Part shown: piece by piece, positions 1-64,000 of the stretch | Layout: the number at the start of each line of letters is the position of its first letter | Position numbering within the stretch: the first letter of the stretch is position 1 | Assembly (NCBI RefSeq): GCF_020616155.1 | Contig: NZ_CP085530.1 | Span: 2,447,501-2,511,500 of the forward strand | Source of the DNA: Vogesella sp. XCS3 | GTDB lineage: Bacteria > Pseudomonadota > Gammaproteobacteria > Burkholderiales > Chromobacteriaceae | Direction: 5' to 3' | DNA length: 64,000 nucleotides | Translations under genes and position numbers: made by a program | Notes under the pieces: model-generated | What the model saw: the letters and a program-made list of their open reading frames with translations, nothing else | What the model was told of the DNA's origin: nothing | The model's database searches: none

Positions 1-312
1 CTGAAAGGCGACGCACTGGAAGCGCTGGTGCCGCACAAGGTGTTTGGCGGCAACCGCCCCACCAACACCCTGCTGATGGACCGCCTGGACCCACGCAACC
101 TGGGCAGCCTGATTGCGCTGTACGAACACAAGATCTTCGTGCAAGGCGTGATCTGGGGCATCAACAGCTTCGACCAATGGGGCGTGGAGCTGGGCAAACA
201 GCTGGCCAAAACCATCCACGCCGAGCTGGCCGGCAAGCTGGACGACGCCCCGCACGACAGCTCCACCAAAGCGCTGATCCGCCGCTACCGCCACGCCAAC
301 GCCGGCCTGTAA
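1..312 (+). CDS. pgi: Glucose-6-phosphate isomerase, C-terminal part
   Basis: The open frame enters from the left edge and ends at TAA 310-312, so only the last 103 residues are here. The motif [10 protein letters not shown] and the isomerase signature [14 protein letters not shown] are both present, and the C-terminal helix ends with [11 protein letters not shown] as in Pgi proteins. The cytosolic enzyme interconverts glucose 6-phosphate and fructose 6-phosphate in glycolysis and gluconeogenesis. The gene is followed by a copy of the window-wide GCGGCCAACC repeat at 317-326 and by an intrinsic terminator, so it is the last gene of its transcript. The start and catalytic Glu region lie outside the window. 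Confidence 0.97.
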
Positions 313-342
313 GCCTGCGGCCAACCCGGCCGCGCCACACGC

Positions 343-372
343 AAAACGCCCCGTCGAGACGGGGCGTTTTTT
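343..372 (+). terminator. Intrinsic terminator after pgi
   Basis: CGCCCCGT and ACGGGGCG form a GC-rich stem with A residues before and TTTTTT after it. It sits 30 nt after the pgi stop codon. It is typical rho-independent architecture. Confidence 0.9.
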
Positions 373-428
373 GTTTGGGCGGTGACGCGGGTGGTTGGGC
401 AACAGTGCACGTGGTGCACACCCGAGCC

Positions 429-461
429 GTAGCCCGGATAAGCCGCAGGCGTATCCGGGGG
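429..461 (+). repeat. REP-like palindromic repeat, left copy
   Basis: A 33-nt element starting GTAGCCCGGATAAGCC, with an internal stem CCCGGAT...ATCCGGG. It matches the reverse complement of 1676-1708 with a single mismatch (GTATCC against GCATCC), and 55508-55539 with a few more. It lies between the pgi terminator and the end of the unknown gene 580-1638. No transposase is nearby. Confidence 0.8.
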
Positions 462-579
462 GAATCAGCAACCAAGTGCAAACATGGTGCGGCCAACCTT
501 TGCGGTGGGCAAGGCATGGGCTATTACATAGGCAAATAAGTAAGAAGAAGGAAAACCGACAGCTCGGGCGTGAAGGTCG

Positions 580-1638
580 TTAAGAGGCGAACCCACCGAG
601 TCGGATTGCACGCGTGGGTTCGTAAAAACAGCAAACACGATAGTCATAAGCCATATGAACAACCAGCTTTTTTGAAGCAGGCATATTAAGTGCCGTACGA
701 ATTGCGAGAGCCTCCCGAGTAATGACGCTTTGCCAATAGTCGAGCTCTGAGAAGATCTTAACGCAGTTGACCCAATCCTCATTCGAGTCACCCGATGCAA
801 CCGTTCCACCGGTAGGCGGAAGATATACGGTGCCATCGCTAACTGTAATAGGAAAGTTAGCATTGTAGCCACGCAGTGAAGAGCGCTTGGCAGCTGGAAA
901 ATCTTCCGCGCGTAAACCACTATGCTTTCCATAAGCGATCAGATTGGGCCAGTTATCGTGCAGAATTTGAAAAAGTTGTGTATCGACCCAGAGATGATCC
1001 TTATTGTGAGGCAACGTCTGAATCATGAACACGTCGGATTCCGCTATTACGCAGAACAATAGTTGGTCAGTACCAGCAGGACGAAAATGCAGATGTTGAA
1101 TTCCCCACGCGTTTAGCAAACCGTCGTTCTTGTCAGAACGCTTCTTCTTGAGGATATCGCGACTAAGGTATGGCTTGAGATCACCACCAGCTTGAATGAG
1201 TGCGACAAGACGCCCGTAATCTGACTGATATCTCGGGGGTATTAAAAGTTCGCGAGACTCATGTATGGAGCGGGGCTTGATTGCTGGGATACGGCCGTAT
1301 GCATTGAGATAGCGTATGGTGTTTTGTTCTGGGCTGCTGGAGTCCTCGTACTTGAGGTCGCAAGCAGGAAGAGCGACAGATCGCAGGTACGTCACCCAAT
1401 CATTTTTGAAATCTACGTCGATTTGGCTGGGTGAAGAATCGATATTGTTTTCCTCAATAGCAAAGTTATCTACATTCGGAATGAAACAATCGGAGACGCG
1501 AAAAAAAGGACCTGTCTCCTGGCTTCGAGCCGCCATCATTCCCATCGCAGCCGCAGCAATATAAGGATTATTGTTGGAATGGATAACGAACGTCCGGCTG
1601 AAGCCCTTAACGTTTGCAAGAAACTCGTCGCTCATCAT
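580..1638 (-). CDS. Protein of unknown function, low-GC, between inverted REP-like repeats
   Basis: I do not recognise this family. The product is about 352 residues, with no signal peptide and no clear membrane segment. The N-terminus (SDEFLANVKGFSRTFVIHSN) is followed by a charged middle part. The best conserved-looking stretch is around residues 185-250: WGIQHLHFRPAGTDQLLF, then VFMIQTLPHNKDHLW and ILHDNWPNLI. A TTG at 1662 would add eight residues, but ATG 1638 or 1635 sits directly behind AGGGTG and is preferred. Base composition is visibly more AT-rich than in neighbours, and the gene contains no copy of the GCGGCCAACC repeat. Both points suggest recent acquisition. It is a lone cytosolic gene between pgi and a metallopeptidase, so context gives no function. 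Confidence 0.75.
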   Translation of the reverse strand: MMSDEFLANVKGFSRTFVIHSNNNPYIAAAAMGMMAARSQETGPFFRVSDCFIPNVDNFAIEENNIDSSPSQIDVDFKNDWVTYLRSVALPACDLKYEDSSSPEQNTIRYLNAYGRIPAIKPRSIHESRELLIPPRYQSDYGRLVALIQAGGDLKPYLSRDILKKKRSDKNDGLLNAWGIQHLHFRPAGTDQLLFCVIAESDVFMIQTLPHNKDHLWVDTQLFQILHDNWPNLIAYGKHSGLRAEDFPAAKRSSLRGYNANFPITVSDGTVYLPPTGGTVASGDSNEDWVNCVKIFSELDYWQSVITREALAIRTALNMPASKKLVVHMAYDYRVCCFYEPTRAIRLGGFAS

Positions 1639-1675
1639 TTTCACCCTGTGCTCAAGTTGCAATCTAGGTAGGCCT

Positions 1676-1708
1676 CCCCCGGATGCGCCTGCGGCTTATC
1701 CGGGCTAC
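1676..1708 (-). repeat. REP-like palindromic repeat, right copy (inverted)
   Basis: This is the inverted partner of 429-461: read on the minus strand it starts GTAGCCCGGATAAGCC and differs at one position. It begins 38 nt upstream of the start codon of the unknown gene and 15 nt after the stop codon of the metallopeptidase gene. The pair brackets about 1.2 kb. Confidence 0.8.
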
Positions 1709-1723
1709 CAAAGCACCAAACGG

Positions 1724-2218
1724 CTACGCTTCCGCCTCGCGCGCCAGCAGCCATAGCCGCATGTCGAACTCCAGCTGGTGGTAGTGTGGCTCCATGTGGC
1801 AGCACAGCTGATAGAACGCCTTGTCGTGGTCTTTTACCTTCAGGTGGGCCAGCTCGTGTACCACGATCATGCGCAGGAAGGCTTCCGGTGCGTCGCGGAA
1901 CAGGCTCCCGATGCGGATTTCGTTTTTGCTTTTGAGTTTGCCGCCCTGCACCCGCGACACAAAGGCGTTGGTGCCCAGCGTGCCGCGCATCGGGTGCAGG
2001 TTGTTGTCGTACACCACCTTGGCCAGCGCGCCGGCGTTTTTCATGTAGCGCTGCTTCAGCTCGATAACGTAGTCGTACAGCGCGCGGTCGGTCTGGATGT
2101 CGTGGCTGCCTGGGTAGCGGCTGGCCACCCAGGCGCCCAGCGTGCCGGCCTGCAACAGGCCGGCGACTTGTTCGATGAGGTGCGGCGGGTAGCCCGCTAG
2201 GTATTTGATGTCTGCCAT
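1724..2218 (-). CDS. YgjP-like / SprT-type zinc metallopeptidase
   Basis: A 164-residue cytosolic protein with the zinc motif HELAHLKVKDH (residues about 120-130), preceded by FLRMIVV and followed by a C-terminal FDMRLWLL segment. This layout is that of the YgjP-like metallopeptidase domain family (DUF45, M48-like). In these proteins the two His of HExxH and a third downstream His bind zinc. The substrate is not known for most family members. The start ATG at 2218 gives MADIKYLAGYPPHL, a normal length. It is transcribed away from the nucleosidase gene at 2304, with a shared 85-nt promoter gap that holds one GCGGCCAACC copy at 2290. Confidence 0.85.
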   Translation of the reverse strand: MADIKYLAGYPPHLIEQVAGLLQAGTLGAWVASRYPGSHDIQTDRALYDYVIELKQRYMKNAGALAKVVYDNNLHPMRGTLGTNAFVSRVQGGKLKSKNEIRIGSLFRDAPEAFLRMIVVHELAHLKVKDHDKAFYQLCCHMEPHYHQLEFDMRLWLLAREAEA

Positions 2219-2303
2219 GCGGCATTGTAGCGCGGTGGTGGCTGTTGGCCGCAGCGCGGGGGCGCTAGAATCGCCTATCCCCTTTTATTGCGGCCAACCT
2301 CAT

Positions 2304-2900
2304 ATGCAGATCACCGTGCTGTTTCCTACTGCCACCGAAGCCAGCCTGTTCCAGCGCGACGGCGTTACCACGCTGGTGAGCGGCGTGGGGCTGACCGCCA
2401 CCGCCTACCAGACACTGAAAACGCTGCACACCGGGCGGCCGCACTGGCTGATTCTGGCCGGCGTGGCCGGCTACTACCCGCACGCCGACCTGGCCATTGG
2501 CGACGTGGTGCTGGTGGAAAGCGAAGTGGAGGCCGACCTGGGCTTTCACACGCCGGACGGCTTTGTGCACCTGGCGCACTTGCCGCTGGACATGGATTTC
2601 GAGCGCCGCCACACGCTGGCCTGCCCGCACCTGCCGGCGGACGGTGGCTGGCGCAGGGCGCGCAGCGCGTCGCTGAACGTGGCGATGGCGCCATTTATCG
2701 ATAACAGCGCGGTGGAGATTGAAAACATGGAGGGCGCGGCGTTCTTCCACGTCTGCCTGCAGGAAGGGCAGCGCTTTCTGCAGCTGCGCGCCATCTCCAA
2801 CGTGGTGCAGCCGGGCGACGATAACTGGGACCTGCCCGGCTCGGTACGCGCGCTAACCGACGCGCTGCACCGGCTGATCGACCAGCTGCAGGCGGCCTGA
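2304..2900 (+). CDS. Futalosine hydrolase-like nucleosidase (MqnB / MTA-SAH nucleosidase superfamily)
   Basis: The product has 198 residues and the fold signature of purine nucleoside phosphorylases and nucleosidases: early LILAGVAG (glycine-rich loop, about 50-57), IGDVVLVES, and the late substrate-binding segment IENMEGAAFFHVC followed by FLQLRAISN. The ENMEGAAFF form is closest to futalosine hydrolases, which cleave the adenine or hypoxanthine base in the alternative menaquinone pathway. That exact substrate is an inference, because no other mqn gene is in the window. ATG 2304 is chosen because it begins the conserved MQITVLFPTATEA beta strand. The start codon lies three nt after a GCGGCCAACCT copy, and no strong ribosome binding site is visible. 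Confidence 0.78.
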   Translation: MQITVLFPTATEASLFQRDGVTTLVSGVGLTATAYQTLKTLHTGRPHWLILAGVAGYYPHADLAIGDVVLVESEVEADLGFHTPDGFVHLAHLPLDMDFERRHTLACPHLPADGGWRRARSASLNVAMAPFIDNSAVEIENMEGAAFFHVCLQEGQRFLQLRAISNVVQPGDDNWDLPGSVRALTDALHRLIDQLQAA

Positions 2901-2929
2901 GCGGCGCTTGCGGCCAAGCTTGGCAAACA

Positions 2930-2959
2930 AAAAGCCGCTATCTGTGGATAGCGGCTTTT
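2930..2959. terminator. Bidirectional terminator between nucleosidase gene and tolQ
   Basis: AAAAGCCGCTATC and GATAGCGGCTTTT form a 13-bp stem with a four-nt loop. T-runs follow on both strands, so it serves both converging genes. A partial copy of the GCGGCCAA-NN-TTGGCC palindrome lies just before it at 2910. Confidence 0.92.
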
Positions 2960-2977
2960 GCGTGGTAGCTGCCCGGC

Positions 2978-3646
2978 TTATTTGGCGGCCAGGCGCTGCA
3001 GGATGTTGGAAAACTCTTCCATGAACGAGTCAAAACGGCCGGCCAAGCGGTCCACATCGGCGGCAAAGCGGTTGTAGGCCACCACGGCGGGGATGGCGGC
3101 AAACAGGCCGATGGCGGTGGCGATCAGCGCTTCGGCAATGCCCGGCGCCACGGTAGCCAGCGTGGCCTGGCCGGCGTTACCCAGGCCGATAAAGGCGTGC
3201 ATGATGCCCCACACGGTGCCGAACAGGCCGATGTAGGGGCTGACCGAGCCGACGGTGGCCAGAAAGCTGTTGTGGTGGTCCAGCGCGTCCAGCTCGCGCT
3301 GGGCAGCGGCGCGCATGGCGCGGCGGGCACCGTCCAGCTGGTCGGAGCTATCGACGCCAGGCTGGCGGCGCAGCTTCAGAAACTCGGCAAAACCGGCCTG
3401 GAACAGCTTTTCGGTGGCCACGGCGTCGCCGTTGGCGCGGTTTTTCTCGAACAGGCTGTTCAGGTCGGTGCCGCTCCAGAACTGCTGCTCGAACTCCTGC
3501 GTGGCGCGGCGGGCGCGGCCCAGCACGGCAATCTTGTTGAAGATGATGCCCCAGGACATCAGGGACAGCAGCACCAGGCCAGCCATCACCAGCTGCACTG
3601 GCAGGCTGGCGTGCATGATCAGGCTAAGGATGGAAATTTCCTGCAC
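2978..3646 (-). CDS. tolQ: TolQ/ExbB-type proton channel protein
   Basis: A 222-residue inner-membrane protein of the MotA/TolQ/ExbB family. The first membrane helix is in residues 10-36 (SLPVQLVMAGLVLLSLMSWGIIF). A cytoplasmic loop follows, and then two long helices: one with SPYIGLFGTVWGIMHAF and one with GIAEALIATAIGLFAAIPAVVAYNRF. The N-terminus and length are those of TolQ rather than ExbB. In the Tol-Pal system TolQ forms the proton-driven motor with TolR. Here the gene ends 19 nt before a bidirectional terminator and faces an unrelated convergent gene, so tolR, tolA, tolB and pal do not follow it. It lies 18 nt after tsaC and is probably co-transcribed with it. Confidence 0.92.
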   Translation of the reverse strand: MQEISILSLIMHASLPVQLVMAGLVLLSLMSWGIIFNKIAVLGRARRATQEFEQQFWSGTDLNSLFEKNRANGDAVATEKLFQAGFAEFLKLRRQPGVDSSDQLDGARRAMRAAAQRELDALDHHNSFLATVGSVSPYIGLFGTVWGIMHAFIGLGNAGQATLATVAPGIAEALIATAIGLFAAIPAVVAYNRFAADVDRLAGRFDSFMEEFSNILQRLAAK

Positions 3647-3664
3647 TCGTGGCTCCTTGCAGCG

Positions 3665-4240
3665 CTAGCGCAGTACGCGCCCGCTGTCGAGATCGATAAT
3701 AGTGGAAGGCTTGCGGCGCTTGCCGATGCGGCCTTTGAGCGTCAGCACCTGTTCGCGGCCAAATGCCTGGCGACAGGCGCGTGCGGTTTTCAGCGACTTT
3801 TGCCCGGCGCGGTTGGCCGAGGTAGACACCAGCGGCGAGCCTAGCGCCTGGCACAGCGCAGCGGCTTCGCCATGGGCGCTGATGCGAACGGCAATTTTAT
3901 CATGCCGCCCGCGTAGCAGCGTGGGCACACGGCGCGATGCCGGCAATAAAAAGGTGTACGGGCCGGGCCAGTAGCGTTGCACGGTGGCCAGCTGCGCCGG
4001 GGTGAGCGGGCGGATCAGTGGGCGCAGCTGCTCCAGGTTGGCCGCAATCACGATCAGGCCTTTGTGCGTGGGGCGCGCCTTGATGGCCAGAATGCGGCGG
4101 ATGGCACGTACATTGAACGGGTCACAGCCCAGGCCAAAGCAGGATTCGGTAGCGTAGGCCAGCACGCCACCGGCGCGAAAGCGGCCACGGGCGGCGTCTA
4201 TCTGGGCCTGCGCCGGCAGGCGGGGAAACGGTTTTTTCAC
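3665..4240 (-). CDS. tsaC: Threonylcarbamoyl-AMP synthase (YrdC/TsaC)
   Basis: 191 residues, the short single-domain YrdC form without the C-terminal Sua5 extension. It shows YATESCFGLGCDP near residue 30, the KARPTHKGLIVI motif that binds ATP and bicarbonate-derived carbamate, and STSANRAGQ near the C-terminus. The cytosolic enzyme makes L-threonylcarbamoyl-AMP from threonine, bicarbonate and ATP, the first step of the t6A modification at position 37 of ANN-decoding tRNAs. It stands between a solute-binding protein gene and tolQ on the same strand, with 59 nt and 18 nt gaps. Confidence 0.95.
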   Translation of the reverse strand: MKKPFPRLPAQAQIDAARGRFRAGGVLAYATESCFGLGCDPFNVRAIRRILAIKARPTHKGLIVIAANLEQLRPLIRPLTPAQLATVQRYWPGPYTFLLPASRRVPTLLRGRHDKIAVRISAHGEAAALCQALGSPLVSTSANRAGQKSLKTARACRQAFGREQVLTLKGRIGKRRKPSTIIDLDSGRVLR

Positions 4241-4299
4241 GGTCAGCGCTATGGAATTCGGTAAGGGGACAGACCGGCCGCGCTGTGGCTTGGTTCCGT

Positions 4300-5031
4300 C
4301 TAGTCCTGATGGTATCGGGCAGTGATTTTAGCCACAGTGCCGTCTTTGCGCATCCGGTCTAGCGTGCTGTTGAGCAGGGCAACGGTGCGGTCGTCCATGC
4401 GCGGGTGGCACGCCAGGTACATGAAGGTGGTATTGAAGGTCATCACCGGGCGAATGTCGGCTGCTTTTTCGCGGGTAGCCAGCGTAGCTCCGCTGTATTT
4501 GCCGGTAGCCCAGAAGTCGATACGCCCGGCCACCAGCTTGCGTACGTTTTGCGCGTCGGTTGTCGTTAAATCTACCTCGAAATTCTTGCTGATCAGGTAC
4601 TGCGCAATGGCGTCGCCACTATAACCGCCCAAACGGTAAGGGCGCACCGATTCCAGCGTGGTGACCACGGCTCTGTTATCGCTACGGGCGTACAACACCC
4701 AGGGGTTTTCCACGATGGGGCCTATCCATTTGAGCTGGTGCTCGCGCTGCTCGGTGCGCGTGGTGGAGTACACGCAGGTGCCGGGCTCCAGCACGGCGCG
4801 ATTGAAGGCGCGCACCCACGGCAACAGCTCGATATCGTGGCTGATACCGGCGCGCTGCAATAGCTGGTGCACGATCTCGGTAGACAGCCCGGTAATGCGG
4901 CCGCTGGCGTCGGCCATATTGAAGGGCGGGTAGTCTTCGGTCAGCAGCTTCAGGTGCGCCGGGTCGGCGGCCTGCGCCGGTATCAGGCCAAGGCAAGCGC
5001 TGAACAGGCTTACCGATAGAAATTGCTTCAT
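4300..5031 (-). CDS. Periplasmic solute-binding protein, family 3 type
   Basis: 243 residues with a cleavable signal peptide (MKQFLSVSLFSACLGLIPAQAA). The mature part starts like family 3 solute-binding proteins: LKLLTEDYPPFNMADASGRITGLS, later GLSTEIVHQLLQRAG and PWVRAFNRA, and ends with LDRMRKDGTVAKITARYHQ. Such proteins bind polar amino acids or similar small molecules in the periplasm. No ABC permease or ATPase gene is adjacent, so it may be an orphan receptor or work with transporters elsewhere. The start at 5031 has GGGAG eight nt upstream. An upstream in-frame extension to 5154 lacks signal-peptide logic and is rejected. Confidence 0.88.
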   Translation of the reverse strand: MKQFLSVSLFSACLGLIPAQAADPAHLKLLTEDYPPFNMADASGRITGLSTEIVHQLLQRAGISHDIELLPWVRAFNRAVLEPGTCVYSTTRTEQREHQLKWIGPIVENPWVLYARSDNRAVVTTLESVRPYRLGGYSGDAIAQYLISKNFEVDLTTTDAQNVRKLVAGRIDFWATGKYSGATLATREKAADIRPVMTFNTTFMYLACHPRMDDRTVALLNSTLDRMRKDGTVAKITARYHQD

Positions 5032-5353
5032 GGCGCACGCTCCCGAAACAAACACCTTGTTACCAGTGTAGGCGCTTCTGCCCGGGTGGCAGGGCAAGTT
5101 GCGATTTTTCTTGGCCGCTCGGCGGGCTGCGCTGCCAGGCACAGCAGCGGTCATAACGCGGGGGCTGGCGCGGCCAGTAAGCTACCTGGCACCCGCTGCG
5201 TTTTTCGCGGCGCCAGTATCGCCGTCAGCGTGGCCACCATCGGTTTGGCGTTGTGCAGGCCATGTTTTGCCTGTCACAGGATGCGCGAAGGGCAATCTGG
5301 CGGGCACGGCAAACAAAGCCTGACAAATACAGCCGGCGCGCTGTTAAACAGGC
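5032..5353. other. Gap upstream of the solute-binding gene
   Basis: About 320 nt between the solute-binding protein start and the purD terminator. The half near 5340 is somewhat AT-richer and may hold the promoter of the leftward gene. I see no gene, clear operator or repeat in it. Confidence 0.5.
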
Positions 5354-5383
5354 ATAAAAAAACGGCACCTTGCGGTGCCGTTG
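5354..5383 (-). terminator. Intrinsic terminator after purD
   Basis: AACGGCACC and GGTGCCGTT form a nine-bp stem. On the minus strand it is followed by a run of U. It starts 20 nt beyond the purD stop. Confidence 0.92.
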
Positions 5384-5402
5384 GCGGGGCCGGTTACGCG
5401 GC

Positions 5403-6680
5403 TTACTTGGCGCGATTCAGCGCCTTGCCGCCGATATCGCGGCGCAGCTGCTTGCCGGCAAACTGGATCTGGTCTGCCACGGCGTAGGCTTTTTGCTGCG
5501 CCATCTTCACGCTATCGCCCAGGCCCACTACGCACAGCACACGGCCACCGCTGGTGACCAGCTGCTTGTCGGCATCGAAAGTGCTGCCGGCGTGGAAGGT
5601 CATGGTGTCTTCGGTGTGCGCCGGTATGCCGCTGATCAGGTCGCCCTTGCGCGGGGCTTCCGGGTAGCCATCAGCCGCCAGTACCACGCCCAGTGCCACA
5701 CGGCGGTCCCAATCGGCTTCTACCGTGTCCAGCTTGCCGTTCACGCCGGCTTCCAGCAGCACGGTAAAGTCGGACTTCAGGCGCGCCATGATGGGCTGGG
5801 TTTCCGGGTCGCCAAAGCGGCAGTTGAACTCGATGGTGAACGGGTTGCCGTCGGCGTCTATCATCAGGCCGGCGTACAGGAAGCCGGTGTAGGTGTGGCC
5901 GTCGGCCTTCATGCCACGCACGGTAGGCATGATGATTTCGCGCATCACGCGGGCGTGGATTTCCGGGGTCACCACCGGTGCCGGGCTGTACGCGCCCATG
6001 CCGCCGGTGTTGGGGCCCTTGTCGCCGTCCAGCAGGCGCTTGTGGTCCTGGCTGGTGGCCATGGCCAGCACGTTGTCGCCGTCTACCATCACGATAAAGC
6101 TGGCTTCTTCGCCCTGCAGGAAGTCCTCGATCACCACGCGCGCACCGGCGTCGCCCATCTTGTTGCCTACCAGCATGTCGTCGATGGCGGCGTGCGCTTC
6201 GTCCAGCGTCATCGCTACCACCACGCCCTTGCCGGCAGCCAGGCCGTCGGCCTTGATCACGATAGGCGCACCCTTGCGGCCAACGTAGTCGTGGGCGGCA
6301 GCGGCGTCGCTGAAGGTTTCGTAGCCGGCGGTAGGGATACCGTGGCGCTGCATGAAGGCCTTGGCAAAGTCCTTGGAGCTTTCCAGCTGCGCCGCGTACT
6401 GTGTGGGGCCGAAGATTTTCAGACCGGCAGCACGGAAGGCGTCTACCACACCGGCGGCTAGCGGCGCCTCGGGGCCGACTACCGTCAGCTCGATTTTTTC
6501 GTCACGGGCAAACGCTACCAGCTCGGGGATGGCGGTAATGGCCACATTGGTCAGATTCGGGTCCAGCTCGGTACCCGCATTACCCGGCGCCACATACACT
6601 TTGGACACGCGGCGGGATTGGGCAATGCGCCAGGCCAGTGCGTGTTCGCGGCCACCAGAGCCGATTACCAGGATTTTCAT
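5403..6680 (-). CDS. purD: Phosphoribosylamine--glycine ligase
   Basis: 425 residues, full length for PurD. The N-terminus is MKILVIGSGGREHALAWRI with the GGREHAL signature. ATP-grasp features follow: VIKADGLAAGKGVVVA (about 135-155), GEEASFIVMVDG, PNTGGMGAYSPAP, and the catalytic IEFNCRFGDPETQ near residue 290. The cytosolic enzyme joins glycine to 5-phosphoribosylamine in step two of purine synthesis. GAGGAAAG precedes the ATG by six nt. In many relatives purD follows purH directly. Here pagP lies between them, 55 nt upstream. Confidence 0.98.
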   Translation of the reverse strand: MKILVIGSGGREHALAWRIAQSRRVSKVYVAPGNAGTELDPNLTNVAITAIPELVAFARDEKIELTVVGPEAPLAAGVVDAFRAAGLKIFGPTQYAAQLESSKDFAKAFMQRHGIPTAGYETFSDAAAAHDYVGRKGAPIVIKADGLAAGKGVVVAMTLDEAHAAIDDMLVGNKMGDAGARVVIEDFLQGEEASFIVMVDGDNVLAMATSQDHKRLLDGDKGPNTGGMGAYSPAPVVTPEIHARVMREIIMPTVRGMKADGHTYTGFLYAGLMIDADGNPFTIEFNCRFGDPETQPIMARLKSDFTVLLEAGVNGKLDTVEADWDRRVALGVVLAADGYPEAPRKGDLISGIPAHTEDTMTFHAGSTFDADKQLVTSGGRVLCVVGLGDSVKMAQQKAYAVADQIQFAGKQLRRDIGGKALNRAK

Positions 6681-6735
6681 CTGCTTTCCTCAAACATGGG
6701 TGTCGTCGTGCGGCTGCCTGCGGCAGCGCGCAAGG

Positions 6736-7287
6736 TTAATAGTGAATGCGGCCAAACAGGAAAAACACATTACCGTTGCCTTTGGGCCCCGGCATGAACG
6801 ACGCCATCAGTGCGCTCTTGCGGTACTGCAAGGACGCCAGCGGCAGCACCACCGGTACCGGCAAACCTTTCAGGGTATCGGTACGGCTGGTGAGAAAGGC
6901 GGTAAAACCGGCCCCCACCTTCCACTCGCCCGCAATGGGCACCATTTTCTGGTAGGCATAGCCGGCAGTGGGCTCCACGTCTTTGTGCGAGTCCAGAAAC
7001 GCCATGGCGTACACGCCATGCCAGTCGCCGTCTTCGTCGTACAGGCTTTTGCCCACGCCGCCGCCCCAAGCGCGCTCGTTGAACGACTTGATCTTCTCGG
7101 CGCTATACATGCTGCGCAAATGGTAGGCGTAACCGGTGGCGTAGATATCGGTTTCGCCGTCGTTCAGCACTTGGGTGGTGCGGCGACAGCCTTTATCCAG
7201 CCAGCTATCACTGCTACCGCATTCCAGCGCCTGTGCTGATGCTGCCACCAGCAGCAGGCTGCTCAATACAAAACTGTTTCTTATCAA
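6736..7287 (-). CDS. pagP: Lipid A palmitoyltransferase PagP
   Basis: 183 residues with a signal peptide (IRNSFVLSSLLLVAASAQA) and an eight-stranded outer-membrane barrel. Landmarks match PagP: ATGYAYHLRSMY with the catalytic His, FNERAWGGGVGKSLYDEDGDWHGVYAMAFLDS (quoted here only by its parts NERAWGGG and AMAFLDS, with the Asp-Ser of the active site), LPVPVVLPLASLQY, and a C-terminal GNVFFLFGRI strand. It transfers palmitate from phospholipid to lipid A and raises resistance to cationic peptides. No ATG fits. TTG at 7287 with GAGG eight nt upstream gives a complete signal peptide. It is placed between purH and purD on the same strand, and no PhoP-type site was recognised. Confidence 0.9.
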   Translation of the reverse strand: MIRNSFVLSSLLLVAASAQALECGSSDSWLDKGCRRTTQVLNDGETDIYATGYAYHLRSMYSAEKIKSFNERAWGGGVGKSLYDEDGDWHGVYAMAFLDSHKDVEPTAGYAYQKMVPIAGEWKVGAGFTAFLTSRTDTLKGLPVPVVLPLASLQYRKSALMASFMPGPKGNGNVFFLFGRIHY

Positions 7288-7302
7288 AACTACTGCCTCT
7301 AC

Positions 7303-7335
7303 AAGGTTGGCCGCAAGGACAGCGCGGCCAACCTT
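7303..7335. terminator. Hairpin of two inverted uptake-like repeats after purH
   Basis: AAGGTTGGCCGC and GCGGCCAACCTT form a perfect 12-bp stem around a nine-nt loop, 13 nt past the purH stop. It lacks a long T-run, so termination may be partial. Its position after purH and just before the pagP start resembles paired uptake sequences used as terminators in Neisseria. Confidence 0.65.
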
Positions 7336-7348
7336 GCGGCAGAAAAGC

Positions 7349-8926
7349 TTAATGGCGGAAGTGACGTACGCCGGTGAGCACCATGGCAATGCCGTGCTCG
7401 TCGGCGGCGGCGAACACTTCGTCGTCACGCATGGAGCCACCCGGCTGGATGATGGCCTTGATGCCCTGCTCGGCGATCACATCGATACCGTCGCGGAACG
7501 GGAAGAAGGCATCGCTGGAGGCCACGGCGCCCTGCAGCGCCAGGCCAGCGTCTTGTGCCTTGCGCGCGGCGATGCGGGTGGAGTCCACACGGCTCATCTG
7601 GCCGGCGCCGATACCGGCAGTCTGGCCGTTTTTGCAGAACACGATGGCGTTGGACTTCACGTACTTGGCCACGCGCCAGGCGAACAGCAGGTCGGCCATT
7701 TCCTGTTCGGTCGGGGCACGCTTGGTTACCACGCGCAGCTCGTCCAGGCCCACGTTTCGGATATCCGGGGTTTGCACCAGCACACCACCGCCTACGCGCT
7801 TCAGTTCGAAACGGTTGGCGCCGTCGTGCAGCGGTACTTCCAGCACGCGCACGTTTTTCTTGGCGGCGATGATGGCTTTGGCTTCATCGGTAAACGACGG
7901 TGCCATCAGCACTTCCAGGAACTGGCCGGTTACCGCTTCCACGGTTTCGGCGTCCACCGGGCGGTTGAAGGCAATGATGCCGCCAAACGCGCTGGTGGTA
8001 TCGGTAGCAAACGCCAGACGGTAGGCGGTAAGCGTGTCGGCAGCAATGGCCACGCCGCACGGGTTGGCGTGCTTCACGATGACACAGGCCGGGGCGTCGA
8101 AGGTTTTCACGGCTTCCCAGGCGGCGTCGGCGTCGGCGATATTGTTGTACGACAGCTCTTTACCCTGCAGCTGGCGGTAACCGGCAATGGTACCGGCAGC
8201 CGGGTCCAGGTCGCGGTAGAAGGCGGCGGACTGGTGCGGGTTTTCGCCGTAACGCATGTCCTGCACTTTCACGAACTGCACGTTCAGGCGGTCCGGGAAG
8301 GCGGCACGGTCCGGCACGCCGGCGTCTACGCCTTCGGCCAGGCTGGTCAGGTAGTTCGAGATGGCGCCATCGTAGGCCGCGGTGTGGGTGAAGGCCTTTT
8401 TGCACAGGCTCAGGCGGGTGAGCTTGGACAGCTGGCCGGCGTTGGCCTGCATTTCGGCTACCAGCGCGCTGTAGTCTGCAGCGTCGGTAACGATGGCCAC
8501 GTGCTGCCAGTTTTTAGCAGCGGAGCGCACCATGGTGGGGCCGCCGATATCGATGTTCTCGATGGCGTCTTCCAGCGGGCAGTCGGCCTTGGCGATGGTG
8601 GCTTCAAACGGGTAGAGGTTCACGCACACCAGATCGATGTTGCCAATGCCGTGTTCTTGCATGGTGGCCACGTGTTCCGGCAGGTCGCGACGGCCCAGAA
8701 TGCCGCCGTGTACTTTCGGGTGCAGGGTTTTCACACGGCCATCGAGCATTTCCGGGAAGCCGGTGTAGTCGGATACGTCAATTACCGGCACGCCGGCATC
8801 GCGCAGCAGTTTGGAAGTACCGCCTGTGGACAGGATTTCTACACCGAAACCCGCCAGGGCACGGGCAAACTCCAGTACACCGGTTTTGTCGGAAACGCTG
8901 ATCAGCGCACGTTCGATCTTGGTCAT
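7349..8926 (-). CDS. purH: Bifunctional AICAR transformylase / IMP cyclohydrolase
   Basis: 525 residues, full length. The N-terminal cyclohydrolase (MGS-like) half starts [18 protein letters not shown] and contains [15 protein letters not shown] and [13 protein letters not shown]. The C-terminal transformylase half carries [13 protein letters not shown], the KHANPCGVA motif, [21 protein letters not shown] (shown here by its core [10 protein letters not shown]) and [10 protein letters not shown]. It carries out the last two steps of IMP synthesis with 10-formyl-THF. GAGA stands in front of the start. Upstream, after fis, there is a 257-nt leader with two stable hairpins. Confidence 0.98.
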
Positions 8927-9150
8927 GGTTCTCTACCGCTAGTCTAAAAAACAGTGGCCAGGCTACTGCCTTGCCGTGATAAATACTGGCCGTGCTGCTG
9001 TGCCGGCGTATGCCTGCACGGGCCGCTACGGCCTGGCTGAATGATCCCGTCCCCCGCCCCTGCCTTGCAGGGGAGTTAGCGGCAGTGCCAGTGCACTGCC
9101 ACATGGTTTTATAGTGCCTGCCGCACCGTGCGACAGGTTTCAGGCAAAAC
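8927..9150 (-). promoter_or_regulatory. Structured purH upstream region
   Basis: The gap between the fis terminator and purH contains two strong hairpins: GGCAGTGC-CAGT-GCACTGCC at 9081-9100 and a CCCCTGC...GCAGGGG stem at 9056-9072. A TATAAA-like -10 on the minus strand is near 9106-9113. It may be a promoter with a structured 5' leader. It does not match the ZTP or purine riboswitch consensus as far as I can see by eye. Confidence 0.4.
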
Positions 9151-9152
9151 AA

Positions 9153-9178
9153 AAGCCACCCGCTTGCACGGGTGGCTT
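9153..9178 (-). terminator. Intrinsic terminator after fis
   Basis: AAGCCACCCG and CGGGTGGCTT make a ten-bp stem followed on the minus strand by TTTGTTTT. It ends the dusB-fis transcript six nt after the fis stop. Confidence 0.9.
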
Positions 9179-9183
9179 GGCTG

Positions 9184-9420
9184 TCAGATCAGGTCGTAGG
9201 CCTTCATCTTCTTGCGCAGGGTGTTGCGGTTCAGGCCAAGCAGCTCGGCCGCCCGCGTCTGGTTACCCTGCGTGTGGTTCAGCACGACTTCCAAAAGCGG
9301 TTTTTCCACACACGCCAGCACCATATCGTAAATGGCAGCAGGCGCTTCGCCGTCCAGATCGCGAAAGTACTGCTCCATGGCCAGGCGCACGCTAAGGGAA
9401 ATATCGTCGTTGTTTTGCAT
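9184..9420 (-). CDS. fis: DNA-binding protein Fis
   Basis: A 78-residue nucleoid protein, the short form usual in betaproteobacteria. The N-terminal half forms the dimer region (LAMEQYFRDLDGE). The C-terminal helix-turn-helix reads LLEVVLNHTQGNQTRAAELLGLNRNTLRKKMKAY, of which the diagnostic part is NQTRAAELLGLNRNTLRKK. Fis bends DNA and activates rRNA and other growth-linked promoters. As in most proteobacteria it is the second gene of a dusB-fis operon (22-nt gap) and ends at a terminator. Confidence 0.97.
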   Translation of the reverse strand: MQNNDDISLSVRLAMEQYFRDLDGEAPAAIYDMVLACVEKPLLEVVLNHTQGNQTRAAELLGLNRNTLRKKMKAYDLI

Positions 9421-9442
9421 GATGTTATTGTTGTCTTGGTGG

Positions 9443-10474
9443 TTATGCCAGCGCGTCGGCTTCGGCGCTGGTGCTGCTGTCTGCTACGTATTGCAGCCGG
9501 TCCGAATGCCGGGCCAGGCTATCAAAATAATGCGCTACGGCTTGCTGCTGCTCGGCCGTGGTTTCCAGCTGGTACATCGCCTGGCGGAATTCGTTACTGC
9601 CGCGCAGCCCCTTGGTGTACCAGGCAATATGCTTGCGCGCGATACGGCTGCCGCTGTACTCCCCGTAAAAATCGTACAGCTCGGCCAGGTGCGCTTGCAT
9701 GATGGCGCTGATCTCGGCGATACGCGGCGGCGGCAACAGCTCGCCGGTATCCAGATAATGCTGGATCTCGCGAAAGATCCACGGACGCCCCTGTGCCGCA
9801 CGGCCGATCATGATGGCGTCGGCACCGGTGTAATCCAGCACGTATTTGGCCTTCTGCGGGCTGTCGATGTCGCCGTTGGCGATCAGCGGCATGCGCACGG
9901 CCTGTTTTACCGCGGCGATGGTGTCGTACTCGGCCGCGCCGCGGTACATGTCTTCGCGCGTGCGCCCGTGCAGGGCCAGGGCGGCGATGCCGGCATCCTC
10001 GGCCATGCGCGCTACCTGCAGCGCGGTTTTCACGTCCTGGCTCCAGCCGGTACGCGTTTTCAGCGTGACCGGCACGTCCACCGCCTTCACCACCGCTTCC
10101 AGAATGCGGCCAACGTTGTCCAGATCACGCAGCAAGGCGCTACCGGCGGCAACATTGCACACCTTCTTGGCGGGGCAGCCCATATTGATGTCGATGATCT
10201 GCGCGCCGTGTTCCACGTTCAGGCGGGCGGCGTCGGCCAGCATCTGCGCATCACCACCGGCAATCTGCACCACGATGGGCTCGACTTCGCCTTCGTGGTT
10301 GGCGCGGCGCAGCGTCTTGGGCGTGGTCCACAGTGCCTTGTTGGCGGTAATCATTTCCGATACCGCCATGCCCGCGCCCAGCTTTTTGCACAGCATGCGG
10401 AACGGCCGGTCTGTCACGCCCGCCATGGGGGCGACGATCAGACGGTTTTTCAGAACGTAAGGGCCGATTTGCAT
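9443..10474 (-). CDS. dusB: tRNA-dihydrouridine synthase B
   Basis: 343 residues, a flavin TIM-barrel enzyme. APMAGVTDRPFR lies at the N-terminus, and INMGCPAKKVCN holds the catalytic Cys near residue 105. Further marks are LKTRTGW, ALHGRTREDMYRGAA, IANGDI, and ADAIMIGRAAQGRPWIFREI for FMN phosphate binding. The C-terminal helical domain has RIARKHIAWYTKG. It reduces specific uridines in the D-loop of tRNA with NADPH. The DusB subgroup is assigned from the pairing with fis. A possible promoter lies in the AT-rich stretch 10530-10570. Confidence 0.96.
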   Translation of the reverse strand: MQIGPYVLKNRLIVAPMAGVTDRPFRMLCKKLGAGMAVSEMITANKALWTTPKTLRRANHEGEVEPIVVQIAGGDAQMLADAARLNVEHGAQIIDINMGCPAKKVCNVAAGSALLRDLDNVGRILEAVVKAVDVPVTLKTRTGWSQDVKTALQVARMAEDAGIAALALHGRTREDMYRGAAEYDTIAAVKQAVRMPLIANGDIDSPQKAKYVLDYTGADAIMIGRAAQGRPWIFREIQHYLDTGELLPPPRIAEISAIMQAHLAELYDFYGEYSGSRIARKHIAWYTKGLRGSNEFRQAMYQLETTAEQQQAVAHYFDSLARHSDRLQYVADSSTSAEADALA

Positions 10475-10647
10475 CGCAAAAAGAAGGACATGGGGTGAAA
10501 AGGGTCGCCATTGTACTGCCTTTTACGCGGCGGGTAAAAAGCTTTTTGCCTATTTTTTGAGCAATGACAATAGCAGAAAGAAATGCCCGTTCGCGGTGCA
10601 AAGGGCGGAGCCGCACCAGCATGTGGCGGGCGACAGGAATGGGGGGC

Positions 10648-11014
10648 GGGAAGTTGGCCGATAAGCCGGGTTTTGTCGTTGGACAGTCATTCCTCTAGTC
10701 TTGCCGTTACCGACAAGCTCAAGCAACCTACCCGGGTACAGCGCGGGCCACGCCAATGTACCCCTATTTGGTCTTGCTCCGGATGGGGTTTAGCCTGCCG
10801 TGCGCATTACTGCGTCCGCGGTGCGCTCTTACCGCACCTTTTCACCCTTGCCTGTGCTACAGCACCCTTGCGGTTACTGCGGCCATCGGCGGTTCAGCTC
10901 TCTGTTCCACTTTCCGTCGCCTCGCGGCGCCTGGCCGTTAGCCAGCATCCTGCCCTGCGGAGCCCGGACTTTCCTCCCCGTGCAAGCACGCGGCGACTGT
11001 CTGTCCAACTTCCC
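10648..11014 (-). ncRNA. rnpB: RNase P RNA (M1 RNA), bacterial class A
   Basis: About 367 nt. Read on the minus strand, the 5' end GGGAAGTTGG pairs with the 3' end CCAACTTCCC as helix P1. The universally conserved parts are present: ACAGTCGCCGC followed by GAGGAAAGTCCGGGCTCC near the 5' end, GGCTAACGGCC, and close to the 3' end ACAAAACCCGGCTTATCGG. It is the catalytic RNA of RNase P, which trims the 5' leader of pre-tRNAs. It lies between dusB and the divergent GGDEF/EAL gene. The ends were set from the P1 pairing and may shift by a few nt. Confidence 0.95.
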
Positions 11015-11021
11015 GGCGCGG

Positions 11022-11027
11022 ATTGTA
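11022..11027 (-). promoter_or_regulatory. -10 element of rnpB
   Basis: On the minus strand TACAAT lies seven to eight nt before the predicted 5' end of the RNase P RNA. The -35 region is not a clear consensus match. Its position fits a strong stable-RNA promoter. Confidence 0.6.
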
Positions 11028-11129
11028 CCGCAAACCGTGGCATAACGCCGCACGCACTGACAAATATCAATACCTGGCCTGCCTGCGTTTCTATAATGCA
11101 CCCTCCCCCTCTCTGTACTAGGTGTTGCC

Positions 11130-14100
11130 GTGTCACGTTTGCCCGACCAGACCCGCCTCGCCCGCCTGCAACTGGCGGGTATGCTGAGCCTGGTAATTAC
11201 CGTGGTGGTCTTGCTGGCCAGCTACTTTTTTTACCAGCAATGGCAGGATTACCAGAGCAACCGCCAAGCCGTGCAACAGCAAGCGCTGCAGCACGGGCAG
11301 ACCTTCCTGCGCACCTGGGGTGACGACGCCATCATCACGCTGGACACGCTGGATAAGCAGACACATACCTTGCTGCGCCAGCGTATCCGCGAGCAAGTTG
11401 ACCAGGCCCACGCCCTGGCTACCGCGCTGTATCTGACCCATGCGCACTCCAGCCAGCCTACCAGCCGCTCGCGGCGTGAAATCGTCGAGGCACTGCGCCC
11501 GCTGCGCTACTTTCATGGCCGCGGCTATTTCTTTATCGATACCTTGCAGGGCGACTGCGTACTACTGCCTACCACGCCGGCACTGGAAGGAACATCGCTA
11601 CTGAATAACCGTGACGACGCCGGCACCTACATCATGCGCAGCCTGATCGCCGCCACCCAGAACGAAGCGGGGGCAGGCTTTGCCAGCTACCGCTGGTACC
11701 GCCCCGGCGAAAAGCGCATGGCCGAAAAAGTAGCCTACGCACGGCGTTTCGAGCCCTTGGGCTGGCTGATCGGTGGTGGCGAATACGTAGACAATGTGGC
11801 CAAAGACTTGCAAACGCAGGGCCTGGCGCTGCTGGCGCAAATGCGTACCGGCCAGCGCGGCGGCTTTATCGTGCTGGACCAGCAAGGCCGGCAACTGCAA
11901 GGTTTTCTGCCTGGCAAGACCACGCTTGAAACCCGCCTGCAGCAACGCCTGCAGCATGCACCACTTGGCAGCTTCGTCGATTTCAGCCTGCAAGGCGTGC
12001 CATACACCGCCTACGTTGGCCGCATGGCCGCCTGGGGCTGGCGCGTGATTGCCGTCGCCCCCAGCAGCATGCTGCTAGGGACGGACGACAAGCTGCAGCA
12101 TCGCCTAGGCGAGCAAACCCAGGCCCGCGTACTGGCCACGCTGGGTATCTTTGTGGCTGCCTTGCTGCTGGCCGTGCTGTTCTCGCTGTATTTCTCGCGC
12201 TGGATGCGCCAGCTGGCCGATGGCTACCGCCAGCAAATTGAAAGCCGGCAAAACGCGCTGGAGCAAAACGCGCGCGAAATCGAGCTGACCCGCTACATGA
12301 GCGACAGTGCGGCCGACATCATCGTGCTGTGCGATGCGCAAGGCCAGGTGGCTTACCGCAACCAGCGCGCACGCGAATGTTTTGACGGCTGCGAGCAGGA
12401 CACCCTGCAGCAATTGTTTGCCAGCACCCTGCCCGATGGCGATAGCGCCGAGCTGCAGCTGATGTGCTGCCACGGGCCGGTGATGCTGGAAGTGAAACTC
12501 AGCACGGTAGACTACCGGGGGGAGCAATACCGCTGCGCCACCGCCCGTGACATTGGCTCGCGCATCGAACAGGAACGCGAGCTGCGCCTGGCGTCCAAGG
12601 TATTTGAAGCCAGCACCGAAGCCATCGTGATTACCGACCCCGCCAGCCGTATCGTGGCGGTGAACCAGGCCTTTACCGCCATCACCGGCTACAGCGAAGC
12701 CGAGGCCCTGGGCCAGACCCCGGCCCTGCTCAGCTCGGGCAAGCACGACGCCGACTTCTTCCACGACCTGTGGAACCACCTGACGGCGCGCGGCCAGTGG
12801 GCAGGCGAGATCTGGAACCGCCGCAAAAGCGGCGAAGTCTACCCCGAGTGGCTCAGCATCAACGCCCTGCGCGATAGCCACGGCACGCTCACCAACTATA
12901 TCGCGCTGTTCTCCGACATCAGCGAGCGCAAGGAAGCCGAAGCGCGCGTACAGCACCTGGCCGAGTACGACTACCTGACCGACCTGCCCAACCGCCTGCT
13001 GCTGATGGACCGCCTGCAGCAATCGCTGCGCGTGGCCGAGCGCAGCCGCCACAAGGTGGCCGTACTGTTCATGGACCTGGACCGTTTCAAGAACATCAAC
13101 GACACCCTGGGCCACGCCACCGGCGACACCTTGCTGCAAGAAGTGGCACGCCGCACCCGCGCCGTAGTGCGCGAAATGGACACCGTTGGCCGCACCGGCG
13201 GCGACGAGTTCGTGATGATCCTGCCCGAGCTGGCCGACAACGCCCAGGCCGCACTGATCGCCGAGCGCGTACTGGACACCCTGCGCCAGCCCTTTGTGCT
13301 GGATGGCCACCAACTGGTGATTACCGCCAGCATCGGCATATCCATCAGCCCGGACGATGGCAAGGACGCCCAGCTATTGCTGAAAAATGCCGACATGGCC
13401 ATGTACGAAGCCAAAGCACAGGGCCGCAACAACTACCGCTTCTTTACCGAACGCATGACCGCCGAGGTGCGCCAGCGCCTGCTGCTGGAAAACCGTCTGC
13501 GCGGCGCACTGGCACGCCAGGAGCTGCACCTGATGCTGCAGCCCAAGTTCTGGGTAGCCGACCGCCGCCTGTCCGGCTTCGAGGCGCTACTGCGCTGGAC
13601 CGATGCTGACGGCGTAGCCACCTCGCCGGCCGAGTTCATCCCGGTGGCGGAAGAGTCCGGCCTGATTGTCGAAATCGGCAGCTGGGTGCTGCGCCAGGCC
13701 TGCCAGCTGGCTGCCAGCTGGCCCGCCCCGGCCAACGGTACCGCGCTGACCATGGCGGTGAATGTCTCCCCGCGCCAGCTGGCGCAGCCGGGCTTTGCCG
13801 AGCTGGTAGCCAGCATCCTGCGCGACACCGGCCTGGCGGCAGCGCAGCTGGAAATCGAAGTCACCGAAAGCGCCTTGCTGGAGCGCACCGGCAACGTGAA
13901 AGCGGCACTGGATGGCTTGAAAGCGCTGGGCGTGCGGCTGGCGGTGGATGATTTCGGCACCGGCTATTCCAGCCTGGCCTATCTGAAAGACTTTGCGCCC
14001 GACACGGTAAAAATCGACCGCTGCTTTGTGACCGACCTGCAAAACCGCCACGACAACGCCGCCATCGTGCTGGCCATCATCACGCTGGCCAAGAGCCTGA

Positions 14101-14252
14101 AGATGGAAGCGCTGGCCGAAGGGGTGGAAACCGAGGAAGAGTTGGCCGCACTGGCGCGGCTGGGCTGCGAAGCCGTGCAAGGCTACCTGACCGGCCGGCC
14201 GTTGACCCTGGATAGCGCCGCCGGGCTGGTAGCGGCTACCGCCCGGCCCTGA
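11130..14252 (+). CDS. Membrane sensor with Cache, PAS, GGDEF and EAL domains
   Basis: 1040 residues. Transmembrane helix 1 is at about 12-33 and helix 2 at about 334-357. Between them is a periplasmic Cache-type sensor region with YFHGRGYFFIDT and LGWLIGGGEYVDNV. After helix 2 comes a weak PAS-like part, then a clear PAS domain at about 485-600 (FEASTEAIVITDPASRIVAV to DISERKEAEARV). The GGDEF domain has the intact active site TGGDEF near residue 690, and the EAL domain has FEALLRW near 817, NVSPRQL, EVTESALL, DDFGTGYSSL and KIDRCF. Both c-di-GMP synthesis and breakdown are therefore chemically possible; the net direction cannot be read from the sequence. The start is GTG with AGGTG upstream, and the signal sensed is unknown. 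It is a single gene, divergent from rnpB. Confidence 0.93.
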   Translation: MSRLPDQTRLARLQLAGMLSLVITVVVLLASYFFYQQWQDYQSNRQAVQQQALQHGQTFLRTWGDDAIITLDTLDKQTHTLLRQRIREQVDQAHALATALYLTHAHSSQPTSRSRREIVEALRPLRYFHGRGYFFIDTLQGDCVLLPTTPALEGTSLLNNRDDAGTYIMRSLIAATQNEAGAGFASYRWYRPGEKRMAEKVAYARRFEPLGWLIGGGEYVDNVAKDLQTQGLALLAQMRTGQRGGFIVLDQQGRQLQGFLPGKTTLETRLQQRLQHAPLGSFVDFSLQGVPYTAYVGRMAAWGWRVIAVAPSSMLLGTDDKLQHRLGEQTQARVLATLGIFVAALLLAVLFSLYFSRWMRQLADGYRQQIESRQNALEQNAREIELTRYMSDSAADIIVLCDAQGQVAYRNQRARECFDGCEQDTLQQLFASTLPDGDSAELQLMCCHGPVMLEVKLSTVDYRGEQYRCATARDIGSRIEQERELRLASKVFEASTEAIVITDPASRIVAVNQAFTAITGYSEAEALGQTPALLSSGKHDADFFHDLWNHLTARGQWAGEIWNRRKSGEVYPEWLSINALRDSHGTLTNYIALFSDISERKEAEARVQHLAEYDYLTDLPNRLLLMDRLQQSLRVAERSRHKVAVLFMDLDRFKNINDTLGHATGDTLLQEVARRTRAVVREMDTVGRTGGDEFVMILPELADNAQAALIAERVLDTLRQPFVLDGHQLVITASIGISISPDDGKDAQLLLKNADMAMYEAKAQGRNNYRFFTERMTAEVRQRLLLENRLRGALARQELHLMLQPKFWVADRRLSGFEALLRWTDADGVATSPAEFIPVAEESGLIVEIGSWVLRQACQLAASWPAPANGTALTMAVNVSPRQLAQPGFAELVASILRDTGLAAAQLEIEVTESALLERTGNVKAALDGLKALGVRLAVDDFGTGYSSLAYLKDFAPDTVKIDRCFVTDLQNRHDNAAIVLAIITLAKSLKMEALAEGVETEEELAALARLGCEAVQGYLTGRPLTLDSAAGLVAATARP

Positions 14253-14264
14253 CGCACCCGCCCC

Positions 14265-14297
14265 TGCCGTGCCAGGCTACTGCGGCCCGGCACGGCA
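14265..14297 (+). terminator. Weak hairpin between the GGDEF/EAL gene and tamB
   Basis: TGCCGTGCC and GGCACGGCA pair over nine bp with a 15-nt loop between the convergent gene ends. There is no T-run, so it is only a possible terminator. Confidence 0.4.
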
Positions 14298-14309
14298 AGG
14301 TAGCGGCGG

Positions 14310-17300
14310 CTAGTCAAAGCGCAGCGTATAGCGCAGCTCCGACGACACCTCGTAGCCCAGGCGCCCCACCAGCGACAGCTTCTGCGACAGCTGATAATTC
14401 AGGCGGATGGCTTGCTCCGCGCTGCGCAGACCGTACTCGTAGCCCACGTACAGCTCGCGCGTCAGCTGCTTGCCCAGCACCACCACCTGCTCGGCCGGGC
14501 TGACCGTGCCGGTGGCGCTGGTACTTTCGGCGCGCGACTGCACGCCCACATCGTCGAACAAGCCAACCTTGTCGTTCACCATCCCTGCCAGCAGGCCACC
14601 GGCCGAGGCGCCGGCAATATCGCTGTCGCGCTCGCCGCTGGTGGCGGCACGGTTCAGGATCAGCCAGGACAGCTTGTCTTTTTCCGACATGGCCTCGTCG
14701 GCCACCAGTTTTACCGTGGGCGTCAGCACCGAACCGGTGATTTCCACCCCGGCACCGACCTGCGACATGCGCCGCTTGGCGCGGATATCCAGCGACGGGT
14801 TATCCAGCGCGCCGGTAAAACTCACCACGCCACGGTTGATGTCCAGATCCTGGCCGTAAGCCTTGAAACGGCCCTTGTCCACGCGGATCTGCCCGCGCGC
14901 CTGCAGTTGGCCGCCAGGCTCGGCCAGCAGGCGGATATCGCCGCCCAGCCAGGCGTCCAGGCCATTACCGGCAAAACGCACGTCGTCCGACAGCGTCACC
15001 GTGAGATCCAGCCCCAAGGGCAGGGTCTTGCCGCCTTCGTCTACCGTGCGCCCTACCACGTAGACATCGGACGACAGCTGCGGGCCGCCCAGCTTGGGCA
15101 GGTCGAAGCGGCCGTGGTCTACGGTAAAGTTGCCACGCACCATGGCCCGGCCCTGCTCGATGCTGATCTTGCTGCTACCCGACACCAGCAGGCGCCGCCC
15201 GGGGCGGTCCAGCACGGCAAAGCGGTTCAGCTTCAGGGTGACGGCGGCCATGGGGGTATTGCCATCCAGCGCCAGCTCGCCGCTGGCCGACAGCTCCGCG
15301 GCGCGGCCAAACTGCAAGCGGTCGATCAGCAGGCTGCGGTTTTGCAGCCGCGCCGCCAGCACGCCTTCTTCCAGCCGGATGCCGTTCTTGCGCTCCACAA
15401 AGCGCAAGCCCTGGCCGCCGAGCGTACCGCCCAGCTGTGGCGCCAGTAAGGGGCCTGCCAGCGTGAGGTTGGCCGCCAGGCTGCCATCCAGCTCGGTACC
15501 GGCCGGCATGCGGCTTTGCAATATCGCCAGCGCGGGCACGGCGGCATTCAGGCGGCCATTGATGCTGGCACCATCCAGGCTGGTGCTGCCTGCCGGCAGA
15601 TTGATGCTGCCTTCGCCGCCGACACGGCCAAAACGGGTATCCAGCTGCAGGCTGAAGGGGGCGTTTTCCCCCAGCCCCAGCTGCAGCATGGCACGGCTCA
15701 GCCCCAGGCTTTGTGCCGGGTGGCTGCCCTGCGCCGGCAGGATGAGGTCGCCACTGAGGCGCTGCAGCGCAATCTTGCCCTGCGGCAGGCCGTGCTGGCC
15801 GGCCAGCGACCATTGCCCGGCCAGCACCAGGTCTTGCTGCAGCGGGGGCGTCCACCACGGCGCCAGCGCCGAAAGCGCCAGGGCATTAACCTGCCCCTGG
15901 CTACGCCAGCCAGCTGCCTGCTGCCAGCTGGTATCGCCCAGCTGCCAGCTGCTGCCCAGCGCCTGCCAGCGGCTAGGCGCCAGCGTCACGCTGTCTTGTG
16001 CCAGCTGTAGCGCGGCCGGGGCGGCCAAACGTAGCGGCACGGTACCGTCTGCCTGCAAGCTGGCCAGCGTACCGCGCCAGCGCAGGGTGTGGGTATCCAG
16101 CCCGCCTTGCAGCGCCAGGCTCAGCGTTTGCGGCTTGCCTTGCAGCTGGCCACGCAAGGCCAAGCTCAGCTGGTGCGCGGCGCGTACGCCGCTGCTGTTC
16201 AGGGTGATGTCGTCCAGGCGCTGGCCGCCGGCCTGCAGGCCGCGCCCTTGCAGCATCAGGCGGAAGGGGCTGTCTTCGGCGGTACCACTGCGGCCGTCGG
16301 CGTCCAGGCTGGCCAGTTGTACCCCGCCGGGCAAGGCCAGGCGGCTAGCCTGCACTTGCGCGCTGATATCCGGCCGCGCCGGTGTGCCGGCCAGCGCCAG
16401 CCGGGCGTTAAGCTCGCCGGAGAAGGCGGGCCCCAGCGGGCTCAGGTCGGGTGCGGCCAACTGCAGCTTGAGGGTATCGCCCGCCACGCCGTAAGCGCCT
16501 TGCGCCTGCAGGCGGTTGCGGCCCAAGCTCAGGTCGGCGTTGACCGCGCTGATACGCTGCGTTTGCCATTTCAGCGCCAGCTGGCCACCCAGTGCGGCAC
16601 CACCGAGCTGGCTGGGGGCAAATTTAAGCGATACATCACCCTGCGGCTGGCTGGCCAGGCGGGCGCTGGCCAAGAGTTGGCCGTTGATATTGCCACGTGG
16701 CAGGCGGGCATCCAGCAGGCCGGGGTCGAAGCTGATAAAGCGGCCGTCAAACCCCAGCGCCTTGTCGTCGATCAGGTATTGCCCCTTGCCCTGGAAACGG
16801 CCCAGCCCGGTGCGCAGCAGCAAGTCGTCCAGCTTTACCCGGCGCGGTTTCTCGGCCAGGGCCACGCGGCTTTCCACCGCCAGCTTGCCACTGGCCAGTT
16901 TCAGGGCCAGTGCCGGCAGCTGCGGGCTGCCGCTCACCGCCACGGTACCGGACACCTTATGCGCCGGCAGGCTGCTATCCACCGCCAGGCTATCCAGCCC
17001 GGACAAGCCCAGCTGCAGCGCCAGCGCACTGGCACTGGCCTGGCCGCGCAGGGTGACCTGGCCACCGGCCAGCTGCGCCGTCAGGCCGGGCAGCTGCAAG
17101 GTGTCTTTATGAATACGGAAATCGCCCCACAGCAAAGACAGCGGCAGGCGCTTGGCCGATAAGGCACCCGGCTGGCTGTTTACCAGGCTAAGGCCACCGG
17201 CAACCGTGTCGGCGTCTTGCGGCTTCAGCTGTACCGACAGCGCCAATGCCGCCTGCGGCCAGGCGGGCTGGAAGGCTTGCGGGTTGATGCCACCCACGCG

Positions 17301-18122
17301 CAAGTCCAGCTGGCGCAGGCGGCGCAGCGGGGTTACGTCAAACGGTGCCAGTTTGCCGTTCAGCGCAATCAAGAGGCCGCGGGCGTTGATCTCGCCCTGC
17401 AGCTGCGGCAGCAGCAGGCTGCCGCTCATGCCCAGCTGGCCCTGTGTGGCCACGTCGTCCAGCCGCCCCTGGTAATGCACTTTGCCTTGCAGGGCAAAGG
17501 GCGAGGCGTCGCCCAGTGCCAGCTGCCCGCCCAGCGCCCCCCACTGGGTGCCCAGCTGCGCGAGCTGCAGCTGGTGCTGCGCTGCCTGGTAGCGGTAACT
17601 GGCCTGCAGATTTTGCAGCTGCAGCTTTTGTGCCGGCAGCTGCAGCTGCGCCAGACTCAGGCTATCGAGGCGGATGGCCAGCGGCAGGCTCAGGTCAGCC
17701 GGCGGCTGCGCCGGTTTGGGCTGCGGGTCGGGCCGGCTTTGCCAGCTGACCGTGCCTAGCGCCAGCTGGCGGATGTGCAGCTGGCGCTGCCACAAGGCCT
17801 GCGGCTGCCAGTCCAGCGCCAGCCGGCTGATGCCAAGCTGGCTATCCGGTGTTTTCCAGCGCAGGTCTTGCAGGGTAAAGCCCTGCCACAGCGTGCCTTG
17901 CACGCGGCCAAGCTGTAGCTGGCCGGCGCTTAGCTGGCTGGCCCAGCGCCACAGCGTGGCAAAGCCGCTAGGGGTGGCAGTCAACCACCAGCCGCTGGCA
18001 CCCAGCAGCAAGACCGGCAACAAACAAAGCAGCCAGAATAAGCGCCCCAGCAGGCGGCGGCGCGGCAGCGCCGGCATGGTGTCTTCTGGCGGCGTATCGG
18101 GGGTGGGGTGTTGCGGGTTCAA
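14310..18122 (-). CDS. tamB: Translocation and assembly module subunit TamB
   Basis: 1270 residues. One N-terminal membrane anchor (RLFWLLCLLPVLLLGASGWW, about 27-46) is followed by a very long beta-rich, Gln/Leu-rich periplasmic part and the conserved C-terminal TamB (DUF490) domain. That domain has RGQIRVDKGRFKAYGQDLDI, then GVEITGSVLTPTVKLVAD, and ends YELSSELRYTLRFD-like (as VSSELRYTLRFD). TamB spans the periplasm, partners the barrel TamA, and is linked to outer-membrane protein assembly and phospholipid transport. The frame begins with TTG 18122, overlapping the tamA stop by four nt. ATG 18077 (MPALPRRR) just before the anchor is an equally good start. Composition is highly repetitive in CAGCTGG-type codons. 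Confidence 0.94.
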   Translation of the reverse strand: MNPQHPTPDTPPEDTMPALPRRRLLGRLFWLLCLLPVLLLGASGWWLTATPSGFATLWRWASQLSAGQLQLGRVQGTLWQGFTLQDLRWKTPDSQLGISRLALDWQPQALWQRQLHIRQLALGTVSWQSRPDPQPKPAQPPADLSLPLAIRLDSLSLAQLQLPAQKLQLQNLQASYRYQAAQHQLQLAQLGTQWGALGGQLALGDASPFALQGKVHYQGRLDDVATQGQLGMSGSLLLPQLQGEINARGLLIALNGKLAPFDVTPLRRLRQLDLRVGGINPQAFQPAWPQAALALSVQLKPQDADTVAGGLSLVNSQPGALSAKRLPLSLLWGDFRIHKDTLQLPGLTAQLAGGQVTLRGQASASALALQLGLSGLDSLAVDSSLPAHKVSGTVAVSGSPQLPALALKLASGKLAVESRVALAEKPRRVKLDDLLLRTGLGRFQGKGQYLIDDKALGFDGRFISFDPGLLDARLPRGNINGQLLASARLASQPQGDVSLKFAPSQLGGAALGGQLALKWQTQRISAVNADLSLGRNRLQAQGAYGVAGDTLKLQLAAPDLSPLGPAFSGELNARLALAGTPARPDISAQVQASRLALPGGVQLASLDADGRSGTAEDSPFRLMLQGRGLQAGGQRLDDITLNSSGVRAAHQLSLALRGQLQGKPQTLSLALQGGLDTHTLRWRGTLASLQADGTVPLRLAAPAALQLAQDSVTLAPSRWQALGSSWQLGDTSWQQAAGWRSQGQVNALALSALAPWWTPPLQQDLVLAGQWSLAGQHGLPQGKIALQRLSGDLILPAQGSHPAQSLGLSRAMLQLGLGENAPFSLQLDTRFGRVGGEGSINLPAGSTSLDGASINGRLNAAVPALAILQSRMPAGTELDGSLAANLTLAGPLLAPQLGGTLGGQGLRFVERKNGIRLEEGVLAARLQNRSLLIDRLQFGRAAELSASGELALDGNTPMAAVTLKLNRFAVLDRPGRRLLVSGSSKISIEQGRAMVRGNFTVDHGRFDLPKLGGPQLSSDVYVVGRTVDEGGKTLPLGLDLTVTLSDDVRFAGNGLDAWLGGDIRLLAEPGGQLQARGQIRVDKGRFKAYGQDLDINRGVVSFTGALDNPSLDIRAKRRMSQVGAGVEITGSVLTPTVKLVADEAMSEKDKLSWLILNRAATSGERDSDIAGASAGGLLAGMVNDKVGLFDDVGVQSRAESTSATGTVSPAEQVVVLGKQLTRELYVGYEYGLRSAEQAIRLNYQLSQKLSLVGRLGYEVSSELRYTLRFD

Positions 18123-19843
18123 AATGCCAATCCCAGGTTCAGGTTCCAGCGCCAGCGGTGGTCGCGCTCGCCGCGGGCAATATCAAACGCCAGTGGCGCA
18201 ATGGGGGTAAGCCAGCGCGCACCGGCGCCCCAGCCCTTGGCCACGCGCACGTCCTGCCAGCTGTTGGCCGCATCACCAGCGTCGTAAAACAGCGCGGCCC
18301 GCCAGTCACGCGTGACAGCGTACTGGTATTCCACGCTGGCCGTGGCCAGCACGCGCCCGCCGGTAATGGCACCAGTGCTATCGGAGACGCCCAGGCTCTG
18401 GTAGTTGTAGCCACGCACGCTGTTGACGCCACCGGCCTTGAACAGGCGCGAAACCGGCACTTCCGTGCTGTCTTGCGCCCAGACCTGGCCGGCTTCCACG
18501 CGGGTAACCAGTGTGCTGCGCGGCAGAAAACCCGGCGTCCAGTAATTGGACAGGCGCAGGTAGCCGCGGCTAAAGCGGGTATCGCTGGCCACATTCCCTA
18601 CCGTGGTAGCCGCCTGCGCTTCGATCAGGTAGCCGCGGCCAGGGCGCAGGGCGTTGTCGATGGCGCGCTGCGTCCAGCCATAGGACACCAGGATGGCGCG
18701 GTTGTCGCGGGTCCGCGTCTGGGCCAGGGCTTCTTTTTCCACCAGATACTCCAGCCCCAGCCGCGACTCGATATTGCCGACCTGGCGGATACGGAAAACG
18801 CCCGCCTCGCTGGCGTCGGTCACGGTGTTGTCGGCTTCGGTATGACGCTGCTTCAGGCCGATGGCGTGGGAGTAGCCGCTAGCGGTACGCGGAAAGCCCA
18901 GGCCCAGGTCCAGCTGCTGGCGCGACTTTTTCCAGTCGTACACCACCGAGCCGGTGTAGCCGCGCTTGAAGATGTTGTAGTGCTCGTATCCCAGGCGGAT
19001 ACCGGCACCGTCGCCGGTACTGTAGTTCAGGCCGGTATCCAGCTTTTGCCTTTGCATCTCGGTCACCTTGACCTGGATAGGCACCCGGTCATCCTGGCGT
19101 TCTTCCCACAGCGGCGCCACCACCACATTGGTGTAGTGGCTGTCGCGCTCCAGGCTGGCCTGGTAGTCCAGCATATCGGCCTGCTTGTACGGGCCACCCT
19201 CGCGGAAGTTGGCCTGCCCGCGTATCACCTGTTCCGGGTAGCGCTGCGCGCCTTCTATCTGCAGCGGGCCGTAGCTAATGCGCGGGCCGCTATCCACCAC
19301 TACATTCAGCTCGGCGCTATGCTTGGCAGGGTCGATATCCGCCCGAGCCTCGGTAATCTTAGCCAGTGGAAAGCGTTCCAGCAGCAGCGGGCGCAGTACA
19401 CCTTTCTTGCTGCTATCCCAGTCGTCCTGGCGGAACTGGCCACCAATGGGCAGCACCCACTCGGCCAGCGCGGTACTGATGAAGCGCCCGTAGTCTTCTT
19501 CCTGCCGTACCGGCCCTTGCAGGCTGACGTTCACGTCGTAAACCATCACCGGCTCGCCCGGCTCCAGCTGCACCCGTACGGTATTACCCTCGCGCTGCAC
19601 GGTAACGTTGGCCGCAAAATAGCCTTCGGTTTCCAGCAGCTTTTTCACTTCGTCCGGAGTGCTGGCAATCATGGCCTGCAGGTCGCTTTCGCGCAGCGCC
19701 TCGTCCTCGCGCAATTGCGTCAGGTCGAGGTTGTTTTGCAGCAGGGTTTTCAGGCTGTCAGGCGCAACAATTTCTACCTGGTAATCCAGAGCGGACCAGG
19801 CAGACGGGGACAGCAAGGCAAGCAATAGCAGGGCGCGGCGCAT
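18119..19843 (-). CDS. tamA: Translocation and assembly module subunit TamA (BamA/Omp85 family)
   Basis: 574 residues with a signal peptide (RRALLLLALLSPSAWSA). Periplasmic POTRA repeats cover about residues 20-260, and the C-terminal 16-strand barrel follows. Omp85 landmarks are present: the third POTRA region YGPLQIEGAQRYPEQVI, the barrel segment RPGRGYLIEAQAATT, and the lid-loop type motif FKAGGVNSVRGYNYQSLG (VRGY is the conserved core), ending in WNLNLGLAF with the terminal Phe. It acts in the outer membrane with TamB, whose gene overlaps by four nt. It is divergently transcribed from the VOC gene across a 175-nt AT-richer gap. Confidence 0.95.
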   Translation of the reverse strand: MRRALLLLALLSPSAWSALDYQVEIVAPDSLKTLLQNNLDLTQLREDEALRESDLQAMIASTPDEVKKLLETEGYFAANVTVQREGNTVRVQLEPGEPVMVYDVNVSLQGPVRQEEDYGRFISTALAEWVLPIGGQFRQDDWDSSKKGVLRPLLLERFPLAKITEARADIDPAKHSAELNVVVDSGPRISYGPLQIEGAQRYPEQVIRGQANFREGGPYKQADMLDYQASLERDSHYTNVVVAPLWEERQDDRVPIQVKVTEMQRQKLDTGLNYSTGDGAGIRLGYEHYNIFKRGYTGSVVYDWKKSRQQLDLGLGFPRTASGYSHAIGLKQRHTEADNTVTDASEAGVFRIRQVGNIESRLGLEYLVEKEALAQTRTRDNRAILVSYGWTQRAIDNALRPGRGYLIEAQAATTVGNVASDTRFSRGYLRLSNYWTPGFLPRSTLVTRVEAGQVWAQDSTEVPVSRLFKAGGVNSVRGYNYQSLGVSDSTGAITGGRVLATASVEYQYAVTRDWRAALFYDAGDAANSWQDVRVAKGWGAGARWLTPIAPLAFDIARGERDHRWRWNLNLGLAF

Positions 19844-19919
19844 GATGACAGACGGGGGTGAGCAGGACGCTCCATGTTAGAGCAGATAGCGCTTAATGCA
19901 AAACCAGCCACTCGGTAAT

Positions 19920-19936
19920 ATTGCCATCCTGGCAAT
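19920..19936. promoter_or_regulatory. Inverted repeat ATTGCCA-TCC-TGGCAAT between tamA and the VOC gene
   Basis: A perfect seven-bp inverted repeat in the AT-rich divergent gap. It is followed by further TTGGCAA-type half-sites at 19945-19957 and 19979-19986. It could be an operator for one or both promoters. A related pair with a longer spacer is in front of the lipoprotein gene at 40076-40123. Confidence 0.4.
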
Positions 19937-20018
19937 TTTCGATAATTGGCAATTGGCTTTTCAGCGATAAACTTCGCTATTGGCAACAAAACCCCTCTGA
20001 CCATGGCAAAGGAGCCCT

Positions 20019-20420
20019 ATGTCTACCCTGCTTTCACGCGTGGCCCTGGTGGTGCGCGACTACGACGAAGCCATTGCCTGGTTTACCGGCAAACTGGGCT
20101 TTAGCCTGCTGGAAGACACCCCCCAGGGCGATAAACGCTGGGTGGTGGTGGCGCCACCCGGCGGCAGCTGTGCACTACTGCTGGCACGTGCGGCCAACCC
20201 GGTGCAGGCCGGCTTTATCGGCCACCAGGCTGGCGGGCGGGTGTGGCTGTTTCTGGAAAGTGACGACTTCCACGCCGACTACCAGCGCATGCTGGCCGCC
20301 GGGGTACGCTTTTGCGAAAGCCCGCGCCACGAGGACTACGGCTGGGTGGTGGTGTTCGAAGATTTATACGGCAACCGCTGGGACCTGCAGCAACGGCACG
20401 CCCCTGCTGCGGGTGCGTAA
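20019..20420 (+). CDS. VOC (glyoxalase/bleomycin-resistance) family protein
   Basis: 133 residues forming one vicinal-oxygen-chelate domain: LSRVALVVRDYDEAIAWFTGKLGF at the start, GDKRWVVVAPPGG, and the second beta-alpha-beta unit ending YGWVVVFEDLYGNRWDLQQ. The Glu in FEDLYGN is a usual metal ligand of the family. Substrate cannot be told from the sequence; relatives include lactoylglutathione lyases and resistance proteins. A strong AAGGAG ribosome binding site precedes ATG 20019. The gene contains one GCGGCCAACC copy (20190) and ends just before an inverted pair of the same repeat. Confidence 0.88.
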   Translation: MSTLLSRVALVVRDYDEAIAWFTGKLGFSLLEDTPQGDKRWVVVAPPGGSCALLLARAANPVQAGFIGHQAGGRVWLFLESDDFHADYQRMLAAGVRFCESPRHEDYGWVVVFEDLYGNRWDLQQRHAPAAGA

Positions 20421-20440
20421 CAGCGCCGCCCTATCTGGCA

Positions 20441-20498
20441 AAGGTTGGCCGCCGCAGGGCACGGCGCCGCTGGCGCAGACGGTGTTGCGGCCAACCTT
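20441..20498. repeat. Inverted pair of uptake-like repeats between convergent genes
   Basis: AAGGTTGGCCGC (20441-20452) and GCGGCCAACCTT (20487-20498) can form a 12-bp stem with a 34-nt GC-rich loop. They lie between the VOC gene and the leftward gene at 20548. No other terminator is visible in this gap. Confidence 0.7.
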
Positions 20499-20547
20499 GC
20501 ACAACGGTGTTTTACCAGCCGCCCGCCCCTGATCTGGCAATTGCTAG

Positions 20548-21201
20548 CTAACGCTGATAACGCAGCGCTTGCCCTTCCAGCTCCATCAGCAGGGCCTCGC
20601 CCTCTACGCGCAGGGTAGCCTCGCGAAATGCCTGCGGCAGCACATAGGCGGTGTCATCTACCGCAAAGGCGGCGATGCGCTCGCGACTGCGCGCCTCAGG
20701 TACCGCCAGCCATTGCGGTGCCGCCTGGCTACCGGCACGGCGCAGGCCTGCCCGCACCCAGCTATCACCGGCCGGCACCGTCACTTGTGCATCGCCATTG
20801 CGGTCGGTTACCGCGCGCAGCTCGCGGCCGCTCTGGCCGACAAAGTGCACCTCCACCCCGCTCATCGGCCCCACGCGCGGCATGCCCACAATCGCCACCC
20901 AGCGGCCATCTGCCGGGGGCTTGCGCAGGTTCAACTCGCCCTCATCGAACACGCGGTATACCGGCTCGGCCTCGGGCGCGCTGGCCTTCAGCTGCACCTT
21001 GTCGCCCTGGCGCTGCCAGCGCCCCTGGGCAAAGCGGTCGACCGAGCCGTAGCTGATCATCCACTGGAATGCGCCGTCGGGGCGCAGCAGCAACTCGGAA
21101 CCCACCTCGCGCACGCCGCTCAGGTAGTAATGCCCCGCCACCTCCCCCGCCTGCACCGCCGCGGCCAGCAACAGCAAGCTCGTGCCCAACCATTTTTTCA
21201 T
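20548..21201 (-). CDS. Secreted protein of unknown function
   Basis: 217 residues with a clear signal peptide (MKKWLGTSLLLLAAAVQA, cleavage before GEVAG). The mature protein starts GHYYLSGVREVGSELLLRPDGAFQWM and contains YGSVDRFAQGRWQRQGDKV, a pattern of short beta strands like small lipocalin-type or SH3-like periplasmic proteins. No catalytic motif or lipobox is seen. It is probably periplasmic. It stands alone, convergent with the VOC gene and divergent from trxC. I do not recognise a named family. Confidence 0.8.
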   Translation of the reverse strand: MKKWLGTSLLLLAAAVQAGEVAGHYYLSGVREVGSELLLRPDGAFQWMISYGSVDRFAQGRWQRQGDKVQLKASAPEAEPVYRVFDEGELNLRKPPADGRWVAIVGMPRVGPMSGVEVHFVGQSGRELRAVTDRNGDAQVTVPAGDSWVRAGLRRAGSQAAPQWLAVPEARSRERIAAFAVDDTAYVLPQAFREATLRVEGEALLMELEGQALRYQR

Positions 21202-21329
21202 GCGTGTCTCCCTGCGTTAGCCAGCAATTATGCCAATAAACTGGCAGAGCTGCGGCCAACATTCTGTCACCCTTGAAACTGTCGGGCCCGCACCGATATG
21301 CAAACCAGACAGCCCACGGAACCCCGCAT

Positions 21330-21779
21330 ATGACTACCAGCCCTCACCAGCACCTGGTGTGCCCTCACTGCGACGCCATCAACCGCCTGCCCGCCGCGCG
21401 CCTGCAAGACCAGCCCAAATGCGGCCAGTGCCACCAGCCGCTGCTGCACGGCAAACCGCTCACGCTCACGGTGGATAACGCCGAACGCCACCTCAGCCGC
21501 AACGACATTCCGGTCGTGGTGGACTTCTGGGCCCCATGGTGCGGCCCCTGCCAGATGATGGGCCCGGCCTTCGCCCAGGCCGCCGCCGCCATGCCGCAGC
21601 TGCGCTTTGCCAAGATCGACACCCAGAGCGAAACCACGCTGGGGCAGCGTTTCAACATCCGCAGCATCCCCACACTGATCCTTTTTGTGAACGGCCAGGA
21701 AGTACAACGCCAGGCCGGCGCGATGGATGCGGCCAACATACAGCGCTGGGTACAAACCGGGCTGCAAGCAGCCCGCTAG
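21330..21779 (+). CDS. trxC: Thioredoxin 2
   Basis: 149 residues. The N-terminal zinc ribbon has CPHC at residues 11-14 and CGQC at 31-34, which marks TrxC rather than TrxA. The thioredoxin fold follows with VVVDFWAPWCGPC (active-site WCGPC at 70-74), IDTQSETTLGQRFNIRSIPTLILF and a C-terminal helix. It reduces protein disulfides in the cytosol and in some bacteria is induced by oxidative stress. The start at ATG 21330 begins just before the zinc ribbon. An upstream in-frame ATG at 21273 would add 19 non-conserved residues. Confidence 0.95.
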   Translation: MTTSPHQHLVCPHCDAINRLPAARLQDQPKCGQCHQPLLHGKPLTLTVDNAERHLSRNDIPVVVDFWAPWCGPCQMMGPAFAQAAAAMPQLRFAKIDTQSETTLGQRFNIRSIPTLILFVNGQEVQRQAGAMDAANIQRWVQTGLQAAR

Positions 21780-22300
21780 CTGGCCACACTGGCCGCTGTC
21801 GTCTAGCGCACCATGAGCGCAATGACGATAGGGATTAATCGATGGCGCCAGGCATCAGCACTGTTCATTTTCATACCACCTTGCCTTGTCTGGCTTTACG
21901 GCCAAGAACATGTGCTACCGCGTACTTACTCACGGCATCGGTCTACGCGTCATGCCGGTGCCCCATCCGCCATAGCGGGCTGCCAGACGTCAACAACCGG
22001 GTTGGCACGCTGCCCTGCTACATCCCATCCCGCTGCGTATTAGCGGTTCCCCTGGCATACCGTTTACCCACTGCATAACCGACGCGCCGACCGGCCCTGA
22101 TTGGCACCCTGCTGCACCAGTCATCCAGCTCATACCCGCTCTCCGCCACGATTTGGCATCAATCCAAGCGGCGTGATAGCCGTTGTGCGACGCGGCCCTA
22201 GCCCGCCAAGCCACGTGTCGGCAAGACCTTTCGACATGGGTAAGTGGCGCGATATCGCACAAGTTAATTTGATTTCAGTTTAAATAGAACATATGTTTTT
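21780..22300. other. Long gap between trxC and the autotransporter gene
   Basis: About 520 nt without a convincing gene on either strand. The short open frames here have no ribosome binding site and no recognisable motif. The sequence is mixed in composition and becomes AT-rich after 22255. It may be decayed coding DNA, but I cannot identify a parent gene. Confidence 0.5.
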
Positions 22301-22375
22301 ATACATTTTATTGAAATGTATCGATTCATTTTCTAGGCTGAAACATATAACAACACGCGAGTAACAACACGCGAG
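22301..22375 (+). promoter_or_regulatory. Promoter region of the autotransporter with inverted and tandem repeats
   Basis: AT-rich DNA containing a perfect inverted repeat ATACATTT-TATTG-AAATGTAT (22301-22321). It is followed by a perfect 14-nt tandem duplication of TAACAACACGCGAG (22348-22361 and 22362-22375). The tandem repeat ends 19 nt before the start codon, next to the ribosome binding site CTGGAG. It would lie in the 5' leader or at the promoter, and could be a regulator site or a variable tract. Confidence 0.5.
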
Positions 22376-22394
22376 CCACTCCTGGAGATCCTGC

Positions 22395-24221
22395 ATGAAA
22401 CTCAAGACCATCGCCTTTGCCTGCTCCTTGGCACTCCCCCTGTCTGCTATGGCTGCCAATGTGCTGATCTACGATTACCGCGCTGCCGGTAACGAAGCCA
22501 CGGGCCTTGCTTCGGTACAAACTGCTCAGGGTAATACGCCGACAACTATAGATATCAGCAGCAACTACGCGAGCTATACACCAACAGGCCTGTCGTCTTA
22601 CGGCCAGGTTTGGGACCTTGGAGCAAACAAGCCGATCTCTACCGAGCAACGCGCGGCTTACACCAGCTACCTGAACAGTGGCGGTACGCTATTTCTGATG
22701 GGGGAAAACGCTGGTTTTGGTGCCACACGCAATGCAGCGATCGTCGAGCTCATCGCTAGTCTGGGTGGCGGTACGCTTGGTGCAATCACAGCCACTAGCA
22801 CTACGGCGACAACTGTGAACGACGCGTTCCGTATCAACAACCAGACAAACAGTGTGAAGTTTCCTGCCAGTGGGCTATTTCCCTCGGCAGGTACCGGCAC
22901 CTGTATTACTGCCGATTGTGCCGCAGTTGCTTGGGGGGTAGGCACGCTGGCCAACGCACCGACCGGCACCGTAATTTCTGTACTGGACGTAAATTTTCTG
23001 CAAACCAACTACCTGGATAACCCGAACTACCCTGGCATCAGCGACTTTGTGAAAAACCTGATTGCCTACCTGGCACAACAGGGTCAGATCGCCAGCGGCG
23101 GCGGCGGCGGCGGCAGTGGTTTGCGTGTACTGGTAGCCAGCAACAACACCAAAAACAACCCGGCTTTTGGTGCAGCCGCGGTGATCGATGCCAACTCCAA
23201 CCTGCTAGCCATCTTTACTAATGCCAATCTGTCTGGCGACCAAGCAGTCTCCAACGCGGCATCACAAGTATTGCCGCTACTCACCGGCGGCTCGATGGCA
23301 GCTACAGGCAATGCTTTGGCCGGCATTAACCGTGTCATCCAGTCTCGTCTGGACTCTAGTCGTGGCTTGTCATCTGGCGAACAATTCTTTGGCGATAAGT
23401 ATGTCTGGGTAAAACCTTTTGGCTCCTGGGCCAAACAGGATGACCAGCAGGGTGTATCTGGCTTCAAATCCACGACCACAGGCATGGCGTTTGGGGTGGA
23501 TGGCAGCCTGAATGACCGACTGCGCCTGGGGGTGGCAGCCGCCTACGCCAACGCCAACGTGGACAGCAATTCGTCTATTGCCAAACAAAGTGCCGACGTA
23601 GAGGTGTTCCAGTTGGTAGGCTATGGCAGCTACAGTTTGGGCACAAACACCGAGCTGAACTTCCAGGCTGACGTGGGGCAAAACAACAGCAAGGGACAAC
23701 GCACGATTGCCTTCACCAACACGACAGCAAAATCGGACTTCCGCAGCTATACCAGCCACTTGGGAGCCAGTATCGAGCGCGCCTATCAGCTAAACGCAAA
23801 AACCACACTCTCGCCATCGCTGCGCGCAGACTATACATGGATCAAGGATCAAGCATATAAAGAAGCCGGAGCCGGTCTACTGAACCTCAATGTGGACAGC
23901 CGCGATACAGAGGAGCTGGTACTAGGCTTTGATGGCAAACTCAGCCATCAACTTAATGACCACACCAGCATAGCGGCCAACCTGGGCGTGGGGTACAACA
24001 CCCTGGCCAAACGCTCCAGCATTACTGCCAGCTTTGCCGGTGCCAGTAGCGCGGCCTTTACCACCTACGGTCTGGACCCGGACCCGTGGACTGCGCGCGC
24101 CGGGCTGGGTATCACGCACGTAACTAGCCAAGGGACGGAAATCACCCTGCGCTATGATGCTGAACACCGTGAAGCCTTCCTGAACCAGACTGCATCGCTC
24201 AAAGCTCGCTGGTCTTTCTAA
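22395..24221 (+). CDS. Autotransporter with C-terminal outer-membrane beta-barrel
   Basis: 608 residues. The signal peptide is MKLKTIAFACSLALPLSAMA. The passenger (about 22-235) begins ANVLIYDYRAAGNEA and contains GGTLFLMGENAGFGATRNA, which looks like a substrate-binding or hydrolase-like alpha/beta fragment rather than a beta helix. A seven-glycine linker near 236-243 leads into a region with NRVIQSRLDSSRGLSSGEQF. The autotransporter barrel follows (WVKPFGSWAKQDDQQGVSGF as the typical first strand) and ends LKARWSF with the terminal Phe. It is inserted in the outer membrane and exposes the passenger. Base composition is lower in GC than neighbours, and no GCGGCCAACC copy occurs in it, which suggests transfer. 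Passenger function is unknown. Confidence 0.88.
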   Translation: MKLKTIAFACSLALPLSAMAANVLIYDYRAAGNEATGLASVQTAQGNTPTTIDISSNYASYTPTGLSSYGQVWDLGANKPISTEQRAAYTSYLNSGGTLFLMGENAGFGATRNAAIVELIASLGGGTLGAITATSTTATTVNDAFRINNQTNSVKFPASGLFPSAGTGTCITADCAAVAWGVGTLANAPTGTVISVLDVNFLQTNYLDNPNYPGISDFVKNLIAYLAQQGQIASGGGGGGSGLRVLVASNNTKNNPAFGAAAVIDANSNLLAIFTNANLSGDQAVSNAASQVLPLLTGGSMAATGNALAGINRVIQSRLDSSRGLSSGEQFFGDKYVWVKPFGSWAKQDDQQGVSGFKSTTTGMAFGVDGSLNDRLRLGVAAAYANANVDSNSSIAKQSADVEVFQLVGYGSYSLGTNTELNFQADVGQNNSKGQRTIAFTNTTAKSDFRSYTSHLGASIERAYQLNAKTTLSPSLRADYTWIKDQAYKEAGAGLLNLNVDSRDTEELVLGFDGKLSHQLNDHTSIAANLGVGYNTLAKRSSITASFAGASSAAFTTYGLDPDPWTARAGLGITHVTSQGTEITLRYDAEHREAFLNQTASLKARWSF

Positions 24222-24235
24222 ACACCTTAGCAAAC

Positions 24236-24262
24236 CGGCCACAGCCCTCTACGCTGTGGCCG
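24236..24262 (+). terminator. Hairpin after the autotransporter gene
   Basis: CGGCCACAGC and GCTGTGGCCG form a perfect ten-bp stem 15 nt after the stop. Only two T follow. It sits between the autotransporter and the hydrolase gene on the same strand. Confidence 0.65.
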
Positions 24263-24283
24263 TTGCCGCTTACCCTGCCGCCC

Positions 24284-25147
24284 ATGAATGCTCGCCGTGC
24301 GCTGAAACACCTGTTGACCTGCGTGCTTCTGCCGATGCTGGCAGCCTGTCAGAGCTTGCCAGACCTGGCAGTACGCACAAACACTGCGCAACAACTGGCC
24401 AAGGCCAAGGACTGGCAAACCATCACCCTGCCCAGCACCACCTTTACCCTGCAAGGCTTCGGGCCGCATCCTGGCCAAACGTATCAGACACTGAGCATCT
24501 ACATAGAAGGTGACGGCTTGGCCTGGCTCTCCGCCAGACAACCTTCGTTCGACCCTACTCCGCTGAATCCGCTAGCCCTGCGGCTGGCACTGGCCCAACC
24601 ACAAGGCCAGGCCGCCTACCTGGCAAGGCCATGCCAATACCAGGCCAGGCCAGACCCGCTGTGCCAGATGCCATACTGGACCCACACCCGCTTTGCCAAC
24701 GAAACCGTCGATGCTACCAACCAGGCCATCAGCCAGCTCAAGGCACGTTACGGCGCCACACGCTTGATACTGGTGGGGTACTCCGGCGGGGGGGCGATCG
24801 CCACGCTAGTGGCGAGCCGACGGTACGATATTGCCGCGTTGGTAACCGTGGCTGGCAACCTGGAAACACAACAATGGGTGGCACACCACCGTATCAGCCC
24901 GCTGGATAGCTCGTTGAATCCGGGGGACGTCGCCGCCTCGCTACACAACACCCTACAGTGGCATCTGGTGGGGCAGCAAGATGCGGTGATGCCGATACAA
25001 ATTGCACAGGCTTTCGCCCAACGGGCACCCGCCAGACAGCAATCCATCATGGTCATTCCCGGTACTGATCACAGCTGCTGCTGGGCCGAACAATGGCCGG
25101 AACTGTGGCGCAGACTGGGGTTAAGCACTAGCGACGACACGCCCTGA
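24284..25147 (+). CDS. Alpha/beta-hydrolase lipoprotein
   Basis: 287 residues. The N-terminus MNARRALKHLLTCVLLPMLAAC is a lipoprotein signal with lipobox LAAC and Cys 22, so the protein is probably anchored to the outer or inner membrane. The hydrolase fold shows LSIYIEGDG, the nucleophile elbow GYSGGG (Ser near 167), a likely acidic residue in GQQDAVMP and the catalytic His in GTDHSCCW. It may be an esterase or lipase; substrate unknown. ATG 24284 is used because it starts the lipoprotein signal. It ends 30 nt before a strong bidirectional terminator. Confidence 0.85.
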   Translation: MNARRALKHLLTCVLLPMLAACQSLPDLAVRTNTAQQLAKAKDWQTITLPSTTFTLQGFGPHPGQTYQTLSIYIEGDGLAWLSARQPSFDPTPLNPLALRLALAQPQGQAAYLARPCQYQARPDPLCQMPYWTHTRFANETVDATNQAISQLKARYGATRLILVGYSGGGAIATLVASRRYDIAALVTVAGNLETQQWVAHHRISPLDSSLNPGDVAASLHNTLQWHLVGQQDAVMPIQIAQAFAQRAPARQQSIMVIPGTDHSCCWAEQWPELWRRLGLSTSDDTP

Positions 25148-25177
25148 CAGACAGCCACAGCACAAACAGCCTGCATG

Positions 25178-25209
25178 AAAAAGGGCAAGCCCGTGGGCTT
25201 GCCCTTTTT
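25178..25209. terminator. Bidirectional terminator between the hydrolase gene and lpdA
   Basis: AAAAAGGGCAAGCCC and GGGCTTGCCCTTTTT make a 15-bp stem with T-runs on both strands. Directly beside it at 25220-25237 is the palindrome GCGGCCAA-GG-TTGGCCGC made of the dispersed repeat. Confidence 0.95.
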
Positions 25210-25248
25210 GCCTGGCCGTGCGGCCAAGGTTGGCCGCAGGCGCGGGGT

Positions 25249-27042
25249 TTACTTCTTGCGTTGCGGCGGCAGGTCGGTGCAGCTGCCGTGTGCCACTTCG
25301 GCGGCCATGCCGATGCTCTCGCCCAGGGTCGGGTGCGCATGGATGGTTTTGCCGATGTCGGTGGCGTCGCAGCCCATTTCGATGGCCAGGCAGATCTCGC
25401 CCAGCATGTCGCCGGCGTGGGTACCCACGATGGCGCCGCCGATCACCTGATGGGTCTCGGCGTCGAAAATCAGCTTGGTGAAGCCCTCGTCGCGACCGTT
25501 GGCGATGGCGCGGCCGGAGGCAGCCCACGGGAACACCGCTTTTTCGATCTTGATGCCGTCACGCTTGGCGCTCTCTTCGGTCACGCCTACCCACGCTACT
25601 TCCGGGTCGGTGTAGGCCACACCCGGAATCACGCGGGCGTCGAAGTAGGCTTTGTGGCCGGCGCAGTTTTCCGCTGCCACGTGCGCCTCGTGCACCGCCT
25701 TGTGCGCCAGCATAGGCTGGCCAACGATGTCGCCGATGGCGTAGATGTGCGGCACGTTGGTGCGCTGCTGCTTGTCTACTTCGATAAAGCCACGGTCGGT
25801 CACGGCGATACCGGCGTTTTCGGCGCCGATCAGCTTGCCGTTCGGCGCACGGCCGGCGGCAACCAGTACCAGGTCGTAACGCTGCGGCTCTTTCGGGGCT
25901 TTGGCGCCTTCAAAGGTCACGTAGATGCCGTCTTCCTTGGCTTCTACCGCCACGGTTTTGGTGCCGGTCATGATGTTGTCGAAGCGATGGGCGTTGTACT
26001 TTTCCCATACCTTCACCAGATCACGGTCCGGGCCTTGCATCAGGCCGTCCATCATTTCCACCACGTCCAGGCGCGCGCCCAGCGTGGAGTACACGGTGCC
26101 CATTTCCAGGCCGATGATGCCGCCACCGATCACCAGCATCTTGCCGGGGACGGTTTTCAGCTCCAGTGCGCCGGTGGAATCCACGATGCGCGGGTCTTGC
26201 GGGATGAACGGCAGGTTCACCACGCGGCTACCGGCGGCGATGATGGCGTTCTTGAACTTGATCACCTGCTTGGCGCCGGTCTTGTCCTGACCGCTGCCTT
26301 CGGTGGTTTCCACCTGCAGGTGGTACGGGTCCAGGAACTGGCCGACACCGCGCACCACTTGCACCTTGCGCGCCTTGGCCATGCCAGCCAGGCCACCGGT
26401 AAGTTTGCCGATGACTTTTTCCTTGTAGCCACGCAGCATGTCGATGTCGATTTCCGGCGCGGCAAACTTGATGCCGTTGGCGGCCAGGTGTTTCACCTCG
26501 TCGATCACCGCCGCGTTGTGCAGCAGCGCCTTGGACGGGATGCAGCCTACGTTCAGGCACACGCCGCCCAGGGTGGCGTAACGCTCGACCAGGACCACTT
26601 TCAGGCCCAGGTCGGCCGCGCGGAAGGCGGCAGAGTAGCCGCCAGGGCCGGCGCCCAGGACCAGCACGTCGCACTCGATATCGGCGGCGCCAGCGTGGCT
26701 GGCTGCTACCGGGGCAGCGACCGGCGCGGGGGCGGGGGCTGCGGCGGGCGCAGCCGCAGCCGGGGCGGCCACAGGTGCAGGGTTGGCCGCAGCGGCAGCA
26801 CCAGCGGCTTCGATGATGACGATCACGTCACCTTCGGAGATCTTGCCGCCCACAGCGGTACGCACTTCTTTCACCACGCCGGCTTGTTCGGCCGGGACTT
26901 CCATGGTGGCTTTGTCGGTTTCCAGCGTGATCAGGCTATCGTCTTTGGCAACGGTGTCGCCTACTTTCACGAACACTTCGATCACGTCCACATTGCTGTG
27001 GCCGCCGATGTCCGGCACTTTCAGTTCAATCAGATTGCTCAT
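25249..27042 (-). CDS. lpdA: Dihydrolipoyl dehydrogenase (E3) with N-terminal lipoyl domain
   Basis: 597 residues. Residues 1-76 are a lipoyl domain with the lipoate Lys in [12 protein letters not shown]. An Ala/Pro linker (about 80-118) leads to the flavin disulfide oxidoreductase: [19 protein letters not shown] for FAD, the redox pair [16 protein letters not shown], the NAD site [33 protein letters not shown], and the C-terminal dimer domain with the HAHPTLGES active-site His. It reoxidises dihydrolipoamide in the pyruvate dehydrogenase complex. The added lipoyl domain is typical of betaproteobacteria. It is the third gene of aceE-aceF-lpdA. The linker contains a repeat copy at 26781. Confidence 0.98.
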
Positions 27043-27099
27043 GGTTTTCCATCCGCAATGGCGGGCAGGTTGGACGCGGCCAACCTGCGCCAGGCATGA

Positions 27100-28764
27100 T
27101 TACAGGATCAGGCGACGTACGTCGGACAGCAGCTTGCCCAGGTACACGGTGAAGCGGGCCGCAGCGGCGCCGTCGATCACGCGGTGGTCAAAGGACAGCG
27201 AGAGCGGGCACATCAGGCGCGGTGCGAACTCTTTACCGTTCCATACCGGCTTGATCTGCGACTTGCACACGCCCAGGATGGCCACTTCCGGCGCATTCAC
27301 GATCGGGGTGAAGCTGGTGCCGCCAATGCCGCCCAAGGACGAGATGGTGAAGGTGGCACCCTGCATGTCGGTAGGCTTCAGCTTGCCGTCGCGCGCCAGC
27401 GCGGACAGCTCGGTGAGTTCCTTGGCGATCTGCTTGATGCCCTTCTGGTCCACGTTCTTGATCACCGGTACCACCAGGCCGTTCGGCGTGTCGGCGGCAA
27501 AGCCAATGTGGTAGTACTGCTTGAGCACCAGGTTGTCGCCGTCCAGCGAGCTGTTGAAGGCAGGGAAAGCCTTCAGCGCTTCGGCGGCGGCCTTGATGAT
27601 GAAGGCCAGCGGGCTGATCTTCAGGCCGGACTTTTCCCACTCTTTGCCGATGGTCTTGCGGAAGTCTTCCAGCTCGGTGATGTCGCACTCGTCATTGAAT
27701 GTAACGTGCGGGATCATCACCCAGTTGCGGCTGAGGTTGGCGCCAGAAATCTTCTGGATGCGCGACAGCGGCTTGGTTTCGATCGGGCCGAACTTGGCAA
27801 AGTCCACCTTCGGCCACGGCAGCAGGTCCAGACCCACGCCGCTGCCTGCCGGTGCGGCAGCAGCCGGTGCCAGCGCAGCCGGGTTCTGCAGCACGGCTTT
27901 CACGAAGCCCTTCACGTCGTCTTCGACGATACGGCCTTTGCGGCCGGAGCCCTTCACCTTGGACAGGTCCACGCCCAGCTCGCGCGCCAGTTTGCGTACC
28001 GACGGGCCGGCGTGCGACTTGGCAAAACCGGCTTCGTTGAACGCAGCAGCCACAGCAGCGGCTACCGGAGCCACCACAGGTGCAGCAGCCGGGGCGGCTA
28101 CGGCGGCTGGCGCGGCTGGGGCGGCTGGCGCGGCAGCAGGCGCCGGGGCGGCAGCAGCCGGTGCAGCAGCAGCGCCGGCACCTTCTACCACCACGATCAG
28201 GTCGCCTTCGCTGGCCTTGTCGCCTACTTTTACTTTCACTTCTACCACACGGCCTGCGGCGGTAGCCGGCACTTCCATGGTGGCTTTGTCGGTTTCCAGG
28301 GTGATCAGGCTGTCGTCTACCTTGATCTCGTCACCCACTTTGACCGATACCTCGATCACGTCCACGCCGCTGTGGCCGCCGATATCCGGGATACGGATCT
28401 CGCTGCGGCCAACGTTGGCTGCAGCGGCAGGGGCTGCAGCAGGAGCGGGTGCGGCTACCGGGGCCGGCGCAGCCGCAACAGGGGCAGCTACGGCAGCAGC
28501 CGGGGCCGGGGCTGCAGCGCTGGCGCCCACTTCGATAATGGCGATCACGTCGCCTTCGGAGATCTTGCCACCCAGTACGGCGCGCACTTCTTTCACCACG
28601 CCGGCGGTTTCGGCCGGTACTTCCATGGTGGCTTTATCGGTTTCCAGCGTGATCAGGCTGTCGTCTACGGCAACGGTCTGGCCCGGCTGGATGAATACTT
28701 CGATCACGTCTACATTGCTGTGCCCACCAATGTCGGGCACTTTCAGTTCGATCAGATTGCTCAT
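27100..28764 (-). CDS. aceF: Dihydrolipoamide acetyltransferase (E2)
   Basis: 554 residues with two lipoyl domains (about 1-76 and 118-192, each with [12 protein letters not shown]), Ala/Pro-rich linkers, a peripheral subunit-binding domain ([20 protein letters not shown], about 255-290) and the acetyltransferase core. The core ends with the active-site [16 protein letters not shown]. It passes acetyl groups from E1 to CoA and forms the core of the pyruvate dehydrogenase complex. A GTG four codons upstream (28776) is possible, but ATG 28764 matches the start of the lpdA lipoyl domain exactly. The 57-nt gap to lpdA holds a GCGGCCAACC copy. Confidence 0.97.
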
Positions 28765-28828
28765 GGCTTTATCCACATCGTGGGGCAGCGGGCGGGTAAA
28801 CGCCGGCTGCCACTATTCGGCTTGTGCA

Positions 28829-28850
28829 GGGCGCGCCGTGCGGCGCGCCC
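28829..28850. other. Strong hairpin between aceE and aceF
   Basis: GGGCGCGCC-GTGC-GGCGCGCCC is a perfect nine-bp stem with a four-nt loop. It lies downstream of the aceE stop and has no U-run on the minus strand. It could protect or punctuate the aceE message. An AAGGTTGGCCGC copy follows at 28857-28868. Confidence 0.5.
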
Positions 28851-28875
28851 TTCCCCAAGGTTGGCCGCAGGCGGC

Positions 28876-31539
<2,664 letters not shown>

Positions 31540-31631
31540 CTCACATCCTCACATTATTGTTAGGGGCATCTTGTGGCGACGCCCTGCATGTCGTTTCAGC
31601 CCCGGGTAGAGGCCGCTTCAGGTCAACACGG

Positions 31632-31670
31632 ATTATAAGCGAACATTTTCGCAAATAAAATTTGCGGAAA
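31632..31670 (-). promoter_or_regulatory. aceE promoter with palindromic operator candidate
   Basis: On the minus strand a perfect TATAAT lies at 31632-31637. A palindrome-like element, TTTCGCAAAT-AAA-ATTTGCGGAAA (31647-31670), overlaps the expected -35 position. This is where a repressor would block transcription. It does not match the PdhR consensus I know, so the regulator is not assigned. Confidence 0.5.
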
Positions 31671-31918
31671 CGAAAACTTTCTTACACGGTGCAGAGTGTA
31701 AATCCTGCCTGTGATCGGGCGGAATAGGCTATTGGGGTTTTCACTCAAAACCAGCTTTAAAATCAGGGATATTGCGCCGCATCATGTTGTATTTTTGCGA
31801 TTGCGCTGTGCCATTGTCATGTTGTCACAACACTACGCCCGGCGCAGCTGGCAAGCTTTTGCCCGGTATAGCGCACCCCGCGCCAAAATGGCAGGGCAAA
31901 GACGGCTCCACCGTGCAC
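31671..31918. other. Gap between aceE promoter and the BepA-like gene
   Basis: About 250 nt upstream of aceE and downstream of the BepA-like gene. It contains a 13-nt perfect palindrome TGTTGT-C-ACAACA at 31820-31832 and an AT-rich stretch near 31735-31770. I see no gene here and no typical terminator for the BepA-like gene. Confidence 0.45.
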
Positions 31919-33358
31919 TCAAGGGCTGGTTTTGAGCAGGGTGTCGAGCTCGCGCAGCCGCGCTTCAATCGATGAACGCAAATAGAAGTCTTCACCGCGT
32001 GCGCGGCTGGCCAGCTGGTACTGCACGCGTGCGGAATCGAACTTTTGTTCGAAAAAGAACGCATTGCCCAGCGCGGCATGGTAGCGCAAGGCGTCGGCCT
32101 CGCCGTAGCTGCGTGCCGACAGCCGCCACAGCTGGGCGTCGTCACCGTAGCGCAGCAGCGCCGCGTCTATGGCCTGACGCGCGTCGCTACTGCGACCGGC
32201 CTGCAACAGGGTGTCGATCTCGGCCAGACGCAAGGCACGGCGGGCCGGCCAGGTTTGCAAGGCTTGATGATAGGTCTGGATGGCCGCCGGCAGGTTGGCC
32301 GCAGCGCGCTGGATATCCCCTTCCAGCAACAAGACAGACGGGTGGCTACCCAGCTGTTGGCGTACCGCAGGCAGCAATGCCTGGGCTGCAGCAGTCTGGC
32401 CCTGCGCCAGCAGGGCACGTGCCTGCCCGTACAGTGCCGCGCCGCGGTTCAGATAACGGCCGCTGGCCAATGCCGTCTGGTAGTACGCCAAGGCATCCTG
32501 CGCACCCAGCGTCACGATGCGCAGCTTTTCGCGCATCAGCACAAAGTCTGTACTGTTGGCACGCATCTTCACCGGGTAACTTTGCGCGCGGCCCTGGCCC
32601 TCGCTAATGCGCTCGCCAGTGAGCGGGTGCGTGCGCAAAAAGCCTAACGCGTTGTTGTCGTTGTGACGCTGCTCCTGCTGCAGTCGCTCGAAAAACGCCG
32701 GCATGGCGCGCGGGTCGAAACCGGCCGCGGCCAGATACTGCATGCCCAGCCGGTCAGCTTCGCGTTCGAAATCGCGGCTATAGGCCAGCTGGCGGCTGAT
32801 AGACAGGCCCACACCGGCGTTCAGCGCGCCAAACGTGGCATCACCATTACTGCTGCGCGAGGCCGCCAAAGCACCAGCCAGCACGGCGGCCAACAGCCAC
32901 AGCTGGTTCTTGCCCTGGTTCTCCTGCATGCGCGCCAGATGGCGTTGGGTTACGTGGGCAATTTCATGCGCCAATACCGAAGCGAGCTCCCCTTCGCTCT
33001 GCGCCACCATCAGCAGGCCACTGTGTACACCGATCACCCCGCCGGGCAGGGCAAAAGCGTTGATACTGCGATCGTTCACGGTAAAAAAGCTGAAGCGCAG
33101 CAAAGGCGCCTGTGCCGTGGCTGCCAGATTTCCGCCCAGGTCGGCCAGATAGTCGCCGACTTCAGCGTCATCTATCACGTCGCCATCGTCACGCAGGCTA
33201 CGCAGGATATCGCGGCCGATACGGTTTTCTTCGGCCTGGGGCAAGGCAGACTCGGCAACCGTACCCAGATTGGGCAGGTCATGGGCGGTACTGGGGGCGG
33301 CTGGCCAGATCAGAGCCAGTGAGGTCGCCAGGGCGACAAGACGGGGGCGCAAGGTCAT
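31919..33358 (-). CDS. BepA-like periplasmic M48 metalloprotease with TPR region
   Basis: 479 residues. The signal peptide (TLRPRLVALATSLALIWPAAPSTA) is followed by an M48 zinc protease domain: NAFALPGGVIGVHSGLL, the zinc site VLAHEIAHVTQRHL and the third ligand region DFEREADRLGMQYL. A long helical C-terminal half (about 300-479) has TPR-like repeats such as ALYGQARALLAQGQTAAAQALL. This architecture is that of BepA (YfgC), a periplasmic chaperone-protease that controls outer-membrane protein and LptD assembly. ATG 33358 begins the signal peptide. It is a single gene on the minus strand, 140 nt below the ArsR gene. Confidence 0.92.
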   Translation of the reverse strand: MTLRPRLVALATSLALIWPAAPSTAHDLPNLGTVAESALPQAEENRIGRDILRSLRDDGDVIDDAEVGDYLADLGGNLAATAQAPLLRFSFFTVNDRSINAFALPGGVIGVHSGLLMVAQSEGELASVLAHEIAHVTQRHLARMQENQGKNQLWLLAAVLAGALAASRSSNGDATFGALNAGVGLSISRQLAYSRDFEREADRLGMQYLAAAGFDPRAMPAFFERLQQEQRHNDNNALGFLRTHPLTGERISEGQGRAQSYPVKMRANSTDFVLMREKLRIVTLGAQDALAYYQTALASGRYLNRGAALYGQARALLAQGQTAAAQALLPAVRQQLGSHPSVLLLEGDIQRAAANLPAAIQTYHQALQTWPARRALRLAEIDTLLQAGRSSDARQAIDAALLRYGDDAQLWRLSARSYGEADALRYHAALGNAFFFEQKFDSARVQYQLASRARGEDFYLRSSIEARLRELDTLLKTSP

Positions 33359-33498
33359 GCCGCTATGATAGGGCCCCTGCGGCAAAAGTTGCACGCAAGA
33401 TAAACAGCCCGATGGCGCTACCCATGCAAAACGCCAGCCCGGACAAGGCTGGCGTACAGAGGGCATATGCGGCGTACCAGAACTGGATTGCCTGGCTG

Positions 33499-33837
33499 CT
33501 AGGCGGCGGAGGGGGGCAGCTCGCAGACCGGGTTGTCCTGCTGGGCACCACAATACAAGCCGTAGAGTGTTTCCAGAATGGCCATGGCCTCCTGGCTGGC
33601 CACGCGGTAGTAGATCCATTTGCCTTCACGCCGCGTGCTGACCAGCGCTTCGTTACGCAGCACGCCCAGCTGCTGCGACAGGGTAGGCTGGCGGATACCG
33701 GTGAGCTTTTCCAGCTCGGATACCGTGCGCTCGCCGGCTACCAGTTGGCACAACAGCAGCAGCCGGTCCTGGTTTGCCAGGCTTTTTAGCAGGCTGGCGG
33801 CACGGTTTGCGTTATCGTGCAACACAGTCAAATCCAT
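33499..33837 (-). CDS. ArsR-family regulator, BigR/SqrR-like sulfide sensor
   Basis: 112 residues: a winged helix-turn-helix with LANQDRLLLLCQLVAGERTV, the recognition part GIRQPTLSQQLGVLRNEALV and wing TRREGKWIYYRVAS. Cys 30 and Cys 96 are 66 residues apart. That is the spacing of the two redox cysteines in BigR and SqrR, which form a di- or tetrasulfide bridge with reactive sulfur and then release DNA. A third Cys is at 105. By family this should be a repressor of sulfide-detoxification genes. No such gene is adjacent. The AT-rich upstream DNA at 33881-33907 may be its own operator. Confidence 0.85.
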   Translation of the reverse strand: MDLTVLHDNANRAASLLKSLANQDRLLLLCQLVAGERTVSELEKLTGIRQPTLSQQLGVLRNEALVSTRREGKWIYYRVASQEAMAILETLYGLYCGAQQDNPVCELPPSAA

Positions 33838-34217
33838 GTGATGACCCTCTAATGTCTGTTTTTGTCGTTCTGACGGAACGCAAATATTATTTATTTATTG
33901 ATAGTGTAAAAGAAGCCGCTTGCCAACACTATCGCCTGCTGCTGCACCTGGCCGCGCGGTACAGCAGCAAGTCTGGCCACAATGTAACAAATTATGGCAA
34001 AGCGCCACACCTGACATGTGCACAACACTGCCCGGCACCTGCGCCAGCGGTCAGGCTCCGTGTCGCAAGCGGGCAACACCTCTGGCGCCAGGCCACCACA
34101 TACTGCCGCCATCTTGCGCGCTTTGGCGGCCAACATGCTGCCATCGCGCGCAGCAGGCGCAATGTGCGCTAGACTCGGGTGTCCTCTTACACATGGGCGG
34201 CAGTCCGCCCCGGCCTG
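33838..34217. promoter_or_regulatory. Divergent gap between the ArsR and DUF2804 genes
   Basis: 380 nt without a gene. Near the ArsR start it holds an inverted repeat CGTTC-TGACG-GAACG (33866-33880) and then a very AT-rich run with TTATTTATTTATTGATAG (33888-33906). Both are at the right distance for an autoregulatory site. The remainder up to 34217 is GC-rich and I see nothing in it apart from a near-copy of the dispersed repeat at 34125. Confidence 0.45.
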
Positions 34218-35210
34218 ATGGCAACCAGCTCACTTCCCCCTGCGCCGGCACGCCTGGTACACGAACGCGGCATACCGGCTTTTGGTACTTACCAGGGCAT
34301 TGTCAAGCAGCTTGGCTGGCAAGCTTTACGCATGCCGCCCCTCCGGCAGCTGCTACGCCCGCTACACCACAAGCGCTGGCAATACGCCGCCTTGGCCCAC
34401 GAGCATTACTTTATCGGTGTGGCCGTGGTGGATGTAGGCTGGATCAGCAGCGCCTTCGCCTACCTGTTTGACCGCCGCCAGCGCACGCTGCTGGCCAGCT
34501 TTAGTTCCGATGGCTTGCCGCTGCTGGCTACGCAAATGGAAAACCGCGCCTTTGGCGATGCCACCTTCCAGCGCGGCAAACAGCGCATCGCCTTTCGCCG
34601 CGCCGATAACCGCCTCGAGCTCACCATCAATACCGATGCGCTCAAGTTGGCCGCACACATTGCCCTGCCCGACCCGGCGCAGACGCTGGCCGTGATCGCC
34701 CCGGCCAACTGGCAAGCCCACGCCACCCACAAAAGCAGCGCCCTAGCGGTAAGCGGCTTTGCCGAGTGCGCAAGCCAGCGCTTCTCGCTGGACGGTGCCG
34801 TCGCCAGCCTGGACGCCTCGAACGGCCTGCTGGCTCGCGAAACCAGCTGGCGCTGGGCCAGCGCGCACAGCCCGACGCTAGGCTTTAACCTGCAAGCCGG
34901 CTATATGGGCGACGCGGAAAACGCCATCTGGCTGGATGGAGAACTACTGGCTGTCGGCCCCGCCCACTTTTGCTACGATGCGGCCAACCCGCTGGCACCG
35001 TGGCGCATCCATACCGAAGATGGCGCGGTAGACCTGCAGTTCTACCCCGAAGGTGCACGCGGCGAAAACAAAGACCTGTTCATTGCCGCCAGCCGCTATA
35101 TCCAGCCCATCGGTACCTTTGAAGGTACCCTGATCCACCCCGAGAGCGGCCACGCCTATCCGGTGAGCCAGCTGGTGGGCGTTACCGAAGACCACTACGC
35201 CAAATGGTAA
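34218..35210 (+). CDS. DUF2804 family protein
   Basis: 330 residues, cytosolic, no signal peptide. Recognisable DUF2804 features are the early FGTYQGIVKQLGW, then HHKRWQYAALAHEHYFIGVAVVDVGW (core AHEHYFIGVAVVDVG), a series of beta strands, NLQAGYMGDAENAIWLDGEL, and the end GTFEGTLIHPESGHAYPV. The fold is expected to be lipocalin-like, and the biochemical role is unknown. ATG 34218 was chosen; earlier in-frame starts lack conservation. The stop overlaps the start of the acetyltransferase gene by seven nt, so the two are co-translated. One repeat copy lies in the gene at 34980. Confidence 0.85.
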   Translation: MATSSLPPAPARLVHERGIPAFGTYQGIVKQLGWQALRMPPLRQLLRPLHHKRWQYAALAHEHYFIGVAVVDVGWISSAFAYLFDRRQRTLLASFSSDGLPLLATQMENRAFGDATFQRGKQRIAFRRADNRLELTINTDALKLAAHIALPDPAQTLAVIAPANWQAHATHKSSALAVSGFAECASQRFSLDGAVASLDASNGLLARETSWRWASAHSPTLGFNLQAGYMGDAENAIWLDGELLAVGPAHFCYDAANPLAPWRIHTEDGAVDLQFYPEGARGENKDLFIAASRYIQPIGTFEGTLIHPESGHAYPVSQLVGVTEDHYAKW

Positions 35211-35641
35211 ACCTGCGCCCCGCCCGCCCTGACGATATCGCCGCACTGGCCCCGCTATGCGGCGAGCTGGGCTACCCGGCCAGCGCCGGGCAGCTGGCCC
35301 CCAGGTTGGCCGCATTACTCGCCCAGCCTGCCACCCACCTGTTGCTGGTGGCCGAAAACGATAGCGGCCTGTGCGGCTGGATACACGGCTACATCCGCCC
35401 GCTACTGGAATCAGACCCGGCACTGGAAATAGGCGGGCTGGTGGTGGCAGAGCGTGCACGCGGCCAAGGCATTGGCGCCCAGCTGCTTACCGCGGCCGAA
35501 AGCTGGGCACGCCAGCAAGGCGTAGCACTGGTCTCGCTGCGCAGCCACGAACAGCGTACCGACGCGCACCGCTTTTACCAGCAGCAGGGCTACCACGTGG
35601 CCAAACGCCAGCTATGCCTGCGCAAGCGGCTGACACCATAA
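35204..35641 (+). CDS. GNAT family N-acetyltransferase
   Basis: 145 residues, a single GNAT domain: LRPARPDDIAALAPLCGELGYP at the start, LEIGGLVVAERARGQGIGAQLL with the acetyl-CoA loop (RGQGIG), and LRSHEQRTDAHRFYQQQGY near the C-terminus. The acceptor is unknown. The ATG overlaps the last codons of the DUF2804 gene. The N-terminal part encodes a copy of the dispersed repeat (35304-35313) as RLAAL. Probably part of a two-gene unit with DUF2804. Confidence 0.9.
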   Translation: MVNLRPARPDDIAALAPLCGELGYPASAGQLAPRLAALLAQPATHLLLVAENDSGLCGWIHGYIRPLLESDPALEIGGLVVAERARGQGIGAQLLTAAESWARQQGVALVSLRSHEQRTDAHRFYQQQGYHVAKRQLCLRKRLTP

Positions 35642-35850
35642 AACACCCTGCCCGTGGTAGCATGGCGCCCGCCAGATATAGAGCAAACATACCAACATCC
35701 CGTAGCGGCAGCCGCCATCCGCGGCCTGCCACGTGCTGCAACACGGCACCCCACCTGGCTGCCGTGGCGTGAACCAAGCCAGCTGTCCGGCCTGCCATGC
35801 GTCGCCTGCCCCGCGACGAGAGCCGGGTAACTGTCACACTGGAGACCCCG

Positions 35851-36414
35851 ATGGGACTGCTGAATACCCTGCTGGAGCACAACCGTGCCTTCGTTGAAGC
35901 GCGCGAATACGAACAATTCGAAACCGACAAATTCCCCGATAAAAACCTGGCCGTACTGGCCTGCATGGATGCGCGCCTGGTAGAGCTGCTGCCCAAGGCC
36001 ATGGGTCTGAAAAACGGCGACGCCAAGCTCATCAAAAACGCTGGCGCACTGGTCACCCACCAGTGGGGCTCGGTCATGCGCAGCCTGCTGGTAGCGGTAT
36101 ACGAGCTGCGCGCGGAAGAAATCTGCGTGGTTGCCCACCACGACTGCGGCATGCGCGCCATCGACCCGGCCCGTATTCTGGCCAATGCGCAAGAGCGCGG
36201 CGTCAGCGCCGACACCATCAACACCCTGCGCGGTGCCGGTATCGACCTGGACGGCTGGCTGAAAGGTTTTGACAACGTGCAGGACAGCGTACGCCACACC
36301 GTGCACACCATCCGCAACCACCCGCTGATGCCCAAAGACATCCCGGTACACGGCCTGGTGATCCACCCTGCCACCGGCCAGCTCGACCTGATTCTGGATG
36401 GCTACGCCAGCTAA
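35851..36414 (+). CDS. Beta-class carbonic anhydrase
   Basis: 187 residues. The zinc site of beta carbonic anhydrases is intact: CMDAR with Cys 38 and the Asp-Arg dyad, and HHDCGM with His 97 and Cys 99. KNGDAKLIKNAGALVT is the usual following helix-loop. It interconverts carbon dioxide and bicarbonate in the cytosol. The short form resembles the YtiB-type subgroup. GGAG six nt upstream supports ATG 35851. The nadD frame starts 17 nt before its stop, so translation may be coupled. Confidence 0.92.
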   Translation: MGLLNTLLEHNRAFVEAREYEQFETDKFPDKNLAVLACMDARLVELLPKAMGLKNGDAKLIKNAGALVTHQWGSVMRSLLVAVYELRAEEICVVAHHDCGMRAIDPARILANAQERGVSADTINTLRGAGIDLDGWLKGFDNVQDSVRHTVHTIRNHPLMPKDIPVHGLVIHPATGQLDLILDGYAS

Positions 36415-37057
36415 GCACACCACATGCTGCGTGGGCGTGTTTGGCGGCACCTTCGACCCCATCCACGCCGCGCATCTGCGCATGGCTGACGCGTTCTGGC
36501 AGCAATGCGCGCTAACGCGCCTGCACCTGATCCCCGCCGGCCAACCCTACCACCGCCAGCAAGGCCCCGTCGCCAGCGCCACGCAGCGTCTGGCCATGGT
36601 GCAGCAGGCCATAGCCGGCCGGCCCGGCTGGCTGGCTGACGGGCGCGAAGTACAACGCGGCCGCCACGCCTATACCATTGAAACACTGGAAGAAATCCGC
36701 GCCGAGCTGCCGCCGGGCAGCACACTGTGGTTTCTGGTGGGCGGCGACTCGCTGGAAAAACTGCACACCTGGCACCGCTGGCACGCACTGCTGGACGTCG
36801 CCAACCTGGCAGTGGCCATCCGGCCGGGCTTCGACCCGGCCCGCCTGCACCCCGATATCGCCAGCCGCTGGCAGGCTGCGCAAGTATCTGATTTTTCAAA
36901 CAGCGCGCCTTCCGGTACAATCCGCGCCCTGACCTTGCCACCCGTCCCCCTCTCTGCCACCGAACTGCGAGCCCGCCTCGCCAGTGGCAGCGACTGCAGC
37001 GGGCTGATTGCCAAGCCGGTACTGGCCTATATCCGCCAGCACCAGCTATACCGGTAG
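36398..37057 (+). CDS. nadD: Nicotinate-nucleotide adenylyltransferase
   Basis: 219 residues. VGVFGGTFDPIHAAHLRMAD contains the nucleotidyltransferase HxxH-type signature. Further marks are IPAGQPYHRQQGP, LWFLVGGDSLEKLHTWHRWH, and the C-terminal SATELRARLASG. It adenylates nicotinate mononucleotide in NAD synthesis. ATG 36398 lies inside the carbonic anhydrase gene; GTG 36431 would start directly at VGVFGG and is a possible alternative. nadD-rsfS-rlmH order is conserved in many proteobacteria. Confidence 0.94.
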   Translation: MATPAKHTTCCVGVFGGTFDPIHAAHLRMADAFWQQCALTRLHLIPAGQPYHRQQGPVASATQRLAMVQQAIAGRPGWLADGREVQRGRHAYTIETLEEIRAELPPGSTLWFLVGGDSLEKLHTWHRWHALLDVANLAVAIRPGFDPARLHPDIASRWQAAQVSDFSNSAPSGTIRALTLPPVPLSATELRARLASGSDCSGLIAKPVLAYIRQHQLYR

Positions 37058-37179
37058 ACGGTGGCAGGCTATTGATTGCACGTGCCGCCGTCCCGCGGCC
37101 GTTTGCTCTTTACGGGACCTCTGTTGGCACCGGACGCTGACGTGACATTACGTCCCCGACACACTACTCAAGGAATACC

Positions 37180-37551
37180 ATGCAAGTTCAAGACATCGCC
37201 AAGCTGGCTGTAGAAGCCCTGGAAGACGTAAAAGGCAAAGATATCGTTGAGCTGGACACCACCCAGCTGACCTCGCTGTTTGCACGCCTGATCGTGTGCA
37301 CCGGCGACTCCAACCGCCAGGTAAAAGCCCTGGCCAATAACGTGGCCGTGACCCTGAAAGAAAAAGGTATCGACCTGGTGGGTACCGAAGGCCACGAAAG
37401 CGGCGAATGGGTACTGGTAGACGCCGGCGACGTAGTGATCCACGTGATGCTGCCCGCCGTACGCGACTACTACGATATCGAAGCACTGTGGGGCGGCGAA
37501 AAGCCATCCTTCGTGCCGGTAGGCGGCCGCCCATGGAACGCTGCAGTCTAA
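37180..37551 (+). CDS. rsfS: Ribosomal silencing factor RsfS
   Basis: 123 residues of the RsfS/Iojap family: LAVEALEDVKGKDIVELDT at the start, FARLIVCTGDSNRQVKALANNV, GTEGHESGEWVLVDAGDVVIHVM (core ESGEWVLVDAGDVVIH), and a C-terminal YYDIEALWG. It binds ribosomal protein L14 and blocks 30S-50S joining when nutrients are short. AAGGA seven nt before ATG. It stands between nadD and rlmH and is followed by a terminator made of the dispersed repeat. Confidence 0.97.
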   Translation: MQVQDIAKLAVEALEDVKGKDIVELDTTQLTSLFARLIVCTGDSNRQVKALANNVAVTLKEKGIDLVGTEGHESGEWVLVDAGDVVIHVMLPAVRDYYDIEALWGGEKPSFVPVGGRPWNAAV

Positions 37552-37572
37552 GCTAAGCCCATGCAGTAAACC

Positions 37573-37612
37573 GTTGGCCGCAGCCCCGCAAGGCGCTGCG
37601 GCCAACCTTTTT
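37573..37612 (+). terminator. Intrinsic terminator built from an inverted uptake-like repeat pair
   Basis: GTTGGCCGCAGC and GCTGCGGCCAAC form a perfect 12-bp stem with a ten-nt loop, followed by CCTTTTTT. It sits 20 nt after rsfS. It is the clearest case in the window where the dispersed repeat is used as a terminator. Confidence 0.92.
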
Positions 37613-37625
37613 TGGGGATGCACCC

Positions 37626-38096
37626 ATGAAAATCACCCTGCTAGCCGTAGGCAGCAAGATGCCACGCTGGGTAGACGACGCCTTTGGCGACTACGCCAAA
37701 CGCTTTGGCCGCGACATCCAGTTCGAGCTCAAAGAAATCAAGCCGGAAAAACGCGGCGGCGGCGTCACCGCCGAAAAAGGCATTGCCGCCGAACACGAAC
37801 GCATCGTGGCCGCCATTCCGCCGCGCAGCAAGCTGGTCATCCTGGACGAACGCGGCAAAAACTGGACCTCGGTACAGCTGGCGGGCGCCATGAAAGAGTG
37901 GATGGCCGGCGGCGACGATATCTGCATCGTCATCGGCGGGGCCGACGGCCTGTCGCAAGCACTGAAAGCCCGTGCCGACATCATGCTGCAGCTATCTGCC
38001 ATGACCCTGCCCCACGGCATGGTGCGCGTGCTGCTGGCCGAACAGCTGTACCGCGCCTACTCCATCCTGAATAACCACCCTTACCACAGGGAGTAG
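37626..38096 (+). CDS. rlmH: 23S rRNA pseudouridine-1915 N3-methyltransferase
   Basis: 156 residues, a small SPOUT methyltransferase: MKITLLAVGSKMPRWVD, KRGGGVTAEKGIAAE, LVILDERGKNWTS, the knot motif IVIGGADGLS, and the C-terminal MTLPHGMVRVLLAEQLYRAYSI and YHRE. It methylates pseudouridine 1915 in helix 69 with S-adenosylmethionine. A GGGG sequence lies before the ATG. Because a terminator precedes it, expression may rely on readthrough or a promoter inside the gap. Confidence 0.98.
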   Translation: MKITLLAVGSKMPRWVDDAFGDYAKRFGRDIQFELKEIKPEKRGGGVTAEKGIAAEHERIVAAIPPRSKLVILDERGKNWTSVQLAGAMKEWMAGGDDICIVIGGADGLSQALKARADIMLQLSAMTLPHGMVRVLLAEQLYRAYSILNNHPYHRE

Positions 38097-38200
38097 GTGA
38101 TACAAGGCAGCATTGCGTCGTGTACTAAAGGTTTTGCTTACGAGGTCCTGCCAACTATTGCATCCAACCCGTGGCCAGTAGGTAGCCAGGGGTGCACATG

Positions 38201-38226
38201 AAAAAGCCCCGCCTACTGCGCGGGGC
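38201..38226. terminator. Terminator between rlmH and the lipoprotein gene
   Basis: GCCCCGC and GCGGGGC stem. On the minus strand it is followed by TTTTT, so it ends the leftward lipoprotein transcript and may also stop rlmH transcripts. Confidence 0.85.
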
Positions 38227-38273
38227 CAGGACACATCATGCCGGCAACAGCCGGGCAACCTCAGCGGGCTTGA

Positions 38274-40055
38274 TCAATCAGGTAATGCAGGTAGTTGGTA
38301 ATGCTGCCGGATCTTGGCAAACGCGGAAGCATTCATCCATACCCAATCGAAGCCAAGCGCTTGCCTGCGGGTACCTTGGTACACTTTTCCGTTATGCAGG
38401 GTATAAATCGGGTCGCGCCCCTGCTGGATACCCAAACGGGCTTTCAGGGCTTCAGGGACGGTGAGCGTCAACACGGGCACACCCGCCACGGTTTCTTCTT
38501 TCCAGCTACCCTCTTCAGCAAGTGTCGCTTGATACTGGACGCTGTAGCCACCACCCGGGTTAGCCGTCTTCTTGATCTGGTAGAAGGCAAGTTTGTTACC
38601 GTTAAATCCCATCACCAGATCACGCTTATCATCAAAGCTACTGAATGCCAGCCAGTTAAAACCGGTAACAGTCTGGCCATTCATAACGATACCCGAGAAA
38701 CTCTGACGCAAGGCGGCAAATGAAGCGCAATCAGAACCGTTCCCTTGGCTATCATGACAACTCATCGGATTCCGGCCAGACATACTGTACTTGTACGCTA
38801 CTTGCTTGGGCGACATGTACATCGGATAAGCGACGTCTTCTGCCGCAAAGCCGACTTTGGGAAACCAGGCTTGCGGCGAGACAGCACCCTTGGTCTTCAT
38901 GACGTAACTCAGCTCGGTAGGCAACGCTACGCTCGGTTGCATCAATAGCGTGCTACTCGTATCCGGCTGGTAATCATAAAGCCAACCGTAACTGTCTGGC
39001 AGCCATCCCTTCGTAGTCAGGATCGAAGACTGATCTTCAATACGCCAGTTGGCCCACTTGCCCTGCGCGTCCAGGTTGGTGTTAAAGCAAGTGCTGGCCG
39101 TCTTGCCATTAGCCAACGGGTCGCGACAGACCGAGGCATAGCTACCGTCCACCGTCACGTCGAAGAAGGTTTGGCCGATCAGTTGGTTGATATTGAACGA
39201 CGCCGATGGCGCTGCGGCAAGCTGCGCCTGTTTCGTCAGGTGATCCGTCGATTGCAAGTCTTGTAGCTGCGTTTTCAAGGTTGTACTCAACAGCGACTGT
39301 ACTTTTGCCGGATCAATCTTCTGCCCGTCAGTCAGTGTCTCCAGGCTGGTGCCACTACCGAGCAAGGTACTGAGCATTTGTCGCGCGGCCATTACTTCCA
39401 CACGCAACTGCTCTGCTGGTTTGACGATGCCTGGCTTGGCAACAAGCGTCGTGGAAACCGTTTTTTTGACTTCCCCAAGCAATACGGCGGTGGTCTGTGC
39501 CAACTTTTGCAACTTGGGATCCTTGGCTGCAACAAAGTCTGCTTGCTGGCCGAGCAGCGACGTGCCACTACCTAGCGCCAGCGTACCGATAATCTTGGTT
39601 TCTGCCTCTGCAGCTGTCAGCCCGTTGCTTAGCATGTCTTCCGAAACCAGAGTCGTCAGGGGTGAAACAACCTGGGGATGCGCTGCAGGTGCAAGCAGCT
39701 CGAAAGCAGCCTTGCCGGCTTCTTTCAGGGTTTTGCCGCCATCGTCAGCATCTTTGGCAGTGTCGGGAACCTGCACCAGCACATGAGCAGCTGCCAGGGC
39801 AGGCCCAGTCAACTTGTGGGTTATGCTGTAGTTACCGCTTGCGTCAGTCAATACCTTGTCGGTATCACAAACTTTATCCGCATTGGTATCCAGGCATACC
39901 TCGGCACCTTGCAGATACCCGTCCACTACCTTACCGCTCAAACTGACTGATCCAGTTTCCTGCGTCGCGGGACCGCCTACCACACCACCACCACCACCGC
40001 CACAAGCACTGAGGCCTGTTGCCACCGCTAGCGCCATCAACGTCATTCGAGTCAT
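38274..40055 (-). CDS. Large surface-type lipoprotein of unknown function
   Basis: 593 residues. The signal is MTRMTLMALAVATGLSAC with lipobox LSAC (Cys 18), followed directly by a six-glycine tether as in surface-exposed or outer-membrane lipoproteins. Residues about 35-110 form a carboxypeptidase-regulatory-like beta sandwich (SGKVVDGYLQGAEVCLDTNADKVC core GYLQGAEVCLDTN, then SGNYSITHKL). A helical middle and a C-terminal domain with two Cys pairs (CRDP...CFN and CHDS...CASF) and YTLHNGKVYQGTRR follow. GGAG precedes ATG 40055. The gene is AT-richer than its neighbours and has no copy of the dispersed repeat. Function unknown; adhesion or polysaccharide binding is only a guess. Confidence 0.82.
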   Translation of the reverse strand: MTRMTLMALAVATGLSACGGGGGGVVGGPATQETGSVSLSGKVVDGYLQGAEVCLDTNADKVCDTDKVLTDASGNYSITHKLTGPALAAAHVLVQVPDTAKDADDGGKTLKEAGKAAFELLAPAAHPQVVSPLTTLVSEDMLSNGLTAAEAETKIIGTLALGSGTSLLGQQADFVAAKDPKLQKLAQTTAVLLGEVKKTVSTTLVAKPGIVKPAEQLRVEVMAARQMLSTLLGSGTSLETLTDGQKIDPAKVQSLLSTTLKTQLQDLQSTDHLTKQAQLAAAPSASFNINQLIGQTFFDVTVDGSYASVCRDPLANGKTASTCFNTNLDAQGKWANWRIEDQSSILTTKGWLPDSYGWLYDYQPDTSSTLLMQPSVALPTELSYVMKTKGAVSPQAWFPKVGFAAEDVAYPMYMSPKQVAYKYSMSGRNPMSCHDSQGNGSDCASFAALRQSFSGIVMNGQTVTGFNWLAFSSFDDKRDLVMGFNGNKLAFYQIKKTANPGGGYSVQYQATLAEEGSWKEETVAGVPVLTLTVPEALKARLGIQQGRDPIYTLHNGKVYQGTRRQALGFDWVWMNASAFAKIRQHYQLPALPD

Positions 40056-40473
40056 TTACTGGTCTCCTGCAATCAAAATTGCCAAAGTCATAAAATTGGG
40101 GTAGATACCGCTCATGGCAATTTAAGCCAAAAAGAATAAATTGTAATTTGATAAATGACAAATGCAATAAAAATGATCAACTCATCATACTGGACCAGTA
40201 CAAACCGTATCCTGCCAGGCAAATGGCTCCGTGCGAACTTACGTATTTTGGTTAAGTAGAACCAGAAACTGCACTGAAATGCTGCCGCTAGGACTTAAAC
40301 AGAGTAGCGCCACGTTGCAGCTATCCGCATGACTCTACTGGGCGATGGAGTGGGGCGCATTGCCACGCTGCATCGCTGTAACACAAGCAAACCTGCGACA
40401 ATTTGCCGCATGGCCAGCCGGTACCATGCAGACTAGACTGCGACGCCAAACCGATCCGTTTGGAGCCCATTCA
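40056..40473. promoter_or_regulatory. Divergent regulatory gap with inverted repeats
   Basis: 418 nt between the lipoprotein and the YcnI-like gene. It contains a nine-bp inverted repeat AAATTGCCA (40076-40084) and TGGCAATTT (40115-40123), which could fold the leader of the lipoprotein message. It also has a 13-nt perfect palindrome TACTGG-A-CCAGTA at 40188-40200. The part 40070-40190 is very AT-rich, as expected for a promoter. The rest shows nothing clear. Confidence 0.45.
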
Positions 40474-40986
40474 ATGAAAATCCTGCTGCTTGGCGCCGCG
40501 CTGGCGTTCACCACCATGCCCGCCCTGGCCCACGTCACCCTGGAAACCCAGCAAGCCGTTGCCGGCAGCGGCTACAAGGCTGTGCTACGTGTGCCGCATG
40601 GCTGTGATGGCAGCCCCACCACCAGTATCCGCGTACTGCTGCCGGAAGGCTTCCGCCTGGCCAAACCCATGCCCAAGGCGGGCTGGCAGCTGAGCACGGT
40701 CAAGAAAACGGTGGAACCGTTCGACAACCACGGCACCACCGTGCGTGAAGATGTGAGTGAAATCGAATGGCGTGGCGGCAATCTGCCCGACGATTTCTAC
40801 GACGAATTTGTTTTCCGTGGCACGCTGCCGGCCGGGGCAGGTGAAACCGCCTGGTTTAAAGTGGTACAAAAATGCACGAAGGGCGAGACTCGCTGGGATG
40901 AGATTCCAGCCGATGGCAAAGCGGCGGCCAAACCCGCGGCAGGGGTAAAACTGACCCCGCCCGCCAGCCCGGCGCATAGTCACTAA
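40474..40986 (+). CDS. YcnI-like DUF1775 protein, probable copper-binding periplasmic protein
   Basis: 170 residues. Signal peptide MKILLLGAALAFTTMPALA; the mature protein begins with His 20 in HVTLETQQAVAG. The family has an N-terminal His that binds Cu(II) in a mono-histidine arrangement. The domain is immunoglobulin-like: GYKAVLRVPHGCDGSPTTSI, RVLLPEGFRLAKPMPKAGW and WRGGNLPDDFYDEFVFRG (core NLPDDFYDEF). Unlike many family members it has no C-terminal membrane anchor and ends in a Pro/His tail. It stands alone here, without copC, copD or other copper genes, and is followed by a strong terminator. Confidence 0.88.
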   Translation: MKILLLGAALAFTTMPALAHVTLETQQAVAGSGYKAVLRVPHGCDGSPTTSIRVLLPEGFRLAKPMPKAGWQLSTVKKTVEPFDNHGTTVREDVSEIEWRGGNLPDDFYDEFVFRGTLPAGAGETAWFKVVQKCTKGETRWDEIPADGKAAAKPAAGVKLTPPASPAHSH

Positions 40987-41003
40987 GCCAGCCTGATCCG
41001 GTC

Positions 41004-41040
41004 AAAAAAGGGTGCTTCGGCACCCTTTTGCCTTTTTTTT
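41004..41040 (+). terminator. Terminator after the YcnI-like gene
   Basis: AAAAGGGTGC-TTCG-GCACCCTTTT is a ten-bp stem with the stable TTCG loop, followed by GCC and eight T. Confidence 0.95.
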
Positions 41041-41217
41041 AGGCAAAAAAATTTTGCCCAGGCAACACCCCGCAAAGCCAGCTATAGCAGGCTTTAAGCC
41101 ATAAGAATGCCCCTTAGCTACAGACCCTGTCTTTATAAATTCACCCAAAAACTGGAAATTCACCAAGATAATCAGTAACATGCATGTTCCGCCCGCAAGG
41201 GCATTGGTTCTTTACTC

Positions 41218-41937
41218 ATGACTATACGACCGATACTGGCCGGGCTGATCGCCTTTGCCACCCTGCCTGCGGCCTATGCCGACAGCTGGAGTGATATCCA
41301 AACCGATCACGCTTTAGGCCTTTACCGCGAGCTGGATGACGCCATTGCGCCGGGCTTGGGTACCAAGCTAAACCCGGAGGCAGTACCGCCTTTCCGTAAG
41401 CCACCGGCCGTCAAAGCCATCAAAGCGCTCGATATCCCGGTAGTCAAAGCGCCATCTTTCGATGCGCGCCAGGCTGCCACTTTTAACAAACTGATCGCAA
41501 AAGTTGCCCGCGAGCAAAAAGTCGATCCCCAGCTGCTACACGCCATCATTGCGGTGGAATCCGGTTACGATCCGGAAGCCCTGTCGCCCAAGGGTGCGCA
41601 AGGCCTGATGCAGCTGATGCCGCAAACTGCTGCCCGTTTTGGCGCCAGTAACCCGGCAGACCCGCTGGACAATCTGCGAGCCGGTGCGCGCTACGTGCGC
41701 TTCCTGCTGACAGAGTTCAAGCACGATATGCCCCTGGTCATCGCCGCCTATAACGCCGGCGAGGGCAGTGTCAGCAAGTACCGCAACAGTATCCCGCCCT
41801 ACCCGGAAACACGGATGTACGTGGCCAAGGTACTGGCTTCCTACGAGAAGCGCACAGGCCAGAGCCTGCTGCCTGCAAGCACCGCCACTGTAGGCGGCCG
41901 GGTACGCGTGACCTTCCCGGCGGATACACCGCTGTAA
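41218..41937 (+). CDS. Lytic transglycosylase with SLT domain
   Basis: 239 residues. Signal peptide TIRPILAGLIAFATLPAAYA. The SLT lysozyme-like domain (about 85-210) has LLHAIIAVESGYDPEALSPK with the catalytic Glu in VESGYD, GAQGLMQLMPQTAARFG, and VIAAYNAGEGSVSKY. It cleaves glycan strands of peptidoglycan with formation of 1,6-anhydro ends in the periplasm. Size fits small MltE/Slt-like soluble enzymes. A bidirectional terminator follows. Confidence 0.92.
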   Translation: MTIRPILAGLIAFATLPAAYADSWSDIQTDHALGLYRELDDAIAPGLGTKLNPEAVPPFRKPPAVKAIKALDIPVVKAPSFDARQAATFNKLIAKVAREQKVDPQLLHAIIAVESGYDPEALSPKGAQGLMQLMPQTAARFGASNPADPLDNLRAGARYVRFLLTEFKHDMPLVIAAYNAGEGSVSKYRNSIPPYPETRMYVAKVLASYEKRTGQSLLPASTATVGGRVRVTFPADTPL

Positions 41938-41960
41938 GCCAGCTTGCGCCCTGCGCAACA

Positions 41961-41995
41961 AAAAGGCCGGATCTTTCGATCCGGCCTTTTTATTT
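41961..41995. terminator. Bidirectional terminator between the transglycosylase gene and holA
   Basis: AAAAGGCCGGATC and GATCCGGCCTTTT form a 13-bp stem with a four-nt loop and T-rich tails on both strands. Confidence 0.95.
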
Positions 41996-42002
41996 TCTCG
42001 CG

Positions 42003-43016
42003 CTAGCGTGCCGCCAGACTGGCGGCCAACCTTTTCAGGCTATGCCAGGCATCGCCCTGCTCTACCCCCTTGATCTGGCGGTCGATGCGCGCACAGGTGG
42101 CCAGCGCATCGGTCAGACGGCGCGGGCCGATACGCTGCACCGCCGGCGCTGCCAGCTTTTGCTTATCACCCCACAGGCGCAGCTCGCCCGCCATGTCGCG
42201 CACCTGGCGGCCATCTTTCAGGCCACGACCCAGCTTGATCAGCATGCGCACGTCTTCGGTAAACGACCACAACACCAGCACCGGCGCTTCGCCCTCGGCT
42301 TCCAGCCCGTCCAGCATTCGGGTCGCACGGGCGGCATCGCCAGCCAGCCAGCTTTCGGACAGGTGGAATACGTCAAAGCGCGCCACGTTGGCCACCGCAT
42401 CGCGGATATCGGCCAAGCTCAGCTCGCCTTTGGGGTACAGCAGCGCCAGCTTGTCGATTTCCTGCTTGGCGGCCAGCAAGTTGCCTTCTACTCGATCGGC
42501 AAAGAACGCAGCGCTGTCGTGCGCCACGCTCTGCCCCTGCGCTTTCAGCCGGCGGCTGATCCAGGCGGGTAGCTCGTTGCGGCCAACCGGGCGCGCCTCT
42601 ACCAGTACAGCGTGTTTTTCCAGCGCGGCAAACCACTTGGCTTTTTGCTGGGTCTTGTCCAGACGCGGCAGCTGGATCAGCGTGATGGTGTCCTGCGGCG
42701 GCTGCGCGGCCAACTGCTGTAGCGCCTCGGCACCTTCGACACCCGGTTTGCCACCCGGGATGCGGATTTCCAGCAGCTTGAGGCTGGCAAACAGCGACAC
42801 GCTGCTCATGGCATCACGCAGGCGAGACCAGTCAAAATGGCCGCCCTCTACCGTCAGTACCTCGCGCTCCAGATAGCCTGCCTGGCGGGCGCTGGCGCGC
42901 AGGGTATCTGCCGCCTCCAGCGCCAGCAACGCCTCCTCGCCATACACCACATAAAGCGGTGCCAGCGGGCCGCGTGCCAGCTGCTCTTTCAGGGCATCAG
43001 GGCTGAGTGCTGGCAT
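42003..43016 (-). CDS. holA: DNA polymerase III delta subunit
   Basis: 337 residues. The N-terminus ALSPDALKEQLARGPLAPLYVVYGEEALLALEAAD (core LYVVYGEEALL) is typical of HolA, with later NELPAWISRRLKAQG, FFADRVEGNLLAAKQEIDKLALLYP (core GNLLAAKQEIDKL) and FHLSESWLAGDAARATRML. It is the clamp-loader subunit that opens the beta sliding clamp. The start overlaps the lptE end by 20 nt, the usual lptE-holA arrangement. The end of the gene carries a full AAGGTTGGCCGC-type copy (42022-42033). Confidence 0.96.
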   Translation of the reverse strand: MPALSPDALKEQLARGPLAPLYVVYGEEALLALEAADTLRASARQAGYLEREVLTVEGGHFDWSRLRDAMSSVSLFASLKLLEIRIPGGKPGVEGAEALQQLAAQPPQDTITLIQLPRLDKTQQKAKWFAALEKHAVLVEARPVGRNELPAWISRRLKAQGQSVAHDSAAFFADRVEGNLLAAKQEIDKLALLYPKGELSLADIRDAVANVARFDVFHLSESWLAGDAARATRMLDGLEAEGEAPVLVLWSFTEDVRMLIKLGRGLKDGRQVRDMAGELRLWGDKQKLAAPAVQRIGPRRLTDALATCARIDRQIKGVEQGDAWHSLKRLAASLAAR

Positions 43017-43524
43017 TGGCAGGCTTGGCAGGCGTCACCGCCGGCAGATAGGACAGGCGGCGCACCAGCTGCTCGGCGGCGTCGCGGCGCATATCGGCCC
43101 ACAACAGGGCTTCTTCGCGCTCTTTGCCCAGTACCGCGGCATCGCTATAGCTCATCTCGCGGCGCACCACCACAGACATGGGCACAGGCGCGCTGTCAGT
43201 CAGGCGCTGTACGGTGGCGTTCACACGGTAGATCAGCAGGTATTCGTTGACCTTGCCACCACGGTTGATGGTGAGAATGTCCTTGCGGCTTTCTTCGTCT
43301 TCCACTCGCAGCGTGGCCTGTGCCGTACCCGTTTGCAAGGTCAGGCGGCCATCGCGTTGCAGCGCTGCGCGCAGGGCCTCATCCAGCGAGCCGGTGTTTT
43401 GCAGGTTCAGGCTGCTGAACGACAGCGGCCCCAGCGGGGCGGACATGCCGCGCAGATGAAAGCCGCAGCCCGCCAGCAGGCTGATACCCACGGCCAGAAC
43501 AGCACAATGCAAAGTTCGCTTCAT
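42997..43524 (-). CDS. lptE: LPS-assembly lipoprotein LptE
   Basis: 175 residues. Lipoprotein signal MKRTLHCAVLAVGISLLAGC with Cys 20, followed by GFHLRGMSAPLGPLSFSSLNL. The conserved EVNQYLLTY-like part reads KVNEYLLIYRVN, followed by VVVRREMSYSDAAVLGKEREE. LptE plugs the LptD barrel that places lipopolysaccharide in the outer leaflet. It lies between leuS and holA. A terminator hairpin separates it from leuS. Confidence 0.95.
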   Translation of the reverse strand: MKRTLHCAVLAVGISLLAGCGFHLRGMSAPLGPLSFSSLNLQNTGSLDEALRAALQRDGRLTLQTGTAQATLRVEDEESRKDILTINRGGKVNEYLLIYRVNATVQRLTDSAPVPMSVVVRREMSYSDAAVLGKEREEALLWADMRRDAAEQLVRRLSYLPAVTPAKPANASTQP

Positions 43525-43540
43525 GGCGTGTTACCGATGA

Positions 43541-43566
43541 AAACGGCGCGGGCCAGGCCGCGCCGT
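43541..43566 (-). terminator. Terminator-like hairpin between leuS and lptE
   Basis: ACGGCGCGG and CCGCGCCGT pair perfectly over nine bp around a six-nt loop. Read on the minus strand it is followed by TTTTC. It could attenuate transcription from leuS into lptE-holA. Confidence 0.75.
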
Positions 43567-43607
43567 GCACCCGCCCCGGCAGCGTATGCCAGGGCCTGGG
43601 TACGGGT

Positions 43608-46292
<2,685 letters not shown>

Positions 46293-46341
46293 CTACACGG
46301 CAGCTGGCAGCCTGGCGAAAAAGACCATAGCCGGCCGGCAC

Positions 46342-46722
46342 TCAGGGGCAGGGCTTGCGCTGCCAGCCCTGCGGGCCACGGTAGCAGCGCTGCTCGGCCA
46401 GCTGTCGGGTGATGTACCAGCGGCTATCGGCACCACGAATCAGCTGCAGCGACCAGCGCCGCGCGCGCACGCTGTCGTCCAGCAAGCCATCTTGCTGGAC
46501 GCTCATGCTAACGCGGTCGAACGATTCCGGTTGGCTGCGCTGGCTGATGCGCAGGCGGGCGTACTCGAACTGGCCATCGCGGCCCATGTCGGGCGCCAGG
46601 TAGGCCAGCGCCACTTGTACCGGCAGCTCGCCCGGCTGCCCGGTATACAGCGGCCCGCTATCGGCCTGGGCGGTGCCTGCGGCCAAGCCGGCCAGCAGGC
46701 ACGCGATCAACGTGCGCTTCAT
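46342..46722 (-). CDS. Small secreted protein of unknown function
   Basis: 126 residues with a signal peptide (MKRTLIACLLAGLAAGTAQA). The mature part DSGPLYTGQPGELPVQVALAYLAPDMGRDGQFEYARLRIS (core VQVALAYLAPDMG) has beta-strand pattern. The C-terminus has two Cys in QRCYRGPQGWQRKPCP that could form a disulfide. Probably periplasmic. It follows the TSUP permease gene by 11 nt and may belong to its operon. No family recognised. Confidence 0.8.
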   Translation of the reverse strand: MKRTLIACLLAGLAAGTAQADSGPLYTGQPGELPVQVALAYLAPDMGRDGQFEYARLRISQRSQPESFDRVSMSVQQDGLLDDSVRARRWSLQLIRGADSRWYITRQLAEQRCYRGPQGWQRKPCP

Positions 46723-46733
46723 GGTGTGTCCTT

Positions 46734-47546
46734 TCAGCCGTGGCGCAGCAGCGTCCACAGCATTTCGCTGGCCATCACCACCATCAGCACGGCGAAGGCC
46801 TTTTTCAGTTTTGCCACCGGCAAGGTATGCGCGGCACGGGCACCCAGCGGGGCGCACAGCACGGTCATCAACATCAATGCCAGCATGGCCGGCAGGTAGA
46901 TAAAGCCCAGGCTGCCCCACGGCAAGCCCGCCACACTCCAGCCGCTGGACAGGTAACCCAGCGCGCCGGATACCGCAATCGGCCAGCCCAGCGCGGCGCT
47001 GGTGGCTATAGCTGTATGCACCGGCACGTTACACCAGCTCATGAACGGTACGCTCATGGAGCCGCCGCCGATACCCACCCAGCTGGACACCATCCCGATG
47101 ACGCCACCGGCGGCGCCTTTACCCACCAGGCCTGGCATATTCCGGCTGGCCGGCGGCTTGGCGCCGAGAAACATTTGCGCGCCAATGGCGTAGGCGTACA
47201 CCACAAAAAACCACTTCAGGCCATTACTGGGAATAAACCCTGCCAGCAGGCTGCCGGCAAAGGTGCCCAATACCATGGCCGGCGCCATGCCACGCACGAT
47301 GGCCCAGCTTACCGCGCCCTTTTTATGGTGCTCGCGTACGCTGGCCACGCTGGTAAACACCATCACCGCCAGCGAGGTACCCACCGCCAGATGCTGTACA
47401 TAATTGCCGCCCAAACCTGCGGCCTCCAGCACGCCAACCACCACCGGCACAATTACCAGCCCACCGCCCACACCCAGCAAGCCGGCCAGAAAGCCGGCAA
47501 TGGCACCAAAACCCAGCAGTACGGCAAACATCGTTAAAGACAACAT
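46734..47546 (-). CDS. TSUP (TauE/SafE) family permease
   Basis: 270 residues with about eight membrane helices. The N-terminal FGAIAGFLAGLLGVGGGLVIVPVV is the family signature (GLLGVGGG), repeated in the second half as VIGMVSSWVGIGGGSMSVPFM. TSUP proteins move organic or inorganic sulfur anions or carboxylates across the inner membrane. Cargo cannot be told here. ATG 47546 overlaps the stop of the EVE gene by one nt (TGATG), so the two are translationally coupled. Confidence 0.92.
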   Translation of the reverse strand: MLSLTMFAVLLGFGAIAGFLAGLLGVGGGLVIVPVVVGVLEAAGLGGNYVQHLAVGTSLAVMVFTSVASVREHHKKGAVSWAIVRGMAPAMVLGTFAGSLLAGFIPSNGLKWFFVVYAYAIGAQMFLGAKPPASRNMPGLVGKGAAGGVIGMVSSWVGIGGGSMSVPFMSWCNVPVHTAIATSAALGWPIAVSGALGYLSSGWSVAGLPWGSLGFIYLPAMLALMLMTVLCAPLGARAAHTLPVAKLKKAFAVLMVVMASEMLWTLLRHG

Positions 47547-48004
47547 CAGAAAACGTGCTCCTGCAGATAGGCCCATTGTTCGGGCGTGACGGGGGTAATA
47601 GACAAACGGTTGCCGCGCGCCAGCACGGTCATGTCCTGCAAGGACTCATGCTGACGCAATTCAGCCGGTGACACCAGCCGGGTTTTGCGCACGAAACGTA
47701 CGTCTACGCATTGCCAGCGCGGCTTGTCGGGCGGGGATTTGGGGTCGAAGTAAGGGCTGGCCGGGTCGAACTGGCTGGGGTCGTCGTGCGCAGGCGCCAC
47801 CACCTCGGCAATGCCGGCAATACCCGGCTCGGGGCAGGACGAGTGCCAGAACAGCAGCAAATCGCCCGGCTGCATCTGGTCGCGCATGAAGTTGCGCGCC
47901 TGGTAGTTACGCACACCGGTCCACACAAAGTGGCGCTGCGGCGCGGCTTGCAGGTGGTCGATGCCCACATCGTCGGGCTCGGATTTCATCAGCCAGTAGG
48001 CCAT
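47546..48004 (-). CDS. EVE domain protein (YTH/PUA-like fold)
   Basis: 152 residues: MAYWLMKSEPDDVGIDHLQ, then FVWTGVRNYQARNFMRDQMQPGDLLLFWHSS (core WTGVRNYQARNFMRD and GDLLLFWHS) and VAPAHDDPSQFDPASPYFDPKS. These are standard for EVE domains related to thymocyte nuclear protein 1. The fold has an aromatic pocket thought to bind modified bases in nucleic acids; the bacterial role is not settled. AAGGA lies six nt before the start. It is linked to 5-FCL upstream and the TSUP gene downstream. Confidence 0.95.
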   Translation of the reverse strand: MAYWLMKSEPDDVGIDHLQAAPQRHFVWTGVRNYQARNFMRDQMQPGDLLLFWHSSCPEPGIAGIAEVVAPAHDDPSQFDPASPYFDPKSPPDKPRWQCVDVRFVRKTRLVSPAELRQHESLQDMTVLARGNRLSITPVTPEQWAYLQEHVF

Positions 48005-48031
48005 GAGGGTCCTTTCACGCGCGGCATGCGC

Positions 48032-48625
48032 TCAGGCAAAACGATGCAGGCCGCTTTCGGTCAGAAGGTAGTCGAGGCGAACGTCCCACGGCTCGCGCGG
48101 CACACGGGCCACGCGCTGGCAGTCGTAGGCCACACCCACCAAAAGCGGCTTGCCATAGCGCGGGTGACGGCGGCGGAAGGCCAGCGTGCTGTCGTAGAAA
48201 CCGCCGCCCTGCCCCATGCGGTAGCCGTCGGCGTCGATGCCCAGCAAGGGCACAAACAGTACGTCCAGCCGCTCGGCGCGCAGCTGCGGGCCGGCGTACT
48301 CGGCAATGCCGTAGCGCGGGTGGGTATACCAAAGGTTGGCCGCACCCAGGCGGGCAAACCACAGCCGGCGCCCGCGCTGCGGGATCACCGGCAGGTACAG
48401 CGCCGCACCACGGCCGCGCGCGGCGGCCATCAGCGGCGCCATGTCCAGCTCGCTGCCGGCGGCGATATAGGCACCCAGGTGCTTGCCGCGGCATAACAAG
48501 CGCGAGGCATGGCGGGCAATGGCGCGGGCGGCCTGCTGGCGATAGGCACGCGGCAAGGCCATACGGGCGCGGCGCAGCGTTTTGCGCAGCTGTGCCTTGG
48601 CGCTAAGCAGGTCGGCGGCTGTCAT
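48032..48625 (-). CDS. 5-formyltetrahydrofolate cyclo-ligase
   Basis: 197 residues: KAQLRKTLRRARMALP at the N-terminus, GAYIAAGSELDMAPLM, LFVPLLGIDADGYRMGQGGGFYD with the ATP-binding GxGGGFYD loop, and VGVAYDCQRV near the end. It converts 5-formyl-THF to 5,10-methenyl-THF with ATP. In proteobacteria it commonly lies downstream of zapA and 6S RNA (ygfA locus), exactly as here. The coding region contains a repeat copy at 48332-48343. Confidence 0.95.
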   Translation of the reverse strand: MTAADLLSAKAQLRKTLRRARMALPRAYRQQAARAIARHASRLLCRGKHLGAYIAAGSELDMAPLMAAARGRGAALYLPVIPQRGRRLWFARLGAANLWYTHPRYGIAEYAGPQLRAERLDVLFVPLLGIDADGYRMGQGGGFYDSTLAFRRRHPRYGKPLLVGVAYDCQRVARVPREPWDVRLDYLLTESGLHRFA

Positions 48626-48653
48626 CGGGTATCAGAGGGAAAACGGGGGGAGT

Positions 48654-48831
48654 CCCCCGCGAGTGTCGATCCGGCAAAATTCGCTTGTACCCTGTTTCCA
48701 GGGTGGTCGCCCGCCCGTTGCTTCGGGCACATCCGGCTAAGGGACGCGGCACACCTGCAACCATGGCTAGCAACCGTAGCGAACGCATTGGTACAAAGGA
48801 ATTTGGGAGCCTTCTCGAACACCGCAGGGGG
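48654..48831 (-). ncRNA. ssrS: 6S RNA
   Basis: About 178 nt between zapA and the 5-FCL gene, the classic location. Read on the minus strand, the 5' part CCCCCTGCGGTGTTCGA pairs with the 3' part TCGACACTCGCGGGGG as the closing stem. Two flanking strands (around GGCTCCCAAATTCC and GGAAACAGGGTACAAG) form the large central bubble that imitates an open promoter. A G/C hairpin with GTTTT follows the 3' end. 6S RNA binds the sigma-70 holoenzyme in stationary phase. The ends are approximate. Confidence 0.88.
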
Positions 48832-48848
48832 TAGACGGATGTTCTGTA

Positions 48849-49166
48849 CTACGAGAGCAGGCCTTGCTGGCCGGCGCTTAGCGCCTGGTCTGCTGCCTCG
48901 CTCATACTGCGTATTTTACGCTGGATTGCGGCCATCTCCAAGCCACCATCGCCTACTTTCACTTTCAACAGATCGTGGGCAATGTTCAGCGCAGCCATGA
49001 TGGCGACCTTGTCAGTATCCATCACGCGGCCAGTGGCTTGAATACTATCGATTTTTTCGCCCAGCAGGCGCACGGCCTGCTCCAGCGTTTCGCGCTCTTC
49101 TGCCGGGGTGCCAATGGAAAAATGGCGGCCCAGCAGGGTAACGTCCACCTGAACCACGTCGCTCAT
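48849..49166 (-). CDS. zapA: Cell division protein ZapA
   Basis: 105 residues: VQVDVTLLGRHFSIGTPAEERETLEQAV, then VMDTDKVAIMAALNIAHDLL and a C-terminal coiled coil. ZapA binds FtsZ and bundles the Z-ring. The start overlaps the stop of the zapB-like gene by four nt (ATGA). It lies upstream of 6S RNA on the same strand. Confidence 0.96.
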   Translation of the reverse strand: MSDVVQVDVTLLGRHFSIGTPAEERETLEQAVRLLGEKIDSIQATGRVMDTDKVAIMAALNIAHDLLKVKVGDGGLEMAAIQRKIRSMSEAADQALSAGQQGLLS

Positions 49167-49366
49167 GCTTCGTTCTCCTTCGGCAAGCGGTCAATCAGAA
49201 GGGTCACGCGGTGGCGCGTTTCTTCCAGATTGAACTTCATCTCGGCGTTTTCACGCATGGCTTCGGCCAGCGCCGAGGCAAAGCGGCTATTTTGGGTTTC
49301 CAGCTCGTGAATGCGCGCAATCAGCGCAGCGACACGGCCTTCCAGATATTCGAGTTCGTGTTCCAT
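49163..49366 (-). CDS. ZapB-like short coiled-coil protein
   Basis: 67 residues, almost entirely a coiled coil: EHELEYLEGRVAALIARIHELE and ENAEMKFNLEETRHRVTLLIDRLP. Such small proteins are commonly found directly upstream of zapA and are thought to be cell-division linked. ATG 49366 is the only ATG; a TTG six codons upstream is possible. It overlaps zapA by four nt. Confidence 0.85.
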   Translation of the reverse strand: MEHELEYLEGRVAALIARIHELETQNSRFASALAEAMRENAEMKFNLEETRHRVTLLIDRLPKENEA

Positions 49367-49387
49367 GGCGGCGAGAATAGCCAAGCG

Positions 49388-50260
49388 CTACGGGGGCGTC
49401 AAACCCAGCTTGCGCCTGGCATGATCCAGAGTGCTACACAGTTGTTCGGCAGCCCCGGCCAGACGCGGGCCGGGACGGCTTATCGTGTCCTGATCCAGGG
49501 TAAGTTGCAAGCCTTGCGCGACGGCGGGCAGCTGCGGCCAACGTTGCCAGCGGGCATGGTTGGCCGCATTAAACGCCAGCATGACCTGCGGGCGCGCCAG
49601 TACTACCGCCTCGATACTGACCTGCGGCGCAGGCAGGGCAGCCCCGGCAAACACATTGTGGCCACCACACAGGGTAATGAGCGAGCCCAGAAAACTGTGC
49701 TTGCTCACGGTAAAAACGGGGTTGTCGCCTATTTGCATAAATACCGACACTGGCGCGCTACGGCGATAACGCTGCTGCAGGCCGGCGATGCGGCGCTCGA
49801 ACGCCGTGGCCTGCGCGTCGGCCTGGGCGGCGTGGCCGGTCAACTGGCCCAGATCGCGCATCTCACGCGGAATGTCAGCCAGCTGCAGCGGGGCGCTGAT
49901 ATACACCGGCACACCCATATCGCGCAGCTTTTGCACGGTGCGCGGGTTGCCGCCATCGCGCCAGGCCACGATCAGATCCGGCTGTTGTTGCAGGATGGCT
50001 TCGATGCTCAGACCGCTATAGCCGCCGACACGCGGCAGCTGGCGCGCGGCTGGCGGGTAATCGCTGTAATCCACCGCCGCCACCAGCTGGCTACCCGCGC
50101 CAATGGCGTACAGGTTTTCCACCGCGTGCGGCACCAGCGCCACCACACGGCGCGCGGGTGCGGGCAGTACCACACTATTGCCCTGCGCATCGCGCACCGA
50201 TACCGCCGCCATGGCCGGCGCCGCCAGCCATAGCGCAGCCGCCCATAGCCGCCACCTCAT
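49388..50260 (-). CDS. btuF: Cobalamin-binding periplasmic protein BtuF
   Basis: 290 residues. Signal peptide MRWRLWAAALWLAAPAMA. The class III binding-protein fold has ARRVVALVPHAVENLYAIGAG, YPPAARQLPRVGGYSGLSIEAILQQQPDLIVAW (core VGGYSGLSIEAIL and PDLIVAW) and a long linking helix. It carries vitamin B12 or cobinamide to a BtuCD transporter. No btuC or btuD is in the window. The start overlaps the cobU stop by four nt. B12 specificity rests on this context and the riboswitch-led btuB next door. Confidence 0.88.
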   Translation of the reverse strand: MRWRLWAAALWLAAPAMAAVSVRDAQGNSVVLPAPARRVVALVPHAVENLYAIGAGSQLVAAVDYSDYPPAARQLPRVGGYSGLSIEAILQQQPDLIVAWRDGGNPRTVQKLRDMGVPVYISAPLQLADIPREMRDLGQLTGHAAQADAQATAFERRIAGLQQRYRRSAPVSVFMQIGDNPVFTVSKHSFLGSLITLCGGHNVFAGAALPAPQVSIEAVVLARPQVMLAFNAANHARWQRWPQLPAVAQGLQLTLDQDTISRPGPRLAGAAEQLCSTLDHARRKLGLTPP

Positions 50261-50790
50261 GCCGCGCCTTTCAAGACCAAAGGTTGGCCGCAGGCCACCA
50301 GCGTGACGCGCTGGCATACCGCTGCCACGTCCTGGTTCAGCCGCCCCAGCTCGTCGACAAAATGGCGGGTTTCCGCCCCCAGCGGCACCACGCCCCAGCC
50401 CACCTCGTTGCTCACCAGCACGATCTGCGCCGGCGGCGCGGCCAACACCGCCAGCAAGCTGCTGCGTTGCTGCTGCCAGGCGTCGGCGTCGAACTGGCCG
50501 TGCTCGTCGAAAAAGCGCATCAGCCACATGCCCAGGCAATCCACCAGCACCAGGCTACCCGGGGCGGCCTGCTGCAGCGCCTCGCCCAGCTTGCGGCCAA
50601 CCTCGGCCAGGCCCCAGTGCGCCGGACGTCGCGCCCGATGGTGGGCGATGCGCTCGGCAAAGGCCGCATCGCTACGGCGCTCGGCGGTGGCCACGTAGCA
50701 CACGGCGCCGGCGTGCTGCAGCGCCAGGCTTTCGGCGTAGCGGCTTTTGCCGCTGCGGGCACCGCCGCTGATCAGGTGGGTAGTGGTCAT
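50257..50790 (-). CDS. cobU: Adenosylcobinamide kinase / guanylyltransferase
   Basis: 177 residues. The P-loop HLISGGARSGKSRYAESLA is followed by YVATAERRSDAAFAERIAHHRARRP, with the guanylylation-site His in RIAHHRARRP, VDCLGMWL, LVSNEVGWGVVP and LNQDVAAVCQRV. It phosphorylates adenosylcobinamide and forms AdoCbi-GDP. ATG 50790 starts MTTTHLISGG. Between btuB and this gene lies a 139-nt gap with terminator-like hairpins. The end of the gene is an AAAGGTTGGCCGCA copy encoding CGQPLV. Confidence 0.95.
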   Translation of the reverse strand: MTTTHLISGGARSGKSRYAESLALQHAGAVCYVATAERRSDAAFAERIAHHRARRPAHWGLAEVGRKLGEALQQAAPGSLVLVDCLGMWLMRFFDEHGQFDADAWQQQRSSLLAVLAAPPAQIVLVSNEVGWGVVPLGAETRHFVDELGRLNQDVAAVCQRVTLVACGQPLVLKGAA

Positions 50791-50840
50791 GGTGTGTATT
50801 CCTGTCAAAACCGGCTCGGGGCGGGCAAGGTAAGACAAAC

Positions 50841-50863
50841 CCCGCTGCCAAGGCAAGCGGGGC
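50841..50863 (-). terminator. Terminator-like hairpin between btuB and cobU
   Basis: On the minus strand CCCCGCTTGCC-TT-GGCAGCGGGG is followed by TTTGTCTT. A second GC hairpin (ACCCCGC...GCGGGGT, 50898-50916) precedes it. cobU-btuF may thus be partly uncoupled from btuB. Confidence 0.65.
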
Positions 50864-50929
50864 GGGGTTGGCCGCACACGGGCGGCCAGCAGGCAAGACC
50901 CCGCGCCAGCGGGGTGCAGGCACGTGGGC

Positions 50930-52756
50930 TTACTGGGCGTAGCGTACGCCGACAAACCAGCCACGGCGCGGCTGATTGTAGTCTTTTACCGTTTCGTAAC
51001 GCTTGTCACCCACGTTGGTCAGCTTGGTATTCAGCGTCCACTGCTTGTCCAGCTGGTAGTCGGCACCCAGGTTCACCACGCCGTAGCCGCGCAGGTACTC
51101 GGTATTGGCCGTGCTGGTAGGGCGCTTGCCGGCGGCACGCAGCTCGGCGCTCAGCGTAGTGCGGTCCAGCGCCAGACTGGCGGTAACGCCACCGTGCAGC
51201 TTGCTGCGGTACTGCAGTATCTTGCCGGTTTTCTCGTCGCGCGCACGCTGCGAGGTCACGTTGGCCGCCAGGTTGATACCGGCGATCACGGTGCTGCCTT
51301 CCAGCGTCTGGCCGGTGATGTGGGCTTTATCGATATTGATCACGCTGGAATAGTCGGCGTTACCGGCGATCAGGTTTTCAATACGGTTATCAAAGGCGGT
51401 GAACTTCACGCTGTTGCTACCCTGGCGCCACTGCGCGGACAGCTCGCGGTTACGCGCTTCTTCCGGTTTCAGCTTGGGGTTGCCCTGGTAGCCAAAGGAC
51501 AAAGGCCAGTACAGGTCATTGAAGCTTGGCGCCTTGAACGCTGTACCGTAACCCACGCGCAGCAGCCAGCCGGCAGCAGGAACAAAGCCGTAGCCGACCT
51601 GGCCGGTACGATGGCCGCCAAACTGCGAGTTGTCGTCATAACGCACGCTACCCTGCAGGCGGTGGGCACCAAACTCGCCCTGATAGCCGGCAAACGCGGC
51701 GTTCACACTACGGCGGGTCTGGGTGAAGGCCGTGCTGCTGAGGACGTGCTGCTCGGTGTTGACCAAACCCAGCGCCAGCAGGCCGGCACTGCCCAGGCTC
51801 AGATCATTCTGCCACTGCCACTCATTCTGGCGGGTTTCATAGTAGCTACTGGGCTTCACGAAGTTGCCGTTGGTATAGTTCAGCGACTTGTCGGCGCTAT
51901 AGCTGTAACGCAGGCTACTGTTCCAGTGTTCGCCCAGACGGTTTTTCAGCTCCAGGCTCTGGCCTACCAAGCGGGAGTTGGCTTCGTCCTGCGCCTTGGC
52001 CGAACCGTCGTATTCGTTAACGCTTTCCGACTGGAACGCCGTCAGGTTCAGGCTGTGGCCAGGCGCCAGCTGGTGCTGCACGCTGGCGTTGTAGGTGGTG
52101 TTCTCGTAGCCGTCACGGTCCGGGTTATAGGTAGGCAGACGGTTGCTGCGCGCCGAAATGCCTTCGGTACGATTATGGCTAAAGGCCAGGTTGAACGCGG
52201 TACGGTCTACCTTGCCGGAGATACCGGCGCCCACGACACGCTTGCCTTCGGCACCCACGCCCACGTTGGCCGACAGCGCTGGCGCGCCGCTGCCGCGCTT
52301 GGTAAAGATCTGCACCACGCCGCCGATGGCGTCGGCACCGTACAGGCTGGATGCCGGGCCGCGCAGGATCTCGATGCGCTCGATGGCGTCCGGGTTCAGG
52401 TATTCCAGCGAGGTCGTCCCTGCTGTAGCCGAAACAACGCGCACGCCGTCAATCAGCACCACGGTCTGTTTGGCCGTAGCGCCGCGCAGCATCAGGCTGC
52501 TGCTCTTGCCTTCGCCACCGTTGCTGTAGAACTCCACGCCAGCTTCGCGACTGAGCAGCTCGGCGACGGTGAGGTTGCCGGACTGCGCGATTTCCTCGCG
52601 GCCCAGCACGGTGATATCGGATAGCACTTTGGCCACCGGGGTGGTGGTACGCGTGGCGGTTACGACCACTTCATCCAGGGTGACAGGCTGGTTGGCCATG
52701 GCGGCCTGGGCACAGGCCAGCGCTACCAGCGTGGCCAGGGGTTTGCTTTTGAACAT
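50930..52756 (-). CDS. btuB: TonB-dependent vitamin B12 receptor BtuB
   Basis: 608 residues. Signal peptide MFKSKPLATLVALACAQAAMA. The TonB box is in LDEVVVTATR. The plug domain has GNLTVAELLSREAGVEF and IERIEILRGPASSLYGADAIGGVVQI (core RGPASSLYGADAIGG). The 22-strand barrel ends LTNVGDKRYETVKDYNQPRRGWFVGVRYAQ, a standard receptor C-terminus (core RRGWFVGVRY). Outer-membrane uptake of cobalamin is inferred from the size class and the cobalamin riboswitch directly upstream. Confidence 0.94.
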   Translation of the reverse strand: MFKSKPLATLVALACAQAAMANQPVTLDEVVVTATRTTTPVAKVLSDITVLGREEIAQSGNLTVAELLSREAGVEFYSNGGEGKSSSLMLRGATAKQTVVLIDGVRVVSATAGTTSLEYLNPDAIERIEILRGPASSLYGADAIGGVVQIFTKRGSGAPALSANVGVGAEGKRVVGAGISGKVDRTAFNLAFSHNRTEGISARSNRLPTYNPDRDGYENTTYNASVQHQLAPGHSLNLTAFQSESVNEYDGSAKAQDEANSRLVGQSLELKNRLGEHWNSSLRYSYSADKSLNYTNGNFVKPSSYYETRQNEWQWQNDLSLGSAGLLALGLVNTEQHVLSSTAFTQTRRSVNAAFAGYQGEFGAHRLQGSVRYDDNSQFGGHRTGQVGYGFVPAAGWLLRVGYGTAFKAPSFNDLYWPLSFGYQGNPKLKPEEARNRELSAQWRQGSNSVKFTAFDNRIENLIAGNADYSSVINIDKAHITGQTLEGSTVIAGINLAANVTSQRARDEKTGKILQYRSKLHGGVTASLALDRTTLSAELRAAGKRPTSTANTEYLRGYGVVNLGADYQLDKQWTLNTKLTNVGDKRYETVKDYNQPRRGWFVGVRYAQ

Positions 52757-52893
52757 GTAGACACACTCCGTAATGACAAAAAGGGAGTGCGGAGAAATAA
52801 AAGGACACAAGCGCACTGCCGGCAGGCACCGGTAGCAGGCTGTCTTATCGCCTCCCCGCGATACTCCAGCAAGACGCGATTCCGCCGCGTCTA

Positions 52894-53074
52894 TTGCAGG
52901 CCGGTCTCCGGGCTGGGCCATTCGGCATCGTGCCTTCCCACCCTGCGGGGCAGTGGCTTGTACGATGCCTGGAGCGCGTACGCTCAGGCCTTACCGTTGC
53001 GGGGGCAGCGCCGGTCTTTCACCGGCTTCCCGTTTCACCTGCCCACGCCGTCTGGGCGTGGCAGGCACCTGCAA
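52894..53074 (-). ncRNA. Cobalamin riboswitch upstream of btuB
   Basis: Read on the minus strand: GGTGCCTGCC, then GGGAAGCCGGTGAAAGACCGG, GCTGCCCCCGCAACGGTAAG (conserved core), the B12-box GCCACTG followed by GGTGGGAAGGC, and finally CCCGGAGACCGGCCTGCA. These are the diagnostic conserved elements in the right order. It ends about 138 nt before the btuB start. A GACGCG...CGCGTC hairpin follows at about 52870-52890 and may be part of the expression platform. Binding of adenosylcobalamin should lower btuB expression. Confidence 0.96.
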
Positions 53075-53080
53075 GCGACC

Positions 53081-53086
53081 ATTATA
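53081..53086 (-). promoter_or_regulatory. -10 element of the riboswitch-btuB transcript
   Basis: A perfect TATAAT on the minus strand lies seven nt before the riboswitch 5' end. No good -35 match is seen. The rest of the 53087-53225 gap towards cobT shows no clear element apart from AAGGA before cobT. Confidence 0.7.
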
Positions 53087-53225
53087 ACGGGATGCTGCGC
53101 CGCAGAACGCCAGCGCGGGAAATTAAACCATCTGCATGAAGCCCCCATTGCCAGCTGCGCTGCGCTGTCGTATGGTCTGCCCGTTCGCCTGCCCTGCAGG
53201 CCAGGAAATCATGCAAGGACCCCAC

Positions 53226-54260
53226 ATGCCACGTATCCCCGCCCCCAATCTGTCTACCCGCCAAGCCGCCGAAGCCCGCCAGCAGCAGCTGACCAAACCC
53301 GCCGGCAGCCTGGGCAAACTGGAGCAGCTCGCCATCACCCTGGCCGGGCTGCAGGGGCGCGACATCCCGCTACCGCTGTCGCCGGCCATTACCGTGTTTG
53401 CCGGCGACCACGGCGCCTGCGCCGAGGGCGTATCGGCTTTCCCGCCAGAAGTCACCGGCGCCATGGTGGCCAACTTCGTCCACGGCGGTGCCGCCATCAG
53501 CGTACTGGCGCGTGCCAACCAGGCACGGCTGGAAGTGGTGGATGCCGGCGTGGCCAGCGACCTGTCCGCCCTGCCCATCGTGCACGCCAAGGTACGTGCC
53601 GGCAGCGGCAACCTGCGCCGTGAAGCGGCCATGAGCCGCCAGGAGGCCGAAGCCGCGCTGCAGGTTGGCCGCGACGCCGCCCGCCGCGCCATAGCCGACG
53701 GTGCCACGCTGCTGATTGCCGGCGACATGGGTATTGGCAACACCACGCCGTCTGCCGCGCTGATTTGCCGCCTCACCGGCCACAGCGTGGAGGCCATTGT
53801 GGGCCGCGGCACCGGCGTCAGCGATGCCGGCCTGGCGGTAAAACGCCAGGTCGTGGCCGATGCGCTGGCCCGCGTGGCCGGGCAAACGCTGGACGGCCAC
53901 GGCGTACTGGCCGAGCTGGGCGGGCTGGAAATCGCCGCCATGGCCGGTTTTTATCTGGAAGGCGCGCGCCAGGGCGTACCGCTGTTGCTGGATGGCTTCA
54001 TCAGCACCGCTGCCGCGCTGGTAGCCCACGCCATCGACGCCGATATCGCCCCATGGCTGCTGGCCAGCCATTGCTCGCAGGAAACCGGCCACGCGCTGGC
54101 ACTACAGGCGCTGGGCCTGAGCCCGCTGATCGACCTGGGCTTCCGCCTGGGCGAAGGCAGCGGCGCCGCCGCCGCGCTGCCACTGCTACAGCAAGCCATC
54201 GCGCTGCACGCCGGCATGGCCACCTTTGCCGAGGCCGGCGTGGCGGGCAAAAGCGCCTGA
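53226..54260 (+). CDS. cobT: Nicotinate-nucleotide--dimethylbenzimidazole phosphoribosyltransferase
   Basis: 344 residues: KPAGSLGKLEQLAITLAGLQG, ITVFAGDHGACAEGVSAFP (core FAGDHG), the nucleotide region DGATLLIAGDMGIGNTTPSAAL (core GDMGIGNTTPSAA), VGRGTGVSD, and FRLGEGSGAAAALPLLQ near the end. It forms alpha-ribazole phosphate for the lower ligand of cobalamin. AAGGA precedes ATG 53226; upstream in-frame starts are less likely. It is divergent from btuB and heads cobT-cobC-cobS. Confidence 0.97.
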   Translation: MPRIPAPNLSTRQAAEARQQQLTKPAGSLGKLEQLAITLAGLQGRDIPLPLSPAITVFAGDHGACAEGVSAFPPEVTGAMVANFVHGGAAISVLARANQARLEVVDAGVASDLSALPIVHAKVRAGSGNLRREAAMSRQEAEAALQVGRDAARRAIADGATLLIAGDMGIGNTTPSAALICRLTGHSVEAIVGRGTGVSDAGLAVKRQVVADALARVAGQTLDGHGVLAELGGLEIAAMAGFYLEGARQGVPLLLDGFISTAAALVAHAIDADIAPWLLASHCSQETGHALALQALGLSPLIDLGFRLGEGSGAAAALPLLQQAIALHAGMATFAEAGVAGKSA

Positions 54261-54395
54261 TAACCGCCACAAGGCCATCGCCCGGGTGGCCACTGACGGG
54301 TATCCTTGCCAAAGCTGCGCCGCAGGCGGGCCCAAAATGCCTGCTGCGGCGAGTCGGCGTTTCTCATGTACTTTTGTGGCCAGGAGGCTTGCTGC

Positions 54396-55001
54396 ATGAA
54401 CCCCTATACCCTCACCCTGCTGCGCCACGGCGACATCGACCACCAAGGGCGGCTGATCGGCCACACCGACCTGCCGCTCACCGCACAAGGCCAGGCCGAT
54501 ATGGCGGCCAGCTGGCAGCGCATCGTGCAGCTGGCGCCGGTCAGCTGCATGGCCACCTCGCCACTGCTGCGTTGCCGCGAATTTGCTGTACAACAAGCGC
54601 TGGCCAGCCGCGTGCCCTTGCACGTGGCCCCGGCCTTGGCCGAGTGCCACTTTGGCGCCTGGGAAAACCGCCCGCTGGCCGATATCAGCGCCACCACGCC
54701 AGACTGGCAAACGTTACTGGCGCGCGGCCTGCTCACGCCGGAAGGCGGGGAAAGCTTCGATGCTTTCCGCACCCGTGTGCTCACCGGCTTTGCCGAGTGG
54801 ATGCAGCAGGCACGCGGCAGCCACCGCGTACTGGTGAGCCACGGCGGCGTCATCAATGTGCTGCTGGCCGAGCTGCTGGGCACCGAGTTCAACGTGGCCC
54901 GGCTGATGGCGGTACAGCGCGGCGGCTTTGCCCAGCTATCGATTCTGGATGGCCACCCGGCCTACCTGACACGGCTGGAATCGCCGCAGCCAGCCAGCTA
55001 G
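54396..55001 (+). CDS. cobC: Histidine phosphatase family protein, probable alpha-ribazole phosphatase
   Basis: 201 residues of the phosphoglycerate mutase type. LTLLRHGDIDHQGRLIGHTDLPLTA has the catalytic RHG, CMATSPLLRCREFA, AECHFGAWENRPLADI, and VLVSHGGVINVLLAELLG with the second active-site His. Between cobT and cobS the likely substrate is alpha-ribazole 5-phosphate. AGGAGG eight nt before ATG is a near-ideal ribosome binding site. Confidence 0.88.
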   Translation: MNPYTLTLLRHGDIDHQGRLIGHTDLPLTAQGQADMAASWQRIVQLAPVSCMATSPLLRCREFAVQQALASRVPLHVAPALAECHFGAWENRPLADISATTPDWQTLLARGLLTPEGGESFDAFRTRVLTGFAEWMQQARGSHRVLVSHGGVINVLLAELLGTEFNVARLMAVQRGGFAQLSILDGHPAYLTRLESPQPAS

Positions 55002-55020
55002 CCCACAAGCCACACACAGG

Positions 55021-55063
55021 CTACCCACGGGCAGCCCACCGCTTACCCACAACCTTATCCACA
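55021..55063 (+). promoter_or_regulatory. Cluster of DnaA-box-like motifs between cobC and cobS
   Basis: TTATCCACA at 55055-55063 equals the consensus DnaA box. TTACCCACA at 55043-55051 differs at one base and is 12 nt away. CTACCCACG at 55021-55029 is a weaker relative. It is a small intergenic gap of 73 nt. Binding is untested and the cluster may be chance. Confidence 0.35.
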
Positions 55064-55074
55064 GCTTATTGCCC

Positions 55075-55908
55075 ATGCGCACCCTCATCCTGGCGATCCA
55101 GTTTCTTACCCGCCTGCCCACGCCGCAGCTGAAAACCTTCGACCCGGCGTGGCTGGCCGACGCCGCGCGCTGGTTTGCCCCGGTGGGTGTGCTGGTGGGT
55201 GCCATCGTATGGCTGGCGGTGCTGGCGGGCAGCCTGGTGGATCCCTGGTTGGCCGCATTGGCCGGCCTGCTGGCCTGGCTGTGGGTCACTGGCGGCCTGC
55301 ACATCGACGGTCTGGCCGACCTGGCCGACGCGCAGGGCGCAGCGCACCGCTCGCGCGAACGCTTTCTTGAGGTGCTGAAAGACCCGCATCTGGGCAGCTT
55401 TGGCGTACTGAGCCTGGCCACGCAGCTGATAGTGAAACTGGTGTTGCTGATGCTGCTGGTGAAGCTGGGCGCGACTGGCCTGGGCGGCTTGCCGGGTACG
55501 CTGGTTTCCCCGGATGTGTCTGCGGCTTATCCGGGCTACCACGGCGCCCAGGACGGCATCGCAGCGTTGAAAAGGTTGGCCGCCACGCTGGGCGGGCTGG
55601 TACTGGTACCAGCCTGGGCGCGGCTGTTCACCGTGGCGTGGTCGGCCACGCTGCCAAGCCTGGCGGCGGGTAGCGGCGAACGCTTTGCCTGGCGCCCGCA
55701 CTGGCTGAGCTTCTGGCTGTGTGGCCTGCTGTTGGCAGCCGCCAGCGCCTGGCTGGCACCGGTACTACTGCTGGCACCACTGGCAGGGGTGTTCTGGTGG
55801 GCCTACCTGAAGCGCAAACTGGGCGGCATGACCGGAGACTGTCTGGGTGCCGGCATCGAGGTATGCGAAAGCCTGCTGCTGCTGGCGCTGGTGGTGGCAG
55901 CACACTGA
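55075..55908 (+). CDS. cobS: Adenosylcobinamide-GDP ribazoletransferase (cobalamin synthase)
   Basis: 277 residues, a polytopic membrane enzyme. It begins RTLILAIQFLTRLPTPQLK, and has the conserved GGLHIDGLADLADAQGAAHRSRERFLEVLKDPHLGSFG (cores GGLHIDGLADL and DPHLGSFGV) and YLKRKLGGMTGDCLGAGIEV at the end. It joins AdoCbi-GDP and alpha-ribazole to give cobalamin. Family members usually have about 245-255 residues. The surplus lies at about 130-175, where a REP-like repeat (55508-55539) is read in frame as SPDVSAAYPGY, and an AAGGTTGGCCGC copy follows at 55572. Motifs on both sides are intact, so the enzyme is probably active. Confidence 0.93.
   Translation: MRTLILAIQFLTRLPTPQLKTFDPAWLADAARWFAPVGVLVGAIVWLAVLAGSLVDPWLAALAGLLAWLWVTGGLHIDGLADLADAQGAAHRSRERFLEVLKDPHLGSFGVLSLATQLIVKLVLLMLLVKLGATGLGGLPGTLVSPDVSAAYPGYHGAQDGIAALKRLAATLGGLVLVPAWARLFTVAWSATLPSLAAGSGERFAWRPHWLSFWLCGLLLAAASAWLAPVLLLAPLAGVFWWAYLKRKLGGMTGDCLGAGIEVCESLLLLALVVAAH
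55508..55539 (-). repeat. REP-like repeat inside cobS
   Basis: Matches the repeat at 1676-1708 except for two bases in the loop and one C less at the end. The stem CCCGGAT...ATCCGGG is conserved except in the loop. It keeps the cobS frame and encodes a Pro/Gly-rich stretch in a hydrophilic loop. Confidence 0.85.
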
Positions 55909-55913
55909 TCGCA

Positions 55914-55965
55914 TTGACATGAAACATGTCATCATGATGAGATATTGAAAACCATTCTCAATATC
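55914..55965 (+). promoter_or_regulatory. Promoter with Fur-box-like inverted repeat
   Basis: A perfect -35 TTGACA (55914-55919) lies inside the palindrome GACATG-AAA-CATGTC (55916-55930). Then comes GATATTGA-N9-TCAATATC (55941-55965), whose centre TGAAAACCATTCTCA resembles the 7-1-7 Fur consensus (12 of 15). It directly precedes the start codon at 55970. Iron repression of the following gene is inferred. Confidence 0.55.
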
Positions 55966-55969
55966 CAGC

Positions 55970-56476
55970 ATGAAACTCGACAGCTTTGGCCTGGCGGCCG
56001 TCATCGTCATCCCAGTCAGCACCGTGCTCGTGTGGGTGGTAGCGCACTTCGCGCTGCCTGCCCTGCCCGTCTTGCTCGGCGGCGTTTTGCTCAGCCTGCT
56101 GCTGGCGCTGCGCATCAAACCGCTGCCATGGTCAGCCTTGCCCGCCGCGCCGTCACGCTGGCAGCAAGCGCTGAACCTGGCCGTGTGGCCCATCCTGACG
56201 CTGCCGTGGCTGCTACCGCAAGCCACGCTGCTGTTCGATGTCGTGTTCAGCTGTTGGATAGTCACCACGCAAACGCTGGCCTGGCGTCAACAGGGCACGC
56301 TGGCGCTAGGTTGGCCGCAACGCACGCTATGGCTGATCGCGGCCGCCTTGTTTCTGCTGACCAGCCTGCTCGCCAGTGATAGAAGCGTACTGGCGCTGGT
56401 ATTCGGCGTCTTGTTCGGCTGGGTAGGCCTCAGCGGCCGCCGCCCGCGCTGGGGCAGCCCGCCACCGCAGGCATGA
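55970..56476 (+). CDS. Small integral membrane protein, possibly iron-regulated
   Basis: 168 residues with four or five hydrophobic helices: LAAVIVIPVSTVLVWVVAHFALPALPVLLGGVLLSLLLAL (two helices, about 8-46), LAVWPILTLPWLLPQ, LFDVVFSCWIVTTQTLAW and LIAAALFLLTSLLA with LALVFGVLFGWVGL. No named family recognised and no catalytic motif. The start codon is five nt after the Fur-like site, with no clear ribosome binding site, so the message may have a very short leader. It lies downstream of cobS but is separated by its own promoter. Confidence 0.75.
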   Translation: MKLDSFGLAAVIVIPVSTVLVWVVAHFALPALPVLLGGVLLSLLLALRIKPLPWSALPAAPSRWQQALNLAVWPILTLPWLLPQATLLFDVVFSCWIVTTQTLAWRQQGTLALGWPQRTLWLIAAALFLLTSLLASDRSVLALVFGVLFGWVGLSGRRPRWGSPPPQA

Positions 56477-56479
56477 AAA

Positions 56480-56508
56480 ACCGCGCCGGGCAGGCTGCCG
56501 GGCGCGGT
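56480..56508. terminator. Hairpin between the membrane protein gene and speB
   Basis: ACCGCGCC and GGCGCGGT form the outer stem, with an inner CCGGGCAGGCTGCCGG-like fold. On the minus strand it is followed by TTTTT. Next to it at 56518-56535 is the palindrome GCGGCCAA-CC-TTGGCCGC of the dispersed repeat. Confidence 0.75.
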
Positions 56509-56546
56509 GCGGGTAGTGCGGCCAACCTTGGCCGCCGGGTCTAGCG

Positions 56547-57515
56547 TCAGAGCTGGCCCGCTACCTTCTTGTTGCGCATCAGGCACAGCATGTCACAGGC
56601 GATGTGCGCCGCCGCAATGGCGGTGATTTCGCTCTGGTCGTAGCTAGGCGCTACTTCCACTACGTCCATGCCGACGATGTTGAGGTCGCCCAGGTTGCGG
56701 ATGATCTTCAGCGCCTGCGCGGTGGTCAGGCCGCCCGGTACCGGCGTGCCGGTGCCCGGCGCGGCGGACGGATCCAGGCAGTCGATATCGAAGGTGACGT
56801 ACACCGGCGCGTCGCCGATGGTTTTCTTGATCTCGGCGATGGTAGCGTCCACGCCGTTATCGTGTACCCACGGCGCGCCCAGCACGTTCAGGCCCATGAA
56901 GTCGTCGTTCCAGGTGCGGATGCCGACCTGTACCGATTTGGCCGGGTCGATCAGGCCTTCTTTCACCGCCTTGTAGAACATGGTGCCGTGGTTCAGGCTG
57001 TCCGGCTCGTCGTCCGGCCAAGTGTCACAGTGCGCATCGAAGTGCAGCAGCGCCAGCGGCTTGCCGTACTTTTCGGCGTGTGCAATCAGCAGCGGGTAGG
57101 TGACAAAGTGGTCGCCGCCGAAGGTCAGCATCTTGGCGCCGCTGGCCAGGATGGTACGCGCGTGTTCGATGATGGACGGCTTGATGGTGAGCGGGTTGTG
57201 CGCATCGAACCAGCAATCGCCGTAATCCACTACGGCCAGGTCTTCAAACGGGTCGAAGCCCCACGGGTAGGGCTTGAGCTCGGCCAGCTGCACGCTGGCG
57301 GCACGGATGGCCTGCGGGCCCATGCGCGCACCGCTGCGGAAGGTCACCGACAGGTCCAGCGGAATGCCGGATACCACCACGTCCACGCCTTCCAGGTTGC
57401 GCGTGTAGTTGCGGCGCATGAAGGACAGCACGCCAGCGTAGGTGTTTTCGATGGAAGAGCCGTACAGGCTTTGGCGGCGGATGGCACCGTCGCCACGGAT
57501 TTGATCGTCAGACAT
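56547..57515 (-). CDS. speB: Agmatinase
   Basis: 322 residues of the ureohydrolase family. The manganese ligands are in MLTFGGDHFVTYPLL (GGDH), LLHFDAHCDTWPDD (DAHCD) and VYVTFDIDCLDPSAAPGTGTP (DIDCLDP). GIPLDLSVTFRSGARMGPQAIR is a typical N-terminal part. It hydrolyses agmatine to putrescine and urea. GGAG lies six nt before ATG 57515. No speA is in the window. Confidence 0.95.
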   Translation of the reverse strand: MSDDQIRGDGAIRRQSLYGSSIENTYAGVLSFMRRNYTRNLEGVDVVVSGIPLDLSVTFRSGARMGPQAIRAASVQLAELKPYPWGFDPFEDLAVVDYGDCWFDAHNPLTIKPSIIEHARTILASGAKMLTFGGDHFVTYPLLIAHAEKYGKPLALLHFDAHCDTWPDDEPDSLNHGTMFYKAVKEGLIDPAKSVQVGIRTWNDDFMGLNVLGAPWVHDNGVDATIAEIKKTIGDAPVYVTFDIDCLDPSAAPGTGTPVPGGLTTAQALKIIRNLGDLNIVGMDVVEVAPSYDQSEITAIAAAHIACDMLCLMRNKKVAGQL

Positions 57516-57753
57516 GTTCGCTCCACAAAAAGAGCACGCCGTAGTGACGCCACGGCGATTACCGTCCATCTGTACAGCCGACGGTTTGAGGCTGGCGCAC
57601 CCCGCGGCACGCAGCGCGAAGTGTGACGCCAGCGGCGCCACACGGCAAGTTTTATCACCATGATCGCCACAGCATCCATCCTGGCCTGTTGATGGCAGAC
57701 ACACCCCGGGCGCTGGCCATGCGTGGCGTGCCCTGATGCTGGCACGCGGCCAT
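57516..57753. other. Gap upstream of speB
   Basis: About 240 nt from the speB start to the phoX terminator. It should hold the speB promoter. No gene, repeat or clear operator was seen. Confidence 0.45.
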
Positions 57754-57759
57754 GAAAAA

Positions 57760-57783
57760 ACCGCCCCGATCTCTCGGGGCGGT
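57760..57783 (-). terminator. Terminator after phoX
   Basis: ACCGCCCCGA and TCGGGGCGGT make a ten-bp stem with a four-nt loop. A run of T follows on the minus strand. It starts 22 nt beyond the phoX stop. Confidence 0.95.
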
Positions 57784-57805
57784 CTGCCTTTGCGCTACGG
57801 TAGAC

Positions 57806-59767
57806 TTAGCTGCCGATCACACCACCATCGAGCTTGCGCACCACCACGGTGGCGGCGCGTGGACGGCCGGCTTTCGGGCCATCCGGCCAGCTGGAAATGG
57901 CCAGCGGCTTGGCCGGGTCATTGCGCTCGTCAGCCGGTTCGCCCGGGTGCTGGATGTTGACGAACATGGTCTTGTTGTCCGGGGTAAAGGCCAGACCGGT
58001 GATTTCACAACCATTCGGCCCGGTAAGGAAGCGGCGGAATTCGCCGGTTTCCGGCACCACGGCCAACATCTGGTTGTTGCCCATGTCCTTGTATTCTTTC
58101 ATGTTGACGGTAGAGGTCGACACGTCGGTTTGCACCCACAGCACGCCCAGCTGGTCGAACTTCAGGCCGTCCGGGCTACCGAAGGCATCGCCCTTGATAT
58201 TGCCCACGTGTTCTTGCTTGGCTGCGTCCGGGCGGCCGGCCAGTGCAAAAATATCCCACTTGAAACCAGCGCTGGTGGCATCGCCGCCGTTTTCTTGCCA
58301 GCGGATGATATGGCCGAACAGGTTGGCATTACGCGGATTGGCCGCATCGGCACCCGGCTTGCCTTCCTTGCCGCGATCGCTGTTGTTGGTCAGTGTGCAG
58401 TACACCTCGCCAGCTTTGCGCGGGTTAACGGCAATCCACTCCGGGCGGTCCATCTTGGTGGCGCCGGCAATGTCGGCAGCCATACGGGCCTTGATCACCA
58501 CGTCGCCCTGGTTGGCAAAGCCCTTGTCGGCGGTCAGGCCGTTCTGGCCGGCCACCAGCGGCAGCCAGCTACCGCTGCCGTCCGCGTCGAAACGCGCCAC
58601 GTACAGCGTACCTTCTTCCAGCAGCTGCATATTGGCCTTGCGGTTTTTCGGGTCGTACTTGTTCTTGGAAACAAACTTGTAGATGTATTCGAAGCGCTGG
58701 TCGTCGCCCATGTACACCACCACATGGCCGTTGGCCGCGATGGTGGTGGTGGCGCCTTCGTGCTTGATACGGCCCAGTGCGGTGCGCTTCACCGGCTTGG
58801 CTTTCGGGTCGAACGGGTCGATTTCTACCACCCAGCCAAAGCGGTTGGCTTCGTTGGGGTTCAGCTGCAGGTCAAAGCGGAAGTCTTCCCACGCCCACTT
58901 ATAGCCGGCACCGGTAGGGGAAATGCCGTAGCGTTTTTCCAGGTCGGTCAGGTTGCCGGACTCGTTGGCAAATACGCCGTCGAAGTTTTCTTCGCAGGTG
59001 AGGTAAGTGCCCCACGGGGTCGGGCCGCTAGCACAGTTCTGGAAGGTACCCAGGATTTCTACTGCTTGCGGGTCCGCTTCGGTTTTCATCAGGTCGTGGC
59101 CACGTGCCGGGCCGCCAATGGCGATCGGGGTATTGGCGGTAATGCGGCGGGCGTACTTGGACGGACGCACAACTTGCCAGCCTTTGCCGGTGGCTTCCAC
59201 TTCAACAATGGAAACACCCACCGCGGCCTGGGCTTTCTTCACTTTATCGCCGCTCCAGCCGTTCATGCCGTTTACGTGCAGCAGGCCGTCGTCGGTGTAT
59301 TCGTGGTTAATCGCCAGCAGGCCGTGCTTGGAGCCGGTGGCACCCAGTGGCAGCGGGTAGTAGTGCATGCCGTCGTGGTGCATGCCGGCCTGGGCTTCTT
59401 GCTCGGCGGCGGTATTGGAGGCGTCTTGCTTGAACGCCGGCATATTGCCGGGAATACCCACCGGGTCGCCCCAAGCGTACAACACTTCAGCGGTGTAGCC
59501 TGCCGGTACGACTACCTTGTCTTCAAAACCGAATGGCACGGGTGCAAAACCCAGCTTGGGTGCCGCCAGGGTACCGACACCCTGTGCTGCTTCGGCCAGC
59601 GTGGTAAATGTGCCGGTAAACAAGCCGGCCATACCCAGTGCGCCGGTACCTTGCAACAGGCCGCGGCGCGACAGGCGCGCTTCCAGCACATCGGACAGTG
59701 CCGGGTTATTACAGGTATTGGCGGTGTCATTCACACCGTGGTGTTTGATTTTGTAGCCGTCTGACAT
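57806..59767 (-). CDS. phoX: PhoX-family alkaline phosphatase (DUF839), Tat-exported
   Basis: 653 residues. A Tat signal with LSRRGLLQGTGALGMAGLF is preceded by a typical longer N-region. The mature protein is a beta-propeller enzyme: LLAINHEYTDDGLLH, ARGHDLMKTEADPQ, NCASGPTPWGTYLTCEENFDG (core PTPWGTYLTCEEN), IKHEGATTTIAANGHVVVYMGDDQRFEYIYKF (core GHVVVYMGDDQRFEYIYKF), and the late TGLAFTPDNKTMFVNIQHPGE. Members use calcium and iron and release phosphate from organic esters in the periplasm. ATG 59767 or ATG 59779 may be the start. A Pho-box-like site is 79 nt upstream. Confidence 0.92.
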   Translation of the reverse strand: MSDGYKIKHHGVNDTANTCNNPALSDVLEARLSRRGLLQGTGALGMAGLFTGTFTTLAEAAQGVGTLAAPKLGFAPVPFGFEDKVVVPAGYTAEVLYAWGDPVGIPGNMPAFKQDASNTAAEQEAQAGMHHDGMHYYPLPLGATGSKHGLLAINHEYTDDGLLHVNGMNGWSGDKVKKAQAAVGVSIVEVEATGKGWQVVRPSKYARRITANTPIAIGGPARGHDLMKTEADPQAVEILGTFQNCASGPTPWGTYLTCEENFDGVFANESGNLTDLEKRYGISPTGAGYKWAWEDFRFDLQLNPNEANRFGWVVEIDPFDPKAKPVKRTALGRIKHEGATTTIAANGHVVVYMGDDQRFEYIYKFVSKNKYDPKNRKANMQLLEEGTLYVARFDADGSGSWLPLVAGQNGLTADKGFANQGDVVIKARMAADIAGATKMDRPEWIAVNPRKAGEVYCTLTNNSDRGKEGKPGADAANPRNANLFGHIIRWQENGGDATSAGFKWDIFALAGRPDAAKQEHVGNIKGDAFGSPDGLKFDQLGVLWVQTDVSTSTVNMKEYKDMGNNQMLAVVPETGEFRRFLTGPNGCEITGLAFTPDNKTMFVNIQHPGEPADERNDPAKPLAISSWPDGPKAGRPRAATVVVRKLDGGVIGS

Positions 59768-59845
59768 GTGGGACCCCATCGCTGCAAGCGTTGAAATGAA
59801 CGTTGCAACCTTAAGGTATCTTTGTGACAGTACGATCAAGGCAAT

Positions 59846-59863
59846 ATGTCCATAACATGACAC
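59846..59863 (-). promoter_or_regulatory. Weak Pho-box-like site upstream of phoX
   Basis: On the minus strand GTGTCAT, four nt, TGGACAT. The first half matches the PhoB repeat CTGTCAT at six of seven positions, the second at four of seven, with the right 11-nt spacing. Regulation by PhoB is expected for phoX but this match alone is modest. Confidence 0.4.
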
Positions 59864-59884
59864 GTCATGGTTGGCCGCAATAAA

Positions 59885-59908
59885 AAAGGCAGACTCTCGT
59901 CTGCCTTT
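59885..59908 (-). terminator. Terminator after the SPOR gene
   Basis: AAAGGCAGAC-TCTC-GTCTGCCTTT is a ten-bp stem followed on the minus strand by TTTAT. A GGTTGGCCGC copy lies next to it at 59869-59878. Confidence 0.92.
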
Positions 59909-59917
59909 GTCTCCCGC

Positions 59918-60772
59918 CTAGCGGCACGCCTGGACCGGTATGCCTGGTAGCAGCCGCTTTTGTAGCGCTTTGAGTTTGCTGGCGGTAGCCTCGTCCAGCT
60001 GGCGGAAGCTCAGCGTGGTGACTTTCACCACATCACCGCGACTATCCACTTTGGCCTTGTCGTAACCGGCGGCCTTCAGACGCTTCACCAGTGCCTGCGC
60101 GCCCTCTTCGCGGCCAAACAGGCCCAGCGACAAATGGCCCTTGAACTCGCCGGCGGTCTGCACGATGTAGCTGTCAAAACCTTTGGCCTTCAGCTCGGCT
60201 ACCAGTGTCTGGGTTTCTGCCTGTGTGGCTAGCGGCGGGTAGAACACCCAGGTCTTGCCCGAGCCACGGCGCTGGTCTACGACGCTGGCCTGTGGCGGGC
60301 TGGACAACTTCAGCAAGGGCACACCACCTTGCACACGCGCCAGCTGTTGCGGGTCCAGCCCACCCCAGCTGTAGCACAGTGTCGCGGCGGCCGGTTTGGC
60401 ATCAGCGACTTTGGTCTCGGCCGGTTTCGCAGCCTTGTCATCTGCTTTAGCTTCCTGCACTTTGGTTTCAGGCTTGGCGGCCAGCACTGCGGGCTTGGTC
60501 TCTTTCGGCGCAGCTACCGTTGCAGTGGCACTGGCCACAGCGGGTGGCGCCGGCATGGCCTCGGCCTGCGGCATGCTGCTGGCGATATCGGTCGCCGGCG
60601 CGCTGGCTTCTGGCGCACTGGCTAGCAGCGGCTTCCAGTTAGCCGGCAGCATTTTCAGCTGTGCTGCATTGACTTCCTGCGCGTGAATATCCACTTCGGG
60701 CTTTTGTTTCAGCGCGCCATACAGCGCGGCCAACAGGTTGACCACTACCAGCGTTCCAATAAACCACTTCAT
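59918..60772 (-). CDS. SPOR-domain membrane protein
   Basis: 284 residues. One membrane helix at the N-terminus (WFIGTLVVVNLLAALYGAL) is followed by a long Ala/Pro/Lys-rich linker (about 50-130) and a C-terminal SPOR-type domain (about 170-245: WVFYPPLATQAETQTLVAEL, GEFKGHLSLGLFGREEGAQALVKRL with core LSLGLFGREEGAQAL). SPOR domains bind denuded septal peptidoglycan. The start overlaps the coaX stop by four nt, so it is the last gene of the rfaE2-birA-coaX unit. Confidence 0.88.
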   Translation of the reverse strand: MKWFIGTLVVVNLLAALYGALKQKPEVDIHAQEVNAAQLKMLPANWKPLLASAPEASAPATDIASSMPQAEAMPAPPAVASATATVAAPKETKPAVLAAKPETKVQEAKADDKAAKPAETKVADAKPAAATLCYSWGGLDPQQLARVQGGVPLLKLSSPPQASVVDQRRGSGKTWVFYPPLATQAETQTLVAELKAKGFDSYIVQTAGEFKGHLSLGLFGREEGAQALVKRLKAAGYDKAKVDSRGDVVKVTTLSFRQLDEATASKLKALQKRLLPGIPVQACR

Positions 60773-61482
60773 GAGCCGTTCGCCACGTTTGCTAAACCAT
60801 AGATGACAAGATTATCCACGATACGGGCATCAAACGGGAGGTGTGGCCGCAACAAAGCCGCGTCACCACCGGTGAGCAGCACCTGCGGTGCCTGCTGCCG
60901 CTGTGCGGCCAACCTGCGTACCACACGCTCTATCGCCCCGCACAAGGCATCGACCACCCCGGTAGCCAATGCGTCTTCCGTACCCTGTGGAAAGTCACAC
61001 ACCTGCCCTGCCGCTCGATCCAGTTGCGCAGTATTGTGCGCCAGTGCCTGCAGCATCAGGCGGTAGCCCGGCAGGATGTCACCGCCCAGATAGTCACCGT
61101 CGGCCGTCAGCACTTCAATCGTCAGCGCGGTACCTGCACTGGCAATCACGACATCATCCGCACAGAGCTGACGGGCACCCAGCACGGCTAGCCAGCGGTC
61201 GGCCCCCTGCTCGGCCACTTGCCGGTAGTGATTGCGCACACCCAGTGCGGCCGGCTGTGCGCGCTGCCATTGCACGGCACAGGGTGCGGCGTCTGTAATA
61301 GCTGCACGCACGCTGCTACTGGCCACATTGGCTGCCAATACAGCGTCTACTGCCAGGCTGTGCCAATGCGCGGCCAACTGGCCCAGATCCGCATGCGGCA
61401 AGGCTTGTACCGGGGACAAGGTTTCACCATCCCACAGCGCCCACTTGACCCGGCTGTTGCCCGCGTCGATCAGCAGCTTCAT
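60769..61482 (-). CDS. coaX: Type III pantothenate kinase
   Basis: 237 residues: LLIDAGNSRVKWALWDG (phosphate-binding start), LGVRNHYRQVAEQGADRWLAVLGA with core GADRWLAVLGA, VIASAGTALTIEVL, GGDILPGYRLMLQAL and LLTGGDAALLRPHL. It phosphorylates pantothenate in CoA synthesis and needs a monovalent cation. It overlaps birA and the SPOR gene by four nt each. Fused or adjacent birA-coaX is typical for Neisseriales and relatives. Confidence 0.96.
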   Translation of the reverse strand: MKLLIDAGNSRVKWALWDGETLSPVQALPHADLGQLAAHWHSLAVDAVLAANVASSSVRAAITDAAPCAVQWQRAQPAALGVRNHYRQVAEQGADRWLAVLGARQLCADDVVIASAGTALTIEVLTADGDYLGGDILPGYRLMLQALAHNTAQLDRAAGQVCDFPQGTEDALATGVVDALCGAIERVVRRLAAQRQQAPQVLLTGGDAALLRPHLPFDARIVDNLVIYGLANVANGS

Positions 61483-62444
61483 GGCTGCGGCCTCAGGCTG
61501 ACTTCACCTACGTGGAACACGCGCGGCCCGTCGGCGGTATCCACCTGCAAGGCACCGCTCTCATCCACCCCGATAGCCATACCGTCCACCGGCTGCCCGT
61601 GGCTGAAAGTCAGCCGTACCGGTTGCTGCAGGTAGGCGGCCAAACCCAGCCACTCGTCGCGGAAAGCAATAAAACCCTCGCGGTCAAACTGGCTCAATAC
61701 TTGCGCCAGCTGGTTCAATAGCGCCGCCATCAGTTCATTGCGGCCAACCTTGATGCCGGCATCCGCCAGGTTAGCCACCGGCTGGTCAACCTCACCCGGG
61801 TTAGCCACATTCAGGCCGATACCAATCACCACGGCTGCCGGGCCTAAGGCATCGCCAGACAGCTCGATCAGGATACCCGCCAGTTTGCGGCCATCCAGCA
61901 ATACATCGTTAGGCCACTTCAGGCTCACCGGGGCGCCAAACTCGCGCAGAGCACGCACCATGGCAATCCCCACCACCAACGACAAGCCGGCCAAACCGGA
62001 CAAACCCCGCTCGAAGCGCCACAGCAAGGAGAAGGTCAAGCCTGCGCCCAGGCGCATCTGCCAGCGCCGCCCCAGCCGGCCACGGCCAGCCGTCTGCCTC
62101 TCGGCGGCCAGCACCAGACCATGCGGCGCACCTTGTGCGGCACGGGTCATCAGCTGGGTATTGGAGGAGTCAATCTGCTCGGCCAGTGCCAGGGTAAACA
62201 CGTTGGCCGCATACTCATCCAGCGCGGCACGAATGCTGGCCACATCCAGCAAGGCAAAGGGCTGTGGCAAACGATAGCCCTGACCACGCACGCTGAATAC
62301 TGTCAGGCCGAACTCGTTTTCCAGCTGGTGCACCGCCTGCCACACCAAAGTGCGCGAGCAGCCCAGCTGCTGTGCCATGGCCTCACCGGAATGGAACTTG
62401 CCATCTGCCAGCGTACGCAATACCGCAAAAGCCAGGTCGCTCAT
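61479..62444 (-). CDS. birA: Biotin--protein ligase / biotin operon repressor
   Basis: 321 residues. The N-terminal winged helix (MSDLAFAVLRTLADGKFHSGEAMA, GCSRTLVWQAVHQLENEFG) can bind DNA. The catalytic domain has QTAGRGRLGRRW (biotin-AMP loop), LKWPNDVLLDGRKLAGILIE (core WPNDVLLDGRKLAGIL) and a C-terminal SH3-like domain. It attaches biotin to acetyl-CoA carboxylase and may repress biotin genes. It overlaps rfaE2 by four nt upstream. A full GCGGCCAACCTT copy is at 61740. Confidence 0.96.
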   Translation of the reverse strand: MSDLAFAVLRTLADGKFHSGEAMAQQLGCSRTLVWQAVHQLENEFGLTVFSVRGQGYRLPQPFALLDVASIRAALDEYAANVFTLALAEQIDSSNTQLMTRAAQGAPHGLVLAAERQTAGRGRLGRRWQMRLGAGLTFSLLWRFERGLSGLAGLSLVVGIAMVRALREFGAPVSLKWPNDVLLDGRKLAGILIELSGDALGPAAVVIGIGLNVANPGEVDQPVANLADAGIKVGRNELMAALLNQLAQVLSQFDREGFIAFRDEWLGLAAYLQQPVRLTFSHGQPVDGMAIGVDESGALQVDTADGPRVFHVGEVSLRPQP

Positions 62445-62938
62445 TGGCCTTCCACGGTACGGATTTTCTTGATGGTTTCGGTAGTAGAGGTCGCAAACAA
62501 AAACGGGATGGAATGCACGCTACCGCCACGTGCCAGCGTTTCGGCACTACCGACGATCTTGTCCGGCGCCCAGTCACCACCTTTTACCAGCACATCCGGC
62601 TTGACCAACTCTATCAACTCGGCCGGGGTATCGCTATCAAACCAGGTCACCAGATCCACGCTTTGCAAGGCGGCCAGCACCGCGGCGCGATTCAGTTCGT
62701 TATTGATGGGGCGATCATCCCCTTTGCCTAGGCGCTTGACCGAGGCATCGGTATTCAGGCCCAGCACCAGGCTGGCACCCAGCGCCCGGGCCTGCGCCAG
62801 GTAGGTCACATGGCCGCGGTGCAAAATATCAAAGCAGCCATTGGTAAATACCACCGGCCGTGGCAAAGCCGCCAGCTTTTCAGCGAGCTGCTCCGGAGGA
62901 CAGATTTTTTGTTCGAAATCCGGCGAGGGGTACGACAT
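62441..62938 (-). CDS. rfaE2: D-glycero-beta-D-manno-heptose 1-phosphate adenylyltransferase
   Basis: 165 residues, corresponding to the C-terminal (nucleotidyltransferase) half of HldE as a stand-alone protein. VVFTNGCFDILHRGHVTYLAQA contains the HRGH signature. GLNTDASVKRLGKGDDRPI and DVLVKGGDW follow. It makes ADP-heptose precursor for the lipopolysaccharide inner core. ATG 62938 has AGG six nt upstream; ATG 62944 two codons earlier is too close to that site. Confidence 0.95.
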   Translation of the reverse strand: MSYPSPDFEQKICPPEQLAEKLAALPRPVVFTNGCFDILHRGHVTYLAQARALGASLVLGLNTDASVKRLGKGDDRPINNELNRAAVLAALQSVDLVTWFDSDTPAELIELVKPDVLVKGGDWAPDKIVGSAETLARGGSVHSIPFLFATSTTETIKKIRTVEGQ

Positions 62939-63043
62939 GCTCATCCTTTCTGCCACTTGTGCACACCACAGGCTACACAATGGCCATCGTCTCTTTGTAA
63001 TCGCGCAAGCATACCACCCGTATGGCGCCGTACCCAATGCAAA

Positions 63044-63069
63044 AAGCCCGGACCATAGGGTCCGGGCTT
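63044..63069 (-). terminator. Terminator after the distal 5S rRNA
   Basis: AAGCCCGGACC and GGTCCGGGCTT form an 11-bp stem followed on the minus strand by TTTG. It ends the rRNA operon. Confidence 0.95.
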
Positions 63070-63079
63070 CGTCATGGGG

Positions 63080-63193
63080 TTCTGGCAATGTCCTACTTTC
63101 ACACCGGCAATCGGCACTATCATCGGCGCTAGAGCGTTTCACGGTCCTGTTCGGAATGGGAAGGCGTGGAGCCACTCTGCTATGGTCACCAGA
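63080..63193 (-). rRNA. rrf: 5S ribosomal RNA, distal copy
   Basis: About 114 nt with the conserved 5S core (CCACGCC...CCCATTCCGAACAGGACCGT in parts, GTGAAACGC, GCGCCGATGATAGTG, GTGTGAAAGTAGGACA). Relative to the upstream copy it differs in helices I, IV and elsewhere. In helix I the changes are paired (GGTGGCC with CACCGCC in one, GGTGACC with CATTGCC in the other). Ends are set from helix I and are approximate. Confidence 0.95.
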
Positions 63194-63226
63194 AAAACTG
63201 TTTGTTTACCTCGCTGGGTAAACCAA

Positions 63227-63252
63227 CGCCCAGACCTATGGTCTGGGCGTCT
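63227..63252 (-). terminator. Terminator-like hairpin between the two 5S genes
   Basis: ACGCCCAGACC and GGTCTGGGCGT pair over 11 bp. The sequence is a diverged relative of the terminator after the distal 5S gene, so the duplication included 5S plus terminator. A second small hairpin GTTTACC...GGTAAAC follows at 63205-63224. Confidence 0.75.
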
Positions 63253-63260
63253 GTATGGGG

Positions 63261-63375
63261 CGTCTGGCGGTGTCCTACTTTCACACAGGAATCTGCACTA
63301 TCATCGGCGCTGAGGCGTTTCACGGTCCTGTTCGGAATGGGAAGGCGTGGGACCACCTCGCTATGGCCACCAGAC
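63261..63375 (-). rRNA. rrf: 5S ribosomal RNA, proximal copy
   Basis: About 115 nt with 5' GTCTGGTGGCCATAGCG and 3' GGACACCGCCAGACG pairing as helix I, and the conserved central core. It lies 105 nt after the 23S end, at the normal place for the 5S gene of a Neisseriales rRNA operon. Confidence 0.96.
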
Positions 63376-63479
63376 ATAAACTGTCACAAACTTGAAGAAG
63401 CCAGGCTGGAAACCTTCCAGCCGGTAGAATTTTCTTGTATCAACCAGCGCTTCATCATCAACAAAGCAACTCAAATGAT
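63376..63479 (-). other. 23S-5S spacer
   Basis: About 104 nt between the 23S 3' end and the first 5S gene. It contains no tRNA gene. A short GCTGGAAACC...GGTTTCCAGC-like hairpin is visible at about 63400-63422, probably a processing site. Confidence 0.6.

Positions 63480-64000
<521 letters not shown>

Follow-up and report, generated by a model that had tools for sequence, protein, structure and literature searches.

The genus Vogesella probably (at a rough probability of 80%) uses the 13-bp motif AAGGTTGGCCGCA as its DNA uptake sequence, read by the minor pilin ComP. Most likely, this putative uptake sequence represents a divergent group of dialects of the DNA uptake sequence (DUS) outside Neisseriaceae proper. 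The original prediction, made for a 64,000-nucleotide stretch of Vogesella sp. XCS3 (“the window”), had proposed that a dispersed 10-mer, GCGGCCAACC, behaves like a DNA uptake sequence. Several lines of evidence now speak for this proposal: i) sites are kept between species above the level of control words; ii) the motif is scarce on a second replicon; iii) close copies form inverted pairs; iv) the genome encodes a ComP homologue. The proposal also withstood the three refuting conditions named with it: copies were in excess across the whole genome, no strict strand bias was seen, and codon usage did not account for the counts.

In the window, GCGGCCAACC was found in 35 exact copies (16 forward and 19 reverse; about 32 had been counted originally), as against a shuffle mean of 0.70 and a maximum of 3 among 100 shuffles. 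The first and last coordinates agreed with those given originally. The 12-mer GCGGCCAACCTT was present 14 times, just as predicted, and the 9-mer GCGGCCAAC 62 times versus 3.6 expected. The further claim of many one-mismatch copies held for the last base and failed for the rest: among 46 such copies, 27 retained GCGGCCAAC with the final C alone changed, while the other 19 differed little from what shuffling gave (mean 16.3 for copies with at most one mismatch). Since the excess of near-misses was confined to the last base, the true core is the 9-mer. The sites of this 9-bp core (written GTTGGCCGC within AAGGTTGGCCGCA) are as follows, where “10-mer” denotes an exact GCGGCCAACC and “core only” a site without it:

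317..325, minus: core GTTGGCCGC, 10-mer
489..497, minus: core, 12-mer AAGGTTGGCCGC
2244..2252, plus: core only; inverted pair with 2290
2290..2298, minus: core, 10-mer; inverted pair with 2244
4037..4045, plus: core, 10-mer
6276..6284, minus: core only
7306..7314, plus: core, 12-mer; left arm of terminator-like inverted pair
7324..7332, minus: core, 12-mer; right arm, inverted pair with 7306
10106..10114, minus: core only
12015..12023, plus: core only
13185..13193, plus: core only
14141..14149, plus: core only
14906..14914, plus: core only
15468..15476, plus: core, 10-mer
16453..16461, minus: core only
18263..18271, plus: core only
19607..19615, plus: core only
20190..20198, minus: core, 10-mer
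20444..20452, plus: core, 12-mer; left arm of inverted pair
20487..20495, minus: core, 12-mer; right arm of inverted pair
21252..21260, minus: core only
21729..21737, minus: core only
23973..23981, minus: core, 10-mer
25229..25237, plus: core, 12-mer
26782..26790, plus: core, 10-mer
27076..27084, minus: core, 10-mer
28405..28413, minus: core only
28860..28868, plus: core, 12-mer
32294..32302, plus: core, 10-mer
32886..32894, minus: core only
34126..34134, minus: core only
34646..34654, plus: core only
34980..34988, minus: core, 10-mer
35305..35313, plus: core, 10-mer
37573..37581, plus: core only; left arm of inverted pair
37598..37606, minus: core, 12-mer; right arm of inverted pair, then a T run
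42022..42030, minus: core, 12-mer
42579..42587, minus: core, 10-mer
42706..42714, minus: core only
43947..43955, minus: core only
44634..44642, plus: core only
45387..45395, plus: core, 10-mer
48335..48343, plus: core, 12-mer
49534..49542, minus: core only; inverted pair with 49559
49559..49567, plus: core, 10-mer; inverted pair with 49534
50283..50291, plus: core, 12-mer
50438..50446, minus: core only
50593..50601, minus: core, 10-mer
50867..50875, plus: core, 10-mer
51260..51268, plus: core only
53664..53672, plus: core, 10-mer
55248..55256, plus: core, 10-mer
55575..55583, plus: core, 12-mer
56310..56318, plus: core, 10-mer
56518..56526, minus: core, 12-mer
58730..58738, plus: core only
59870..59878, plus: core, 10-mer
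60726..60734, minus: core only
60905..60913, minus: core, 10-mer
61370..61378, minus: core only
61740..61748, minus: core, 12-mer
62202..62210, plus: core only

The excess was genome-wide: the whole 3.89-Mb genome carried 854 forward and 879 reverse copies of GCGGCCAACC (1733 in all, or ~1 copy per 2.2 kb), as against 12 copies (5 and 7) of the reversed word. In 444 kb of the organism's own chromosome, perfect GTTGGCCGCA occurred 289 times versus 4.4 expected, and its 27 one-base variants at positions 1-9 summed to 80 copies versus ~90 expected; neither here nor in the window were one-mismatch core copies in excess. A sequence logo revealed a conserved motif of 13 bp, with information content at background beyond it. 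The motif was depleted in mobile DNA, as judged by counts on the whole second replicon (164.5 kb): three copies were found there versus 191 in the 444 kb of chromosome, and the lower GC of the replicon (0.52) accounts for part of this scarcity, no more.

All 13 Vogesella genomes carried 1406-1867 copies each, and all 48 other family genomes examined at most 74 copies of the Vogesella word. Sister genera have their own spellings, newly described here: GTTGGCCGAA in eight of the 61 family genomes (183-2168 copies) and GTTGGCCGAG in two (1940 and 1590 copies), so that the motif is wider than one organism and one of the three spellings is found in 23 of 61 genomes. Sites were kept in 39 of 44 cases in G008 (50% for composition-matched words) and in 29 of 45 in G006 (38% for control words); in the two most distant species of the comparison, retention within coding DNA was hardly above control (6/21 vs 26.5% in G001; 10/31 vs 24.7% in G005). 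Among 291 genomes of the order outside the family, none stood out for the motif: the largest count, by eye, was 221 (G214 and G231), and no genome with at least 50 copies exceeded its control by more than about fivefold (G123, 82 vs 16). No dominant word was found in 40-120 kb samples of g6, g7, g8 and g9. Consistent with the earlier statement that no description was known, a search of open-licence PubMed Central turned up no account of the motif (for the bare 9-mer, among the matches listed), nor any uptake sequence described for Vogesella, Gulbenkiania or Crenobacter.

That composition, codon usage, terminators or a dispersed repeat would explain the excess is almost certainly wrong. The motif does sit in gene-end hairpins, and 114 of 281 coding 9-mer sites read Ala-Ala-Asn in frame. 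However, in predicted genes GCGGCCAACC occurred 118 times versus 11.6 expected (maximum of 100 synonymous shuffles, 22) and TGCGGCCAAC 200 times versus 6.9 (maximum 13); synonymous-codon shuffles yielded at most one tenth of the 10-mer counts, and codon usage is thus rejected as the cause. Close pairs numbered 28 among 385 sites, not above random placement (mean 22.6, maximum 41), so that closeness itself carries no signal; orientation alone was in excess, 26 of the 28 being inverted. Terminator-like inverted pairs were recovered, as had been predicted for gene ends. Nor is there a repeat unit longer than the word, because conservation ends at 13 bp, and a dispersed element of the REP type is rejected by the logo. 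Shuffle, pair and conservation counts together refute a full explanation of this kind. Very improbable too is a binding site for a protein that organises or repairs the chromosome (of the Chi, KOPS, nucleoid-occlusion or partition kind) rather than an uptake tag: such a site could equally be genome-wide, chromosome-enriched and conserved, yet the motif occurs about once per 2.2 kb, is spelled in three ways within one family most of which has none, and forms terminator-like inverted pairs as DUS does. Nor is there strand polarity, which bears on polar sites: beside the genome-wide balance, words of three lengths gave 82/93, 120/143 and 159/194 on the leading-type versus the other strand, which is a mild lagging-type excess. 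The leading-strand skew of a polar replication motif (Chi or KOPS) is therefore missing, and the balanced orientation noted originally stands.

ComP is the DUS receptor pilin of Neisseria, and the ComP-like minor pilin that the original prediction had suggested looking for is encoded in the organism's own genome (G000 C1:3106142-3106558; a 138-aa type IV minor pilin, ~2 kb from pilQ). The top three hits of a PDB sequence search were ComP chains (E 9e-8 to 8e-6; next 7e-4), and a structure model (pLDDT 90.5) had two Foldseek matches only at E <= 1e-3, both ComP. In an unrooted tree of 34 ComP rows (one duplicate) and 11 others, it fell into one clade with Neisseria ComP, with PilE-like pilins outside (branch 100/99); Vogesella ComP rows formed one clade (97/92), matching a single dialect. 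The gene also matched the ComP_DUS domain PF16732 (32.4 bits; cut-off 27.3) and the prepilin motif PF07963 (28.1; cut-off 21.2), but PF16732 was dropped as a receptor marker because it matched in 56 of 61 relatives and its best match in the own genome was PilE-like. A full-length ComP homologue was found in 23 of 23 dialect-bearing genomes. Of the 38 motif-less family genomes, nearly all likewise had a match of ComP type that spanned most of the model (the four g9 genomes had weak or partial ones only), and ComP presence thus failed as a discriminator; the search moreover favours dialect-bearing genomes, since its query alignment was built from ten of them. ComEC failed likewise: it was found in the own genome and in 59 of 61 family genomes with or without the motif, and was not found in two of the 13 genus assemblies, G002 (330 contigs) and G008 (88% complete). 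The ComP gene follows a PilC-like gene in Gulbenkiania and is the last of a fimT/pilV/pilW/pilX-like operon in G024, a position shared with PilE-type minor pilins that end fimT-pilV-pilW-pilX operons; sequence and tree nevertheless place it with ComP and apart from the PilE-like paralogues that these genomes also encode. We infer that ComP may be the receptor, that the cells would be transformable and that the motif would raise uptake.

Likeness to DUS may extend to the word itself. On the other strand and without gaps, the Vogesella spelling matches DUS at 8 of 12 positions, and AGGTTGGCCGAA, the sister spelling found most often, agrees with Neisseria mucDUS at 9 of 12, so that “unrelated to DUS” is doubtful. 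By shuffling, P was 0.006-0.009 for the GTTGGCCGAA type and 0.05-0.08 for the Vogesella type alone, the likeness having been spotted before the test; 10 of 12 positions bear the letter of some DUS dialect (P ~0.007). The original placement of the motif apart from the Neisseria dialects is not supported, given this match and the clade that its putative receptor shares with Neisseria ComP. On the other hand, the reported lack of a CTG core was accurate: positions +6 to +8 read CCG, not the CTG of Neisseriaceae DUS. Of 100 core sites in Vogesella intergenic DNA, 85% had the A at +10 of the DUS dialects, a letter shared by GTTGGCCGAA, not by GTTGGCCGAG. Like the motif, the DUS of Neisseriaceae is a 10-12 bp word in thousands of copies, in both orientations, with genus-level dialects (PMC3630211) and terminator-like inverted pairs, and the C at +9 is that of king3DUS; unlike DUS, the motif has CCG where all eight described dialects share CTG, G at +5, G at +10 in the GTTGGCCGAG dialect, and a host family that is sister to Neisseriaceae (PMC3630211). 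The motif is likely to be a diverged relative of Neisseria DUS, with CCG replacing the CTG core.

Independent origin, in which ComP-type pilins pre-existed, an unrelated word evolved and the likeness to DUS is chance, is the less likely course: it would suit the CCG, the marginal P of the Vogesella spelling alone and the ComP-type genes of motif-less g6 and g7 genomes, but not the match of the commonest sister spelling to mucDUS or the ten positions with a dialect letter. The Pasteurellaceae uptake signal sequence (USS) differs from the motif in its word. As outlined in PMC12616744, USS is likewise a short dispersed tag of self-DNA with dialects and a proposed minor-pilin receptor (ComN/PpdA), in another lineage and with a different pilin. 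With this precedent, and with several other pilins in the own genome (three PF16732 matches and seven to the ComP alignment), another pilin or surface protein might read the Vogesella motif; we regard this as improbable, as the candidate groups with the demonstrated Neisseria receptor by sequence, tree and fold, and its Vogesella clade matches one dialect.

In the preferred reading of a ComP-read uptake sequence, ComP in the competence pilus would bind free motif-bearing DNA, pilus retraction through PilQ and then passage through ComEC would bring it in, homologous recombination would spread motif copies in the chromosome, and biased uptake would keep them. We lean towards a broader view as well: uptake tagging may not be a Neisseriaceae invention, the orthologous ComP of the neighbouring family reading a second alphabet (GTTGGCCG followed by CA, AA or AG) where CCG has taken the place of a CTG core supposed to be invariant; the receptor and its tag would either predate the family split, with the tag lost in several genera, or have passed between families, and each genus-level change of spelling would be a switch of ComP specificity.

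If true, the textbook case of bacterial self-recognition would reach beyond Neisseriaceae proper, and the CTG core would not be essential for ComP recognition. It would also question the published origin of DUS, which Frye et al. 2013 infer to lie after the split from C. violaceum, reporting five related genomes without obvious DUS (PMC3630211). Vogesella, Gulbenkiania and Crenobacter would gain a practical transformation tag, and three spellings with their receptors would be available in mostly environmental bacteria. One of them, V. indigofera, makes a visible blue pigment and is genetically tractable, with plasmid uptake by conjugation and with allelic exchange, as described in PMC12826045; sequence reading by ComP and the switching of dialects would thus become directly testable.

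The 10-mer GCGGCCAACC occurred 35 times in the window (16 copies on the plus and 19 on the minus strand) versus an average of 0.70 across 100 dinucleotide-shuffled sequences, and 14 of these copies extended to the 12-mer GCGGCCAACCTT. As originally predicted, the excess was not local: throughout the 3.89 Mb genome the two strands carried 854 and 879 copies, far above the reversed word (5 and 7). The core was the 9-mer GCGGCCAAC, which the window carried 62 times versus 3.6 expected; a sequence logo built from 100 intergenic core sites gave, on the opposite strand, AAGGTTGGCCGCA (A 66%, A 69%, G 70%, core, A 85%), with information content at background beyond these 13 bases. The one-mismatch copies of the original prediction were seen, mostly as last-base changes, but core copies with one mismatch showed no excess. 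The palindrome CGATATCG occurred 24 times in the window when both strands were counted (2.3 expected) and was absent from the top 9- to 12-mers of a 380 kb sample. The second replicon, probably a plasmid (164.5 kb, 52% GC), nearly lacked the motif: 3 copies, versus 191 in 444 kb of chromosome.

Codon usage did not explain the excess: under synonymous-codon shuffles within predicted genes (339 genes from our own crude caller, 81% coding), GCGGCCAACC fell from 118 to 11.6 and TGCGGCCAAC from 200 to 6.9. TGCGGCCAAC was also denser outside predicted genes than inside (0.98 versus 0.56 per kb), the former class including missed genes because the caller is crude. Nor was there a strict strand bias, the balanced orientation proposed earlier holding when strands were divided by GC skew (10-mer, 82/93; 9-mer, 159/194). 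Close motif pairs were no commoner than expected from random placement; 26 of 28 were inverted and 16 lay outside predicted genes, and several had an A run upstream and a T run downstream, so that by inspection several inverted pairs look like intrinsic terminators.

Site maintenance was assessed by aligning the window with seven congeneric genomes and comparing exact 9-mer sites with composition-matched control words.

Kept 9-mer sites in congeneric genomes (control in brackets)
G007: 46/53 (67%)
G009: 34/39 (67%)
G008: 39/44 (50%); outside predicted genes, 10/11 (49%)
G006: 29/45 (38%); outside predicted genes, 8/11 (29%)
G010: 12/26 (24%)
G005: 17/41 (24%); outside predicted genes, 7/10 (16%)
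G001: 10/29 (25%); outside predicted genes, 4/8 (8%)

The contrast with control was bigger outside predicted genes than overall, and, for the most distant species, had almost gone within coding DNA (G001, 6/21 versus 26.5%). Terminator function could contribute to this intergenic conservation. New sites also emerge: aligned relatives carried 5-17 sites missing from the window.

GCGGCCAACC was found in all 13 Vogesella genomes (1406-1867 copies each; including Vogesella alkaliphila, V. indigofera, V. margarita and "Beta proteobacterium L13") and at most 74 times in 48 genomes outside the genus (24 of the same family, giving 37 of 61 family genomes counted, and 24 from other families). A sample of 300 genomes of the order included 291 that belong to other families; by eye, none of these stood out. 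In word counts of 20 kb stretches, sister genera shared GTTGGCCG with different endings. Counted over all 61 family genomes, GTTGGCCGAA was abundant in eight (G014, 2168; G021, 1851; G017, 1368; Gulbenkiania mobilis G016, 1245; G013, 1104; G022, 893; Crenobacter oryzisoli G023, 579; G029, 183; elsewhere at most 78) and GTTGGCCGAG in two (G024, 1940; G015, 1590; elsewhere at most 165); a Crenobacter luteus record held eight GTTGGCCGAG in 10.5 kb. One of the three spellings was present in 23 of 61 genomes and seven of ten genera. Genera g7, g8 and g9 lacked all three, as did nine of the ten g6 genomes; in larger samples, taken from one g7, one g6 and two g8 genomes, no other word dominated. All ten g6 genomes retained a ComP-type gene, and the nine besides G017 held only 11-36 GTTGGCCGAA; the tag was likely lost within this genus, or gained in G017. 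Word counts in another g6 genome, G030 (L067-L068), were dominated by tandem AGACAG- and GGGCTG-like units.

ComP, a minor pilin, is the Neisseria DUS receptor. Three ComP-type loci are listed.

L055:6142-6555, ComP of the genome holding the window; residues 95-97 form an N-[T/V/A]-D loop
G083:C1:465057-465458, motif-less g8 genome; in-frame TGA in the ComP-type frame
G021:C3:1518672-1519636 (L092), GTTGGCCGAA-rich g10 genome; tandem pair of ComP-like pilin genes

By eye, 22 of the 23 genomes with a dialect had the loop in their ComP and none of seven motif-less genomes inspected did, a weak contrast because six of the seven form one clade.

Frye et al. (PMC3630211) describe eight DUS dialects, every one carrying CTG at positions +6 to +8 and A at position +10; they report no obvious DUS in five related genomes and no ComP in C. 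violaceum by BLAST, and infer that DUS arose once the C. violaceum lineage had split off. Written in DUS orientation, the new words are AGGTTGGCCGCA, AGGTTGGCCGAA and AGGTTGGCCGAG. Their best ungapped matches to seven dialects were 8/12, 9/12 and 8/12, equalled by 5-8%, 0.6-0.9% and 4-6% of letter shuffles respectively, values somewhat flattering because the likeness was spotted before testing. Ten of 12 positions bear a letter present in some dialect; only G at +5 and C at +7, the centre of CTG, occur in none. Common descent with DUS is judged more probable than not.

Because it lacks the CTG core, the motif is not classed among the described Neisseriaceae dialects. Its anatomy supports well a putative role as a DNA uptake sequence, and the motif fits best as a new dialect group of the DUS-ComP kind, used by Vogesella and its sister genera.
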